Positions 1 through 64,000 of a stretch of 64,000 nucleotides of DNA are shown in pieces. The stretch is from assembly GCF_014489595.1 (NCBI RefSeq), contig NZ_CP060790.1, forward strand, positions 3,286,001 through 3,350,000, read 5' to 3'. The stretch is from Paenacidovorax monticola. Its GTDB lineage: Bacteria; Pseudomonadota; Gammaproteobacteria; Burkholderiales; Burkholderiaceae_C. The notes below the pieces were generated by a model that was given only the letters and a program-made list of their open reading frames with translations, did not search any database and was not told the origin of the DNA. The translations under genes were made by a program, and so were the position numbers. Numbering within the stretch: position 1 is the first letter of the stretch; each line of letters starts with the position of its first letter.

Positions 1-849
1 GTGCGACACGTCGATCATCACCTGCTCGCGCAACCCGGCGGCCTGGAGCATGGCGCAGGCCGCATCCACATCGGCCTTCTGGTAGTTGGGCTGCTTGCCG
101 CCGCGCAGGATCACATGGCAGTCGTCGTTGCCGCGCGTCTCGAAGATGGCCGACTGGCCCATCTTGGTCATGCCCATGAAGGCGTGCGGTGCGCTGGCCG
201 CGAGGATGGCGTCGCTCGCCACCTTCACGCCGCCGTCCGTGCCGTTCTTGAAACCCACGGGGCAGGATAGGCCGCTCGCGAGCTGGCGGTGGCTCTGGCT
301 CTCGGTGGTGCGGGCACCGATCGCGCCCCAGCTCACGAGGTCGCTGATGAACTGCGGCGAGAGCAGGTCCAGGAACTCCGTGCCCACGGGCAGGCCCAGG
401 GCCAGCACGTCGAGCAGCAGCGCGCGCGCCATCTCCAGCCCCTCGTTGATGGCGAAGCTGCCGTCCAGGTGCGGGTCGTTGATGTAGCCCTTCCAGCCCA
501 CGGTGGTGCGCGGCTTCTCGAAGTACACGCGCATCACGACGAGCAGGTCGGCGGCCAGCGCGTCGGCCTCGCGTTTTAGCTGGCGCGCGTAGTCCATGGC
601 CTGGTCATGGTCGTGGATGGAGCAGGGCCCCACGACCACGACGAGCCGGTCGTCCTGCCCGTGCAGCACGCGCGAGATCGCGGCGCGGCTGGCCTCGACG
701 AGCTGCTGCGCGGCTTCGGGCGTGGGCAGCCATTCCTGCAGGATGGCCGGCGTAATGAGCGGGCGCACGGCCTTGATGCGCAGGTCGTCGATGCGCGTGG
801 TGTCGTGCGTAGACAGTGGGGTGGCAGGGCGGTGGGCGTGGGTCGTCAT
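1..849 (-). CDS. aroG: DAHP synthase (3-deoxy-7-phosphoheptulonate synthase), 3' end outside window
   Basis: Condenses phosphoenolpyruvate and erythrose 4-phosphate in the cytosol, the first step of the shikimate pathway. The 283 codons seen run from the ATG at 849 to the window edge without a stop; about 70-80 C-terminal residues are missing compared with the usual ~350-residue type I-alpha enzymes. Visible motifs are GPCSIHD (residues 74-80), MRVYFEKPRTTVGWKG (106-121), GARTTESQSHR (178-188) and PVGFKNGTDGG (197-207), all typical of the AroF/G/H family. The family is certain, but which feedback type (Phe, Tyr or Trp) cannot be told from this part. The LysR gene lies 25 bp upstream on the same strand. 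Confidence 0.93.
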   Translation of the reverse strand, partial: MTTHAHRPATPLSTHDTTRIDDLRIKAVRPLITPAILQEWLPTPEAAQQLVEASRAAISRVLHGQDDRLVVVVGPCSIHDHDQAMDYARQLKREADALAADLLVVMRVYFEKPRTTVGWKGYINDPHLDGSFAINEGLEMARALLLDVLALGLPVGTEFLDLLSPQFISDLVSWGAIGARTTESQSHRQLASGLSCPVGFKNGTDGGVKVASDAILAASAPHAFMGMTKMGQSAIFETRGNDDCHVILRGGKQPNYQKADVDAACAMLQAAGLREQVMIDVSH

Positions 850-874
850 AAGCCCGCCATTGTCTATGCTCTCC

Positions 875-1807
875 CTACGCGCGGTGCAGCAGCGCCAGGA
901 ACTCCTGGGCCGGGCGGCTCAACGGCCGGTCGGTGCGCACGATGCTGCCATAGGCCTCCAGCACGCGCCGCAGGCGGTAGGGCAGAACCTGCAGCAGGCC
1001 GTGCTCGGCGTTCTGGCGCGCCATGGTTTCGGGGATCACGCCGATCATGGTGGAGCGCCGCACGAGGTTGATGGTGGTGAGGATGGAGCCCGTCTCGACC
1101 AGCCCGCGGGGCAGGGGCTGCTGGTGGTCGCGGAACTCGTGCTCGATCACGTCGCGCATGGGGCTGCCGGGTGGCTGCAGCACCCAGGGGTGGGCCAGCA
1201 GCGCCTCGAAAGTGACCTTCCGCTGGCGTGCCAGCGGGTGCTCGTTGCCGGCGATGATGGCCAGCCCTTCGCCGTCGAGGGCACGGAAGGTGCAAGGCCC
1301 GCCGGGCTCGCCCGCCAGGCGCCCGATCACCACCTCCAGCAGTCCTTCGCGCAACTGGCCCAGCAGCAGGTCGCTGGTGTCCACGGCCACCTCGATGGAC
1401 AGCAGCGGAAACCGCTCCTTCAGGCCCAGCAGCGCGTCGGTCAGGCGGCCTGGCGAGGCCGCCATGATGCTGCCGATCGCCAGGCGCCCGGCGCTGCCCA
1501 GGCGCAGCTCGCCCAGTTCTCGGTTGAGCGCTTCCATGCTGCCGCGGATGGCGCGGAAGTAGTCCGTCACCCGCGCGCCCGCGGGGTTGAGCCGCAGGCC
1601 GCGGCCCACGCGGTCGAACAGCGGCACGCCCAGCGCGTTCTCCAGCTCGTGGAGCATCTTGGTGGCGGCGGGCTGCGTCAGCCCCAGTTGCGCGGCCGCG
1701 CCGCGCAGCGTGTGCCGCTCCTCGATGGACAGGATCAGCGCGAGCTGCCGCATGCGCAGCCGGTTGAGCAGCTGCGGCGTGTTTTCCAACCGGTTGATGG
1801 ACCCCAT
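875..1807 (-). CDS. LysR-type transcriptional regulator (GbpR-like)
   Basis: A 310-residue LysR regulator. An N-terminal winged helix-turn-helix (about residues 15-75, with LTQPAATKMLHELE as recognition region) is followed by a periplasmic-binding-like effector domain. The unusual N-terminus and the effector domain resemble the GbpR/CbsR group, which often controls sugar or sugar-acid genes; that is a family inference. It is divergent from the Bug-protein gene at 1918 with a 110-bp AT-richer gap, the usual arrangement when a LysR protein controls its neighbour, so it is the best candidate regulator of the sugar-acid block. The inducer is unknown. Confidence 0.9.
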   Translation of the reverse strand: MGSINRLENTPQLLNRLRMRQLALILSIEERHTLRGAAAQLGLTQPAATKMLHELENALGVPLFDRVGRGLRLNPAGARVTDYFRAIRGSMEALNRELGELRLGSAGRLAIGSIMAASPGRLTDALLGLKERFPLLSIEVAVDTSDLLLGQLREGLLEVVIGRLAGEPGGPCTFRALDGEGLAIIAGNEHPLARQRKVTFEALLAHPWVLQPPGSPMRDVIEHEFRDHQQPLPRGLVETGSILTTINLVRRSTMIGVIPETMARQNAEHGLLQVLPYRLRRVLEAYGSIVRTDRPLSRPAQEFLALLHRA

Positions 1808-1917
1808 AGTCGATTCCTCTGGGTTATCGGTATATCAAGAATTTTCAGTTTACGGCAATCAATCCGCTGCCTACGATTTGCGCATTGCATTCCCAAAAGA
1901 ACCGACAGGAGACACGC
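1808..1917. promoter_or_regulatory. Divergent regulatory gap between LysR gene and sugar-acid block
   Basis: The 110 bp contain an AT-rich stretch (about 1826-1860) unlike the GC-rich surroundings and must hold both promoters. A good ribosome-binding site, AGGAGA, lies just before the ATG at 1918. I see no strong inverted repeat; a LysR box (T-N11-A) cannot be assigned with confidence. Confidence 0.5.
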
Positions 1918-2895
1918 ATGCAGAAACGAACCCTGGCCGCGCTCATCGGCCTGGCGGCCTTGGCCGCGCTGCAACCGCTGGGTGCATGGGCCCAGGCCGG
2001 CGACTGGCCCAGCAAGCCCCTGCGCATGCTTGTGGGCTCGGCGCCCGGCGGCGGCACGGACGCCATGGCGCGCGCGGTGGCAGACCGGCTCGCACCGCTG
2101 CTCAAGCAGCCCGTGGTGGTGGAGAACCGCGCCGGTGTCTCCAACACGCTGGCCGCGGACGTGACGGCCAAGTCCACCGACGGCCACACCATGGTGATGG
2201 GCGTGGTCACGGCCCATGCCATCGCGCCGCACCTGCTCAAGCTCGGCTACGACAGCAACAAGGACCTGGTGCCCGTGGCCTTCGTAGGCTCGGTGCCCAA
2301 TGTGCTCATCGTCAGCAACAGCGTGCCCGCCAAGTCGGTGCAGGACCTGGTGGCGCTGGCCAAAAAGGAGCCGGGCCGCATCAACTACGCCAGCAGCGGC
2401 GCGGGCAGCACCCAGCACATCGCAGCCGAGATCTTCAAGGACGCCGCGGGCGTGGACATCACCCACGTGCCCTACAAGGGCAGTGCCGCCGCGCTGGTTG
2501 ACCTGGTGAGCGGCCAAGTGCAGATGAGCTTTGACACCATGCCCTCCGTCATCGGCCAGATCAAGAGCGGCAAGCTGCGCCCGCTGGCCGTGACCTCGGC
2601 GCAGCGCAACGCCCAGCTGCCGCAGGTGCCGACCATGGCCGAGTCCGGCCTGCCCGCGGTGCAGGTCAGCGCCTGGTACGGCGTCTACATGCCGGCCTCG
2701 ACCCCGAAGGCCGTGCAGCAGAAGGTGCACGACGAGGTCAACAAGGTCATCGCCATGCCCGAGACCAAGGCCCGCCTGGAGGCCGTGGGCGCCGAGCTGA
2801 CGCCCATGAGCCAGGCCGACTTCGTCGCCTTCCACAACGCCGAGTACCAGCGCTACGGCGACATCATCCGCAAGAACCAGATCAAGATCGATTGA
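1918..2895 (+). CDS. Tripartite tricarboxylate transporter (Bug family) periplasmic binding protein
   Basis: A 325-residue Bug/TctC protein. It has a Sec signal peptide (about residues 1-26, KR then a hydrophobic run, cleavage near AWA-QA), then WPSKPLRMLVG, the signature SAPGGGTDAMAR and a VVVENRAG motif. Such proteins capture carboxylates in the periplasm for TctAB-type carriers. No tctA or tctB is nearby, which is common in Burkholderiales where Bug proteins are highly expanded. The ATG at 1918 follows AGGAGA; an upstream TTG in frame (1885) lacks a signal and is rejected. It is the first gene of the rightward sugar-acid block, followed after 2 bp by the PdxA2-like gene, so the two are probably co-transcribed. 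The substrate is unknown. Confidence 0.93.
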   Translation: MQKRTLAALIGLAALAALQPLGAWAQAGDWPSKPLRMLVGSAPGGGTDAMARAVADRLAPLLKQPVVVENRAGVSNTLAADVTAKSTDGHTMVMGVVTAHAIAPHLLKLGYDSNKDLVPVAFVGSVPNVLIVSNSVPAKSVQDLVALAKKEPGRINYASSGAGSTQHIAAEIFKDAAGVDITHVPYKGSAAALVDLVSGQVQMSFDTMPSVIGQIKSGKLRPLAVTSAQRNAQLPQVPTMAESGLPAVQVSAWYGVYMPASTPKAVQQKVHDEVNKVIAMPETKARLEAVGAELTPMSQADFVAFHNAEYQRYGDIIRKNQIKID

Positions 2896-2897
2896 GC

Positions 2898-3932
2898 ATG
2901 TCCGCATCCGCAAAACCCGTCGTGGCCCTGACCCTGGGCGATCCCGCCGGCATCGGCGCCGAACTCATCGCGCGCCTGCTGGCCAAACCCGAAGCCGCAG
3001 AGCAGGCCAACATCGTGCTGGTGGGCGACCCCTGGCTCTGGCAGGAAGGCCAGCGCATCGCCGGCGTGCAGGTCGAGACCGATGCCGTCGCCAGCCTGGC
3101 CGCCGTGCGCGGCCGCGCCGATACCGCGCGTCCTGCCTTCCTGGCCGTGGACACGGTGGATCCCCAGGCCGTGCACCGCAGCCAGGCCGAGGCGCCTGGC
3201 GGCCAGTCCGTGCTGAAAGTGTTGAACCAGTGCATGGACGCGGCGCTCGCGGGCCAGATCGACGCCATCTGCTTCGCGCCGTTGAACAAGCAGGCCATGA
3301 AGCTCGGCGGCCTGCGCCACGAGGACGAGCTGCACCATTTTGCCGAGTACCTGGGCGTGAAAGGCTACTTCTGCGAGTTCAACACGCTGGGCAACCTGTG
3401 GACCTCGCGCATCTCGTCGCATGTGCCGCTCAAGGACGTGGCCGGCTACCTGAGCCAGGAGCGCATCGCGCAGGCGGCCGAGCTGATCTACCGCTCGCTG
3501 CTGGCCAACGGCATCGCCGAGCCCCAGGTGGCCATCGCCGGCTTCAACCCGCACAACGGCGACGGCGGTACCTGCGGCCGCGAAGAGATCGACACCATCG
3601 AGCCTGCGGTCAAGGCGCTGCAGGCGCGCCAGTGGCCCACGCCCGATCCCTTCCACGGCCCGTTCCCGGCCGACACCATCTTCCTGAAGGCCCAGGCCGG
3701 CGAGTACCAGGCCATCGTGACCATGTACCACGACCAGGGCCAGATCGCGATCAAGCTGCTGGGCTTCTCGCGCGGCGTGACCGTGCAGGGCGGCCTGCCG
3801 GTGCCGATCACCACGCCGGCCCACGGCACGGCCTACGACATCGCCGGCCAGGGCAAGGCCAGCGTGGAGGCCACCTGGCAGGCCTTCCTGATCGCCTGCC
3901 GCATGGGCGCTGCCCACCGCGCCGCCACCTAG
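2898..3932 (+). CDS. pdxA2: PdxA2-like decarboxylating dehydrogenase (4-hydroxythreonine-4-phosphate dehydrogenase family)
   Basis: A 344-residue member of the PdxA family, NAD(P)-dependent metal enzymes that oxidise a beta-hydroxy acid and decarboxylate it. TLGDPAGIG lies at 12-20. Probable metal-binding histidines are H175 (SSHVPL), H219 (NPHNGDGG) and H278 (MYHDQG), followed by AHGTAYDIAG. The NPHNGDGG form and the catabolic context suggest PdxA2 (4-phospho-D-erythronate/threonate dehydrogenase type) rather than vitamin B6 synthesis. The DUF1537 kinase that normally supplies the phosphorylated substrate is absent from the window, so a non-phosphorylated substrate is possible. The ATG at 2898 is chosen over a TTG at 2892. 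Confidence 0.85.
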   Translation: MSASAKPVVALTLGDPAGIGAELIARLLAKPEAAEQANIVLVGDPWLWQEGQRIAGVQVETDAVASLAAVRGRADTARPAFLAVDTVDPQAVHRSQAEAPGGQSVLKVLNQCMDAALAGQIDAICFAPLNKQAMKLGGLRHEDELHHFAEYLGVKGYFCEFNTLGNLWTSRISSHVPLKDVAGYLSQERIAQAAELIYRSLLANGIAEPQVAIAGFNPHNGDGGTCGREEIDTIEPAVKALQARQWPTPDPFHGPFPADTIFLKAQAGEYQAIVTMYHDQGQIAIKLLGFSRGVTVQGGLPVPITTPAHGTAYDIAGQGKASVEATWQAFLIACRMGAAHRAAT

Positions 3933-3953
3933 AACCAGCAAGGAGACAACCCC

Positions 3954-4961
3954 ATGAAAATCGCCCGCAAGACCGCTGCAGCGGTGGCGGCGGCGGTGGC
4001 CGCCGCATGCCTGGCCACCGGCGCACTGGCGCAAACCAAGGCGCTGCGCCTGGGCCACGGCATTGCCGAGGAGCACCCGCTGGGCCAGGGCGCGATCCAG
4101 TTCGCCAAGATCCTGGAGAAGAAGTCTGGCGGCAAGCTCGCCATGAAGGTCTACGCGGCCACGCAGCTTGGCTCCGAGGCGCAGATGATCGCCGCCGTGC
4201 GCGGTGGCGTGCAGGACATCGTCATCACCTCCACCGCGCCCGTGGCGACGATGATCAAGGAGTACCTGCTGTTCGACCTGCCCTTCTTGCTTCAGAACGA
4301 AAAGGAGGCCGACGCCCTGCTCGACGGCCCGGTGGGCCAGAAGCTGCTCGACATGGCCCAGCCCAAGAACATGATCGGCCTGTGCTACTGGGAAAACGGC
4401 TTCCGCCAGGTGACCAACAGCAAGCACGAGGTGAAGGACTTGGCGGGCCTGTCGGGCCTGAAGCTGCGCGTGATGCAGAACCCGGTCTACATCGATGCGT
4501 TCAAGACCCTGGGGGCGAACGCCATTCCCATGCCCTTCACCGAGCTGTACACGGCCATGGAAAGCCGCGCCATCGACGCGGAAGAAAACCCCATCGCCAT
4601 CATCCACTCGAACAAGTTCTACGAAGTCCAGAAGTACGTCACGCTCACCAACCACGCCTACGCGCCCTACGTGGTGCTGCTGGCCAAGAGCACCTGGGAC
4701 AAGCTGGCCGCGCCCGAGCGCGAGGCCCTGCGCGCGAGCTGCACCGAGGCGCGCGACTACCAGCGCACCTTGAGCCGCCGCATGACCTCCGAGCTGACCA
4801 ACAAGCTCAGGAAGGAGGGCATGACCGTGACGCCGCTCGCACCCGCCGAGGTGCAGAAGATGCGCGACAAGCTCAAGCCCGTGACCGAGCGCTACACCGC
4901 CGAGATCGGCCCCGACCTCGTGGCCCAGGCCCAGCAGGAGCTGGCCAAGCTGCGCAAGTAA
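3954..4961 (+). CDS. TRAP transporter substrate-binding protein DctP (first of four)
   Basis: A 335-residue DctP-family periplasmic protein. The signal peptide has an Ala-rich core (residues 1-26, cleavage near ALA-QT). LKLRVMQNP around residue 170 carries the arginine that, in this family, salt-bridges the substrate carboxylate; ESRAIDAEENP follows. It is most like the fourth DctP of the block (13835), and the other two form a second pair. It has no DctQM of its own and must share the pair at 8227-10021 or work with genes elsewhere. It lies between the PdxA2-like gene and the dehydratase gene, with AAGGAGA before its ATG. The ligand is probably a sugar acid, by context only. Confidence 0.93.
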   Translation: MKIARKTAAAVAAAVAAACLATGALAQTKALRLGHGIAEEHPLGQGAIQFAKILEKKSGGKLAMKVYAATQLGSEAQMIAAVRGGVQDIVITSTAPVATMIKEYLLFDLPFLLQNEKEADALLDGPVGQKLLDMAQPKNMIGLCYWENGFRQVTNSKHEVKDLAGLSGLKLRVMQNPVYIDAFKTLGANAIPMPFTELYTAMESRAIDAEENPIAIIHSNKFYEVQKYVTLTNHAYAPYVVLLAKSTWDKLAAPEREALRASCTEARDYQRTLSRRMTSELTNKLRKEGMTVTPLAPAEVQKMRDKLKPVTERYTAEIGPDLVAQAQQELAKLRK

Positions 4962-4994
4962 TCCACCCCGCCACCTTTGTCAGGAGACCGCACC

Positions 4995-6167
4995 ATGAAG
5001 ATCAAATCCGTCCGCGCCCGCGTCTTTGAATGGAAGGGCAAGACCGTTCCGCCCCAGGGCAATTTCTGCTCCAACGCCATGGACCTCGTCTACTCCAAGA
5101 CCGAGACCATGAGCACCTTCCGCTTCCATTCGTGGACCGTGGTGGAGATCGAGACCGACGACGGCATCGTCGGCCTGGGCAACGTGGCCCTGGCCCCCAA
5201 GATCGCCAAGGCCATCATCGACGAGTACCTCGCGCCGCTGGTCATCGGCCAGGACCCATGGGACTACGAATACCTGTGGCAGCGCATGTACCGCAGCACC
5301 CATGCCTGGGGCCGCAAGGGCGTGACCATGGCCGCCATCTCGGCCGTGGACCTGGCGATCTGGGACATCCTGGGCAAGAGCGTGAACAAGCCCGTGTTCA
5401 AGCTGCTGGGCGGCCGCACCAAGGAAAAGATCCCCTGCTACTACAGCAAGCTCTACCGCACCGACATCAAGGAGATGCAGGACGAGGCGCAGAAATTCCT
5501 CGACCAGGGCTTCACCATGTTCAAGTCGCGCTTCGGCTACGGCCCGGCGCACGGCACGCAGGGCGTGAAGGAGAACCTCAAGGCCGTCGAGGCGCTGCGC
5601 GAGGTGATCGGCTACGACAACGACCTGATGCTCGAGTGCTACATGGGCTGGAACCTGGAGTACGCCAAGCGCATGCTGCCCAAGCTGGAGAAGTTCCAGC
5701 CGCGCTGGGTCGAGGAGCCGGTGATCGCCGACGACATCGACGGCTACGCCGAGCTGAACCAGCTCACCAGCATCCCGATCTCGGGCGGCGAGCACGAATT
5801 CAGCCTCTACGGCTTCAAGCAACTGCTGGAGCGCAAGGCCGTCAGCGTGGTGCAGTACGACACCAACCGCGTGGGCGGCATCACCGCCGCGCACAAGATC
5901 AACGCGCTGTGCGAGAGCTACAGCGTGCCCGTGGTGCCGCACGCCGGCCAGATGCACAACTACCACCTGACCATGAGCTCCATGGCCTCGCCCATGAGCG
6001 AGTACTTCCCGATGTTCGACGTCGAGGTGGGCAACGAGCTGTTCTATTACATCTTCGACGGCGAGCCGGTGGCCGAGAACGGCTTCCTGCAACTGGACGA
6101 CAACACCCCCGGCCTGGGCCTGACGCTCAAGACCGAGTTCCTCGACCAGTTCCACATCATCGAGTGA
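4995..6167 (+). CDS. Enolase-superfamily sugar-acid dehydratase (mandelate racemase/RhmD-like)
   Basis: A 390-residue member of the mandelate racemase/muconate lactonizing group. The barrel carries metal ligands E214 (LMLECY), E240 (WVEEP) and E266 (SGGEHE), a catalytic dyad D289 ([10 protein letters not shown]) and H316 (VPHAGQ), and K177 in FKSRFGYGP. The order and spacing match L-rhamnonate dehydratase-like enzymes, which remove water from sugar acids to give 2-keto-3-deoxy acids. The first ligand is Glu where RhmD has Asp, and HAGQ replaces HGSS, so the substrate probably differs from L-rhamnonate. The neighbouring L-KDA-dehydratase-like gene and aldehyde dehydrogenase favour an L-pentonate (arabonate, lyxonate or similar). 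The ATG at 4995 follows AGGAGA. Confidence 0.88.
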
Positions 6168-6175
6168 GCGCCACG

Positions 6176-7105
6176 ATGCCCGGACTTTCCAACCCACGCT
6201 TCAAGGGCATCTTCCCCGTGGTGCCCACCACGTTCACGGAAGACGGCGCGCTCGACCTGGCCAGCCAGAAGCGCTGCCTCGACTTCATGATCGACTCCGG
6301 CGTCGATGGCCTGTGCATCCTGGCCAACTTCTCCGAGCAGTTCCTGGTGTCGGACGAGGAGCGCGAGATCCTCACGCGCACCGCGCTGGAACACGTGGCG
6401 GGCCGTGTGCCCGTGATCGTGACCACCACGCATACCAGTTCCAAGATCTGCGCCGAACGCAGCCGCCGCGCGCAGGACATGGGCGCGGCCATGGTGATGG
6501 TGATGCCGCCTTATCACGGCGCCACCTTCCGCTTCGGCGAGGCGGCCATCCAGTCGTTCTACCAATCCGTTTCCGACGCGATCGGCATTCCCATCATGGT
6601 GCAGGATGCGCCCGCCGCAGGCACGCCGCTGTCCCCGGCCTTCCTGGCCAAGATGGCCAAGGAGATCGAGCAGCTCAGCTACTTCAAGATGGAAACGGCG
6701 GGCGCGGCCAGCAAGCTGCGCGAGCTGATCGCCCTGGGCGGCGAGGCCATCGAAGGCCCGTGGGACGGCGAGGAAGCCATCACCCTGCTGGCCGACCTGG
6801 AAGCGGGCGCGACCGGCGCCATGACCGGCGGCGGCTTCGCCGACGGCATCCGCCCCATCATCGAGGCGCACCGCGCGGGCGACAAGGACAAGGCCTTCAA
6901 GCAATACCAGCGCTGGCTGCCGCTCATCAACCACGAGAACCGGCAGGCGGGCTTCCTGGCCGCCAAGGCGCTGATGAAGGCGGGCGGCGTGATCGCCTGC
7001 GAAGCGCCGCGCGCGCCCTGGCCGCCCATGCACCCCGAGGTGCGCCGCCAACTGCTCGATATCGCGCGCCGGCTCGACCCGCTGGTGCTGCGCTGGGGCA
7101 AATAA
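6176..7105 (+). CDS. DHDPS-family 2-keto-3-deoxy sugar-acid dehydratase/aldolase (L-KDA dehydratase-like)
   Basis: A 309-residue class I (Schiff-base) aldolase-fold protein. The Schiff-base lysine is K171 in SYFKMET. The pyruvate-binding loop reads CILANFSEQ (47-55) instead of GTTGE, and the position that carries the proton-shuttling tyrosine in true aldolases reads VQDAPAAGT. As I recall them, both features mark the L-2-keto-3-deoxyarabonate dehydratase group, which forms alpha-ketoglutarate semialdehyde rather than cleaving the chain. This fits the upstream dehydratase and the downstream aldehyde dehydrogenase, but aldolase activity is not excluded. It starts 8 bp after the dehydratase stop. 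The DNA arm of a large inverted repeat begins 13 bp after its stop. Confidence 0.86.
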   Translation: MPGLSNPRFKGIFPVVPTTFTEDGALDLASQKRCLDFMIDSGVDGLCILANFSEQFLVSDEEREILTRTALEHVAGRVPVIVTTTHTSSKICAERSRRAQDMGAAMVMVMPPYHGATFRFGEAAIQSFYQSVSDAIGIPIMVQDAPAAGTPLSPAFLAKMAKEIEQLSYFKMETAGAASKLRELIALGGEAIEGPWDGEEAITLLADLEAGATGAMTGGGFADGIRPIIEAHRAGDKDKAFKQYQRWLPLINHENRQAGFLAAKALMKAGGVIACEAPRAPWPPMHPEVRRQLLDIARRLDPLVLRWGK

Positions 7106-7118
7106 GCGCATCAAAAAA

Positions 7119-7200
7119 GTGAGCTGCCTGCGCCTTATGGCAGCCACTTTCCCATGGTTTTCATGGGGAAACCCTTATGTAGCAGGCGCAGGCAGCTCAC
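7119..7200. repeat. Inverted repeat, 16-bp perfect arms with 50-bp spacer
   Basis: The arms GTGAGCTGCCTGCGCC (7119-7134) and GGCGCAGGCAGCTCAC (7185-7200) are perfectly complementary, flanked by A and T runs. In RNA this makes a long stem between the dehydratase gene and the second DctP gene; the T-rich tail at 7201-7207 means it may act as a terminator or processing site. The GCGCNNNCAGCT core is shared with repeats at 25284, 37583, 43953 and 62703, so it looks like two head-to-head copies of a dispersed element. Confidence 0.85.
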
Positions 7201-7230
7201 ATTTTTAAACCTAGAACAACAGGAGACAGC

Positions 7231-8214
7231 ATGAAACGCCAAGCATTCATCCGGTTCGCGCTATCGGCCGCGGCGCTGTGCGCTGCCGCGGGCGTCCAGG
7301 CGCAAACCACCAAGCTGCGCTTTGCCCATGCGGGGCCTGAATCCGCATCGCAGCACCTGGCCGCGCTGGAATTCGCCAAGATGGTGAAAGAACGCAGCAA
7401 GGGCACGCTGGAGGTGTCGGTCTACCCCGGCAGCCAGCTCGGCAACGACTCCACCGTGATCGGCGCGGTGCGCGGCGGCACCATCGACATCATGATGGCG
7501 GGCAGCGGCAACTTCTCGGGCATGGCGCCCAAGCTCGACATCCTCGACATCCCCTTTCTGTTCCGCAGCCCCGCCCACGCCTACGCCACGGTGGACGGCG
7601 ACGTGGGCCAGCGCCTGGCGAAGGAGCTGGAGCCGCACAACCTCCAGCAGCTCGCGTACTGGGAGGTGGGCTTTCGTTCCATCACCACCAAGAACCGCGC
7701 AGTGAACAAGCCCGAAGACGTGAAGGGCCTGAAGATCCGCACCACGCCCAACCCCACGCACATTCAGGCGTGGAAGCTGCTGGGCGCGAACCCCATTCCC
7801 ATGCCGCTGGGCGAGCTGTACGGCGCACTGGAATCGGGCGCGGTCGATGCGCAGGAGCACCCCGTTGACATCACCTACGCGGCCAAGTTCTACGAGGTGC
7901 AAAAGCACATCACGATGAGCCGCCACGCCTTCACCGCCATGCCCGTGGTGATGAACAAGAAGAAGTTCGACGGCCTCAAGCCCGAGCAGCAGCAGGCGCT
8001 GCTGACGGCCGCGCAGGACGCCAAGCTGCTGCAGCGCCAGGCCAACCAGAAGAACGAGGCCGGCATCCTGGCCGACCTGCGCAAGCACGGCATGGCCGTG
8101 ATCGAAACCTTCGACCCCGCGCCTTTCCGCGCCGTCGTCGCCGAGCCGCTGCGCCAGGCCTTCGTCGCCAAGCACGGCCCCGAGCTGCTGAGCGCGGTGG
8201 ACGCCATCAAATAA
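7231..8214 (+). CDS. TRAP transporter substrate-binding protein DctP (second of four)
   Basis: A 327-residue DctP protein directly upstream of dctQ (12-bp gap), so it is the likely cognate binding protein of the DctQM pair. Signal peptide residues 1-25 (cleavage near VQA-QT). LKIRTTPNP around residue 170 holds the carboxylate-binding arginine, and ESGAVDAQEHP follows. It is closely similar to the third DctP (10983), for example in TTPNP and MNKKKFDGLKPEQQ, showing a duplication within the block. AGGAGA precedes the ATG. Confidence 0.94.
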   Translation: MKRQAFIRFALSAAALCAAAGVQAQTTKLRFAHAGPESASQHLAALEFAKMVKERSKGTLEVSVYPGSQLGNDSTVIGAVRGGTIDIMMAGSGNFSGMAPKLDILDIPFLFRSPAHAYATVDGDVGQRLAKELEPHNLQQLAYWEVGFRSITTKNRAVNKPEDVKGLKIRTTPNPTHIQAWKLLGANPIPMPLGELYGALESGAVDAQEHPVDITYAAKFYEVQKHITMSRHAFTAMPVVMNKKKFDGLKPEQQQALLTAAQDAKLLQRQANQKNEAGILADLRKHGMAVIETFDPAPFRAVVAEPLRQAFVAKHGPELLSAVDAIK

Positions 8215-8226
8215 GGAGACAAGGCC

Positions 8227-8727
8227 ATGAAAAAACTCGTCACGCGGGCGGCCGAATGCATGCTGATCCTGATGCTCGGCGTCATGGTGGTGCTGGTGTT
8301 CGGCAACGTGGTACTGCGCTATTTCTTCAACTCGGGCATCGTGTTCTCGGAAGAGGTCTCGCGCTTCATCTTCATGTGGCTCACGCTGATCGGCGCGCTG
8401 GTGGTGATGAAGGACAACGCCCACCTGGGCATGTCCAGCCTCATCGACCGGCTGGGCGAGACCGGCCAGCGCATCTGCCGCTTCCTGGCCGACAGCATTA
8501 CCCTGGCCTGCTGCGTTCTGCTGGCGCACGGCACCTGGGAGCAGGTCGTGATCGGCATGGACAACGCCGCGCCCGTCACCGGCATTCCGCTGGGCGTCGT
8601 GTTCATCAGCCTGCTCATCAGCAGCGTGGGCATGTCGCTCATGCTGCTGCACTCGCTGTGGCGCCAGGTCACGGGCCGCATGCCCGCCGACGAGCTGGTG
8701 CCGCAAAACGTGAGCGCGGGCGAATGA
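8227..8727 (+). CDS. dctQ: TRAP transporter small permease DctQ
   Basis: A 166-residue inner-membrane protein with four hydrophobic segments (about 12-34, 48-66, 86-108 and 122-146), the expected size and topology for DctQ. Motifs FGNVVLRYFFNSG and FSEEVSRFIFMWLTLIGA are typical of the family. It forms the membrane complex with DctM encoded 13 bp downstream, and is the only DctQ in the block although four DctP genes are present. Confidence 0.95.
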   Translation: MKKLVTRAAECMLILMLGVMVVLVFGNVVLRYFFNSGIVFSEEVSRFIFMWLTLIGALVVMKDNAHLGMSSLIDRLGETGQRICRFLADSITLACCVLLAHGTWEQVVIGMDNAAPVTGIPLGVVFISLLISSVGMSLMLLHSLWRQVTGRMPADELVPQNVSAGE

Positions 8728-8740
8728 GGAGGAACGCACC

Positions 8741-10021
8741 ATGACCATTGCCGTCTTCCTCATCGCGCTGCTCGGCGCCATGGCGCTGGGTGTGCCCATC
8801 GCGTTCTCGCTGCTGGCCTGCGGCGTGGCGCTGATGGTGCAGCTGGGCACCTTCGACACGCAGATCCTCGCGCAGAACCTGCTCGAGGGCGTGAACAACT
8901 ACCCACTGATGGCCGTCCCGTTCTTCATGCTCGCGGGCGAGCTGATGAACGCCGGCGGCCTGTCGCGGCGCATCGTCACCGTGGCCGAGGCCCTGGTGGG
9001 CCACGTGCGCGGCGGCCTGGGCTACGTGGCCATCCTGGCCTGCCTGATCGTCGCCAGCATCTCCGGCTCCGCCGTGGCCGATACGGCGGCGGTGGCGGCG
9101 CTCTTGATTCCGATGATGCGCAACTCGGGCTACAACGTGCCGCGCGCGGCGGGGCTCATCGCCTCGGGCGGCATCATCGCGCCCGTGGTGCCTCCGTCCA
9201 TTCCCATCGTGGTGTTCGGCGTGGCGTCGCAGCTGTCCATCACCAAGCTGTTCATGGCCGGCATCTTCCCCGGCATCATGATGGCGCTGACCCTGGCCTT
9301 CACCTGGTGGCTGTGCGCGAAGAAAGAGCAGAACATCACCGCCGGGCGCAAGTTCGACGCCCGCGTGCTGGGCCGCGCCCTCATCGACGGCATCTGGGCG
9401 CTGGTGCTGCCCGGCGTCATCATCGGCGGCATGAAGTTCGGCGTGTTCACGCCCACCGAGGCCGCCGTGGTGGCCGTGGTCTACGCGCTGGTGGTGGGCA
9501 TCTTCGTGTACGGCGAACTCAAGCTGCGCAGCATTCCGCACCTGATGCTGGTGGCGGCCAAGACGTCGAGCACGGTGATGTTCCTCGTGGCCGCCGCGCT
9601 GGTGTCGGCCTGGCTCATCACCATTGCCGACATCCCGGCACAGACCACGGCGCTGCTGGAGCCCTTCATGGGCAACAAGACCTTGCTGATGTTCGTCATC
9701 ATGGTGCTGGTCGTGGTGGTGGGCACGGCGCTCGACCTGATGCCCACGGTGCTGATCCTCACGCCCATCCTCATGCCCGTGGTCAAGCAGGCAGGCATCG
9801 ACCCCTACTACTTCGGCGTGATGTTCATCATGAACAACGCCATCGGCCTCCTGACCCCGCCCGTGGGCACGGTGCTGAACGTGGTGGCCGGCGTCGCCAA
9901 GACCAAGCTGGACGACGTGATCAAGGGCGTCTGGCCCTTCCTGCTGGCGCAGACCGTGCTGCTGTTCCTGTTCGTGCTGTTCCCCCAACTCATCACGGTG
10001 CCCGCAAGCTGGTTCCGTTGA
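8741..10021 (+). CDS. dctM: TRAP transporter large permease DctM
   Basis: A 426-residue DctM-family permease, normal length, with about a dozen hydrophobic segments. Family motifs include PFFMLAGELMNAGG, SGSAVADTAAVAALLIPMM and PPSIPIVVFGVASQLSI. It uses the sodium gradient to drive uptake of the substrate delivered by DctP. It is preceded by dctQ and followed after 12 bp by the beta-propeller gene, in one apparent operon. Confidence 0.96.
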   Translation: MTIAVFLIALLGAMALGVPIAFSLLACGVALMVQLGTFDTQILAQNLLEGVNNYPLMAVPFFMLAGELMNAGGLSRRIVTVAEALVGHVRGGLGYVAILACLIVASISGSAVADTAAVAALLIPMMRNSGYNVPRAAGLIASGGIIAPVVPPSIPIVVFGVASQLSITKLFMAGIFPGIMMALTLAFTWWLCAKKEQNITAGRKFDARVLGRALIDGIWALVLPGVIIGGMKFGVFTPTEAAVVAVVYALVVGIFVYGELKLRSIPHLMLVAAKTSSTVMFLVAAALVSAWLITIADIPAQTTALLEPFMGNKTLLMFVIMVLVVVVGTALDLMPTVLILTPILMPVVKQAGIDPYYFGVMFIMNNAIGLLTPPVGTVLNVVAGVAKTKLDDVIKGVWPFLLAQTVLLFLFVLFPQLITVPASWFR

Positions 10022-10033
10022 AGGAGACATTCC

Positions 10034-10981
10034 ATGCCCCGCGAAACCTTGTTGCTGGTGCAGAAATGCGCCCATACCTTCAGCTTCTACGACGCGGACA
10101 CGGGCCGCGCCGAGAAGCACATCGTCGTGCCCAACTTCCCGCACGAGTTCGTGGTCGATCCCGTGCGCCAGCTCGCCTACGTGGGCCACTACGGCATCGA
10201 GACCGCGAGCCACCTGGGCGACCCGGGCGGCCACTCGGTGTTCGTGATCGACCTGCAAAAGCGCGAGCACGTCAAGACGCTCAACCTGTGGCCCTTCTAC
10301 CGCCCGCACGGCCTGGCCGTGGACGGCAAGGGACGTTTGTTCGCCATGTCGGAAGGGCACAACGCGCTGCTGCGCTTTTCCGACCCGCTGGCGCGCCAGG
10401 TGCCCGACCTGGCCGTGCCCTCGGGCGGCTACAAGACGCACCTGTTCGCGCTGACGCGCGATGCGGAAACGGCCTACGCGCTCAACCTGCTGTCCAACAC
10501 CGTCACCAAGATCAAGCCCAACGACCCCACGTTCACGCCCGTGGCCGTGGTGCCCGGCCCGGTGCCCGAGGGCAATGTGCTATCGGCCGACGAATCGCTG
10601 CTCTACGTGGCGAACCGGGGCGACGACACGCTCGTGGCCGTGGACACGGCGCGCATGGCGGTGGTGGCCAGCGGCAAGACCCGGCGCGACCCCAACCGCG
10701 TCTACCGCTACCGGGGCGCCGACGGGCAGGACCGCCTGCTCACCACCAACTCGGGCGAGCAGAGCCTGTCCATCTTCGGCCTCGACCTGGTGGAGCAGCG
10801 CTGCGTGGAGCTGCCCGCCAACCCGCTGGCGCTGTCGTTCCACCCCACGCAGCGCGCCGCCTACATCTCGTTCCAGGACGAGAAGGTGCGCCGCCTGAAC
10901 CTGGACACCTTCGCCTTCGAGCAGGAGATCGCCACGCTGCGCGAGCCTGATTCTTCCTACCTGTGGATTCAAGGAGACTGA
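10034..10981 (+). CDS. YncE/lactonase-like beta-propeller protein
   Basis: A 315-residue protein made of repeated beta-blade segments, for example FVVDPVRQLAYVGHYG, HGLAVDGKGRLFAMSEG, VLSADESLLYVANRGDD and ALSFHPTQRAAYISFQD. It has no signal peptide, so it is probably cytosolic. The fold is shared by YncE-type proteins and 6-phosphogluconolactonase/SMP-30-like lactonases. Between transporter genes and two lactonase-type hydrolases, a role in sugar-lactone opening is plausible but unproven; a non-enzymatic role is also possible. AAGGAGA precedes the ATG, and the stop is one base from the ATG of the next DctP gene. Confidence 0.7.
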   Translation: MPRETLLLVQKCAHTFSFYDADTGRAEKHIVVPNFPHEFVVDPVRQLAYVGHYGIETASHLGDPGGHSVFVIDLQKREHVKTLNLWPFYRPHGLAVDGKGRLFAMSEGHNALLRFSDPLARQVPDLAVPSGGYKTHLFALTRDAETAYALNLLSNTVTKIKPNDPTFTPVAVVPGPVPEGNVLSADESLLYVANRGDDTLVAVDTARMAVVASGKTRRDPNRVYRYRGADGQDRLLTTNSGEQSLSIFGLDLVEQRCVELPANPLALSFHPTQRAAYISFQDEKVRRLNLDTFAFEQEIATLREPDSSYLWIQGD

Positions 10982-10982
10982 C

Positions 10983-11966
10983 ATGAAACGCGCCTTCATC
11001 AAGACCCTGCTGGCCGCCGGCGCCGCCCTGCTGGTGGCCCAGCCCGTGCTGGCCCAGGCCACCAAGCTGCGCCTGGCGCACTCGGGCGCCGAGAGCGAAA
11101 CCCAGCATCTCGCCGCGCTCGAATTCGCCAAGCAGGTCAAGGCCCGCAGCAACGGCACGCTCGAAGTGCAGGTCTACGGCTCCAGCACCCTGGGCAACGA
11201 CAACACCGCCATCGCCAGCGTGCGCGGCGGCACCATCGACCTGACCACCTCGGGCACGCCCTACTACACCGGCATGGTGGGCCGCATGAACGTGCTCGAC
11301 CTGCCCTACATGTTCGCCAGCACCGAGCACGCCTACAAGGTGCTCGACGGCCCCATCGGCCGCGGCCTGCTGGACGAGCTGGAAGGCAACGGCATGAAGG
11401 GCCTTGCCTACTGGGAAGTGGGCTTTCGCAGCCTGACCAACTCCAAGCACCCCGTGCGCACGCCCGACGACGTGAAGGGCCTGAAGGTGCGCACCACGCC
11501 CAACCCCGCGCACATCAAGGCGTTCCAGCTCATGGGCGCATCGCCCACGCCCATGCCGCTGGCCGAGGTGTTCGGTGCGCTGGAAGCCAAGGCCGTGGAC
11601 GGGCAGGAGAACCCCGTCAACATCGTGCGCAACAACAAGTTCTACGAGGTGCAGAAGTACATGTCGCTCACGCGCCATGCCTACACCGCCATGCCCGTGG
11701 TGATGAACAAGAAGAAGTTCGACGGCCTGAAGCCCGAGCAGCAGAAGGCCCTGATCGAGGCCGCCCAGGCCGCCGGCACCTTCCAGCGCGAACTCATCAA
11801 GAAGAACGAGGCCGCCGACATCGCCTTCCTGCGCTCCAACGGCATGCAGGTGGAGGAGAACGTCAACCTCGAACCCTTCCGCAAGCTGGTGGCCGAGCCC
11901 ATCAAGCAGATGTTCGTCGAGAAGTACGGCCCGCAACTGATCGACGCCATCCAGGCGGCGAAGTAA
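10983..11966 (+). CDS. TRAP transporter substrate-binding protein DctP (third of four)
   Basis: A 327-residue DctP protein of exactly the same length as the second copy (7231) and clearly its paralogue. Signal peptide residues 1-25 (cleavage near VLA-QA). LKVRTTPNP around residue 170 carries the binding arginine; EAKAVDGQENP follows. Residues around the ligand differ (TTSGTPYYTG against MMAGSGNFSG near residues 88-97), suggesting a different but related ligand. It sits between the propeller protein and the first lactonase-type gene. Confidence 0.93.
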   Translation: MKRAFIKTLLAAGAALLVAQPVLAQATKLRLAHSGAESETQHLAALEFAKQVKARSNGTLEVQVYGSSTLGNDNTAIASVRGGTIDLTTSGTPYYTGMVGRMNVLDLPYMFASTEHAYKVLDGPIGRGLLDELEGNGMKGLAYWEVGFRSLTNSKHPVRTPDDVKGLKVRTTPNPAHIKAFQLMGASPTPMPLAEVFGALEAKAVDGQENPVNIVRNNKFYEVQKYMSLTRHAYTAMPVVMNKKKFDGLKPEQQKALIEAAQAAGTFQRELIKKNEAADIAFLRSNGMQVEENVNLEPFRKLVAEPIKQMFVEKYGPQLIDAIQAAK

Positions 11967-11971
11967 GCGCC

Positions 11972-12874
11972 ATGCTGCCCATCGTTGACGCCCACCACCA
12001 TCTGTGGAGCTTCGCCCAGGGCCGCTATCCCTGGCTGCAGCACGAGTACGACGCGGGCAAGTTCTTCCTGGGCGACTACCGCGCCCTGTGCCAGGACTTC
12101 TCGTGCGCGCAGTACCGCCAGGCGAGTGAAGGCTGCAACGTGGTCGCTACCGTGCACGTGGAGGCCGAACGCGACCGCGGCGAGCAGGTGGCCGAGACCG
12201 CGTGGCTGCACGAGCAGCACGCGGCGCATGGCTTTCCCAACGCCGTGGTAGCCCATGCTTGGCTCGACCGGCCCGAGACCGAGGAACGCCTGCGCGAACA
12301 CCTGCGCTACCCGCTGGTGCGCGGCATCCGCAGCAAACCCGTCACCGCGTCCGCGCCCGGTCACTCGGTCAAGGGCCGGCCCGGCACCATGCAGGACGAG
12401 CGCTGGCTGCGCGGCCTGGCCCTGCTGCCCACGCTGGGCCTGAGCTGGGACCTGCGCGTGCCCAGTTGGCACCTGGCCGAGGCGGCCGAAGTGGCCGCGA
12501 TGTTCCCGCAGCTCGCCATCGTGCTCAACCACCATGGCTTCGCCTGGGACCGCAGCGCCGAAGGCTTGAAGCAATGGCGGGACGGCATGGAACGGCTGGC
12601 GCGCGAGCCCAACGTGCACGTCAAGCTCTCCGAATTTGGCTTGCGCGATGGCCCGTGGGTGGAGGCCGACAACGCCGTCATCGTGCGCGAAACGCTGGCC
12701 ATCTTCGGCTGGCAGCGCTGCATGTTCGCCAGCAACTTCCCCGTGGCGGGCCTGCGCATCGGCTACCGCGATCTGGTGGACGCCATGCTGCGCATGACCG
12801 CGCACCTGGCGCCCGGACAGCAGCGCGCCGTGATGGCAGACAACGCGCTGCGCTTCTACCGCATCGCGCCATGA
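11972..12874 (+). CDS. Amidohydrolase 2 (COG3618) lactonase-type hydrolase, first copy
   Basis: A 300-residue TIM-barrel metal hydrolase. The metal-binding start VDAHHHLW (residues 5-12) is followed by VHVEAE (about 62), VRGIRSK (about 115), LNHHGF (about 185), HVKLSEFG and FASNFPV near residue 250. Members of COG3618 include L-fuconolactonase and L-rhamnonolactonase, which open sugar lactones before the acid is dehydrated. This fits the dehydratase upstream. Its stop overlaps the next gene as ATGA, indicating translational coupling. The exact lactone is not predictable. Confidence 0.83.
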   Translation: MLPIVDAHHHLWSFAQGRYPWLQHEYDAGKFFLGDYRALCQDFSCAQYRQASEGCNVVATVHVEAERDRGEQVAETAWLHEQHAAHGFPNAVVAHAWLDRPETEERLREHLRYPLVRGIRSKPVTASAPGHSVKGRPGTMQDERWLRGLALLPTLGLSWDLRVPSWHLAEAAEVAAMFPQLAIVLNHHGFAWDRSAEGLKQWRDGMERLAREPNVHVKLSEFGLRDGPWVEADNAVIVRETLAIFGWQRCMFASNFPVAGLRIGYRDLVDAMLRMTAHLAPGQQRAVMADNALRFYRIAP

Positions 12875-13824
12875 ACGGCGACCTGCAGGCGGCGCGCGCC
12901 GAATTCCTCGCCGCGGGCGACGACCGCCTGCTGCCCATTGTTGATGCGCACCACCATTTCTGGGACGTGGAGCGCAACCCGCACCCGTGGCTCCAGAAAC
13001 GCCCCTTGATCCCGTTCCGCTACGGCGACTACAGCGCCATCTGCCGCAACTTCCTGCCCGAGGACTATGCAAGGAACCAGGGCCCGCACCGCGTGCTGCG
13101 CCACGTGCTGATGGAAGGCGAATGGGACGCAGCCGACCCCACCGGCGAGGCACGCTGGGTGCATGCGCTGGCACAAGAGACCGGCAAGCCCCATGCCCTG
13201 GCAGCGCAAGCCTGGCTGGACAAGGACGTGCTGGATGAACAACTGGCGGCCTACGCCCAATTGCCCCTGGTGCGCAGCGTGCGCCACAAGCCGCGCAGCC
13301 TGCCGCGCGCCGAGCACCACCCAGGGTACGCAGCACACGGCTCCATGCGCTGCCCGCGCTGGCGCAACGGCTATGCGCGGCTGGAGGCTGCGGGACTGAT
13401 GTTCGAACTGCAGGCGCCCTGGTGGCACTTTGCCGAAGCGGCGGAGCTGGCGCGCGACTTTCCGCGCACCCGCATCGTCGTCAACCACACCGGCCTGCCC
13501 GCCGAGCGCGATGCCGATTCGCTGGCCGCATGGCGCGCCGCGCTGGAACTGCTGGCGCGCGAGCCCAACGTGTTCCTCAAGATCTCGGGCCTGGGCGTGG
13601 CGGGCCAGCGTTGGACGCCCGCGCTGCAGGCGCCGGTCGTGCAGGACGCCATCCGCATCTTCGGCTGGCAGCGCTGCCTGTTCGCCAGCAACCACCCGGT
13701 CGACGCGCTGGTGGCCAGCCTCGACGACATCTTCGCGAGCTTCAAGCAGATCACCTGCGCCCTGCCTGCACCCCAGCGCCTGGCGCTTTTCTGTGACAAC
13801 GCGGTCGCCCTGTACCGCCTTTGA
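12871..13824 (+). CDS. Amidohydrolase 2 (COG3618) lactonase-type hydrolase, second copy
   Basis: A 317-residue paralogue of the preceding gene, starting at ATG 12871 inside its stop codon (ATGA overlap). It shares VDAHHHFW (about 26-33), VRHKPRS (about 145), VNHTGLP, FLKISGLG and FASNHPV. It has an N-terminal extension of about 20 residues and is only moderately similar to the first copy, so the pair probably handles different lactones or ring forms. It lies 10 bp upstream of the fourth DctP gene, in the same apparent operon. Confidence 0.83.
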   Translation: MNGDLQAARAEFLAAGDDRLLPIVDAHHHFWDVERNPHPWLQKRPLIPFRYGDYSAICRNFLPEDYARNQGPHRVLRHVLMEGEWDAADPTGEARWVHALAQETGKPHALAAQAWLDKDVLDEQLAAYAQLPLVRSVRHKPRSLPRAEHHPGYAAHGSMRCPRWRNGYARLEAAGLMFELQAPWWHFAEAAELARDFPRTRIVVNHTGLPAERDADSLAAWRAALELLAREPNVFLKISGLGVAGQRWTPALQAPVVQDAIRIFGWQRCLFASNHPVDALVASLDDIFASFKQITCALPAPQRLALFCDNAVALYRL

Positions 13825-13834
13825 GGAGACACCC

Positions 13835-14830
13835 ATGAAGTTCTGGAAACTGGCCGTGGTGGCCGCCGCCCTGTCCGCCAGCGCGCTCGCGGGCGCGCAG
13901 GAAATCAAGGCCCGCTTCGGCACCAGCCTGCCCGACAGCCACCCGCAAACCCTGGGCGCGCGCAAGTTCGCCGAGCTGGTGGAGGCCAAGACCAAGGGCC
14001 ACATCAAGATCACGGTCTACTCCGCCGGCCAACTGGGCAGCGACATGCAGATGCAGGCCGCGCTGCAGGGCGGCACGCAGGAATTCACCGCGCCCTCCAC
14101 CGCCACGCTGGCCGGGCTGGTGAAGGAATTCGGCGTGATCGGCCTGCCCTTCTCCTTCGCCAGCGAGCAGGAGGCCGATGCCGTGCTCGACGGCCCCTTC
14201 GGCAAGAAACTGCTGGCCCAATTGCCCGCGCGCGGCCTGGTGGGCCTGGCGTTCTGGGAGAACGGCTTTCGCAACGTGACCAACAGCAAGCGCCCCATCG
14301 TGCGCGCCGAAGACATTGCGGGCCTGAAGGTGCGCACCATGCAGAACAACCTCTACATCGACATGTTCGGCGGCCTGGGCGCCAACGCCGTGCCCATGGC
14401 CGTGACCGAGCTGTTCACCGCGCTGGAATCGCGCGCCGTCGATGCCCAGGAGAACCCCTACACCGTGGTCTACGCGCAGAAGTTCTACGACGTGCAGAAG
14501 TACCTCTCCACGACCGGCCACGCCTACGACGCCCTCACGCTGCTGGTGTCCAGGAAATTCTGGGACAGGCTCTCCGCGCCCGACCAGAAGGCCGTGCAAG
14601 ACGCCGCCCTGGAGGCCACGGCCTACGAGCGCCAGACCAGCCGCGAGCTCAACGCCAGGCTGCGCGGCGAGCTGACGCGCCTGGGGATGCAGATCAACGA
14701 CGTTTCGCCGCAGGAGCGCGCGCGCATGCGCGAGAAGCTGCAGCCCGTCATCGCCAAGTACACGGCGGGCGCGGGCGAAGAGGCCGCGAAAGAGTTCTTT
14801 GCCGCCATCGAACAAGCCCGCAAGCACTGA
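13835..14830 (+). CDS. TRAP transporter substrate-binding protein DctP (fourth of four)
   Basis: A 331-residue DctP protein. Signal peptide residues 1-20 (cleavage near AGA-QE). LKVRTMQNN around residue 167 carries the binding arginine and ESRAVDAQENP follows. It resembles the first copy (3954) in the shared EADAVLDGP / ENGFRNVTNSK region. The true start is the ATG at 13835 after TGAGGAGAC; the open frame extends upstream inside the preceding gene but has no signal peptide there. The aldehyde dehydrogenase gene follows after 23 bp. Confidence 0.93.
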   Translation: MKFWKLAVVAAALSASALAGAQEIKARFGTSLPDSHPQTLGARKFAELVEAKTKGHIKITVYSAGQLGSDMQMQAALQGGTQEFTAPSTATLAGLVKEFGVIGLPFSFASEQEADAVLDGPFGKKLLAQLPARGLVGLAFWENGFRNVTNSKRPIVRAEDIAGLKVRTMQNNLYIDMFGGLGANAVPMAVTELFTALESRAVDAQENPYTVVYAQKFYDVQKYLSTTGHAYDALTLLVSRKFWDRLSAPDQKAVQDAALEATAYERQTSRELNARLRGELTRLGMQINDVSPQERARMREKLQPVIAKYTAGAGEEAAKEFFAAIEQARKH

Positions 14831-14853
14831 TTCCCCACTTCACCGAAACTGCC

Positions 14854-16301
14854 ATGACCCAACACCCCAACCTCATCAACGGCGCCTGGACACCGGGCAA
14901 GTCCTACGCCCCCAACCTCAACCCCAGCCACCTCGCGGACGTGGTGGGCGAATACGCGCAAGGCGATGCGTCGGACGTGGATGCCGCCGTCGCCGCTGCC
15001 ACTGCCGCCTTTCCCGCGTGGAGCACCTCGGGCATTCAGGCCCGCTCCGACGCGCTGGACAAGATCGGCACCGAAATCCTCGCCCGCAAGGAAGAACTGG
15101 GCGAACTGCTGGCGCGCGAAGAGGGCAAGGTGCGCGGCGAAGCCATCGGCGAAGTCATGCGCGCAGGCCAGATCTTCAAGTTCTTCGCCGGTGAATGCCT
15201 GCGCCTGGCGGGCGAGACGATCCCTTCGGTGCGCCCCGGCATCGGCGTGGAGATCACGCGCGAGCCCATCGGCGTGGTGGGCCTGATCACGCCGTGGAAC
15301 TTCCCCATCGCCATCCCGGCCTGGAAGATCGCGCCCGCGCTGGCCTTCGGCAACTGTGTGGTCATCAAGCCCGCCGACCTGGTGCCGGGCTGCGCCTGGG
15401 CGCTGGCGGACATCATCCACCGCTCGGGCATTCCGGCAGGTGCGTTCAACCTCGTCATGGGCGGGGCCGCGTGATCGGCGATGCGCTGGTGCGCTACCCC
15501 GGCATCGCGGCCATCAGCTTCACCGGCTCGGTGGGCGTGGGCCGGGGCATTGCCGCCGCCTGTGTGGAGAACGGCAAGAAAGTGCAGCTGGAGATGGGCG
15601 GCAAGAACCCGCAAGTGGTGCTGGACGATGCCGACCTGAAGCAGGCCGTGGAGCTGAGCGCGCAAAGCTGCTTCTATTCCACGGGCCAGCGCTGCACGGC
15701 ATCGAGCCGCATCATCGTTACGGACAAGATCTATCCGGCCTTTGTCGAGGCGCTGAAAGCGCGCGTGGAGGCCATCAAAGTCGGTGCCGCACTGGCCGCA
15801 GGCACGGACATGGGGCCAGTCGTCAGCCAGGCACAGCTTGAACAGGACTTGAGCTACGTGGAGATCGGCAAGGCCGAGGGCGCGCAGTTGGTCACGGGCG
15901 GCAGCCGCATCGCCTGCCACACGGGCAGCGGCCACGAGGGCTTCTTCATGGCCCCTGCCCTGTTCGCCGACACCACGCCCGCCATGCGCATCAACCGCGA
16001 GGAGATCTTCGGCCCCGTGGCCAGCGTGATCCGCGTGAAGGACTACGAGGAGGCGCTGGCCGTGGCGAACGACACCGAGTTCGGCCTGTCGGCCGGCATC
16101 GCCACGACCAGCCTCAAGTACGCCACGCACTTCAAGCGCCACAGCCAGGCCGGCATGGTGATGGTGAACCTGCCCACGGCCGGCGTGGACTACCACGTGC
16201 CCTTTGGCGGCCGCAAGGGCAGCAGCTATGGCCCGCGCGAGCAGGGTCGCTATGCGCAGGAGTTCTACACCACGGTCAAGACCGCCTACACGCTGGCCTG
16301 A
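14854..16301 (+). pseudogene. Aldehyde dehydrogenase, alpha-ketoglutarate-semialdehyde dehydrogenase type, frameshifted
   Basis: One ALDH gene in two frames. Codons 1-206 end at a false TGA (15472-15474); the rest continues in another frame to TGA 16299-16301. Adding one C at 15461-15467 turns MGGAA-stop into MGRGRVIGDAL and gives a normal 482-residue protein. The second part has the catalytic glutamate motif LEMGGKNP and cysteine motif STGQRCTASSR, and ends with FGGRKGSSYGPREQG, as in type II alpha-ketoglutarate semialdehyde (2,5-dioxovalerate) dehydrogenases. It would complete the pathway by making alpha-ketoglutarate. Both parts are fully conserved on either side, so a sequencing deletion is more likely than a real null allele. 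It ends 4 bp from the convergent lipoprotein gene. Confidence 0.88.
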
Positions 16302-16305
16302 GCGA

Positions 16306-16815
16306 TCAGGGCCGGCGGAAGGCCGTTTTCTGCCGCGACCAGTAGCGCGCGTCCAGCCGGTCCATGCGCACCGTGCCGCCCGTCGAGGGCGCATGCACGA
16401 AGCGGCCCTCGCCCACGTAGATGCCCGCGTGCGTGGGGCGCCCCGCGCCGAAGACCACGAGGTCGCCCGTGCGCAGGCCGTCGCTGTCCACGGGCTGGCC
16501 GAAGTCGCTGAGTTGCGCCACGGTGCGCGGCGGCGCGATGCCCGCGCGGCTCTGGTACACGTAGCCGATGAGGCCGCTGCAGTCGAAGCCGCCCTCGGGC
16601 GTGTTGCCGCCATAGCGGTAGGGCGTTCCGACCAGGCCCAGCGCGTGGATGGCGATGTCGCTGGCCTGGTCCGGCGAGAGCCGGGAGTAGGCCGGGCCGC
16701 GCGCTGGCGCCGTGGGGGCGGTGCCGCAACCGGACAGCAGCAGCGCGGCCAGCAACAGCAGCAGGCCGGTCATCGTCCAGGATGCGGTCGGAAGGAATGT
16801 GGTGCGGGCATGCAT
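16306..16815 (-). CDS. NlpC/P60 family peptidoglycan hydrolase lipoprotein (Spr-like)
   Basis: A 169-residue secreted lipoprotein. A signal sequence ends in the lipobox LLSGC (cysteine at about 30). The NlpC/P60 domain has the catalytic cysteine in GGFDCSGLIGYVY (about 73), the histidine in PTHAGIYVG and a second histidine in FVHAPS. Such enzymes cut the D-Glu-mDAP bond in peptidoglycan stems. The ATG at 16815 gives a charged signal-peptide start; an internal ATG 15 codons later is a weaker alternative. It is convergent with the aldehyde dehydrogenase gene and divergent from the murA paralogue. Confidence 0.9.
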   Translation of the reverse strand: MHARTTFLPTASWTMTGLLLLLAALLLSGCGTAPTAPARGPAYSRLSPDQASDIAIHALGLVGTPYRYGGNTPEGGFDCSGLIGYVYQSRAGIAPPRTVAQLSDFGQPVDSDGLRTGDLVVFGAGRPTHAGIYVGEGRFVHAPSTGGTVRMDRLDARYWSRQKTAFRRP

Positions 16816-16977
16816 GGCCCCGAGGTTAGCGGATGCTCCCATGGCATGGAAGCCATGACCCCATGCCGCGCCCTGGAGGGCGCCGGCCTCCGGCATGGGA
16901 GCGCGGCAAGGTTTACAGTGGCGGGAACCGCACGCATGGCATCCCGCGCGCGCCCCATCCCATTCCTGCACCGCCCC

Positions 16978-18279
16978 ATGTCCAATCTCATCGTGCACGG
17001 CGGCACGCCCCTGCGCGGCCGCATCATCCCCTCGGCCAACAAGAACGCTGTGCTGCCCGTGCTCTGTGCCACGCTGCTGACCAGCGAACCCCTGCGCCTG
17101 CTGGGCGTTCCCGATATCACCGACGTGCGCAAGATCCTCGAGATCTTCCGCGCCCTCGGCAGCGAGGTCCGCATGGACTACGCGAGCGGCACGCTGGAGC
17201 TGCACCACCACGCCACGGAATTCGACGCGGCCCGCCACCGCCTGCCCGAGGAAATGCGCTCGTCCATCATGCTCGTGCCGCCGCTGCTTGCGCGCTTCGG
17301 CGTGGCGCGGCTGGAGGACAACGTCAAGGGCTGCACGCTCGGCGTGCGCGAGATCGATCCGCACGTGGAGGTCTTCCGCCGCTTCGGTGGCAGCGTGGAG
17401 CGCGCCGAGGGCTCGCTGCTCGTGCGCAGCGCGGGCCGGCTCGTGCCCACGGACCACTGGCTCGACTACGCCTCGGTCACCACTACGGAGAACTTCGTGC
17501 TGTGCGCCGCCGCCGCGCCGGGCACCTCGGTGCTCACGAACGCCGCGTGCGAGCCGCATGTGCAGGAGTTCTGCCGCTTCATGCAGATGATCGGCGTGGC
17601 GATCGAGGGCGTGGGCACTTCGCGCCTCATGGTGCACGGCGGCGGCACGCTGCGCGGCGGCGAGTTCCGCTTCGACGAGGACTTCCACGAGATCACCACC
17701 TTCCTCGCGCTGGGCGCGATCACGGGCGGCGACGTGGCCGTGCGCAACACCGCACCGGGCAACTTCCCGCTGATCGACCGCACCTTCGCGAAGTTCGGCG
17801 TGCGCGTCACGCACGAGGACGGCTGGTCGCGCGCGCACTGCGACGGCCCGCTCACCGTGCAGACACCGTTCACGAGCAACGTGCTCACCAAGGTCGAGGC
17901 GGCGCCCTGGCCCTACTTCCCTGTGGACCTGCTGCCCATCTTCATCGCCCTGGGGGTGCGTGCGCGCGGCAACGCGATGTTCTGGAACAAGGTCTACGAC
18001 GGCGCGATGGGCTGGACGGGCGAACTCTCCAAGTTCGGCGCGCACGTATTCCTCTCGGACCCGCACCGGCTCATCACGTTTGGCGGCAACCCGCTCGCGC
18101 CCGCGGTGGTCGAAAGCCCCTACATCATCCGCGTGGCGATCGCGCTGTTCATGGTGGCCGCCAGCATCGAGGGGCGCTCCGAGATCCGCAACGCCACACC
18201 CATCCGCCGCGCCCACCCGCGCTTCGTGGAGAACCTGCGCAGCCTGGGCGCGCAGACCGAATGGACCAGCGAGGAGTGA
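16978..18279 (+). CDS. murA: UDP-N-acetylglucosamine 1-carboxyvinyltransferase family protein (MurA paralogue)
   Basis: A 433-residue EPSP/MurA-fold enzyme. Key MurA residues are in place: K22 and N23 (SANKNAVLP) and the PEP-reactive cysteine C119 in VKGCTLGVREIDPH. The aspartate general base is likely that in YFPVDLLPIF. The sequence is clearly divergent from standard MurA, such as lacking the usual PGGCAIGxR form, and the gene is next to panE rather than in the his/mla context where betaproteobacterial murA usually lies. A second canonical copy elsewhere is therefore expected. It probably transfers enolpyruvyl to a UDP-sugar, but the acceptor is not certain. Confidence 0.82.
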   Translation: MSNLIVHGGTPLRGRIIPSANKNAVLPVLCATLLTSEPLRLLGVPDITDVRKILEIFRALGSEVRMDYASGTLELHHHATEFDAARHRLPEEMRSSIMLVPPLLARFGVARLEDNVKGCTLGVREIDPHVEVFRRFGGSVERAEGSLLVRSAGRLVPTDHWLDYASVTTTENFVLCAAAAPGTSVLTNAACEPHVQEFCRFMQMIGVAIEGVGTSRLMVHGGGTLRGGEFRFDEDFHEITTFLALGAITGGDVAVRNTAPGNFPLIDRTFAKFGVRVTHEDGWSRAHCDGPLTVQTPFTSNVLTKVEAAPWPYFPVDLLPIFIALGVRARGNAMFWNKVYDGAMGWTGELSKFGAHVFLSDPHRLITFGGNPLAPAVVESPYIIRVAIALFMVAASIEGRSEIRNATPIRRAHPRFVENLRSLGAQTEWTSEE

Positions 18280-18283
18280 ACGC

Positions 18284-19230
18284 ATGACGACCCCCAGCGA
18301 CACCGCTTCGGGCGCGAGCGCGGCCCCGCGCATCGCCGTCATGGGCGCCGGCGCCGTGGGCTGCTACTACGGCGGCATGCTCGCGCGCGCCGGGCACGAC
18401 GTGGTGCTCATCGGGCGGCCCGCGCATGTGGAGGCCGTGCGGCAGGGCGGCCTGCGGCTGCAAGCGCAGGCCTTCGACGAGCGCGTGCGCCTGGCGGCCA
18501 GCACCGACGCGGCCGCGGCGGCCGGCGCCCAGCTCGTGCTGCTGAGCGTGAAGTCCACCGACACCGAGGCCGCCGCCGCGCAGCTGCGCCCGCACCTCGC
18601 GCCCGGTGCGCTGCTCGTCACGCTGCAGAACGGCGTGGACAACGCGCGCCGCCTGCGCGCCGCGCTGCCAGGGCATGCGGTGGCAGCGGCCGTGGTCTAC
18701 GTGGCCACCGAGATGGCGGGCCCCGGCCATGTGCGCCACCACGGGCGCGGCGAGCTGGTCATCGAGCCCTCTGCGGCGAGCGAGGACGTGGCGCGTATGC
18801 TGCGCGCGGCGGGCGTTCCCACCGAGGTGTCCGACAACGTCGAAGGCGCGCTCTGGGCCAAGCTCATCCTGAACTGCGCGTACAACGCGCTCTCGGCCCT
18901 TGCGCGCATGCCCTATGGCCCCTTGCGCAGCGCGAGGGCGTGGCGGCCGTGATGAACGACGTGGTGGCCGAATGCCTGGCCGTGGCGCAGGCCGACGGCG
19001 TGCGCGTGCCCGGCGATGTGCAGGCGGCGGTGGCGGGCATCGCGCGCACCATGCCCACGCAGTATTCGTCCACGGCGCAGGACCTCATGCGCGGCCGCCC
19101 CACCGAGATCGACCACCTCAACGGCTACGTCGTGCGCCGCGGCGCAGCCCTGGGCGTGCCCACGCCCGCCAACCGGGTGCTGCACACGCTCGTCAAGCTC
19201 GTGGAGGCTCCGGCCGCCACGGCGCTATAG
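18284..19230 (+). pseudogene. panE: 2-dehydropantoate 2-reductase (ketopantoate reductase), frameshifted
   Basis: NADPH-dependent reductase of the pantothenate pathway or a close ApbA/PanE relative. Residues 1-214 give MGAGAVGCYYGGMLARAG (Rossmann motif, about 19-36), the catalytic lysine motif LLSVKSTDT and the C-domain WAKLILNCAYNALSAL. Then the frame breaks at about 18925. Adding one G (TTGCGCAG to TTGGCGCAG) joins it to EGVAAVMNDVVAECLAVAQ and the conserved tail STAQDLMRGRPTEIDHLNG, giving 315 residues and a normal end at 19230. It begins 4 bp after the murA paralogue. A sequencing deletion is the simplest explanation. Confidence 0.88.
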
Positions 19231-19285
19231 TGCCTGTGCGCCCCGGGGCGCGGCCAGGCCCTGGGGGCCAAGGAAGGAGCGTGCC

Positions 19286-19690
19286 ATGGAGCCGGACAAC
19301 GGTATCGCACTCGACCACCTGATGGTGCCCTCGCGCGACAAGCGCGCGGCCGCCAGGCGGCTCGCGGAGCTGCTCGGCGTGCCCTGGTCCGAGACGGGCG
19401 TGGGGCCTTTCGTGCCGGTCTACGTCAACGCGGGGCTCACGCTCGACTTCGACGAATGGACCGGGCCCATTCCGCAGATCCACTACTGCTTCCGTGTGAG
19501 CGAGGCCGCCTTCGACGCCATCCTGGGCCGCATCCGCGCGGCGGGCCTGCCCTACCGCAGCGCTGTGCACGGCCCCGTGGACCATGCCGTCGACACCGGG
19601 CATGGCGGCCGCATCGTCTACTGGAACGAGCCCGACGGCCACCAATGGGAACTGCTCACCGTGAGCTACGCGCGGCCTCCTGCGGGCTAG
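19286..19690 (+). CDS. VOC family (glyoxalase-like) protein
   Basis: A 134-residue single vicinal-oxygen-chelate domain. It has LDHLMVPSRDKRAAARRLAE at the start and the closing metal-binding region GGRIVYWNEPDGHQWELL. Substrates of this superfamily range from methylglyoxal-glutathione to catechols and antibiotics; none can be assigned. AAGGAG precedes the ATG at 19286. It converges on the TauE-type gene, the two stops sharing the tetramer CTAG. Confidence 0.85.
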   Translation: MEPDNGIALDHLMVPSRDKRAAARRLAELLGVPWSETGVGPFVPVYVNAGLTLDFDEWTGPIPQIHYCFRVSEAAFDAILGRIRAAGLPYRSAVHGPVDHAVDTGHGGRIVYWNEPDGHQWELLTVSYARPPAG

Positions 19691-20442
19691 GCTAGGCGCT
19701 GCGCGAGCACGGGCAGCGCCGTGGCGAGCATGGCCACGCCCGAGGCCGTGAGCAGGCCCAGCACGATCTGGCGAAAGCGCGCCTCGCTGATGCCGTGGTA
19801 CAGCCGCGCGCCGAGCAGCGTGGGCAGCAGCATGGCGGGCGCGACCACGGCGAACAGGGGCAGCATCTCGCGCGTGACCAGGCCCGTGGCGAGGTAGGTG
19901 GCCATAGTCACGCTGAGCATCGAGAGGTTGAAGTTCTGCACCACCGTGCGCTGCGCGTCCTTGTCGAAGCCGCGCAGCGTGCACCACAGCGTGGGCAGCG
20001 CGCCCGTGAAGCCGCCCAGCCCCCCCATCACGCCCCCGGCCAAGCCCGCGAGGCCGTCGCCGATGCGCCCGCCCGCCGTGATGCGCGGCAGGCGCCGCGC
20101 CATCAGCATCGCGGGGCACCAGACCACGAGCAGCGTGCCGAGCACGGCCTTGAACCACACCATGTCCAGACGCGGCAGCAGCGCCACGCCGAGCGGAATG
20201 CCCGCCAGGCCGCCGAGCACGAAGGGCAGCAGGCGCGGCCAGTGGAAGCCCCGGCGCACCGATACGGCCGCGACGACCTGCCCCGTGAGCGAGCCGAACA
20301 CCACGAGCACGGCGGCCAGGCGCGGCTCCAGCGCCCAGGCCCAGAACGACATGGCCACGAGCCCGAAGGCAAAGCCCGAAAGGCCCTGCACGAAACCCGC
20401 CACCACGGCGCCCAGCGCCACCACCGCCACCATCGAATCCAT
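19687..20442 (-). CDS. TauE/SafE family sulfite/anion exporter
   Basis: A 251-residue membrane protein with about seven to eight hydrophobic segments and the internal two-fold repeat of the TauE/SafE family (GAVVAGFVQGLSGFAFGLVA near the start; GGVMGGLGGFTGALPTLW around 135-152). Members move sulfite, sulfoacetate or other organosulfur or carboxylate anions; the substrate is unknown. It shares a 4-bp CTAG stop overlap with the VOC gene and lies 53 bp upstream of leuA on the same strand, facing it. Confidence 0.9.
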   Translation of the reverse strand: MDSMVAVVALGAVVAGFVQGLSGFAFGLVAMSFWAWALEPRLAAVLVVFGSLTGQVVAAVSVRRGFHWPRLLPFVLGGLAGIPLGVALLPRLDMVWFKAVLGTLLVVWCPAMLMARRLPRITAGGRIGDGLAGLAGGVMGGLGGFTGALPTLWCTLRGFDKDAQRTVVQNFNLSMLSVTMATYLATGLVTREMLPLFAVVAPAMLLPTLLGARLYHGISEARFRQIVLGLLTASGVAMLATALPVLAQRLA

Positions 20443-20495
20443 TGCTGTTCCCCGCGCTCACGCACCGGCGCCCATTGTGAGGGCGGTGCGCCGGC

Positions 20496-22187
20496 TCAGG
20501 CCTGTGCCATGGCCCGTGGCGCCAGGGCCTGGCGCCGCTGCAGCAGGCGGTTGGCCGCGCTCACCACGGCCTGCACCGAGGCCGTGACGATGTTGTGGTG
20601 CAGGCCCACGCCGAAGGCCGCGCCGGGCTGGCCGTCAAAGCCCGCCTCCACGATGGCCAGCGCCTGGGCACCCGAGCCGGCCCCAACCGCGCGCTCCTCG
20701 TAGCCGTGCACGGAGAGGGGCAGTCCCAGCGCGTCCACGGTCGCGTCGATGGGGCCGTTGCCCTGGCCCTGCAGCGTGTGGCGCGCGCCGTCGATGGTCA
20801 CGTCGATCTCGATGCCCTGGCCGTCGTCGGCGAGCCGGTGCGCGCGGTAGGTGATCGCGCCGGGCACCTCGGCGGGCGCCTGCAGGTAGGTCGTCTGGAA
20901 CAGGCTCCACAGCGCCGCGCCGGTCATCTCGGTCTCGCTCGCGTCGGTGGCGCGCTGCACCACGGCGCTGAACTCCACCTGCATGCGCCGCGGCATCACC
21001 ACGCCGTGCTCGCGCTCGAGCAGGAAGGCAATGCCGCCCTTGCCCGACTGGCTGTTCACGCGGATCACGCTGTCGTAGGTGCGGCCGAGGTCGGCGGGGT
21101 CGATGGGCAGATAGGGAATCTGCCACTGGCCCTCGGGGTCGTGCGCCGCGAAGCCCTTCTTGATCGCATCCTGGTGCGATCCCGAGAACGAGGTGAACAC
21201 GAGGTCGCCCACGTAGGGGTGGCGCGGATGGATGGGCAGGCCCGTGCACTCCTCGGCCACGCGCGCCACGGCGTTGATGTCCGAGAAGTCCAGGCCCGGG
21301 TGCACGCCCTGGGTGTAGAGGTTCAGCGCCACCGTCACCACGTCGAGGTTGCCGCTGCGCTCGCCGTTGCCGAAGAGGCAGCCTTCCACGCGCTGCGCGC
21401 CGGCCATCAGGGCCAGCTCGGCGGCGGCCACGCCCGTGCCCCGGTCGTTGTGCGGGTGTACCGAGAGCACGATGTGCTCGCGCGGCGCGAGGCGCCGGTG
21501 CATCCACTCGATCTGGTCGGCGAACACGTTGGGCGTGGCGTTCTCCACCGTGGTGGGCAGGTTGATGATGATCTCGCGCCCCGGGCCCGCGCCCCACGCG
21601 GCAATGGCCGTCTGGCAGGCCTTGAGCGACACCTCCAGCTCGGTGGCGCTGAAGGTCTCGGGCGAGTACTGCAGCGTCCAGCGTGTCTCGGGATGGGCGT
21701 CGGTCAGGCGCTTGAGGTGCGAGACATGCTGCTCGATGAAGGCCATCACCTGCGTCACGTTCATGCCGAACACCACGCGGCGCCACACGGGCGCGGTGGC
21801 GTTGTACAGGTGCACGATGGCGCGCTTGGCGCCGCGCACGGCCTCCACGGTGCGCTCGATGAGGTCGCTGCGCGACTGGGTCATGACCATGAGGGTCACG
21901 TCGTCGGGGACCAGGTCCTCGTCGATGAGGCGGCGCACGAAGTCGTAGTCGGTCTGCGAGGCGGCCGGAAAGCCGACCTCGATCTCCTTGAAGCCGATGC
22001 GCACCAGCTCCCGGAAGAGCTTCATCTTGCGCTCGCCGTTCATGGGCTCGAACAGCGCCTGGTTGCCGTCGCGCAGGTCGGTGGAGAGCCAGATGGGCGC
22101 GCGCGTGATGGTGGTGGACGGCCAGGTGCGGTCGTTCAGGGCGATGGGGGCAAAGGCCCGGTACTTGGTCGAGGGTTGGGCAATCAT
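20496..22187 (-). CDS. leuA: 2-isopropylmalate synthase, long (IPMS2) type
   Basis: Condenses acetyl-CoA with 2-ketoisovalerate, the committed step of leucine synthesis. The 563-residue length and FAPIALNDRTWPS start are typical of the yeast/Corynebacterium-like form. Visible motifs are LSTDLRDGNQAL (about 35-46), LSVHPHNDRGTG, FGNGERSGNLD and a C-terminal regulatory domain ending GVGLHHNIVTASVQAVVSAANR. The ATG at 22187 follows GGAG with 6-7 bases spacing. It is preceded by a 28-codon leucine leader peptide and strong hairpins, so transcription is probably regulated by attenuation. Confidence 0.96.
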   Translation of the reverse strand: MIAQPSTKYRAFAPIALNDRTWPSTTITRAPIWLSTDLRDGNQALFEPMNGERKMKLFRELVRIGFKEIEVGFPAASQTDYDFVRRLIDEDLVPDDVTLMVMTQSRSDLIERTVEAVRGAKRAIVHLYNATAPVWRRVVFGMNVTQVMAFIEQHVSHLKRLTDAHPETRWTLQYSPETFSATELEVSLKACQTAIAAWGAGPGREIIINLPTTVENATPNVFADQIEWMHRRLAPREHIVLSVHPHNDRGTGVAAAELALMAGAQRVEGCLFGNGERSGNLDVVTVALNLYTQGVHPGLDFSDINAVARVAEECTGLPIHPRHPYVGDLVFTSFSGSHQDAIKKGFAAHDPEGQWQIPYLPIDPADLGRTYDSVIRVNSQSGKGGIAFLLEREHGVVMPRRMQVEFSAVVQRATDASETEMTGAALWSLFQTTYLQAPAEVPGAITYRAHRLADDGQGIEIDVTIDGARHTLQGQGNGPIDATVDALGLPLSVHGYEERAVGAGSGAQALAIVEAGFDGQPGAAFGVGLHHNIVTASVQAVVSAANRLLQRRQALAPRAMAQA

Positions 22188-22207
22188 GTGTGGCTCCGCG
22201 AATCGGT

Positions 22208-22236
22208 GCTGGCACGCCGGAGGGCGGCGTGCCAGC
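22208..22236 (-). promoter_or_regulatory. 12-bp hairpin 20 nt upstream of leuA
   Basis: GCTGGCACGCCG and CGGCGTGCCAGC form a perfect 12-bp stem with a 5-nt loop. No U run follows, so it does not look like a simple intrinsic terminator. It ends 20 nt before the leuA start and 9-10 nt before its ribosome-binding site, so it could act by translational attenuation, or as a Rho-related or RNA-stability element. It is the last of three stable structures between leader peptide and leuA. Confidence 0.75.
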
Positions 22237-22275
22237 GGGGTGGTCGGAAAGAAACCGTGCGACATCCCCTGCAGC

Positions 22276-22379
22276 CCTCCACGGGCGTGGAGGCTGGTTC
22301 GCGGGCCGGGGTCAGGGGGGTGTCGGGTGTGGCCTGAAGATCAGGCGACGAAAGAGGCGAACGCAGGCAGACCCCGGCC
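22276..22379 (-). promoter_or_regulatory. leuA attenuator pairings (leader-codon stem and following hairpin)
   Basis: Two pairings can form in the leuA leader RNA. GGCCGGGGTC inside leader codons 17-20 (22370-22379) is perfectly complementary to GACCCCGGCC downstream (22304-22313). A separate hairpin CCTCCACG-CC-CGTGGAGG lies at 22276-22293. A ribosome stalled at the CTA codons just upstream would change whether the first stem forms, the standard layout of an attenuator. No U tract is visible, so the readout is uncertain. Confidence 0.65.
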
Positions 22380-22427
22380 AGGCACTAGGCCTAGCGATAG
22401 GGTGGATAGGAGCATGCTGCGTTGCAT
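22341..22427 (-). CDS. leuL: Leucine leader peptide (leuA attenuator)
   Basis: A 28-codon frame that begins MQRSMLLSTLSLGLVPG. Six leucine codons, five of them in codons 6-14, include four CTA codons (7, 10, 12, 14), the rarest leucine codon in DNA of this GC content, where CTG dominates everywhere else. CTA-GGC-CTA makes the palindrome CTAGGCCTAG (22386-22395). It lies 153 bp before leuA with stem-loops between. This is the classic design of a leucine-sensing leader: low charged tRNA-Leu stalls the ribosome. The predicted promoter puts the transcript start at or 1-2 nt before the ATG, so translation would be leaderless. Confidence 0.85.
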   Translation of the reverse strand: MQRSMLLSTLSLGLVPGRGLPAFASFVA

Positions 22428-22435
22428 AGTGGCAA

Positions 22436-22465
22436 ATCCTAGCACAGGCCCCGTGGGCGTGCCAA
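22436..22465 (-). promoter_or_regulatory. Predicted sigma70 promoter of leuL-leuA
   Basis: On the minus strand, -35 TTGGCA (22460-22465), an 18-bp spacer and -10 TAGGAT (22436-22441) preceded by TGC, giving an extended -10. The leader ATG is only 8 nt downstream of the -10 box. Confidence 0.65.
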
Positions 22466-22475
22466 GCCCGGGCCC

Positions 22476-23189
22476 TCAACCCTCGGTGCGCGGGCGCCAG
22501 TCCTCCACGGCGCCGCGTTCGAGCCGCCCCTGCACGAGCCGCTGCCATGAGGGCGGCAGCGGCAGCGCGGCCAGCTCGCGCAGCAGCGCCGTGTCGAGCG
22601 TACGGTGGTAGAGCACGCCGATCACGCGCGCGAGCGGCCATGCGGCGTGCGGCCGCGCCATGAGCTCGATCGCGTCGCCCGCCTGCACGTGGCCGGGTTC
22701 GAGCACGCGGTAGTACCAGCCCGTGCGGCCGCTGCGCTGCAGCCGCAGTGCCATGTCGCGCACGCCGAAGCGGGTGTTGAGCTTCCAGCAGGGCTGGCGG
22801 CTCTGCGACACCTCGAGCAGCGCCGTGCCGATGCGCACGCGGTCGCCCCAGCACAGCGTGGCCTCGGTGACGCCCGTGCTTGCGAGGTTCTCGCCGAAGG
22901 CGCCGGGCGCGTCGAGCACGGGCAGCGCGCCCAGTTCGCCGCGCCAGTCCGCATAGTGTTCGAGCGCGTAGTGGTGCACGGCCTTGTCGGGGCCGCCGTG
23001 CAGGCGCGGGTCGCCCTGCTCGTCGCCCGCGAGGCCCAGCGTGCCGATGGCGACGCTTTCGCGCAGGGGCTGCTTGGCGATGGCGCTGAGCCCGCCGGGG
23101 CGGCCATCGGGCCGCGTACAGGGCACGGCCCGGCCGCGCAGCACGGCCTGCACCCGGCCCAGAAGGAGGGGCGCGGTGGGCGCACTCAT
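22476..23189 (-). CDS. MOSC domain protein (YiiM-like)
   Basis: A 237-residue MOSC-domain protein. It carries GDEQGDPRLHGGPDKAVHHY (about 55-74), FGENLA, and the conserved cysteine in SQSRQPCWKLN (about 134). MOSC proteins handle molybdenum cofactor-bound sulfur; YiiM-type proteins reduce N-hydroxylated compounds. The ATG at 23189 overlaps the stop of the upstream amidotransferase gene (ATGA), so the two are co-translated. Confidence 0.88.
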   Translation of the reverse strand: MSAPTAPLLLGRVQAVLRGRAVPCTRPDGRPGGLSAIAKQPLRESVAIGTLGLAGDEQGDPRLHGGPDKAVHHYALEHYADWRGELGALPVLDAPGAFGENLASTGVTEATLCWGDRVRIGTALLEVSQSRQPCWKLNTRFGVRDMALRLQRSGRTGWYYRVLEPGHVQAGDAIELMARPHAAWPLARVIGVLYHRTLDTALLRELAALPLPPSWQRLVQGRLERGAVEDWRPRTEG

Positions 23190-23892
23190 GCAGCCTCCTC
23201 GCACTCGCCGAGCCAGCGGCCCAGCACGGCCTCGGCCGCGCGGGCCAGGGCCCGGCCTGGGCGGAGGCCGCCGCGCGCAGCGCAGCGGGGTCCACGCCCG
23301 CCGCCGCGAGCTCGCACGCATGGCCCACGAGCCAGGGCTCGATGCGCCGCAGGTCGGCCTCCAGATGGAACTGCAGCGCCAGCGCGTGCCGGCCCACGGC
23401 GAAGGCCTGGTGCGGGCACAGGTCCGTGGCGGCCAGGTGCCGCGCGCCCGGCGGAATGCCGAACTGGTCGCCGTGCCAGTGCATCACGGGCACGCCCGCC
23501 AGCGGCGCGAGCGCCGAGCGCTCGCCCTCGGCCGTGAGCCGCAGCGGCGCCAGGCCGATCTCCTTGTGCCCCATGGGCGCCACCGGCGCGCCCAGCGCGC
23601 GTGCCATGAGCTGCGCGCCCAGGCAGATGCCCAGCGTGGGCAGGCGCCGTGCCAGGCGCTGGCGCACCAGCGCGAGCCGCTCGCCCACCACGGGGTAGGC
23701 AGCCTCGTCGAACGCGCCGATGGGGCCGCCCAGCACCACGAGCAGGTCGGGCTGCGCGGCGGCCGAGGTGGGCGCGAGCGGCGCATCGCCCACGTCGTGG
23801 TAGCGCACCGCGTAGCCGCGCGCACGCAGCAGCGGCTCGATCAGGCCCAGGTCTTCGAACGCCACGTGGCGCAGCGCGAGCGCGGTCTTCAT
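23186..23892 (-). pseudogene. Class I glutamine amidotransferase domain protein, frameshifted near the 3' end
   Basis: GuaA-like class I amidotransferase fold. VVLGGPIGAFDE (about 55), the nucleophile elbow LGICLGAQLMARALG (cysteine about 88) and the histidine-glutamate pair LQFHLEAD (about 172) are all present. The frame breaks at 23254-23255; one extra G (plus strand CCCGG to CCCGGG) joins it to the tail ALARAAEAVLGRWLGECEEAA, giving 235 residues whose stop overlaps the MOSC ATG, as expected for the real end. The start ATG at 23892 is chosen over that at 23898 because AGGAA lies directly before the latter. It is divergent from the PtsJ-like regulator. The substrate is unknown. Confidence 0.85.
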
Positions 23893-23905
23893 GGTCATTT
23901 CCTGT

Positions 23906-23919
23906 TTGTATTAATACAA
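23906..23919. promoter_or_regulatory. 14-bp perfect palindrome, probable operator of the PtsJ-like regulator
   Basis: TTGTATTAATACAA is perfectly palindromic and sits in a 39-bp AT-rich gap between the divergent amidotransferase and GntR/MocR genes, 13 bp before the regulator's ATG. A regulator binding here could control both genes. Related TACAAT half sites follow at 23916-23925. Confidence 0.65.
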
Positions 23920-23931
23920 TACAATTTACGT

Positions 23932-25249
23932 ATGATTTCATTGTACGTTCAGGGCTCCGGCGCTGCCGAAATCGCCGACAGCCTGGCCGCGCAGTTGCAG
24001 GCCGGCGCGCTGCAGCCCGGCGATGCGCTGCCCGCAGTGCGGGCGCTTGCCCGGCAGCTCGGCGTGAACCCCAACACCGTGGCCGCGGCCTACGCGCGCC
24101 TGCGCGACGCGGGCCGCGTGGTGACCGACGGCCGGCGCGGCACGCGCGTGGCGGGCCTGGCACCGCCGCTTGCGCAGGCCCCTGCCCTGCCCCCGGGGCT
24201 GCGCGACCTGGCCAGCGGCAACGTGGATGCGGCCCTGCTGCCCGTGCCGCGCGCCGACTGGTGGCCCGCACTGCATTCCGGTGCGGGCTACGACGGCCCC
24301 GCCGAGGTGCCCGCCTGGCAGGACGAGGCGGCCGCGTGGCTGGCCTCGCAGGGCCTGCCGGGCGGGGCGGTCGCCACCTTCTCGGGCACGCTGGACGCCG
24401 TGGAGCGCGCGCTGCGCCTGCACGCGCGGCCCGGCGACCGCGTGGGCGTGGAAGACCCCGGCTGGCCGCCCCTGGTGGCGCTGCTGCACAGCCTGCGCTT
24501 GCGCCCGGTGCCGCTGCCCATCGACGCGCAGGGGCTGTGCGTGCCCGCGCCCGAGGTGCTGGGTGCCTGCGCGGCCCTGGTGCTCACGCCGCGCGCGCAC
24601 AACCCCACGGGCGTGGCGCTGGGCGCCGCGCGCTGGAAGGCGCTGCGCAAGGCCCTGCAGCGCCATCCGCAACTGCTCGTGGTGTTCGACGACCACTGGG
24701 GGCCGCTCAGCGCGGCGCCCCTGGCGTTCTCGGGGCGGCGGGCTCGCTGCCGCCGCTGTGGCTCTACGTCGCGTCGGTGGGCAAGTTCCTGGGGCCGGAC
24801 CTGCGGCTGGCGCTCGCGGCGGGGCCGGCCAGCCTCGTCGAGCCCCTGCGCGCGCAGCAGGCCGTGGGGCCGCGCTGGGTCAGCCGTCTGCTGCAGGCCC
24901 TGGCGGCGCGGCTGTGGCGCGGTGCGCGCGAGGACGGCACGCTGGAGCGCGCACGCGCCACCTACGCCGCGCGGCGCGGCGCCCTGCAGCTGGTGCTGCG
25001 CGCCGAGGGCGTGGACTGCCCCCCGGGGGCGAGGGCCTGCACCTGTGGCTGCCCGTGGCGGACGAGGCCGCCGTCGTCACGGCCCTGGCCGCGCGCGGCT
25101 GGGCGGCCCAGGCGGGCGCGCCGTTCCGCCTGGCGAGCGCACCGGCCGTGCGCATCAGCCTGGGCGCCCTGCGCGAGGGCGACATGCCCCGGCTCGCGCG
25201 CGACCTGGCCCAGGCCCTGGCACCCGCGCCGGGGCGGGCCGTGTTCTGA
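23932..25249 (+). pseudogene. PtsJ-like GntR/MocR regulator with aminotransferase domain, two frameshifts
   Basis: A GntR winged helix (residues 1-75, PAVRALARQLGVNPNTVAAA) fused to a fold-type I aminotransferase domain. LTPRAHNPTG (about 218) and the PLP lysine region VGKFLGPDLRLAL match Salmonella PtsJ, a PLP-binding regulator linked to pyridoxal kinase. The frame breaks twice: G4 at 24732-24735 should be G5, and C6 at 25019-25024 should be C7. The restored protein is 439 residues and ends at 25249. No pdxK is adjacent; the divergent amidotransferase is the likely target. Both breaks are in G/C runs, so sequencing error is likely. Confidence 0.85.
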
Positions 25250-25269
25250 TTCCGGCGAAACGGGCCGCT

Positions 25270-25316
25270 GGCGCTTGTGGGGAAAGCGCAAACAGCTATA
25301 AAAATGGGAGCAATCG
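25270..25316. repeat. Dispersed CAGCTAT-type repeat, copy in ptsJ-like/exonuclease gap
   Basis: GCGCTT (25271-25276) and AAGCGC (25284-25289) form a small hairpin, followed by AAACAGCTATAAAAATGGGAGC. The segment AAGCGCAAACAGCTAT is nearly identical to copies at 37583 and, inverted, at 43953 and 62703. It lies between two convergent genes. Confidence 0.7.
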
Positions 25317-25952
25317 CTACGACGCCAGCCCGGGCACTTCGGCCTGCACATGGCGCTGCAGCAGCCGGCCCATGGACTGGCGCGCGCAGCGCTGCAGTTC
25401 CATGAGCAGCGCATGCTCGGGCCAGGCCATGCCGAAGCGCAGGCTCAGGTCGCGCTGCAGGCGCGCGAGCAGCGCGGCGGCCATCTCGGCGTCGGCCAGG
25501 GCGCGGTGGGCCCGGCCCGCGCGCGGCAGGCCCAGGTGGCCGACGAGGTTGCCGAGCTTGTGGCTGGGCGCGTCGGGGTAGACGCGGCGCGACAGCAGCA
25601 CCGTGCAGGCGAACGGGTGCGGCGCGTCGAGCCCCGCGTACCGCAGTTCGGACTGCCAGAACTTGCTGTCGAAGGAGGCGTTGTGCGCCACCATGGGCGC
25701 ACCGCCCACGAAGCGCGCGGCCTCGCGCATCACGCCCTCGGCCTCGGGGGCGGCATTCACCATGGCGTTGGTGATGCCCGTGAGCTGGGTGATGAAGGGC
25801 GGAATCCACACGCCCGTCTTCATGAGGCTCTGGAAGCGGTCCACCACGCGCTCGCCTTCGATCAGCACGACGGCCACCTCGGTGGCGCGCGCGCCCTGGG
25901 CTGGGGTCATGCCCGTGGTCTCGAAGTCGATGACGGCGATGGGGGACGGCAC
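25317..25952 (-). CDS. 3'-5' exonuclease, DNA polymerase III epsilon-like
   Basis: A 211-residue DEDDh exonuclease. Exo I is VIDFETTG (about 7-14, Asp and Glu), exo II MVAHNASFDSKFW (about 86-98) and exo III with the DEDDh histidine AHRALADAEM (about 148-157). This is the DnaQ/RNase T group, without polymerase or BRCT domains. The role could be DNA repair or RNA trimming. It follows the YjdM-like gene by 5 bp on the same strand. Confidence 0.9.
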   Translation of the reverse strand: MPSPIAVIDFETTGMTPAQGARATEVAVVLIEGERVVDRFQSLMKTGVWIPPFITQLTGITNAMVNAAPEAEGVMREAARFVGGAPMVAHNASFDSKFWQSELRYAGLDAPHPFACTVLLSRRVYPDAPSHKLGNLVGHLGLPRAGRAHRALADAEMAAALLARLQRDLSLRFGMAWPEHALLMELQRCARQSMGRLLQRHVQAEVPGLAS

Positions 25953-25957
25953 GGCGC

Positions 25958-26313
25958 TCAGGCCTTCTTGAGGAATTCCGACTTGAGCAGCATGCTGCCC
26001 AGCTCGGTCTTGCAGTCCACGTTGTGGCCGTCGGCGCCGTCCACCAGGCGGATGCCCTTGATCTTGCTGCCCTTCTTGAGCACGGTGGACGAGCCCTTGA
26101 CCTTGAGGTCCTTCACCAGGATCACGGCGTCGCCGTCGGCCAGCGGGTTGCCGTTGGCGTCGCGCACGGTGCCGTCGCCCTCGGGGGCGTCGGCCTGTGG
26201 TTCATCGGCCTGCATGGGCCATTCGAAGGCGCAGTCGGGGCAGATGTAGCTGGCGCCGTCGGGGTAGGTGTTCTCCAGGCCGCATTGGGGGCAGGCGGGG
26301 TGGTGTGGGGCAT
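25958..26313 (-). pseudogene. yjdM: Zinc-ribbon protein YjdM (PhnA family), frameshifted at codon 6
   Basis: PhnA/YjdM family. A zinc ribbon CPQC...CPDC near the N-terminus is followed by [11 protein letters not shown] and [19 protein letters not shown], closely matching E. coli YjdM. The body of the frame lacks a suitable start; the ATG at 26313 (MPHTTP) is one base out. Adding one C to the C4 run at 26297-26300 (minus-strand C) gives [17 protein letters not shown], a natural 118-residue protein. An alternative in-frame ATG further upstream would add an Arg-rich tail not seen in the family. Function is poorly known; despite the old name it is not phosphonoacetate hydrolase. Confidence 0.82.
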
Positions 26314-26435
26314 TGGGATCGTCGGTGCAAAAAAGGGATCGAAGGGCGGCGGACCGCCGTGCGCGCGGCGCGCGCATGGTCCGATTGTCGCTGCTGCGCA
26401 CGCGCGCGCCCTCTGGCGGATCGCCCGGCGCGTAC

Positions 26436-28603
26436 TCAGGCTGCCGCGCGCCGCTCCAGCGCGAACGGCGGCAGGCCCTTGAGCAGGCGCTGGCCGTAGC
26501 TGGTGCGCACCAGGCGTTTGTCGTAGCAGTACACATGCGCCTGGTCTTCCTCGGTGCGGATGGCGCGGCCCACCCATTGCGCCAGGCGGATGGCCGTGGC
26601 GGGCACCACGAGTTCGCTGAACGGGTCGCGCCCCGCGCCGCGCAGCCATTCGGCGCGCGATTCGCCCACGGGGTCGTCGGGCGGCGCGAAGGGCAGCTTG
26701 GTGATGAACAGCGACTCGCACAGCGTACCCGGCAGGTCCAATCCCTCGCCGAAGGACTGCATGCCGAAGATGATGGACGGCTCGCCCATGGCCACGCGCT
26801 CGCGGTGGCGCGCCAGCAGCTGGGTGCGCGGCAGCGCAGTCTGCACCAGCACCACGCCGCGCATGGCGGTGGAGAGCGCGTCCACGGCCTGGCGCATCTG
26901 TTCGCGCGAGGTGAACAGCACCAGAGCGCCGGCCTGCACGCGCGCCAGGTCGGTCAGCAGCGCCTCCACCATGTCGGCCGTGAAGGCGCGCGCCTCGCGC
27001 GGGTCGGCGCGCGTTTCGGCCGCGATCAGCGTGCCCTGGCGCGCGTAGTCGAAGGGCTGGGTACCTCCAGCGTGGTCACGGCGGCATCGCCGTGCAGGCC
27101 GGCTTCGCGCAAGAAGAAATCGAACTGCCCGCAGCTCGTGAGCGTGGCCGAAGTGAGCACCGCACCGCGCACGGCCGACCACAGGTGATGGCGCAGCGTG
27201 TTGCCCGGCAGCACGGGGCTGGCGTGGGCCTTGACCACGATGAAGTCGCCGTCCACCTCCAGCGTGAACCACTTGGCGGCCGGAGGCGCACCCTCGGGCG
27301 CGTCCTGCAGCAGCAGCTGGGCCGTGGCGTGCACGGACTCCAGGCGCGGCGCGAGCGCGCCGATCTGCGCGTACAGCGTGGACAGGCGGCGCGCCTCGTC
27401 GGGTTGGTCGCGGATTTCGGCGCGCAGCGCCTTGGAGATGGCGCGCAGCGCGTCCAGAAAGCCCGAGGCATGGTGCGCGGCCTGCGACAGCGGCTCCACC
27501 AGCGCCTCGGGCAGCACCCCGCGCGGCACGCGCACGCGCGCCGGGCCCCAGGCGTCCTTCTGGGCCTTGAGCTGTTCGCCCCACTGGTCCATCACCAGGC
27601 GCGCGAGGTCCTGCATCTGGGTGCGCAGCCGGGCCGCGTGGTTGGGAATGTCGGCCACCTCCTCCACCTCGACCAGGGTGCCCACGCGCAGCGCGCGGCT
27701 GGCCAGGCGGTCGATCCAGGTCAGGCGCGAGAGGTCCATCTCGCAGGCGAACTGGGCCAGCGCCGTGGTGGGCAGGTGGTGGGCCTCGTCGAGCACGAGC
27801 AGGCAGTTGTCCAGCTCGGGCAGCAGCCGCGCGCCGATGGAGGACAGCAGCAGGTCGTGGTTGGCCACGATCACCTGCGCGGCCACCAGCGCCTTGCGCC
27901 GGTCGTAGTAGGTGCATTGGCTGAAGGCCGGGCAGTGCTTGCCCGTGCAGGAGCTGGCCTCGGCCGCCACGGGGCTCCAGGCCTCGGGCTCGGGTGGCGT
28001 GGCCAGGCTGTCGCGGTCGCCGTCCCACACGGCGGTGGCCAGCGCGTCGGCCATGCTCTTGTAGAACTGCATGCGCGCCTCGGTCTCCTGGAGCGGGCGG
28101 GCGGTGCGCGCGGCCGCCTCTTCCTCGGCGAACAGGTCGTCGTCGGCCGGGTCGTGCGCCTCGCCCGTGCCGGCCAGGCGCTCCAGCTTGAGCTTGCACA
28201 CATAGCGCCCGCGCCCCTTGGCCAGCGCGAACCGGAAGGGCTGCTCCATCTGCGCGGCGAGCGCGGGCAGGTCCTTGTTCACGAGCTGCTCCTGCAGCGC
28301 CACCGTGGCCGTGGAGATGAGCACGCGCGTGCCGCGCGCGAGCGCCATGGCGATGGCCGGCACGCTGTAGGCCAGCGACTTGCCCACGCCCGTGCCCGCC
28401 TGCACCACGGCAATGGCCCGTACGGGCTCGCGCTCGGGCTCCGCCTCGCCCTCCTCCACCTTGCCGAGCTGGGCCAGGCTGAAGGTGTGCGCCACCTGCT
28501 CGGCCATGCGCCGCTGGCCGGCGCGGCTGCGAAACCCTTCGGTGGCGCCCACCACCGCATCGAACGATTGCAGGGCCTGCGCGGCCCATTCCTGTTGAGA
28601 CAT
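26436..28603 (-). pseudogene. dinG: DinG-like ATP-dependent DNA helicase, frameshifted
   Basis: XPD/DinG-type superfamily 2 helicase. Walker A is AGTGVGKSLAY (about 73-83), the DEAH box LVLDEAHHLP (about 270), and four cysteines (YVCK, SSCTGKHC, SQCTYYD) form the expected iron-sulfur cluster. Motifs [13 protein letters not shown] and [12 protein letters not shown] lie in the C-terminal helicase domain. The frame breaks at 27054-27056: plus-strand G3 should be G4 so that EVPSP continues as FDYARQGTLIAAETRADP. The restored length is 722 residues, normal for proteobacterial DinG. It unwinds 5'-3', for example at R-loops. Divergent from the GGDEF gene. Confidence 0.92.
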
Positions 28604-28700
28604 ACAGTAGTGTGGCACGGCCCGCATGCCCCGGCGGCCCGCCGGGTACTGGAAGGGCTCGGGCACAATGGGCCGACCGCCGTTGACCGTTCACGATCCC

Positions 28701-29911
28701 ATGCCTCGCCCCTCCGCCAGCGCCACGCCGCCGTTGGAAGGCTCCACGGCCCAGTGCCGGCACGAGCTGCAGGGGCGGTTCCGCGCGCTGCGCTTCGCCC
28801 CGGAGCTGGAGTCCGAATTCGTCGCCTTCCTGCGCCAGTCGCAGCGCCGCAACCTGCTGGGCTGCATGGTGCTGGCCCTGGTCGTGCTGCTGGTGTTCGC
28901 GGGGCTCGACCTGCCGCGCTTTCACCTGGTGCAGGGCACGCCGCAGGAGCCGCTGTTCTACCGCGGCATCCTCGTGCCGCGCTGGGCCACCGTGGCCCTG
29001 CTCGCCATTGGTACCTGGGCCGTGGCCACGCGCCGCGTGGAGCGCCGCTGGGTGCCGCTGGTGCTCTTCCTGATGGTGGCCTACGGCGTCCAGATCTTCG
29101 TCATCACCAACGTCTTCATGAACCTGGGCCTGCCCTACGCCACGGGGGCCAGCCTGCTGCTGGTGATGGTGGTGTTCTACCCCTGCGGGCTCACCTTCTA
29201 CGAGGAGCTGGCCGTCGCGCTGACCATGTGGGTGCTGGCGCTGGGCCTGGGCGTGGCCATGCTGCAGCCCGCGCACCTGGGCACGCACTGGATGCAGGTC
29301 GTGCTCATGCTGCTGGCGCTGGGCCTGTCGGCCACCAACGGCTACATGCGCGAGCATGCGATGCGCGAGCAGTACCTCATGCGCCGCCTGCTCGACTGGG
29401 AGGCGGGCCACGACCCCCAGACCGGGCTGGCCAACCGCCGCACCTTCAGCGACCGGGGCCCCTCCGGTCTGCTGCAGGCGCAGCGCGAGGGGGTGCCGCT
29501 CGCGCTCGCGCTGGTCGATGTGGACCATTTCAAGGCCTACAACGACCGCTACGGCCACCAGGCCGGCGACGAGGCGCTGCGCCAGGTGGCCCTGCTGCTG
29601 GGCCAGCAGGCCCGCCGCCCGCTGGACCTGGCCGTGCGCATGGGGGGCGAGGAGTTCGCGCTGTTCGCCTACGGGACGATGCCGCCTCGCTCGGCGCGCG
29701 GCTGCAGCAGCTGATCGACGGGCTGCGCGCGCTGGCGATCGCGCACGCGGCCTCGCCCACGGCGCCCTGGCTCACGGTGAGCGTGGGCATCGCCCAGGCC
29801 GACGCCGACGACACCATCGACCGCCTGTACCAGCGTGCCGACACCCTGCTCTACCGCGCCAAGGCCGCGGGCCGCAACCGCGTCGAGGTGCAGCCGGGGC
29901 GCGGCGCCTGA
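28701..29911 (+). pseudogene. Membrane-bound diguanylate cyclase (GGDEF), frameshifted
   Basis: About five or six hydrophobic segments (residues 50-215) are followed by a GGDEF domain: DPQTGLANRRTF, LVDVDHFKAYNDRYGHQAGD and the active-site motif RMGGEEFALFAYG, so c-di-GMP synthesis is likely. The frame breaks at 29673-29675; G3 should be G4, which joins ...FAYG to DDAASLGARLQQLIDGL and the closing VSVGIAQADADDTIDRLYQRAD, restoring 403 residues. No inhibitory RxxD site is obvious before GGEEF. The ATG at 28701 is chosen; an in-frame ATG at 28662 is possible. Convergent with hom, 11 bp between stops. Confidence 0.88.
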
Positions 29912-29922
29912 GGCCCTGGCCC

Positions 29923-31254
29923 TTACTCCAGCACCTCCACGCGCAGCCGCGCCACTGCGCCCGCGCAGGCGGGCAGCGCCCCCAGGCGCTCGGCGGCGCG
30001 CTGGGCGTCGGCGTCCAGCGCCGGGTGCGTGACCACCAGCGCATGCACGGGCGCCGCCGCGTCGCCGGGCACGGCGTGGCGCACCAGCGATTGCACGGCC
30101 ACGCCGCAGTCCGCCAGCACCAGCGGCACCTGGGCCACGGCCGCGCCGTCAGCCAGCGGCACGCGCAGGTAGTGGCGCGTGCGCACGGCGGCCACGCCCA
30201 GCACGGGCAGGTCGGCCTGTGCATGGAAGGCCAGCGGCGGCACGCTGGGCCGCGCGGCGCCCTGGCTGCACTGGCACTGTAGGCGCGCCAGGTCCACCAG
30301 GTCGGCGATCACGGCCGAGGCCGTGGGCTCCGAGCCCGCGCCCGCGCCGTAGTACATGGTCACGCCCGAGGCGTCGCCCTTCACGAGCACGGCGTTCATC
30401 GCGCCGTTCACCTGGGCCAGCAGGTGGCCGGCAGGCACCAGCGCGGGGTGCACGCGCAGCTCCACGCCTTCCGCTTCGCGGCGCGCAATGCCCAGCAGCT
30501 TCACGCGGTAGCCCAGGCGCTCCGCGCAGGCCACGTCCAGCGCCTGCAGCGTGCGGATGCCTTCCACATGCGCATCGGCAAAGCGCACGGGCATGCCGAA
30601 GGCGTTGGCCGCGAGCAGCGTGGCCTTGTGCGCGGCGTCCACGCCGTCCACGTCGAAGGCGGGATCGGCCTCGGCGTAGCCCAGCGCCTGGGCCTCGGCC
30701 AGCGCCTCGTCGAAGGTCAGGCCCGCGTCGCGCATGCGCGTGAGGATGAAGTTGGTGGTGCCGTTCACGATGCCCGCCACCCACTCGATGCGGTTGGCCG
30801 TGAGCCCCTCGCGCAGCGCCTTCACGATGGGGATGCTCACCGCCACGGCGCCCTCGTAGGCCACGGCCACGCCGTGCCGCTGCGCGGCGGCGAACACCTC
30901 GCCGCCATGCTCGGCCAGCAGCGCCTTGTTGGCCGTCACCACATGCTTGCCGTGCGCGATGGCGGCCAGAACCCATTCGCGTGCCGGGCCGGTGCCGCCG
31001 GCCACCTCCACCAGCACGTCCACGCCGGGATGCGTGGCCACGCGCAGCGGGTCGTCGGTCAGCTCCACACCCTCGGCACCTTCGAGCACGGCGGCGGCGC
31101 GCGCCAGGTTGCGCGCCGCCACGGCCACCACCTCGATGCCCCGGCCCGCGCGGCCGCGGATGGCCTCCTGGTTGCGCCGCAGCACCCGCCAGGTGCCAGC
31201 GCCCACGGTGCCAATGCCGATCATGCCCACGCGCAGGGGCGCGGCTTCGGCCAT
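29923..31254 (-). CDS. hom: Homoserine dehydrogenase
   Basis: NAD(P)H-dependent reduction of aspartate semialdehyde to homoserine, the branch point to threonine and methionine. The 443 residues hold a Rossmann start GMIGIGTVGAGTW (9-21), HGKHVVTANKALL (about 107), GIVNGTTNFILTRM (about 165) with the catalytic region, KATLLAANAFG and a C-terminal ACT domain for threonine feedback (from about 355). thrC, often next in this order, is not present; the gene meets the GGDEF gene instead. A Thr/Ile leader peptide and terminator lie upstream, and metX, which uses homoserine, is also in this window. Confidence 0.96.
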   Translation of the reverse strand: MAEAAPLRVGMIGIGTVGAGTWRVLRRNQEAIRGRAGRGIEVVAVAARNLARAAAVLEGAEGVELTDDPLRVATHPGVDVLVEVAGGTGPAREWVLAAIAHGKHVVTANKALLAEHGGEVFAAAQRHGVAVAYEGAVAVSIPIVKALREGLTANRIEWVAGIVNGTTNFILTRMRDAGLTFDEALAEAQALGYAEADPAFDVDGVDAAHKATLLAANAFGMPVRFADAHVEGIRTLQALDVACAERLGYRVKLLGIARREAEGVELRVHPALVPAGHLLAQVNGAMNAVLVKGDASGVTMYYGAGAGSEPTASAVIADLVDLARLQCQCSQGAARPSVPPLAFHAQADLPVLGVAAVRTRHYLRVPLADGAAVAQVPLVLADCGVAVQSLVRHAVPGDAAAPVHALVVTHPALDADAQRAAERLGALPACAGAVARLRVEVLE

Positions 31255-31327
31255 GGCGGGGCCGCTGGACAGGGGCGGAGGTCAGGGTCGTTGAACATGA
31301 TGGTCATTCCTTTGGGCGAACGGGCAA

Positions 31328-31355
31328 CAAAAAACCCAGCGGGTCAGGCTGGGTT
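31328..31355 (-). terminator. Intrinsic terminator in the hom leader (attenuator)
   Basis: On the minus strand AACCCAGC-CTGACCC-GCTGGGTT followed by TTTTGTT: an 8-bp stem, 7-nt loop and U run, 74 bp upstream of hom and downstream of the Thr/Ile-rich leader peptide. A second pairing CAGGTG/CACCTG (about 31377-31402) lies between the peptide and the terminator and could be the pause or antiterminator stem. Confidence 0.85.
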
Positions 31356-31408
31356 CGTTCGGTAGGGGAATGACACCAGGTGACCGCCGGGACGGCCACC
31401 TGCGCGAG

Positions 31409-31516
31409 CTAGGTAGCCGCGGTGGTAATGGTGGTAATCATTCGTGCACAGGGCGCCGCAGCGCACACGCCCGCAGGGGCATGGTGGAGGCTGAAGGCGT
31501 TGGACAGGCACGTCAT
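31409..31516 (-). CDS. Threonine/isoleucine leader peptide (hom attenuator)
   Basis: A 35-codon frame ending RMITTITTAAT, with five threonine and two isoleucine codons in the last nine (ATT-ACC-ACC-ATT-ACC-ACC then GCG-GCT-ACC). The same ITTITT design appears in enterobacterial ThrL. It precedes an intrinsic terminator and hom, so threonine (and possibly isoleucine) starvation would allow read-through. Either the ATG at 31516, immediately after the predicted transcript start, or the internal ATG at 31441 (10 codons) could be the true start; neither has a clear ribosome-binding site. Confidence 0.8.
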   Translation of the reverse strand: MTCLSNAFSLHHAPAGVCAAAPCARMITTITTAAT

Positions 31517-31525
31517 GATCGGCCC

Positions 31526-31555
31526 AGTGTACAGGAAAGCCGCGAAGCGGCTCAA
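31526..31555 (-). promoter_or_regulatory. Predicted sigma70 promoter of the hom leader
   Basis: Minus strand: -35 TTGAGC (31550-31555, overlapping the ferredoxin stop), 18-bp spacer, -10 TACACT (31526-31531). The leader ATG at 31516 is 9 nt past the -10 box, so the transcript would be leaderless or nearly so. Confidence 0.5.
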
Positions 31556-31788
31556 GGGGGTGTCATCGTCCGCACCATGCGGATCGCGTCGAACGGGCAA
31601 CGCACCGCGCACAGCGCGCACCCGGTGCAGCCGCCCGCGTCGTGCAGCACCGAGCGCTTGGGGCCGAAGCGCGCCCCACCCTGCACCTGCAGCGACAGCA
31701 CATGCGGCGGGCACACGCCCACGCACCAGCCGCAGCCGGTGCAGCGGCCGGGGTCGATGGCGGGCAGGGCCTTGCGCGGGGCATTCAT
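31552..31788 (-). CDS. Small 2[4Fe-4S] ferredoxin
   Basis: A 78-residue protein with two complete cluster motifs, CTGCGWCVGVCPP (about 16-28) and CTGCALCAVRCPF (about 54-66), spaced by 26 residues. It is an electron carrier; its partner is not evident from the neighbours. It lies just upstream of the hom leader on the same strand and divergent from the acylphosphatase gene (39 bp between starts). Confidence 0.9.
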   Translation of the reverse strand: MNAPRKALPAIDPGRCTGCGWCVGVCPPHVLSLQVQGGARFGPKRSVLHDAGGCTGCALCAVRCPFDAIRMVRTMTPP

Positions 31789-31827
31789 GGGCGCAGCATG
31801 CCACGCCGGACGCTACAGTGCGGGCCT

Positions 31828-32121
31828 ATGCCTGAAACGTCTTCCGCCACCACCCGGCTCCTGCGCATCCACGGCCTGGTGCAAGGGGTGTACTACCGCA
31901 AATCCATGTGCGACGCCGCGCAGCGCCTGGGCGTGCACGGCTGGGTGCGCAACCGCCGCGACGGCAGCGTCGAGGCCCTGGCCACCGGCCCCGCCCCGGC
32001 CGTGCAGGCGCTGATCGACTGGGCCCACGAAGGCCCGCCCGCCGCGCGCGTGGAGCGGGTGGAGGTGAACGAGGCCCCGCCCGAGGCCCTGGCGGGCTTC
32101 ATCCAGCGCGAAACGGTGTAG
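31828..32121 (+). CDS. acyP: Acylphosphatase
   Basis: A 97-residue ferredoxin-like alpha/beta protein that hydrolyses acyl phosphates. The phosphate-binding loop IHGLVQGVYYRKSM (about 14-27) with the catalytic arginine and the asparagine in GWVRNRRDGSVEA (about 46) are intact. It converges on the PaiB-like gene with 10 bp between stops. Confidence 0.93.
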   Translation: MPETSSATTRLLRIHGLVQGVYYRKSMCDAAQRLGVHGWVRNRRDGSVEALATGPAPAVQALIDWAHEGPPAARVERVEVNEAPPEALAGFIQRETV

Positions 32122-32131
32122 CGCACCGTCT

Positions 32132-32781
32132 TCAGCGCAGCTCCCCGTCCGCGCGGCGCATGGCCTGCACGAGCGGCGCCTGCCCGCGCGCGTCCAGCGC
32201 CGCGATCGTGCCCTCGCGGTCGCGCGGCTCGCGGTTCTGGCCGAGCTTGCGCTTGCCCTCCAGCCGTGTGATGCGCACCTCGATGCCCACGATGGCGCGC
32301 AGCATCTGGTCCAGAAAATCGGGCGGTGCGTCGCCCATCTTCCAGGGCCGGTGCCCGCCGGCCTGGTGCGCGTGCCCTTCATGCGTGTGCGTGAGGCGCG
32401 CCACCACGCCGCGCACATGCTTTTCGTCATCGTGGACGGTGAGCGTGCCGTGCGCGTGCACCACCTCGTAGTTCCAGGTGGGCACGGCGCGGTGCGCCTC
32501 GTGCTTGCTGGGGTACCAGTTGGGCGAGATATAGCCCTCGGCCCCCGGAACACCACCAGCACCTCGCTGCCCGAAGGCACGGCCTGCCACAGCGGGTTGG
32601 CGCGCGCCACATGGGCGATCAGCGTGCCGTGCGGGCCCGCATCGGGGTCGAGGTGGAACGGCAGATGGTTGGCGTCCAGCCCCTGGGGCCCTGCCGTGCA
32701 GAGCATGCCCAGCGGGTGGGCGCGCAGGATGCGGTGCAGTTCCTCGGGGCGGGTTTCGGCGAAATGCGGCGGAATGTACAT
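32132..32781 (-). pseudogene. FMN-binding negative transcriptional regulator (PaiB family), frameshifted
   Basis: PaiB-type flavin-binding split-barrel protein. The start MYIPPHFAETRPEELHRIL and QGLDANHLPFHLD are typical. The frame breaks after LVVFRG: plus-strand C5 at 32542-32546 should be C6, which gives AEGYISPNWYPSKHE and the rest (TWNYEVVHAHGTL, LDQMLRAIVGIEVRI). The restored protein is 216 residues. It is divergent from a MocR/PdxR-type regulator; this pair is a recurrent arrangement, so the MocR protein probably controls it. Confidence 0.87.
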
Positions 32782-32897
32782 GGCGTGCGTTCTGGCGTGG
32801 TCTGGGGCGTGGGGTGCGGCGGTGGGTTGGTGCTGCTACTGTGCACCCTGGCTGGCACAATGGCCAGATCCAGTTTGCGTGCATTTCAGTGGGCCAG

Positions 32898-34421
32898 ATG
32901 AACACCGCCAGCCGCACCGGCCGCACGGGCGCGGGGCCCGCACGCACGGGCCGCCGCCTGTACGAACAACTGCGCGCGCAGATCGCGGGCGGCGGCCTCG
33001 CGCCCGGCGCGGCCCTGCCCTCCACGCGCACGCTCGCGCTCGAATGGGGCATCTCGCGCACCACCGTCACGGCCGTGTACGAACAGCTCGCGGCCGAGGG
33101 CTACCTCGACACCTCGGCCCGCACCCGTGCGCGCGTGGCGGCGGGTGCCGCATCCGCCATGCCCACGCCGCCCCGGCAAGCGCAGCGGCAGGCCGAGGCG
33201 GCGGCACCCGCCCACCTCTCGGCCTACGGCCAGCGCATGGCGGCCCTGGCGTGGCCCCTGCCCACGTCCACGCCAAAGGGCGCGGTCGATTTCGTCTACG
33301 GCGCCCTGGCGGCCACCGACTTCCCCACGCTGGCCTGGCGCCGGGCCTACAGCGCCGCGCTGCTGCGCCGCCAGCCGCGCCTGTCGTACGGCGCGCCCGA
33401 GGGCGAGGCCGCGCTGCGCACCGCGCTGCAGGGCTATCTGCACCGCGCGCGTGGGCTGGCCTGCGCGGCCGAGCAAATCCTCATCGTGCACGGCTCGCAG
33501 CAGGCGCTGGACCTGTGCGCGCGCGTGCTCATCGACCCCGGCGACCACGCCGTGGTCGAAGACCCCTGCTACCCCGCCGTGCGCCACGTGCTGCAGGCCG
33601 CGGGCGCGCGGCTGCTGCCCGTGCCCGTGGACGAGCACGGCCTGCACACCGACGCGCTGCCCGCCCGGGCGCGCACGCGCCTGGCCTTCGTCACGCCCTC
33701 GCACCAGTTCCCGCTGGGCGGCGTCATGCCCATCGCCCGCCGCCATGCGCTGCTGCAGTGGGCCGCGCGGCGTGGCGCCTACGTGATCGAGGACGACTAC
33801 GACGGCGAATTCCGCTACGGCCAGCGGCCCATCGACGCGCTGCAGTCGCTCGACGGCGCACGCACGGTGATCTACGTGGGCACCTTCTCCAAGGCGCTGT
33901 CGCCCCAGCTGCGCCTGGGCTACATGGTGCTGCCGCCCGCGCTGGTGGACGTGTTCCGCAGGGCCAAGCGCGTGACCGACCGGCACGCCCCCACGCTGGA
34001 CCAACTGGCCCTGGCCGCGCTGATCGAGAGCGGCGCTTACGAACGCCACATCCGCCGCATGCGCCGCGAGCACGAACGCCGGCGCGAGCGGCTGCTGCAG
34101 GCCATCGCCCAGCACCTGCCGCCCTGGGCCGGTGCCGTGGTGGAGGGCGCGGCAGCGGGCCTGCACCTCATCCTGTGGCTGCGCGGCCTGCCCGCGCGGC
34201 ACGAGGCCGCGCTCATCGCCCGGGCGCGCGCGCTGGGCGTGGTGGCCTACCCCGTGGCGCCGCTGTACGCAGCCCCTGCGGGCCAGGGCGGCTGCGCGGG
34301 CCTGGTGCTGGGCTACGCCAGCCTCACGCTCGCGCAGATCGAGCGCGGCATCCGCCTGCTGGCGGCGGCATTGGGCGAGATGGGCCAGAGCGGCCCGCCC
34401 GCGCGGTCCCGGCCCGGCTAG
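32898..34421 (+). CDS. MocR/PdxR-type GntR regulator with aminotransferase domain
   Basis: A 507-residue fusion: GntR winged helix (about 20-90, LPSTRTLALEWGISRTTVTA), a linker, then a fold-type I aminotransferase domain with HGSQQALDLCARVLIDPGD, EDPCYPAVR, VIEDDYDGEFRY and the PLP lysine in YVGTFSKALSPQLRLGYM. Such proteins sense PLP or amino-PLP ligands. Start at the ATG 32898 rather than an in-frame upstream ATG, since the latter would add non-homologous sequence. Divergent from the PaiB-like gene, its likely target. Its stop shares CTAG with the convergent YkgJ-like gene. Confidence 0.92.
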   Translation: MNTASRTGRTGAGPARTGRRLYEQLRAQIAGGGLAPGAALPSTRTLALEWGISRTTVTAVYEQLAAEGYLDTSARTRARVAAGAASAMPTPPRQAQRQAEAAAPAHLSAYGQRMAALAWPLPTSTPKGAVDFVYGALAATDFPTLAWRRAYSAALLRRQPRLSYGAPEGEAALRTALQGYLHRARGLACAAEQILIVHGSQQALDLCARVLIDPGDHAVVEDPCYPAVRHVLQAAGARLLPVPVDEHGLHTDALPARARTRLAFVTPSHQFPLGGVMPIARRHALLQWAARRGAYVIEDDYDGEFRYGQRPIDALQSLDGARTVIYVGTFSKALSPQLRLGYMVLPPALVDVFRRAKRVTDRHAPTLDQLALAALIESGAYERHIRRMRREHERRRERLLQAIAQHLPPWAGAVVEGAAAGLHLILWLRGLPARHEAALIARARALGVVAYPVAPLYAAPAGQGGCAGLVLGYASLTLAQIERGIRLLAAALGEMGQSGPPARSRPG

Positions 34422-34828
34422 CGGCGCTGCAGCGCCTTGGCCCCATAGGCGCAGTAGCCGGGCTTGGGGCTCTTCTTCTGCGGGTGCAGGCGGCAGGTCT
34501 CGGGCCGCTTGTCGTACACCGTGCACAGCCGCGTCTGCGGGTGCAGAAAATTGCAGTCCCCGCTCGCACGCCGCGCCATCGTGAAGATGGCGTTCTTGTG
34601 GTTGAAGTGGTCGATCAGCCCCGCCTTCTGCAGCCGCTTGGCAATGCGCTTGGGCTCCTCGTGCTCGGCCTCGAACGGGTCCACCAGCTCCAGCCGCACC
34701 AGGTCCGCCATTTGCACCTCCAGCGGCATCGTGCAGCAGTTGGCCGCGCAGGTGTCACACAGGCCGGCGCGGTAGCGGGTCCAGGTGTCGAGGCGGTCTA
34801 CGTCGACGATGGCAATGGGGGAGCGCAT
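34418..34828 (-). CDS. YkgJ-like cysteine-cluster protein
   Basis: A 136-residue protein of the YkgJ/UPF0153 family. The cysteines CDTCAANCC (about 24-32) and later C...C in DCNFLHPQTRLC, ETCRLHP and GYCAYG probably bind a metal or iron-sulfur cluster. Function is unknown. It lies downstream of gyrB on the same strand, behind the gyrB terminator, and overlaps the MocR stop by 4 bp. Confidence 0.85.
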   Translation of the reverse strand: MRSPIAIVDVDRLDTWTRYRAGLCDTCAANCCTMPLEVQMADLVRLELVDPFEAEHEEPKRIAKRLQKAGLIDHFNHKNAIFTMARRASGDCNFLHPQTRLCTVYDKRPETCRLHPQKKSPKPGYCAYGAKALQRR

Positions 34829-34851
34829 GAGACAAGCATTGGCAATGCAAA

Positions 34852-34873
34852 ACGCCCAACCGGAGTTGGGCGT
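34852..34873 (-). terminator. Intrinsic terminator of gyrB
   Basis: ACGCCCAAC-TCCG-GTTGGGCGT on the minus strand followed by TTT: a perfect 9-bp stem with tetraloop, 20 bp beyond the gyrB stop. Confidence 0.88.
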
Positions 34874-34893
34874 CCAGGTGGCAATAACAGGAA

Positions 34894-37539
<2,646 letters not shown>

Positions 37540-37564
37540 CTATCAGTAGGTATCCAATAGGCCA

Positions 37565-37600
37565 TTTGCGCAGGTGGGGTCTGCGCAAACAGCTATCAAT
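37565..37600. repeat. Dispersed CAGCTAT-type repeat, copy in dnaN-gyrB gap
   Basis: TTTGCGCA (37565-37572) and TGCGCAAA (37582-37589) form an 8-bp hairpin followed by CAGCTATCAATAGT. The string GCGCAAACAGCTAT is shared exactly with the copy at 25286-25299. It sits in the 133-bp gap between dnaN and gyrB, which should also hold the gyrB promoter. Confidence 0.72.
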
Positions 37601-37633
37601 AGTGTAGTAATCGGAGAAACGGTCCTCGGTCCG

Positions 37634-38752
37634 TCAGATGCGCATGGGCATCACGACGTACTTGAAGTTGTCGTTGTCCGGAATGGTCATCAGCGCGGAG
37701 CTGTTGCCATCGGCCAGGTCCACCTTCACCATGTCCTGGCCCATGTTGGCCAGGGCGTCGATGAGGTAGGTCACGTTGAAGCCGATCTCGATGGTGTCGC
37801 CGCCGTAGTCGATGTCCAGCTCGTCCACGGCTTCTTCCTGCTCGGCGTTGTTCGACGCCACGCGCAGCAGGCCGGGCTCCAGGTTCAGGCGCACGCCCTT
37901 GAACTTGTCGCTGGTCATGATGGCGGTGCGCTGCAGGCTGGCCAGCAGCGGCGCGCGGCCCAGGGTCACGCTGTTGTGGTGGTTGCGCGGGATCACGCGG
38001 TTGTAGTCGGGGAACTTGCCTTCCACCAGCTTGGTGACGAACTCCATGCCGCCGAAGGTGAACTTCGCCTGGTTGTTGGCGAACTGCATCTCGATGTGGG
38101 GCTGGTTGTCGCCGCCCGCGTCGGACAGCAGGCGCTGCAGCTCGATCACGGTCTTGCGCGGCAGGATGACTTCCTGCTTGGGAACTTCCACGTCGAGCGT
38201 GGCGCTCGCGAACGCGAGGCGGTGGCCGTCGGTGGCCACCAGGCTGAGCTGCTTGCCCTCGGCCACGAACAGGATGCCGTTGAGGTAGTAGCGAATGTCC
38301 TGCACCGCCATGGCGAACGAGACCTGGCCCAGCAGGTCCTTGAGCACCTTCTGCGGCACGCTGAAGGCGGGACCGAAGGCGGCCGATTCCTGCACCAGCG
38401 GGAAGTCCTCGGCCGGCAGGGTCTGCAGCGTGAAGCGGCTTTTGCCGCCCTTGAGGATGATCTTGTTCTGGCTCGACTCCAGGCTCACGGTCTGGTCGCC
38501 GGGCATGGTGCGCAGGATGTCGATGAGCTTGCGCGCGCCCACGGTGGTCGTGAAGTCGCCCGTGTCGCCCCCCAGCTCGGCCGTGGTGCGGATCTGGATT
38601 TCCAGGTCGCTGGTGGTGAGCTGCAGCGCGTTGCCCGTCTTGCGGATCAGCACGTTGGCCAGGATGGGCAGCGTATGGCGGCGCTCGACGATGCCGGACA
38701 CCGACTGCAGAACCGCGAGAACCTTGTCTTGTGTTGCCTTCAGGACAATCAT
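37634..38752 (-). CDS. dnaN: DNA polymerase III beta sliding clamp
   Basis: A 372-residue clamp with three repeated domains. It starts [31 protein letters not shown] and ends in the usual VVMPMRI, the conserved C-terminal clamp motif. It forms the ring that tethers replicative polymerase to DNA. It lies 130 bp downstream of dnaA and 133 bp upstream of gyrB, all on the minus strand. Confidence 0.98.
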
Positions 38753-38882
38753 GTCAACCTCTTGTGGTTTTGGGGAGGGCGCTTGGACGGCGGCACCCCG
38801 GCGTGCCCCCTCGTGCCGTCCAACCCGCCATTTTGCCCCTGAAAGGGGCTGTTTCCGCCGCCGGGCCGATCCACCTGTGGGG

Positions 38883-40304
38883 TCACCCCTTCAGCGTCTG
38901 TTCCAGCACGTGCAACTGCTGGTTCAGCTCGGTCAGCTGCTGGCGCTCGCCCGCGATCTTGCGCACCGCGTGCAGCACGGTGGTGTGGTCGCGCCCGCCG
39001 AACAGTTCCCCGATCTCGGGGAGGCTCTTCTGCGTCAGCTCCTTGGCCAGGTACATGGCGATCTGGCGCGGCCGGGCGATGCTGGCCGGGCGCTTCTTGC
39101 TGTACATGTCCGCCACCTTGATCTTGTAGTAATCTGCGACGGTCTTCTGGATGTTCTCCACCGAAATCTGGCGGTTCTGGATGGACAGCAGGTCGCGCAG
39201 GGCCTCGCGCGCGAGTTGGATCGACACTTCCTTCTGGTTGAAGCGCGAGTAGGCCAGGATCTTGCGCAGCGCGCCTTCGAGCTCGCGCACGTTGGAGCGC
39301 ACGTTCTTGGCGACGAAGAACGCCACCTCCTCGGGCATCTCGGCGCCCTCGGCGCGGGCCTTGTTGATCAGGATGGCCACGCGCATTTCCAGCTCGGGCG
39401 GCTCCAGCGCCACGGTCAGGCCCGAGTCGAAGCGCGACACCAGGCGGTCGTGGATGTTCGCCAGGCCCTTGGGGTAGGTGTCCGACGTCATCACGATGTG
39501 GCTCTTCTTGGCCAGCAGCGCCTCGAAGGCGTTGAAGAACTCCTCCTGCGTGCGGTCCTTGTTGGCGAAGAACTGCACGTCGTCGATGAGCAGCAGGTCG
39601 AGCGAGTGGTAGCGCTCCTTGAACTCGTCGAAGGTGCGGCGCTGGTACGCCTTAACCACATCCGAAACAAATTGTTCGGCGTGGATGTAGAGAACTTTGG
39701 CGTCGGGCCGGTCGGCCAGCAGGCGGTTGCCCACAGCGTGCATCAGGTGGGTCTTGCCCAGGCCCACGCCGCCGTAGATGAACAGCGGGTTGTACAGGTG
39801 GCCGGGCGAGCCCGCCACATGCATGGCGGCCGAGCGCGCCATGCGGTTGGCCGTGCCTTCCACGAGCGTTTCGAAGGTGAGCGCGGCGTTGAGCCGCGTG
39901 CGGAACACGCCGGGCGTGGCGTCCTCGCCGCCGCCGTTGGACGGGGGGGGCTCGGCGCTCGGCGTGGGCTCCGATGCCACGGGGCGAACATAAGTGCGGG
40001 TAACGGCTTCGCGCTGAGCAAGCGCTAACTCCAGAGTGATCGGCTGGCCGTACAGGGCCTCCAGCAGGGCCGAGATGCGGCCCGCGTACTGCGCGCGGAT
40101 CCAGTCGAGCTTGAAGCGGTTGGCGACCAGCAGCGTGATCTTGGAGAAGTCGGGCGCCACCTGGGCCGTCAGGGGCTTGATCCAGGTGTTGAACTGTTGT
40201 TCAGGAAGATCCTGCGCCAGTTGTTCGACGCAGGCCTGCCATAGTCCCTGGCCGGCGTCGGCGCCGTCGGTGTCCATGGCATTGCGGGGAGGTTCCTCGG
40301 TCAT
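38883..40304 (-). CDS. dnaA: Chromosomal replication initiator DnaA
   Basis: A 473-residue initiator. Domain I lies at 1-95, a proline/acid-rich linker around 115-140, and the AAA+ domain holds Walker [16 protein letters not shown] (about 178) and Walker [11 protein letters not shown] (about 240). Domain IV carries the DNA-binding signature [16 protein letters not shown] near residue 440. It binds DnaA boxes at oriC to open the origin. A perfect box lies 66-74 bp upstream of its start, pointing to autoregulation. Confidence 0.98.
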
Positions 40305-40640
40305 TGAAGGGTGTTTTTGTTGTGGATAGGAGGAACGTTCTGGGCTGCGGATTGTAGCTTGTCAAAAAGTTATCCACAATCTGGCGGGTGCTGGCGCGCG
40401 GCAGGCGCGGGCGGGGAAATGCCGCCGCCCGTGCGGGAAAATCCACCAGGGCATTGCCATGTGCGGGCAACGCTGCGATAATCGCGGGTTTCCCTGAATG
40501 TGTTCAGGGTGATATGACCCGGCCGATCGTTTGGCGCTTGGCGGGTGACGCCGCAATCCTGCCATCGCGCCCGCCCGCTCAGGGGCCTACGGGGCGACCG
40601 CCAGGGCCGGCCTGGAACTGAACCTCTCAAGGAATCGACC
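40305..40640. other. dnaA-rpmH intergenic region, possible oriC or dnaA control region
   Basis: 336 bp between the divergent dnaA and rpmH genes hold both promoters. One perfect DnaA box, TTATCCACA (40370-40378), and one with a single mismatch, TGTGGATAG (40321-40329, reversed), flank a short AT-rich stretch. A full origin normally has more boxes, and I find no cluster of them, so this may only be the dnaA autoregulatory site. The remainder (about 40380-40640) is GC-rich apart from GCTGCGATAATCGC near 40468-40481 and an inverted repeat CCCTGAA-TGTG-TTCAGGG at 40493-40510. Confidence 0.5.
40370..40378 (+). promoter_or_regulatory. DnaA box
   Basis: Perfect 9-mer TTATCCACA, upstream of dnaA. 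A one-mismatch copy in the opposite orientation lies at 40321-40329. Confidence 0.8.
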
Positions 40641-40775
40641 ATGAAACGTACCTACCAACCTTCCAAGACGCGCCGCGCACGTACCCACGGTTTCCTCGTT
40701 CGCATGAAGACCCGTGGCGGCCGTGCCGTCATCAACGCACGCCGCGCCAAGGGCCGCAAGCGCCTGGCCGTCTAA
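40641..40775 (+). CDS. rpmH: 50S ribosomal protein L34
   Basis: A 44-residue, Arg/Lys-rich ribosomal protein starting [19 protein letters not shown] and ending [10 protein letters not shown]. It matches L34 over its whole length. AAGGA precedes the ATG. It is the first gene of the rightward rpmH-rnpA-yidD-yidC operon. Confidence 0.98.
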
Positions 40776-40840
40776 GGCCGGCACGGCTGGGTGGCCTGCC
40801 ACCGGCCCGCTGGCCCGCAGTCCCCTCGGGGGCGCTTGTG

Positions 40841-41293
40841 ATGCAACGGCTGAAAACGCGCGCGCAGTTTCAGGCTGCCATGGCGGGGGGCGTGGTCTCC
40901 CGTACAGCGCATTTCGCGCTGCACCGCTTGGTGCTGGAGGCCGATGACGCCGCCGCGACGCCTTCGACAGGGCCCGGCTCCTTGCCCGCAGTGCAAGGGC
41001 CGCAGGCCCTGTTTGGCGTTCCCGGGCCGTGGCTGGGGGCCATGGTGCCCAAGCGCTGGGCCCGCCGCGCGGTGACGCGCAACGCCATCAAGCGGCAGAT
41101 CTATGCCGTGTCCGCCGCGTTCGAGGCGCAGCTGCCGCAAGCGGCCTTCGTGGTGCGCCTGCGCACCACCTTCGACCGCAAGCAGTTCGTGAGCGCCTGT
41201 TCCGAGCCGCTCAAGCTGGCGGTGCGGACCGAGTTGCAGCAGCTGTTCACCCACGCGGCGCGGCGCGCGTCCCTGGCGCAGGCCCGGCCATGA
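40841..41293 (+). CDS. rnpA: Ribonuclease P protein component
   Basis: A 150-residue basic protein that assists the RNase P RNA in trimming tRNA 5' ends. It starts MQRLKTRAQFQAAMAGG; the conserved RNR-like motif is RRAVTRNAIKRQIYAV (about 75-90). An acidic and proline-containing insert around residues 33-58 is longer than in E. coli. ATG 41290 of yidD overlaps its stop (ATGA). Confidence 0.95.
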   Translation: MQRLKTRAQFQAAMAGGVVSRTAHFALHRLVLEADDAAATPSTGPGSLPAVQGPQALFGVPGPWLGAMVPKRWARRAVTRNAIKRQIYAVSAAFEAQLPQAAFVVRLRTTFDRKQFVSACSEPLKLAVRTELQQLFTHAARRASLAQARP

Positions 41294-41583
41294 TGCGCGT
41301 CCTGCTCATGGCCCTGGTGCGGGGCTACCGGCTGACCCTGAGCCCCTGGCTGGGGTCGGCCTGCCGCTTCGAGCCCACCTGCTCCGCGTACTCGCTGCAG
41401 GCGCTGGAGCGGCACGGCGCGGCAGCCGGCAGCTACCTGACCCTGCGCCGCCTGGTGCGCTGCCATCCCTGGTGCGACGGGGGGCATGATCCCGTGCCGC
41501 AGGAACCACCCCGGTTCTTTTCGCGTCTGACTTCGGCTCCGGCCTCGACCACCCAATCTTCCTCACCAAAGAAGTCTTCATGA
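41290..41583 (+). CDS. yidD: Membrane protein insertion efficiency factor YidD
   Basis: A 97-residue short amphipathic protein. The core LVRGYRLTLSPWLGSACRFEPTCSAY and RLVRCHPWCDGGHDPVP are diagnostic, with three conserved cysteines. It helps YidC-dependent insertion. It overlaps rnpA upstream and yidC downstream by 4 bp each, so all are translationally coupled. Confidence 0.95.
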   Translation: MMRVLLMALVRGYRLTLSPWLGSACRFEPTCSAYSLQALERHGAAAGSYLTLRRLVRCHPWCDGGHDPVPQEPPRFFSRLTSAPASTTQSSSPKKSS

Positions 41584-43283
41584 ACGACATTCGCCGCACC
41601 ATCCTGTGGGTGATTTTTGGCTTTTCCATGGTTCTGCTGTGGGACAAGTGGCAAGTGCACAACGGCCACAAGGCCACCTTCTTTCCCACGGCCACGCCGG
41701 TGACGGCGCCGGCGGCGCAGGCATCGGCTTCGGCGGCCACCGGGGCAGCCAGCGTGCCGGGCACGTCCAGCGCGGCGGGTGCCGGCGGCGCCCAGGTGCC
41801 GGGTGGCGCGCCCGCCTCGGCGGCGGCGCCCGTGGCGGCGCGCGAGCGCGTGACGGTCACGACCGACGTGCTGCGCCTGACGTTCGACAGCGAGGGGGGA
41901 TCGCTGGGCCACGCGGAAATGCTGCGCCTGGCCGACATGGCGGACAAGAGCCGGCCCTTCGTGCTGTTCGACGAAAGCGCCCAGCGCGTCTACATGGCGC
42001 AGACCGGCCTGATCGGCGGCGCCTTCCCCACGCACAAGACGCCCATGGCCGTGGTGCCCGGTCCGCGCGAGCTCAAGGACGGCCAGGATGAGCTGAGCAT
42101 CCGCTTCGAGTCGCCCGACCTGGGCGGCGTGAAGCTGGTCAAGACCTGGACGCTCAAGCGCGGCGCCTACGACGTTGCCGTGCGCCACGACGTGGTGAAC
42201 ACGGGCAGCGCGCCCGTGGCGCCGCAGCTGTACCTGCAGCTGGTGCGCGACGGCAACAAGCCGCCCGGAGAGTCCTCGTTCTACTCCACCTTCACGGGCC
42301 CGGCCGTCTACACCGACGCCAAGAAGTACCAGAAGGTCGAGTTCAAGGACATCGAGAACGGCAAGGTCGACATCGAGAAGAGCGCCAGCAACGGCTACGT
42401 GGCCATGGTGCAGCACTATTTCGCCAGCGCCTGGCTGCTGGCCGACGGCGTGCAGCGCGACCTGTTCATGCGCAAGGTGGACAACAACCTGTACTCCGTG
42501 GGCATGATCACCAACGTGGGCGAGATCGCCCCCGGCCAGTCCAAGACCGTGGACGCACGCCTGTTCGCCGGCCCGCAGGTCGAGAAGACGCTGGAGGCGC
42601 TGGCCCCTGGCCTGGAACTGGTCAAGGACTATGGCTGGCTCACCATCCTGGCCAAGCCGCTGTACTGGCTGCTCGACCAGCTGCACAAGATCCTGGGCAA
42701 CTGGGGCTGGTCCATCGTGGGCCTGGTGCTGCTGCTCAAGATCGCTTTCTACTGGCTCAACGCCAAGGCCTACGCCAGCATGGCCAAGATGAAGGCCATC
42801 AACCCCAAGATCATGGAGATGCGCGAGCGCCTCAAGGACAAGCCGCAGCAGATGCAGCAGGAGATGATGCGCATCTACCGCGAGGAGAAGGTCAACCCGA
42901 TGGGCGGCTGCTTCCCCATCATGATCCAGATCCCCGTGTTCATCGCGCTGTACTGGGTGCTGCTGTCGAGCGTGGAAATGCGCAACGCGCCCTGGATCGG
43001 CTGGATCCATGACCTGTCCACCCCCGACCCGTTCTTCATCCTGCCGCTGCTGATGACGCTGTCGTCGCTGCTGCAGACCGCGCTGAACCCCGCGCCGCCG
43101 GACCCGATGCAGGCCAAGATGATGTGGATCATGCCGCTGATGTTCAGCGTGATGTTCTTCTTCTTCCCGGCCGGCCTGGTGCTGTACTGGCTCACGAACA
43201 ACATCCTGTCCATTGCCCAGCAGTGGATCATCAACAAGCGCATGGGCGTGCCGCCGCAGTTCAACCTGCCGAAGTTCCGCTGA
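41580..43283 (+). CDS. yidC: Membrane protein insertase YidC/Oxa1
   Basis: A 567-residue inner-membrane insertase. The N-terminal membrane anchor (about 5-22) is followed by an Ala/Pro-rich linker, a periplasmic beta-supersandwich domain (about 85-360) and five C-terminal membrane segments including GWSIVGLVLLLKIAFYWLN with the conserved hydrophilic-groove arginine in the KMREM/EMRERLKDK region nearby. It inserts inner-membrane proteins with or without SecYEG. An intrinsic terminator follows directly. mnmE, usually next, is 10 kb away on the other strand. Confidence 0.97.
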   Translation: MNDIRRTILWVIFGFSMVLLWDKWQVHNGHKATFFPTATPVTAPAAQASASAATGAASVPGTSSAAGAGGAQVPGGAPASAAAPVAARERVTVTTDVLRLTFDSEGGSLGHAEMLRLADMADKSRPFVLFDESAQRVYMAQTGLIGGAFPTHKTPMAVVPGPRELKDGQDELSIRFESPDLGGVKLVKTWTLKRGAYDVAVRHDVVNTGSAPVAPQLYLQLVRDGNKPPGESSFYSTFTGPAVYTDAKKYQKVEFKDIENGKVDIEKSASNGYVAMVQHYFASAWLLADGVQRDLFMRKVDNNLYSVGMITNVGEIAPGQSKTVDARLFAGPQVEKTLEALAPGLELVKDYGWLTILAKPLYWLLDQLHKILGNWGWSIVGLVLLLKIAFYWLNAKAYASMAKMKAINPKIMEMRERLKDKPQQMQQEMMRIYREEKVNPMGGCFPIMIQIPVFIALYWVLLSSVEMRNAPWIGWIHDLSTPDPFFILPLLMTLSSLLQTALNPAPPDPMQAKMMWIMPLMFSVMFFFFPAGLVLYWLTNNILSIAQQWIINKRMGVPPQFNLPKFR

Positions 43284-43290
43284 TCCGCGC

Positions 43291-43319
43291 AAAAGGCCCG
43301 CCGCCGGCGGGCCTTTTTT
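43291..43319 (+). terminator. Intrinsic terminator of the rpmH-yidC operon
   Basis: AAAAGGCCCGCC-GCC-GGCGGGCCTTTTTT: an 8-bp GC stem extended by A/T pairs and a run of six T, 8 bp after the yidC stop. The reverse strand also carries a T run, so it can serve the convergent SDR gene. Confidence 0.93.
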
Positions 43320-43328
43320 CATGGCCGC

Positions 43329-44114
43329 TCAGGAGCGCGCATCCCCCTGCCGGTGCTTGCGGGGGCGGCCCGCCAGCAGCCGGTCGAAGACCGCGTTGGG
43401 CAGCAGGCGCAGCAGCTTGGCGACCACGCCCATCTGCCACGGGATGACACGGTAGCTGGCCCCCGCCTCGATGGCGTCGTAGGCGCGCGCCGCGAAGTCC
43501 TGAGGCTGCATGAGGAACGGCATGGCGTAGCGGTTCTGCCGCGTGAGGGGCGTGTCGATATATCCCGGGCAGATCGTGACCACGCGCACCCCCGAGGACC
43601 GCAGTTCGCCGCGCAGGCTTTCGCAATAGCTGATGACGGCGGCCTTGCTGCCGCAGTAGGCGCCATGCCCTGGCAGGCCGCGGATGCCCGCCACGCTGCC
43701 GATGCCCACGAGCCTGCCGCTGCCACGCCGCGCCATGCCTTCGACGAAGGGCTGGAAGGTGGCTGCCATGCCGATGTTGTTGGTGGCGAAGGTGCGCGCC
43801 ATCACGGCGATGTCCCCGGGCTGCGCCGTGTCCATGCCGACGCTGATGCCCGCGTTGGCGATCACGACATCGGGCAGGCCCTGGCGCTCGATGCAGGCCT
43901 GGCCCGCGGCCATGATGCTCTCGGGCTGCGCCACATCGGCGCTATAGATTGCATAGCTGTCCGCGCTTATCCTCTGGGCGCTGGCCCAGGATTGCATCTC
44001 ATCCGTGCGGCGCGCGACCAGCGCCAGCCGGTAGCCGGCCTGGTGAAAGCGCGCAGCCAGCGCCTGGCCGATGCCGCTGGAGGCGCCGGTGATGAAGACC
44101 AGGGGTGCGGGCAT
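43329..44114 (-). CDS. Short-chain dehydrogenase/reductase (SDR)
   Basis: A 261-residue classical SDR. The cofactor motif FITGASSGIGQALA (7-20), IANAGIS (about 88), catalytic serine IGSVAG (about 137) and YCGSK (Y about 151, K about 155) are all present, followed by ICPGYIDTPLT. The arginine ARRTDE at the end of beta-2 suggests NADP(H). The substrate is unknown. Codons around residues 47-60 match a dispersed intergenic repeat (43941-43980). It follows lptC by 19 bp, where lptA would be expected. Confidence 0.9.
   Translation of the reverse strand: MPAPLVFITGASSGIGQALAARFHQAGYRLALVARRTDEMQSWASAQRISADSYAIYSADVAQPESIMAAGQACIERQGLPDVVIANAGISVGMDTAQPGDIAVMARTFATNNIGMAATFQPFVEGMARRGSGRLVGIGSVAGIRGLPGHGAYCGSKAAVISYCESLRGELRSSGVRVVTICPGYIDTPLTRQNRYAMPFLMQPQDFAARAYDAIEAGASYRVIPWQMGVVAKLLRLLPNAVFDRLLAGRPRKHRQGDARS
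43941..43980. repeat. Dispersed CAGCTAT-type repeat inside the SDR gene
   Basis: On the plus strand GCTATAGATTGCATAGCTGT followed by CCGCGCTTATCC. Read in reverse, AAGCGCGGACAGCTAT differs by two bases from the copy at 25284-25299. It is in frame in the SDR gene and encodes about 13 residues between the second beta-strand and the next. Confidence 0.6.
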
Positions 44115-44133
44115 GCGGTGGCTCCGGCGCGGC

Positions 44134-44748
44134 TCAGCGGGCAGGCGCCGGCATCAGCATGCCGCGCACGCGGCCGCGCAGCTGCAGCACCTGGTCGAGG
44201 TTGTCGTATTCCATGCTGTCGGCCGTGAAGCGGTCGTTGCCGCGGATCAGGGTCACGGGCAGGTGCGAGCGCACGCGCTCGTCGTTGGTCCAGGCGTGCA
44301 GGAATTCCCCCTGGAACTCCAGGCGCGGCAACGCCCGGCCGCCGACGCGCATGGCCTGGCGGGTGACCACGGCATCGCCAAACAGCTGCACCTCGGAACC
44401 GTCGGCATTGCTGAGCGCGCGGTTGGCCGTGGCCACGGTGACGCGCCCTTCGGGCGAGACCGAGCGCATGTGCGCCTGGTCGATCTCGAGCGTGTCGGTG
44501 TCGGGGTAGTGGCGCGCCATGCGGCCCTGGACCTCGCTGTGCAGCCGGCCTGCGCCGTCGAAGGTCTTCACCGAGAACACCTTCATGAAGTAGTCGGGCT
44601 CGTGCGTGGGCGCCCGCGCGGCGGCGGGGGTTTGCGGCACGGGCGCATTGCGCACCAGCCACCAAGTGCCCAGGGCCAGCAGGCCCATGAGCAGGACCGG
44701 CAGGTACAGCGACACGCGGTCCCAGCTGCGGCGCACCAGCGAGGTCAT
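44134..44748 (-). CDS. lptC: LPS export protein LptC
   Basis: A 204-residue bitopic inner-membrane protein. One membrane segment (about 14-32, LYLPVLLMGLLALGTWWLV) is followed by a periplasmic beta-jellyroll (PDYFMKVFSVKTFDGAGRLHSEVQG). It receives LPS from LptBFG and passes it to LptA. Its start overlaps the kdsC stop by 4 bp, matching the usual kdsD-kdsC-lptC operon, but lptA and lptB do not follow. Confidence 0.92.
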   Translation of the reverse strand: MTSLVRRSWDRVSLYLPVLLMGLLALGTWWLVRNAPVPQTPAAARAPTHEPDYFMKVFSVKTFDGAGRLHSEVQGRMARHYPDTDTLEIDQAHMRSVSPEGRVTVATANRALSNADGSEVQLFGDAVVTRQAMRVGGRALPRLEFQGEFLHAWTNDERVRSHLPVTLIRGNDRFTADSMEYDNLDQVLQLRGRVRGMLMPAPAR

Positions 44749-45308
44749 GCCGCGCCGTCCGCCAGCAGGGCGGCGTAGCGGCCGCGGGCCACCAGCAGCA
44801 GGTCGCAGAACTCGCGCACGGCACCATCGCCCCCCGCGCCTGGGTGGTCACATGGGCCACGGCCCGCACCTCGGCATGGGCGTTGGCGGGTGCACCGGCG
44901 AGCGCACAGCGCCGCAGCATGGGCAGGTCGGGCCAGTCGTCGCCCATGGCGGCGGCCTGGTGCCAGCCCAGGCCCAGGCTGGCGAGGATCTCCTCGGCCG
45001 CGGGGCGCTTGTCCTCGGTGCCGAAGCGCGCGTGCGCCACGCCCAGCGCCTTGAGGCGCAGGCGCAGCGCGGGCGAATCGCGGCCCGTGACCACGGCCGG
45101 CGTGACGCCGGCCTGCTGCAGCAGCTTGATGCCGTGGCCGTCCAGCGTATGGAAGCGCTTGATGGTCTCGCCGGCCTCGGTGAAGTACAGGCCGCCGTCG
45201 GTCAGCACGCCGTCCACGTCGAAGAAGGCCACGCGCACGTCCTGGGCACGCAGCAGCAGTTCGGGCGCGGGGCACAGCACGGGGCCAGGGGGGCAGAGGG
45301 GCCTGCAT
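44745..45308 (-). pseudogene. kdsC: 3-deoxy-D-manno-octulosonate 8-phosphate phosphatase KdsC, frameshifted
   Basis: HAD-family phosphatase of Kdo synthesis. VRVAFFDVDGVLTDG holds the nucleophile and acid/base aspartates; VTGRDSPALRLR and MGDDWPDLPML complete the site. Near the C-terminus plus-strand C6 (44830-44835) should be C7, joining it to GGDGAVREFCDLLLVARG. The start also looks damaged: the ATG at 45308 overlaps the kdsD stop (TGATG) but is out of frame with the body; one extra C in each of two C runs (45288-45293 and 45281-45284) gives MQAPLPPLAPVLCPAPELLL and a 188-residue protein. Without this correction the body would start at a GTG (45280). Confidence 0.88.
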
Positions 45309-46309
45309 CAGATCACCTTGGCGCGCATCAGGTCGCGGATATGCACCACGCCCACGAGCGTGCGGTCCGCATCGACCACGAGCACGCTGGTGATGCCGTG
45401 GCGCTCCATCAGCTCGGCGGCATCGGCAGCCAGGGCGTCGGGGGCGATGGTGCGCGGCCCGGCATGCATGACGGCGCGGGCCGTGGCCTCGCGCAGGTCG
45501 GCGCCGGCCTCGATGCGCCGGCGCAGGTCGCCGTCGGTGAAGATGCCCAGCACGGCGCCGTCGCCATCCACCACGGCCGAGGCGCCCAGGCCCTTGGCGC
45601 TCATCTCGCGCATGAGCTCGCTGAACGAGGCCTCCGGCGCCACACGGGGCACATCGGTGCCCGAGCGCATCACGTCGCTCACATGGGTGAGCAGCTTGCG
45701 GCCCAGCGCGCCGCCCGGGTGGGAGCGCGCGAAGTCCTCGGCGCGGAAGCCCCGCGCGTCGAGCAGGGCCACGGCCAGCGCATCGCCCAGGGCGAGCTGC
45801 GCCGTGGTGCTGGTGGTGGGGGCCAGGTTGAGCGGGCAGGCCTCGCGCTCGACGCTGCTGTCGAGCACCAGATCGGCATGGCGCGCCAGCGTGGAACCGA
45901 GCCCGCCCGTCATGGCCACCAGGGGCACGCCCAGGCGCTTGAGCACGGGCAGGATGACCGTGAGCTCGGCACTCTCGCCGCTGTTGGAGATGGCCAGCAC
46001 CAGATCGCCCGCGGTCACCATGCCCAGGTCGCCATGGCTGGCCTCGGCGGGGTGCACGAAGAAGGCCGGCGTGCCGGTGGAAGCCAGCGTGGCGGCGATC
46101 TTGCGGCCGATGTGGCCGCTCTTGCCAATGCCCATGACCACCACGCGCCCGGTGGTCTGCAGCACCAGGCGCACGGCGTCGGCGAAGCGTTCGTCCAGCC
46201 GCTGGCCCAGCGCGGACAGGGCTGCGGCCTCGATGTCGAAGGTTTCGCGGGCCAGGCGCAGGGCCTGCGTGGCATCGAAGGGGCGCGGAGCGGCGGACGG
46301 AACAGGCAT
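45308..46309 (-). CDS. kdsD: Arabinose-5-phosphate isomerase
   Basis: Converts ribulose 5-phosphate to arabinose 5-phosphate for Kdo. The 333 residues comprise a SIS domain (VVMGIGKSGHIGRKIAATL about 57-75, HPAEASHGDLGM, SNSGESAELT) and two CBS domains (HVSDVMRSGTDVP about 210; ARAVMHAGPRT about 275). It starts the kdsD-kdsC-lptC operon, divergent from the Kef antiporter with 47 bp between starts. Confidence 0.96.
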   Translation of the reverse strand: MPVPSAAPRPFDATQALRLARETFDIEAAALSALGQRLDERFADAVRLVLQTTGRVVVMGIGKSGHIGRKIAATLASTGTPAFFVHPAEASHGDLGMVTAGDLVLAISNSGESAELTVILPVLKRLGVPLVAMTGGLGSTLARHADLVLDSSVEREACPLNLAPTTSTTAQLALGDALAVALLDARGFRAEDFARSHPGGALGRKLLTHVSDVMRSGTDVPRVAPEASFSELMREMSAKGLGASAVVDGDGAVLGIFTDGDLRRRIEAGADLREATARAVMHAGPRTIAPDALAADAAELMERHGITSVLVVDADRTLVGVVHIRDLMRAKVI

Positions 46310-46356
46310 GCGCCGATTCTATCGAGCGGGCCGCGGCGCTCGGATAGCATGGGCGG

Positions 46357-48342
46357 ATGTCCTCACTCGCGCTCACGCTGTTGTATTTGCTGGCTGCCGT
46401 GCTGGGCGTGGTGGCCTGCCGCAGTCTCAAGCTGCCCCCCATGCTGGGCTATCTGGCTGCGGGCATCCTGATCGGCCCCCACGCCTTCGCCCTGACCCAG
46501 AATTCCGAGGGCGTGCGCCACCTGGGGGAGTTCGGCGTGGTGTTCCTCATGTTCTCTATCGGGCTGGAGTTCAGCCTGTCCAAGCTGCGCGCCATGCGCC
46601 AGTATGTGTTCGGCCTGGGGCTGATGCAGGTGGCGCTCACCATGGTGGCCGGCATGGCCGGCGCGCTGCTGCTCGCGCGCTGGCTGGGCGGCGCCTGGGA
46701 CATGGGCTGGCAGACCGCCCTGGCGCTGGCGGGCACGCTGGCCATGAGCAGCACGGCCATCGTGGTCAAGCTCATGGCCGAGCGCGCGGAACTCGAATCC
46801 GAGCATGGCCGGCGCGTGCTGGGCATCCTGCTGTTCCAGGACCTGGCCGTCGTGCCGCTGCTGGTGCTGATCCCCGCCCTGGGCAGCTCGCCCGACCGGC
46901 TGCTCGTGGCACTGGGGCTGGCGCTGCTCAAGGCCACTTTGCTCGTGGGCCTGCTGCTGTCGGGCGGCCAGCGCGTAATGCGCTGGTGGCTCACGCAGGT
47001 GGCGCGGCGCAAGAGCGACGAGCTGTTCATGCTCAACCTGCTGCTCATCACGCTGGGCCTGGCCTGGCTGACCGAGCTGGCGGGCCTGAGCCTGGCGCTG
47101 GGCGCCTTCATCGCGGGCGTGCTCGTGTCCGAGACCGAATACCGCCACCAGGTGGGCACCGACATCCGCCCCTTCCACGACGTGCTGCTGGGCCTGTTCT
47201 TCATCACCGTAGGCATGATGCTGGACTGGCACATCCTCGTGGAGCGCTGGGCCCTGGTCCTGCTCCTGCTGGCCGGGCCGCTGCTGCTGAAGATGGCCAT
47301 CATCCTGGCGCTCTCGCGCGCCATGGGCTCGACCACCGGCGTGGGGCTGCGCGCGGGCCTGTACCTGGCCCAGGCGGGCGAATTCGGCTTCGTGCTGCTG
47401 TCGCTCACGCAGACCCATGGCCTGGTGCAACCCGCGCTCATGAACCCCATCCTCGCGGCCATGGTGCTGTCCATGCTGGCCACGCCCTTCCTCATCACCT
47501 ACAGCAACCGCATCGTGATGAAGCTGGTGGCCAGCGACTGGCTGCAGCAGTCGCTGCAGATGACCACGATCGCGCGCAAGTCCATCAACACCAGCAAGCA
47601 CGTGATCATCTGCGGCTACGGCCGCTGCGGCCAGAACCTGGCGCGCATGCTCGAGCGCGAGGGCATTCCCTACATGGCGCTGGACCTGGACCCCGACCGC
47701 GTGCGCCAGGCCGCCGCCGCCGGCGACTCGGTGGTCTACGGCGACGCCACACGCCTGCAGGCGCTGATGGCGGCGGGCCTGGTGCGCGCCAGCGCCGTGG
47801 CCGTGACCTACCTCGACATCCCCGGAACCCTCAAGGTGCTGGCCAACGCGCGCGCGCATGCGCCCCAGGTGCCCGTGGTGGTGCGCACGCAGGACGACCA
47901 GTACCTGGACCGGCTGCAGGCGGCGGGCGCCACCGAGGTCGTGCCCGAGGCCATCGAGGGCTCGCTCATGCTCGCCAGCCACCTGCTGGCCCTGGTGGGC
48001 GTGCCCATGCGGCGCGTGCTGCGCACGGTGCAGGACCAGCGCGACGCGCGCTACAACCTGCTGCGCGGCTACTTCCACGGTGCCGACGACGACACGCCGT
48101 CCGAGCGCGACCAGGAGCGCATGGTCAGCGTGACCCTGCCGCCCGGCGCCGGGGGCCTGGGGCAGACCCTGGGCGGGATGGCCCTGCACGCCATCGGCGT
48201 GCGCGTGGTGAACGTGCGCCATGGCAGTGGCCGGGTGTCGCCCCCCGACGAGCAGGCCATGCTGTCCGAAGGCGACACCCTCGTGCTGTCGGGCCACCCC
48301 ACGGCGCTGGCGCTGGCGGAAGACAAGCTGCTGCGCGGCTGA
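46357..48342 (+). CDS. kefB: Monovalent cation:proton antiporter-2 (KefB/KefC-like) with TrkA domains
   Basis: A 661-residue CPA2 transporter. About twelve membrane segments (residues 1-390) with FGVVFLMFSIGLEFSLSKL and FIAGVLVSETEYRHQV are followed by a TrkA-N Rossmann domain (HVIICGYGRCGQNLARML about 410; ALDLDPDRV) and a C-terminal TrkA-C domain (about 575-655, VVNVRHGSG). It is likely a glutathione-gated or nucleotide-gated K+/H+ antiporter that protects against electrophiles. No KefF/KefG partner is adjacent, though a flavodoxin-fold oxidoreductase of that general type lies at 61648. Confidence 0.92.
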   Translation: MSSLALTLLYLLAAVLGVVACRSLKLPPMLGYLAAGILIGPHAFALTQNSEGVRHLGEFGVVFLMFSIGLEFSLSKLRAMRQYVFGLGLMQVALTMVAGMAGALLLARWLGGAWDMGWQTALALAGTLAMSSTAIVVKLMAERAELESEHGRRVLGILLFQDLAVVPLLVLIPALGSSPDRLLVALGLALLKATLLVGLLLSGGQRVMRWWLTQVARRKSDELFMLNLLLITLGLAWLTELAGLSLALGAFIAGVLVSETEYRHQVGTDIRPFHDVLLGLFFITVGMMLDWHILVERWALVLLLLAGPLLLKMAIILALSRAMGSTTGVGLRAGLYLAQAGEFGFVLLSLTQTHGLVQPALMNPILAAMVLSMLATPFLITYSNRIVMKLVASDWLQQSLQMTTIARKSINTSKHVIICGYGRCGQNLARMLEREGIPYMALDLDPDRVRQAAAAGDSVVYGDATRLQALMAAGLVRASAVAVTYLDIPGTLKVLANARAHAPQVPVVVRTQDDQYLDRLQAAGATEVVPEAIEGSLMLASHLLALVGVPMRRVLRTVQDQRDARYNLLRGYFHGADDDTPSERDQERMVSVTLPPGAGGLGQTLGGMALHAIGVRVVNVRHGSGRVSPPDEQAMLSEGDTLVLSGHPTALALAEDKLLRG

Positions 48343-48366
48343 GGCGGACCGGCCTCGCCCAGGCGG

Positions 48367-50904
48367 TCACCGGGACGGTGGTTCGGTGTCCGCCGCCCGC
48401 AGCGCGCTGGCCGGCCCCGGCCGCCCGAACAGGTAGCCCTGGAAGCGCCTGCAGCCGTTGCGCAGCAGAAAGTCGCGCTGCCCGTCGGACTCCACGCCCT
48501 CGGCCACCACGTCCAGCCCCAGGCTGTTGGCCAGCGCCACCACGGTGCAGGCAATGGCCGCGTCGCTGGGGTCGGTGAGCACGTCGCGCACGAAACTCTG
48601 GTCGATCTTGAGCTGGCTCAGGGGCAGGCGCTTGAGGTAGGACAGCGACGAATAGCCCGTGCCGAAATCGTCCAGCGACAGGCCCACCCCCCGGGCACGC
48701 AGCATCCGCATCCTGGCGATGGTGTCCTCTACGTCGTGCAGCAGCAGGCTTTCCGTGAGTTCGAGCTTGAGCCGGCGCGGATCGGCCTGCGTCTCGGCGA
48801 TCACGTCCAGCACCTGCTGCACGAAGCCCGGGTGGCGGAACTCCTGCGCGCTCACGTTCACCGACAGCGTCCAGTGCGCGCAGGCCGGCTCGCGCGCCCA
48901 CTGCGCCAGTTGCTGGCAGGCCTCGCGCAGCACGCGCCGCCCCAGCGGCAGGATCAGGCCGGTCTGCTCGGCCACGGCGATGAACTCGCCCGGCGGCACC
49001 ATGCCGCGCTCGGAATGCCGCCAGCGCACGAGCGCCTCGGCGCCGAGCATCGCGCCGTCGGCATCGACCACGCGCTGGTAGTGCAGCAGGAACTCATCGC
49101 GCTGCAGGCCCGCGCGGATGTCGGCCTCCAGCGCCGAGCGCGCCGTGGCGGCGGCCTGCATCCCCAGATCGAAGAAGCACAGCATGTTGCGCCCCCGCGA
49201 CTTGGCCTGGTACATGGCGAGGTCGGCCCGCTGAAGCAGCTCGGGCACGGGCTGCTCGGTGCCGCAGAACAACACGATGCCAATGCTCGGCGTGCTGTGC
49301 ATGGTGCGCCCGCGCACGTCGTAGGGCTGGTTCAGCGTGGCGAGGATCTTCTGCGCCACGGCCTCGGCCAGGGCCGCAGCCTCGGCCTCCAGCGCATGCA
49401 GGCCCTGCAGCACCACCACGAACTCGTCGCCCCCCAGGCGGGCCACGGTATCGCTCGCGCGCACGCAGGCGGACAGGCGCTCGGCCACCTGCACGAGCAG
49501 GCCGTCGCCCCACTCATGGCCCATGGTGTCGTTGATGCCCTTGAAGTTGTCCAGGTCCAGGAACAGCAGGGCGCCATGCGCGCCGTCGCGCGCGCCCAGC
49601 CGCGTGGCCTGCTCCAGCCGGTCCATGAGCAGCCGCCGGTTGGGCAGCCCCGTGAGGTCGTCGTAGAAGGCCAGGCGCTGGATCTCGGCCTCGGCGCGCT
49701 TGCGTTCGGTGATGTTGCGCGCCACGCCGCGGTAGCCCGTGAAGCGGCCCTCGGCGTCGAAGATGGGCTCGCCGCTCACCGAGGCCCAGACCGTGGAGCC
49801 GTCGGGAGCCGTGCGCTGCATCTCGAAGTCATGGAACACCTCATGCGCCTCCAGCTGCGCGCGGTGGGCGCGCCACTGCGCCTCGGTCACGCCCGTGTGC
49901 GGCACCTCCCAGCGCGTGAGGCCGTAGAGCTGCACGTCGGGCGTGCCCTGTTCGCGTTCGGTGCTTCCGTCGAAGCGCACGAAGCGGAATTCGGCATCCT
50001 GCTCCCAGAACCAGTCCGACGACAGCTGCGTGAGGCTGCGCCAGCGCGCCTCGCTCTGGCGCAAGGCCTCCTGGATCGAGAGGTAGTCGGTCACGTCGGT
50101 GAAGGTGCGCACGCGCCCGCCGCCCGGGACCATGCGCGTGCGCACCTCGATGTAGCGGCCGGCGGGCGTACGGCGCAGGTACACATCGGGCACCTGGAGC
50201 CGCCCGCCGTGGGCTGCGTACTCGGAGGCGACATAGCCGCGCGCGCCCGGCTCGATGAGGTCGAACTGCGGCCCGAAGTCGCCGCGCTCGGTCTGGAACT
50301 TCACGATCTGCTCGGCGGGCGGCTCGCCCTCCAGCAGCGCGGGCGGCAGGTCGAGCAGCTCCAGGTAGCGCTGGTTGTGCACGCGGATGCGCCCCTCGGC
50401 ATCAACGTTGGTGATGCCTTGCGACACGCTCGCGAGCGTGACCTCCAGCGCGCGCGTCTTCTCTGCCAGCAGCGCGCTCGTGCGCTCCAGCTCGGCCTCG
50501 ACACGGCGGCGCTCGCGCAGGCCGGCGCTGCGCGTGATCGCGGCCTCGACCTGTTCGGGCAACACCTGCAGGTAGGCGCCGCGCGGGTCCTGCACCGCGA
50601 AGTCGAAGAAACCACGCCGCAGCGCATGGGCCGCGTGGGCCTCGCCGCCCTCGGGCACGGCGATGAGCGCCGGAATGTCCCCCAGCAGCGCGAGCAGGTC
50701 GAGCGCGGTGCCGTCGGCCAGATGCTGAGCGGCCAGCACGGCGTCGAAGGGCGCGGCCGCGGCGCCAGCCTGCAGCAGCCCGCACGCCTGCGCGAGCGTG
50801 GCCGCTGCCACCGTGCGCCAGCCGGGCCGCGCACCGGCCAGGGCCTGCGCAATGGCCGCAGCGTGGTTGGCGTCACCTTCGATCAACAGGACAGAGACGG
50901 ACAT
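48367..50904 (-). CDS. Receiver-like/PAS/GGDEF/EAL signalling protein
   Basis: An 845-residue c-di-GMP protein. The order is a degenerate receiver-like domain (1-125; the phospho-acceptor aspartate is replaced in [10 protein letters not shown]), a coiled region, PAS (about 165-290, [19 protein letters not shown]), second PAS with PAC (about 300-425, [21 protein letters not shown]), GGDEF with an intact [11 protein letters not shown], and EAL with [27 protein letters not shown] and EGVES. Both catalytic motifs look complete, so it may be bifunctional. No membrane segment is seen. It is divergent from apt. Confidence 0.93.
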
Positions 50905-51060
50905 GAACCACCAACCCTCGCGCAAGCAGCCGACCGCCCCGGGGCGCCGCGACGGCAGCGCGCAAAGGGCGGTCCCATTATGGGGCAGCGGAAGCATCTG
51001 TTTACACTGGGGCCCGTTTTCAGCCTTCCGGCGGCCCCGGGCGTGCCGCCCCCCGAATCC

Positions 51061-51615
51061 ATGCAGTCCCTCAGCGTCAACGACTACCTCCGCCAGCACA
51101 TCCGCACCGTGCCCGACTGGCCCGCGCCCGGCGTGCAGTTCCGCGACATCACGCCCCTGCTGCAGGATCCCAAGGTGTTCCGCGTGCTCATCGACGCGTT
51201 CGTGCACCGCTACATGGACAAGGCGCTGCGCCCCGATGTGGTGGCGGGGCTGGATGCGCGCGGTTTCATACTGGGCGCCGTGGTGGCCTACGAACTCAAT
51301 GTGGGCTTCGTGCCGATCCGCAAGAAGGGAAAGCTGCCCTTCACCACGGTGGAGGAAACCTATGAGTTGGAGTACGGCAGCTCGACCGTGGAACTGCACA
51401 CCGACGCTGTGCACCCGGGCGACCGCGTGCTGCTGATCGACGACCTGATTGCCACGGGCGGCACCATGATGGCAGGCAAGAAGCTGCTGGAAAAGCTGGG
51501 CGCCACGGTCACCGAGGGCGCCGCCATTGTCGACCTGCCCGAACTGGGCGGCTCGCAGCGCCTGCGCGACAGCGGCCTGCCGCTGTTCACCCTGGTGGAT
51601 TTCGCAGGGCACTGA
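51061..51615 (+). CDS. apt: Adenine phosphoribosyltransferase
   Basis: A 184-residue purine-salvage enzyme making AMP from adenine and PRPP. The PRPP site [14 protein letters not shown] (about 122-135) and [17 protein letters not shown] (about 62-78) are intact. The ATG at 51061 ([10 protein letters not shown]) is favoured; the frame is open upstream but without family similarity. A GC-rich inverted repeat lies just after the stop. Confidence 0.95.
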
Positions 51616-51618
51616 GGC

Positions 51619-51656
51619 GGGCGGTCCGCCAACCGTCTGGCGCCGCCGGACCGCCC
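51619..51656. repeat. GC-rich inverted repeat between apt and the convergent unknown gene
   Basis: GGGCGGTCCG (51619-51628) and CGGACCGCCC (51647-51656), perfect 10-bp arms with an 18-bp loop. No T run follows, so termination is only possible. Confidence 0.55.
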
Positions 51657-51667
51657 CACGCGAGGCG

Positions 51668-52508
51668 TCAGTTCAGGTCGCCGTACTGGGTGCGGCTGAG
51701 GTCGGAGGTGTGGGAGTCGGACTCCGGCATCTCCGTGTCCTCGAACCCCGTGGGCGAGAACGTGGAAGGCTGCATGAGCGGCCCCGTGCGCACGGCTACC
51801 CCGGGGGCGGCGGTGCGGCCACCGGCGCCGCTGCGGCGGCCTGCGTCAGGGCCCGCTTGAAGGCTGCCACCTCGTCGGCCTCGATGGGCTCGAAGCGCGG
51901 CGCAGGGCGCGCGGGCAGCAGCGGTGCGGCCGCCACGGGCGCGGCGGGCGGCGCCGATGTGATCACGGGCGACGCCGGTGCAGGCGCCGGAGGCACCACG
52001 GGCGGTGCCACGGGGCGCGGCATGGGCCGGGGCGCCAGGCTGGGGGCACTGCGGGCGCCGTGGCGCCCTTCTGGGGCTGGCCCACGGCCACATGGTCGTT
52101 GATGCGCCAGTACACGGCGGTGACGAGGATGTCGAAGCGCGACTTGGCCGTCTGGGCGATCAAGGCCTCGATCTCGGACAGGCGCGTGGTCTCTCCGCCG
52201 TACTCGCGCGCGAGATCGACCATCACGAGGAACTGGCGGCCGCGCTGGTCCAGCGAGAGCACCTTGAACTTGTAGCTGGCCGAAAGCACGCCCGCGCGCA
52301 CCATGGCGTCGCGCACCACGGTGTAGAGCAGTTCACGGCGCTCCATGCGCTCGTTCTTGCGGTTGGCGGCCGGATCGGAAGGCGGCGGAGCCGCACGGCC
52401 CGGCGCCAGCGGCACCGTGGCATCCGCGTTCAGCAGGCCGCTGGGCTCCATCCCCGAGCGGGGCTTGGGTGGAGCGGGCTTGCGGGAGAACCAGCCAAAC
52501 AGTGACAT
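51668..52508 (-). pseudogene. Unrecognised protein, two frameshifts
   Basis: I do not recognise this gene. It starts MSLFGWFSRKPAPPKP. After a Pro/Ala-rich linker comes a conserved-looking alpha/beta block of about 90 residues (RELLYTVVRDAMVRAGVLSA, YKFKVLSLDQRGRQFLVMVD, SRFDILVTAVYWRINDHV), then a second Pro/Ala-rich stretch and a hydrophilic tail (FEPIEADEVAAFKRALTQ, FEDTEMPESDSHTSD). Two breaks, at 52042-52046 (G5 should be G6) and 51799-51802 (C4 should be C5), must be closed to read 280 residues to the TGA/TAA at 51668. No signal or membrane segment is visible. It lies between apt and a cyclic-nucleotide-binding protein gene. Confidence 0.6.
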
Positions 52509-52665
52509 GCCGTGCCTTCGTCGGAGACGCCAGAAAAATTGTGAGAGAGTGTACCGCGAGCCCCCCGCTCCACGACGGCCCCTGCGCTGGCTGTGGCAAG
52601 CCGGCGACGGCGGCCGGCATGCCCCCGGAAGCAGCGCGGCGAACGCCGCAGCCTGCAGGCCGGGT

Positions 52666-53160
52666 TCAGGTCGCGGCGACGCGCCGTCGGCGGTTGCCCA
52701 GGCGCTTGGCCAGCACCGCGCCCGCCGCCATCGCGATGCCCAGGGCGATGGCCGGCTGCCGGTTGGACAGCTCGGTGAACCGCAGGGCCGGCAGGGCCCA
52801 GAGGCGGCAGGGCACGGCGGCCTGCACCGTGGCGCTGCGCGGGCGGTGCGAAAAGAACCCGCCTTCGCCCACGATCGAGCCCGCGCCCACCATGGCCATG
52901 CGCAGCCGGGCCTTTTCGTCCTCGTAATGCACGCTGAGGTTGCCGCTTTCAACGAAATAGAGCGTGCGGTCGCTTGTGCCCTGGGCAAACAGCACCTGGC
53001 CTGCCGACAGCACGCTGGGCTGCAGGTAGGGAGCCAGGACGTCCCATTGCGCGGCACTGAAGGGGTTGCCCATGCTGTCTTCCGCACTGGATTCCGAGAT
53101 GGCGGTCACCAGACCTTGCAGGTCGACTTTGGAGGAGACGTGAGGGAGGGCAGCATTCAT
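52666..53160 (-). CDS. Cyclic nucleotide-binding (Crp/CAP-type) domain protein
   Basis: A 164-residue protein with one cNMP-binding beta-roll (about 35-135): LSAGQVLFAQGTSDRTLYFVESGNLSV, then VGAGSIVGEGGFFSHRPRSATVQA, which matches the GEGGFF...R-S-A phosphate-binding cassette. There is no DNA-binding domain; the C-terminus has an Ala/Gly hydrophobic stretch and ends in an Arg-rich tail (RLGNRRRR). It is therefore a sensor rather than a classical Crp regulator. The partner is unknown. Confidence 0.85.
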   Translation of the reverse strand: MNAALPHVSSKVDLQGLVTAISESSAEDSMGNPFSAAQWDVLAPYLQPSVLSAGQVLFAQGTSDRTLYFVESGNLSVHYEDEKARLRMAMVGAGSIVGEGGFFSHRPRSATVQAAVPCRLWALPALRFTELSNRQPAIALGIAMAAGAVLAKRLGNRRRRVAAT

Positions 53161-53242
53161 CGTGGGCCGAAGCTACCCGTGTTGCCCACGGCACACAAGC
53201 GCTGCTTACCACTCCTTACACTAATCCCGCCCAGATGGCGCG

Positions 53243-54652
53243 CTACTTTCCGATGCAGAAGCTCGAAAAAATCACGCCCAGCAGGTCGTCCGAGCTGAAC
53301 TCGCCCGTGATGGTGTTGAGCGCGTTCTGCGCCAGGCGCAGTTCCTCGGCCAGCAGGTCGAGCGCGGGGTGGTCGGACGCAAGCTGGGCGCCGGCTTCCA
53401 TGAGGTGCGCGTCCACGGCCTGCAGCGCCTGCACGTGGCGCGCACGCGCGATGTAGACGCCTTCGGGCGCCGACTGCCAGCCCGCCACCGCGAGCAGCGC
53501 GCGCCGCAGCGCGTCGAGCCCCTCGCCGGTGCGTGCCGACAGCCACACGGCGCCGTGCGCGCCCGCCTGGGGCGCCGCGGGCGCATGCCCACCGTCCGGC
53601 GCGCGGTCGATCTTGTTCCACACGTCGATCACGGGCACGCCTTCGGGCAGTTTCTCGGGCAGGGCGCCGGCGATGTCCGCGTCGGCCGCGACGTAGTCAG
53701 GCGCATCCTGGCGCGTGAGGTCGTGCAGGAACAGCACGGCGTCGGCGCCCGCGATCTCGTCCCAGGCGCGCGCGATGCCGATCTTCTCGACCTCGTCGTC
53801 GCTCTCGCGCAGGCCTGCCGTGTCGATCACATGCAGCGGCACGCCCTCGATCTGGATGGTCTGCTGCACCTTGTCGCGCGTCGTGCCCGCGATGGGGGTG
53901 ACGATCGCCAGCTCTGCCCCCGCGAGCGCGTTGAGCAGCGAGCTCTTGCCCGCATTGGGCTGGCCCGCGATCACGACCTTGATGCCCTCGCGCAGCAGCG
54001 CGCCCTGCTGCGCGCGCTGCATCACGCGGCCCAGGGATTGCTGCAGATTCGATAGCTGCCCCTGCGCGTCGGCCTTGCGCAGGAAGTCGATCTCCTCCTC
54101 GGGGAAGTCGAGGGTGGCCTCGACCAGCATGCGCAAATGCACCAGCGCGTCGCGCAGGCCGTGGATCTCCTTGGAGAAGTCTCCCGAGAGCGAGCGGCCC
54201 GCGCTGCGCGCGGCGGCCTCGGTGCTCGCGTCGATGAGGTCGGCAATGGCCTCGGCCTGGGCCAGGTCGATCTTGTCGTTGAGGAAGGCCCGCTCGGTGA
54301 ATTCGCCGGGCTCGGCCAGGCGCAGGCGCGGCAGCAGCCCCTGCGCGGCCTCCAGGCAGCGCGCGAGCAGCAGTTGCAGCACCACGGGGCCGCCATGGGC
54401 CTGCAGCTCCAGCACGTCCTCGCCGGTGTAGCTGTGCGGCGCGGGGAAGAACAGGGCCAGGCCCCGGTCGATGGCCTGGCCCTGGGCATCGGGGAAGGGC
54501 AGGTAGTGCGCCTCGCGCGGGCGCAGCGTGCGGCCCAGCAGGCCTTGCACGAAGGGCGCAAGGCCCTTGCCCGACACGCGCACGATGCCCACGGCCCCGC
54601 GGCCAGGGGCCGTGGCAATGGCGGCAATGGGGTCGGCGTGGCGGGGCAGCAT
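53243..54652 (-). CDS. mnmE: tRNA modification GTPase MnmE
   Basis: With MnmG it makes 5-carboxymethylaminomethyl-type uridine at the tRNA wobble position. The 469 residues have an N-terminal folate-binding domain ([20 protein letters not shown]), a helical domain, G-domain motifs [14 protein letters not shown] (G1), [11 protein letters not shown] (G2), DTAGLRE (G3) and NKID (G4), and the obligatory C-terminal FCIGK. The ATG at 54652 gives the standard [17 protein letters not shown] start; an in-frame upstream ATG at 54688 is possible. Usually next to yidC, here it is 10 kb away and inverted relative to it. Confidence 0.96.
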
Positions 54653-54701
54653 GGATGAACCTGGGGGCGAGGCAGAGTGGGCAGGCATGATAGCCGCCCA
54701 A

Positions 54702-54730
54702 GCAAAAGGCCCGCAGAGCGGGCCTTTTGC
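54702..54730 (-). terminator. Intrinsic terminator after the peptide-binding protein gene
   Basis: GCAAAAGGCCCGC-TCT-GCGGGCCTTTTGC on the minus strand: a perfect 13-bp stem with a T4 tract in its 3' arm, 26 bp past the stop at 54757 and before mnmE. Confidence 0.85.
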
Positions 54731-54756
54731 AGCACGGTAAGCGCAATGCGCTCGGC

Positions 54757-56337
54757 TTACTTGATCGTGGTCCAGGTCGGCATCGGGCGGTCATCCGCGC
54801 GGTGCTGGGTTTCCACGCCCTTGCGCATCGCCCAGGGGCGGATCTGGTGGTGCAGCGGCAGGTAGTAGTACTCGTCCTTCACGAGCTTGAGCGCCTCGGC
54901 GATCAGCGCATCGCGCTTGGCGGCATCCATCTCCACCTTGATCTGGGCGACCTTGGCGTCGAGGTCGGCATTGCTGAAGCGGCCGCCGTTGTAGACGCCC
55001 TGGCCCTTGCCGTCCTTGGTGGCCATGAGGGCCTCGATGGAGTAGAGCGAGTCGAACGTGGCCACGCCCCAGCCGAACAGGTAGGCGTTCACGTCGGAGT
55101 TCATCACGCGGGTGACGAACTGCGCCATGGGTGCGGCCTGCAGCGTGGTCTTCACGCCGATGCGCGTCCACATCGCGGTGACGGCCTGGCAAATGGCCTC
55201 GTCGTTCACGTAGCGGTCATTGGGGCACTCGAGCTTGAGCGAGAAGCCATTGGGGTAGCCAGCGTCGGCCAGCAGCTTCTTGGCGCCCTCGACGTCGTAC
55301 TTGGCCGCACGCTCGTCGAGCTGCTTGCTCCAGCCATGGACCATGGGCGCCACCATGGTGCCGGCAGGCACCGAGAGGTTGCGCATGGTGCGGCTGTGCA
55401 GGCCGGCGGAGTCGATGGCCTGGTACAGGGCCTGGCGCACGCGCTTGTCCTTCAGCGGGTTCTTGCCGGGCGTGCCCGCGCCGGGCAGCTCGTCGCGGAA
55501 CTGGTCCAGGCCCAGGTAGATGGTGCGGTTCTCGGCGCCTTCGATGAGCTTGATGTCCGGGCTGGACTTCATGCGGGCCAGATCCTGCGGCGGGGGATCG
55601 ACGACGAAGTCCACCTGGCCCGAGATCAGCGCGGCCGAGCGCGTGGCGGCCGACTTGATGGGGGTGAACACCACTTCATCGATGTTGCCCTTGGGCTTGT
55701 CCCACCAGTTGGGGTTCTTCTTGAGCGTGACCTTCACGTCGGGCTGCCAGCCCACCATGGTGAAGGGGCCCGTGCCGTTGGCGTTGCGCGAGGCGTAGTT
55801 CTCTTCCTTGGACGCGTAGTCCTGCGCCTTCACGGAGTTGTGCTTCTCGGCCCAGGCCTTGTTCATGATGCGCGCCTCGGTCAGCTCGCGCAGCAGGATG
55901 GGGTTGGGGCCCTTGAGGATCAGGTCCACGGTGTGGTCGTCCACCTTCTTGACTTCCTTGATGCTCTGCACCGAGGACATCATGTTGGACGGCGCCGTGC
56001 CCGCACGCGTGAGCGAGAACACCACGTCGTCGGCCGTGAACGGCGCACCATCGTGGAATTTCACGCCCTTGCGCAGCTCGAAACGCACCTGGGTGGGCGA
56101 GACCTGCGTCCACTTGGTGGCCAGCGCGGGCTCGATCTGGTACTTCTGGTCGTAGCGCACCAGGCTCTCGTACACCTGCTGCAGGAAGGCGTGCGTGGTC
56201 TGGTGGTTCTGGGCATGGGGATCCACGGTGAGGATGTCGTTGGCGCCAGCCCAGCGCATCGTGGCCGCATTCGCCGCGCCCACGGCGATCAGGGCCGCCA
56301 CACCCAGCATCCCCAGCTTGAAAGTCTTACGCTTCAT
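54757..56337 (-). CDS. ABC transporter peptide/oligopeptide-binding protein (SBP family 5)
   Basis: A 526-residue periplasmic binding protein of the DppA/OppA type. Signal peptide residues 1-25 ([19 protein letters not shown], cleavage near ANA-AT). Family features are [41 protein letters not shown] (about 88-110) and [17 protein letters not shown]. The permease and ATPase genes of a full importer are not on either side, so it is an orphan here. The start is the ATG at 56337 after GGAGA, rather than the TTG just before it. A strong terminator follows. Confidence 0.93.
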
Positions 56338-56412
56338 CAACAGGTCTCCATATACGGTTAGGAAAGATAGTTACAACGCCAGTAACTAAGCAAACATCGT
56401 ACCCAAAATGGC

Positions 56413-56437
56413 GACGGCCGCGGGAAACGCGGCCGTC
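56413..56437. repeat. GC-rich hairpin downstream of the first RRM gene
   Basis: GACGGCCGCG-GGAAA-CGCGGCCGTC, perfect 10-bp arms. On the plus strand it is followed by five A and on the minus strand by GCCATTTT, so it is a poor terminator in either direction on its own. Confidence 0.5.
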
Positions 56438-56451
56438 AAAAAGGGGAATGA

Positions 56452-56478
56452 AAAAAGGCTCCCAGGGGCAGCCTTTTT
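56452..56478 (-). terminator. Intrinsic terminator of the first RRM gene
   Basis: On the minus strand AAAAAGGCT-GCCCCTGGG-AGCCTTTTTT: a 9-bp stem ending in a T run, 24 bp beyond the stop at 56502. Confidence 0.82.
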
Positions 56479-56501
56479 GCAGAGGGCTGGGAGCGCGGGG
56501 C

Positions 56502-56969
56502 TCAGTAGCTGTTGCCGCCACCGCCGCCGTAGCCGCCACGGCCACCGCCGTTGCGCGAACCCGAGCCGTAGGGGCTGCGGAAACCGCCTTCGCCGCGACC
56601 GCCGCCGCCATAGCCACCGCCGCCTTCGCCACGGCCACCACCGAAGCCGCCGCCACTGCGGCCACCGCCGCCGTAGCCGCCACCACCGCCGCCAAAGCCA
56701 CCGCTGCGCGGGGGACGGGGTTCCATCGGACGGGCTTCATTGACAACAATGCTGCGGCCGCCCAGAGGCTGGCCGTTCATGCCGTTGATGGCGGCTTGCG
56801 CCTCGGCGTCGCTGCCCATTTCGACGAAGCCGAAACCTTTGGAACGGCCCGTGTCGCGCTCCATCATGACCTTGGCGCTGGTCACGGAGCCGAACTGGCC
56901 GAAGGCCTGTTCGAGGTCGTTGTCGCGCACCGAGTAAGGCAGGTTGCCGACATACAGTTTGTTGCCCAT
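56502..56969 (-). CDS. Glycine-rich RRM RNA-binding protein, copy 1
   Basis: A 155-residue protein with one N-terminal RRM (1-80): RNP2 KLYVGNLPY (3-11) and RNP1 KGFGFVEM (44-51), then a C-terminal domain of about 75 residues made of Gly-Gly-Tyr/Arg repeats. This is the architecture of bacterial RNA chaperones such as cyanobacterial cold-induced Rbp proteins. The second copy lies 270 bp upstream with an almost identical RRM. The ATG at 56969 follows GGAGTCC; that Shine-Dalgarno is paired in a hairpin (see leader). Confidence 0.93.
   Translation of the reverse strand: MGNKLYVGNLPYSVRDNDLEQAFGQFGSVTSAKVMMERDTGRSKGFGFVEMGSDAEAQAAINGMNGQPLGGRSIVVNEARPMEPRPPRSGGFGGGGGGYGGGGRSGGGFGGGRGEGGGGYGGGGRGEGGFRSPYGSGSRNGGGRGGYGGGGGNSY

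Positions 56970-64000: not shown

What the first reader, a model, noticed from the sequence alone, without database searches (positions are those of the whole stretch)
14854..52508. At least twelve one-base deletions in C/G runs break ten genes
In aldehyde dehydrogenase (15461-15467), panE (18925), amidotransferase (23254), ptsJ-like (24732-24735 and 25019-25024), yjdM (26297-26300), dinG (27054-27056), GGDEF (29673-29675), paiB-like (32542-32546), kdsC (44830-44835, perhaps two more at 45281-45293) and the unknown gene (51799-51802 and 52042-52046), one added C or G restores a full-length, conserved protein. All are deletions, none insertions, nearly all in runs of C or G. Essential kdsC is among them. 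This fits consensus error, not decay, so these genes should be treated as probably intact.
Basis: partly seen in the sequence, partly recalled or inferred. Interest (0 to 1): 0.75.

Follow-up and report, generated by a model that had tools for sequence, protein, structure and literature searches.

The report
Missing bases from genome assembly errors
The broken genes in this stretch are almost certainly not broken in the living bacterium: the assembled sequence lost single letters in short runs of C or G in many places of the genome, an ordinary sequencing error.

Summary
Eleven of the 12 named sites, in 9 of 10 genes, hold: relatives' intact genes align only if the window lacks one base. yjdM is undecided (only its first residues are in question); the tentative extra kdsC sites are not supported. 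The effect is not local. A codon model deletions and 1 insertion in 400 kb from 20 other places of the contig (14 of 20 hit), against 3 deletions and 1 insertion in 873 kb of eight relatives; simulation recovers 52 of 78 deletions and 59 of 78 insertions. Core genes are cut too: the best dnaE match is in five pieces, lgt (only copy found) in three, each step one base short modulo three; rpoC is intact. The three rRNA operons carry six one-base deletions at five C/G runs that another copy keeps at full length; five of the six, at four runs, lie inside 16S or 23S, where aligned relatives keep the length too. Untranslated rRNA argues against recoding; core-gene and rRNA damage makes real decay very unlikely. 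Verdict: under-called C/G runs in the consensus.

The parts
14854..16301 (+). aldehyde dehydrogenase gene, open frame broken near 15457-15467, one base short beside a GGGG run
   Evidence: 10 of 10 aligned relatives need a one-base deletion; Pfam Aldedh 1-193 in one frame, 190-460 in another; the codon model did not call this site
18284..19230 (+). panE-like ketopantoate reductase gene, broken near 18920-18925
   Evidence: one true orthologue, L113; ApbA_C split 1-36 | 32-125; codon model, weak score
23190..23898 (-). class-I glutamine amidotransferase gene, broken near 23240-23254, close to its C-terminus
   Evidence: one true orthologue, L251; codon model; GATase domain
23932..25249 (+). ptsJ-like (GntR plus aminotransferase) regulator gene, broken near 24735 and near 25020
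   Evidence: one true orthologue, L140, needs both deletions; codon model calls both; GntR and part of Aminotran_1_2 in the first frame
25958..26320 (-). yjdM (PhnA-like) gene; claimed break at 26297-26300 would affect only the first residues; undecided
   Evidence: Zn ribbon and PhnA domain lie in one frame; five alignments from four genomes run from about 26299 without a shift
26436..28666 (-). dinG-like helicase gene, broken near 27054-27063
   Evidence: 8 of 8 spanning alignments, 6 genomes; DEAD and DEAD_2 in one frame, Helicase_C_2 in another; codon model
28701..29911 (+). GGDEF protein gene, broken near 29667-29680
   Evidence: 9 of 10 alignments show one deletion, the tenth the same net shift; GGDEF 2-90 | 98-161 in two frames; codon model
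32132..32781 (-). paiB-like FMN-binding protein gene, broken near 32537-32546
   Evidence: 5 of 5 true relatives; FMN_bind_2 1-83 | 79-168 in two frames; codon model
44749..45280 (-). kdsC-like phosphatase gene, broken near 44830-44842; no support for further breaks at 45281-45293
   Evidence: relatives from G003 and G019, and a G009 frame running over the kdsC/lptC overlap; codon model
51668..52508 (-). conserved gene of unknown function, broken near 51803 and near 52048
   Evidence: relatives from G009, G017 and G022 need both deletions; G003 gives the same net frame with another placement of the second; no Pfam family; not called by the codon model

Best explanation
The breaks are errors in the assembled consensus, not mutations in the organism. 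The consensus under-counts runs of C or G by one base, and the longer the run, the more often it happens: taking the longest run near each call, about 10 of 2115 runs of four, 10 of 453 of five, 9 of 74 of six and 1 of 7 of seven (events plus intact runs). In the sample this happens at about one detected place per 13 kb. Each missing base throws a gene out of frame, so gene finders would see fragments. Shown here: the deletions, their run context, the deletion bias, the spread over the sampled genome, deletions in rRNA genes, and breaks in core genes. Inferred: that the source is homopolymer under-calling in a long-read-based assembly (single 4.68-Mb contig, error pattern); the sequencing method is not known to me.
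For: Deletion bias: 30 deletions to 1 insertion in 400 kb of the same genome (14 of 20 stretches hit; counts per 20 kb mean 1.5, variance 1.53) against 3 deletions and 1 insertion in 873 kb of eight relatives (3 of 44 stretches hit). Simulated changes are recovered in 52 of 78 (deletions) and 59 of 78 (insertions) cases. Context: 30 of 30 sample deletions have a C/G run of 3 or more within 12 nt (59% expected), 19 of 30 one of 4 or more (16% expected, P = 7e-9), 0 of 30 an A/T run of 4 or more within 12 nt and 1 of 30 within 18 nt. rRNA operons: five one-base indel sites, all C/G runs of four or five; six deletions in all (copy A none, B two, C four). Four sites lie in 16S or 23S (five deletions), the fifth 18 nt past the 5S gene. 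Core genes: best dnaE match in 5 pieces (4 steps), lgt in 3 (2 steps), purD in 2 (1 step), every step one base short modulo three; acetolactate synthase and a TonB receptor split with both halves seen. Residues on both sides of well-supported window breaks stay conserved (for example 227 of 239 identical around the aldehyde dehydrogenase site).
Against: No reads were available, so no site is proved individually. rpoC, in a frame of 1417 codons, is unbroken, as is the ribosomal S9 match, and gyrB, dnaN and dnaA show no shift inside the gene, so errors are sparse. Slippage mutations also favour long runs, so run context alone does not discriminate. The overall run-length spectrum shows only mild depletion of long C/G runs, and relatives show similar dips. 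An earlier homology pass over the same sample with few relatives gave 12 clusters, 9 deletion-type and 3 insertion-type modulo three; one of the three (L189:10571) faces a deletion call in G003's own gene (L215:11863), the other two (L183:7065, L189:8279) were not resolved. A/T runs are spared, but only 276 A/T runs of four or more lie in coding sequence in the sample, so C/G specificity is weakly tested.
Confidence: 0.97

Rival explanations
1. Real gene decay: a lineage prone to replication slippage (for example lacking mismatch repair) is losing genes through one-base deletions in C/G runs.
For: Breaks sit in C/G runs and become more frequent with run length, as slippage would.
Against: dnaE and lgt are hit several times each; conserved 16S and 23S runs are hit in individual copies; 30:1 deletion bias although insertions are at least as detectable; residues beside well-supported breaks stay conserved. 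Substitution-type damage was not measured.
Confidence: 0.02
2. Recoding: the ribosome or RNA polymerase slips at C/G runs, so that broken frames are still read through to full-length proteins.
For: dnaE and lgt need several shifts, all in the same direction.
Against: One-base losses of the same kind occur in 16S and 23S rRNA genes, which are not translated; 2105 runs of four and 443 of five lie in coding sequence in the sample, about ten of each original size having a called shift; relatives of the same family show few such breaks.
Confidence: 0.005
3. Mixed case: nearly all breaks are errors, but one or a few of the window's accessory genes (yjdM, the unknown gene, the PaiB-like gene) are truly damaged.
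For: Relatives show a low background of real or apparent breaks (3 deletions and 1 insertion in 873 kb).
Against: That background predicts well under one break in 64 kb; the sites share the same one-base C/G signature.
Confidence: 0.05

Closest known systems
Gene-fragmenting indel errors in long-read assemblies (Kastor study, PMC12007338; passages read)
   Same: Most indels are false deletions, highly associated with homopolymers, most often after four to five equal bases, breaking genes in a bacterial genome.
   Different: In their Pseudomonas syringae assembly deletion errors were about twice as common after A/T as after C/G stretches; here every located deletion is beside C/G runs, in a genome of about 69% G+C. 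Insertions and substitutions are reported there in number; here insertions are rare and substitutions were not examined.
Homopolymer indels and frameshift errors in Nanopore consensus assemblies and MAGs (PMC9262707; abstract and passages read)
   Same: Homopolymer indels cause frameshifts, and a genome can still reach a high quality tier, as here (completeness 99.11).
   Different: The sequencing method of this genome is not known to me, so membership is by pattern only.
Pseudogenes formed by slippage in mutator or host-restricted bacteria (recalled, no call)
   Same: One-base indels in homopolymers.
   Different: Expected to spare rRNA and essential genes and to include insertions and other damage; the first two are not met here.

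Membership tests
homopolymer under-calling error in an assembled consensus | one-base deletions greatly outnumber insertions | tested here: met
   30 to 1 in 400 kb, with detection of both kinds calibrated; before per-event scoring 32 to 3
homopolymer under-calling error in an assembled consensus | sites lie in homopolymers and rate rises with run length | tested here: met
homopolymer under-calling error in an assembled consensus | scattered over the genome irrespective of gene function, core genes and rRNA included | tested here: met
   14 of 20 sampled stretches, dnaE, lgt, purD and rRNA operons; rpoC is spared
homopolymer under-calling error in an assembled consensus | accurate reads disagree with the consensus at the sites | not testable with these tools
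   no reads are held
real pseudogenes from slippage | essential genes and rRNA spared by selection | tested here: not met
   best dnaE match has four breaks, lgt two, 16S and 23S genes five deletions; essentiality is recalled from E. coli
real pseudogenes from slippage | same breaks in close relatives | tested here: inconclusive
   family relatives that align are open at all 11 sites, but none of the 39 other genomes returned is of the same genus, so strain-level sharing is untested
programmed frameshifting | shift sites occur only in translated sequence | tested here: not met
   deletions of the same kind in 16S and 23S rRNA genes

The most novel reading that the evidence does not exclude
A small part of the C/G-run deletions is real: the lineage lacks a repair function that guards G/C runs and tolerates a changing set of frameshifted accessory genes, on top of ordinary consensus error.
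Probability: 0.02. Interest if true: 0.35.

Novelty: not a real feature. Interest (0 to 1): 0.08.

Why it matters
As biology it does not: the genes should be treated as probably intact. In practice it matters for anyone who uses this genome. Scaling 30 sample deletions in 400 kb by the simulated recovery (52 of 78) gives roughly 500 false breaks in the 4.68-Mb contig (my arithmetic), so counts of pseudogenes, missing enzymes or absent essential genes taken from it would be wrong, even though its completeness score is 99%.

Tried and rejected
Homopolymer length spectra: G000 shows only mild depletion of C/G runs of six or more compared with a Markov expectation, and relatives show similar dips; not decisive.

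Dependence on local GC (the idea that short-read polishing fails where GC is high): 0.061 per kb at 65-70% GC and 0.092 at 70-75%, with 0.125, 0.032 and 0.125 in the three thinner bins; not established. Clustering inside 14854-52508 was not tested as such; counts over the genome sample have mean 1.5 and variance 1.53 per 20 kb, so chance scatter is enough.

Sequence context beyond runs (a methylation-type motif): the base after the G run is C in 31 of 41 events against 65% in the background; weak, not pursued.

Unfiltered six-frame comparison gave many false calls from antisense and shadow frames in this G+C-rich DNA; coding-potential filtering and frameshift-aware alignment replaced it. A homology pass over the genome sample with few relatives gave 12 clusters, 3 of them insertion-type; not used for the count. 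The codon model before per-event scoring gave 32 deletions and 3 insertions in the sample, 9 deletions in the window, and 5 deletions and 2 insertions in 800 kb of controls; one search keeps only events that gain more than 4 nats, and its control set left out two stretches (L151 with 1 deletion, L152 with 1 insertion) and added six others.

A possible extra site at 31823 was first counted (n = 12) and then set aside, because the acylphosphatase gene seems to start there and relatives differ in spacing upstream; one search repeats the count with 11. A codon-model call at 41530, which I read as the yidD/yidC junction, is gone. Apparent shifts in the first 15 kb (1890-1916, 2897, 4993, 6172, 8718) lie at gene starts or junctions; parts of 7.1-8.2 kb and 10-13.7 kb had no aligned relative there.

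Of five literature searches, one search returned nothing and searches returned one off-topic paper each.

Full report
The window is bases 3286001-3350000 of a single 4,679,990-base contig with a completeness score of 99.11. Its gyrB is nearest to members of the Comamonadaceae group. Of the 39 other genomes returned as relatives 23 are of the same family and 16 of the same order, none of the same genus.

Check of the sites. I collected syntenic or homologous DNA from family genomes, kept open frames with coding character, and aligned their proteins to the window with a small aligner that allows one- and two-base shifts. Aldehyde dehydrogenase (10 of 10 rows), dinG (8 of 8 spanning rows, 6 genomes), the PaiB-like gene (5 of 5 true relatives) and kdsC (6 of 6 spanning rows, 3 genomes) are the best supported. 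For GGDEF 9 of 10 rows show one deletion and the tenth an equivalent net shift. panE, the amidotransferase and the ptsJ-like gene rest on one true orthologue each; their remaining rows are low-scoring shadow-frame or paralogue alignments, or belong to the next gene, some with other shifts. For the unknown gene three genomes need both deletions, while G003 has one deletion and two insertions, the same net frame. Four Pfam families are split over two frames at adjoining profile positions, and the dinG domains lie in two frames. In yjdM both domains lie in one frame and five alignments from four genomes show no shift from about 26299 on: undecided. The extra places at 45281-45293 lie between kdsD and kdsC: the G019 relative aligns through to 45298 without a shift, and the apparent two-base difference to G003 appears where its frame, read from stop to stop, runs on into the kdsD region; I read it as a spacing difference.

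Near the 11 sites the 147 alignments hold 29 one-base deletions and 2 insertions; elsewhere they hold 19 deletions, 19 insertions and 11 two-base shifts, 47 of the 49 at or upstream of gene starts or junctions (compared with the start positions), which I take as noise from stop-to-stop frames.

Chance. Within 8 nt of the 11 sites a C/G run of four or more occurs at 7 (random positions 9.6%, P = 2e-5), and an A/T run of four or more at none.

Is it local? I trained a codon-based hidden Markov model that permits frameshifts at a cost and scored each call against the best path without it. In the window it deletions and no insertion; all 8 are among the 11 sites confirmed by homology, and it misses the aldehyde dehydrogenase site and both sites of the unknown gene. 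In 20 stretches of 20 kb spread over the same contig it deletions and 1 insertion; 14 of 20 stretches are hit and the counts are Poisson-like. In 873 kb from eight relatives it deletions and 1 insertion, in 3 of 44 stretches. Artificial one-base changes in G003 were recovered in 52 of 78 deletions and 59 of 78 insertions, so the deletion bias is not made by the method. The 30 sample deletions all have a C/G run of at least three within 12 nt (59% expected); 19 have one of at least four (16% expected, P = 7e-9); none has an A/T run of four within 12 nt, one has within 18 nt. Taking the longest C/G run near each call, the rate rises steeply with original run length: 10 beside 2105 intact runs of four, 10 beside 443 of five, 9 beside 65 of six, 1 beside 6 of seven or more. 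Against this clean picture stands an earlier homology pass with 3 insertion-type clusters among 12; one of them faces a deletion call in the relative's own gene (L215:11863), the other two are unresolved.

Are the breaks compatible with life? Four genes were looked up in the whole genome; lgt and purD were chosen because the sample had already shown them broken, dnaE and rpoC without such knowledge. rpoC is unbroken. purD is in two pieces. lgt, with no other copy found, is in three pieces, profile 5-72, 70-104, 104-273; the codon model sees one of its two steps. The better dnaE match is in five pieces, 1-67, 84-587, 576-662, 662-846, 845-1019; a second, lower-scoring unbroken match elsewhere is probably the error-prone paralogue (inference). 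The codon model calls all four dnaE steps as deletions, beside one unscored insertion-type call on the other strand at L270:401. All seven steps are one base short modulo three. Essentiality of dnaE and lgt is recalled from E. coli. In the sample, acetolactate synthase, purD and a TonB receptor are seen with both halves in two frames, and coproporphyrinogen oxidase, glutathione reductase and cysteine synthase give partial matches that start or end near the breaks (30 open pieces given, 3 without a family).

The untranslated test. The genome has three 23S genes. The operons are 99.8-99.9% identical. Apart from substitutions, nearly all in one stretch before the 16S gene, they differ at five one-base indel sites, every one a C or G run of four or five: one in 16S, three in 23S and one 18 nt past the 5S gene. 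Copy A has the full run at all five, B lacks two bases, C four; five of the six deletions are inside 16S or 23S. Relatives that align over the sites have no deletion: 1 of 1 at the 16S site and, at the 23S sites, 7 of 7, 12 of 12 and 16 of 16 (at the last, three rows of G030 have the same length with another base); at the fifth site only copies A and B serve as reference. Ribosomal recoding cannot explain deletions in rRNA genes, and three in one 23S gene would be surprising in a working operon.

Conclusion. The consensus drops a base in C/G runs in many places of the genome. This matches what is published for long-read assemblies: most indels are false deletions associated with homopolymers (PMC12007338, passages), and frameshift errors can persist in genomes that score as high quality (PMC9262707, abstract and passages). 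Which technology was used I cannot say. The difference from the Kastor case, A/T runs spared here, is only weakly tested: 276 A/T runs of four or more in coding sequence in the sample, where about four events would be expected at the C/G rates (my arithmetic) and none was seen.

Its range and its essential-gene example should be widened: breaks occur in 14 of 20 places sampled over the genome, and dnaE, lgt and rRNA are the convincing cases.

Noticed in passing
34894-43283: gyrB, dnaN, dnaA (minus strand) and a yidC-like gene (plus strand) form the usual origin neighbourhood in mid-contig (3.32 Mb), so the assembly was not rotated to the replication origin; names of dnaA, dnaN and yidC are recalled from order and size, gyrB is from Pfam.
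   Followed up: partly
L226, L227, L228 (three rRNA operons): The operons carry 0, 2 and 4 one-base C/G-run deletions; one of the four in the third copy lies just past 5S, in what looks like a terminator hairpin.
   Followed up: yes
31820-31830: Relatives differ by one base in spacing just before the apparent acylphosphatase start; possibly one more lost base, outside a gene.
   Followed up: partly
L186:3612: The single insertion-type frameshift call in the 400-kb genome sample; not checked by homology.
   Followed up: no
L261:5547 and L261:19001: Two deletion-type calls in one 20-kb stretch of relative G015, unlike most other control stretches; that draft may have similar errors.
   Followed up: no
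L215:11863: Relative G003 has a deletion-type call in its own acetolactate synthase gene, opposite an apparent insertion in G000 (L189:10571).
   Followed up: partly
L265 to L273: lgt in three pieces and the best dnaE match in five pieces in the same genome; a second, unbroken dnaE-like match lies at 1226935-1229886 (L271).
   Followed up: partly
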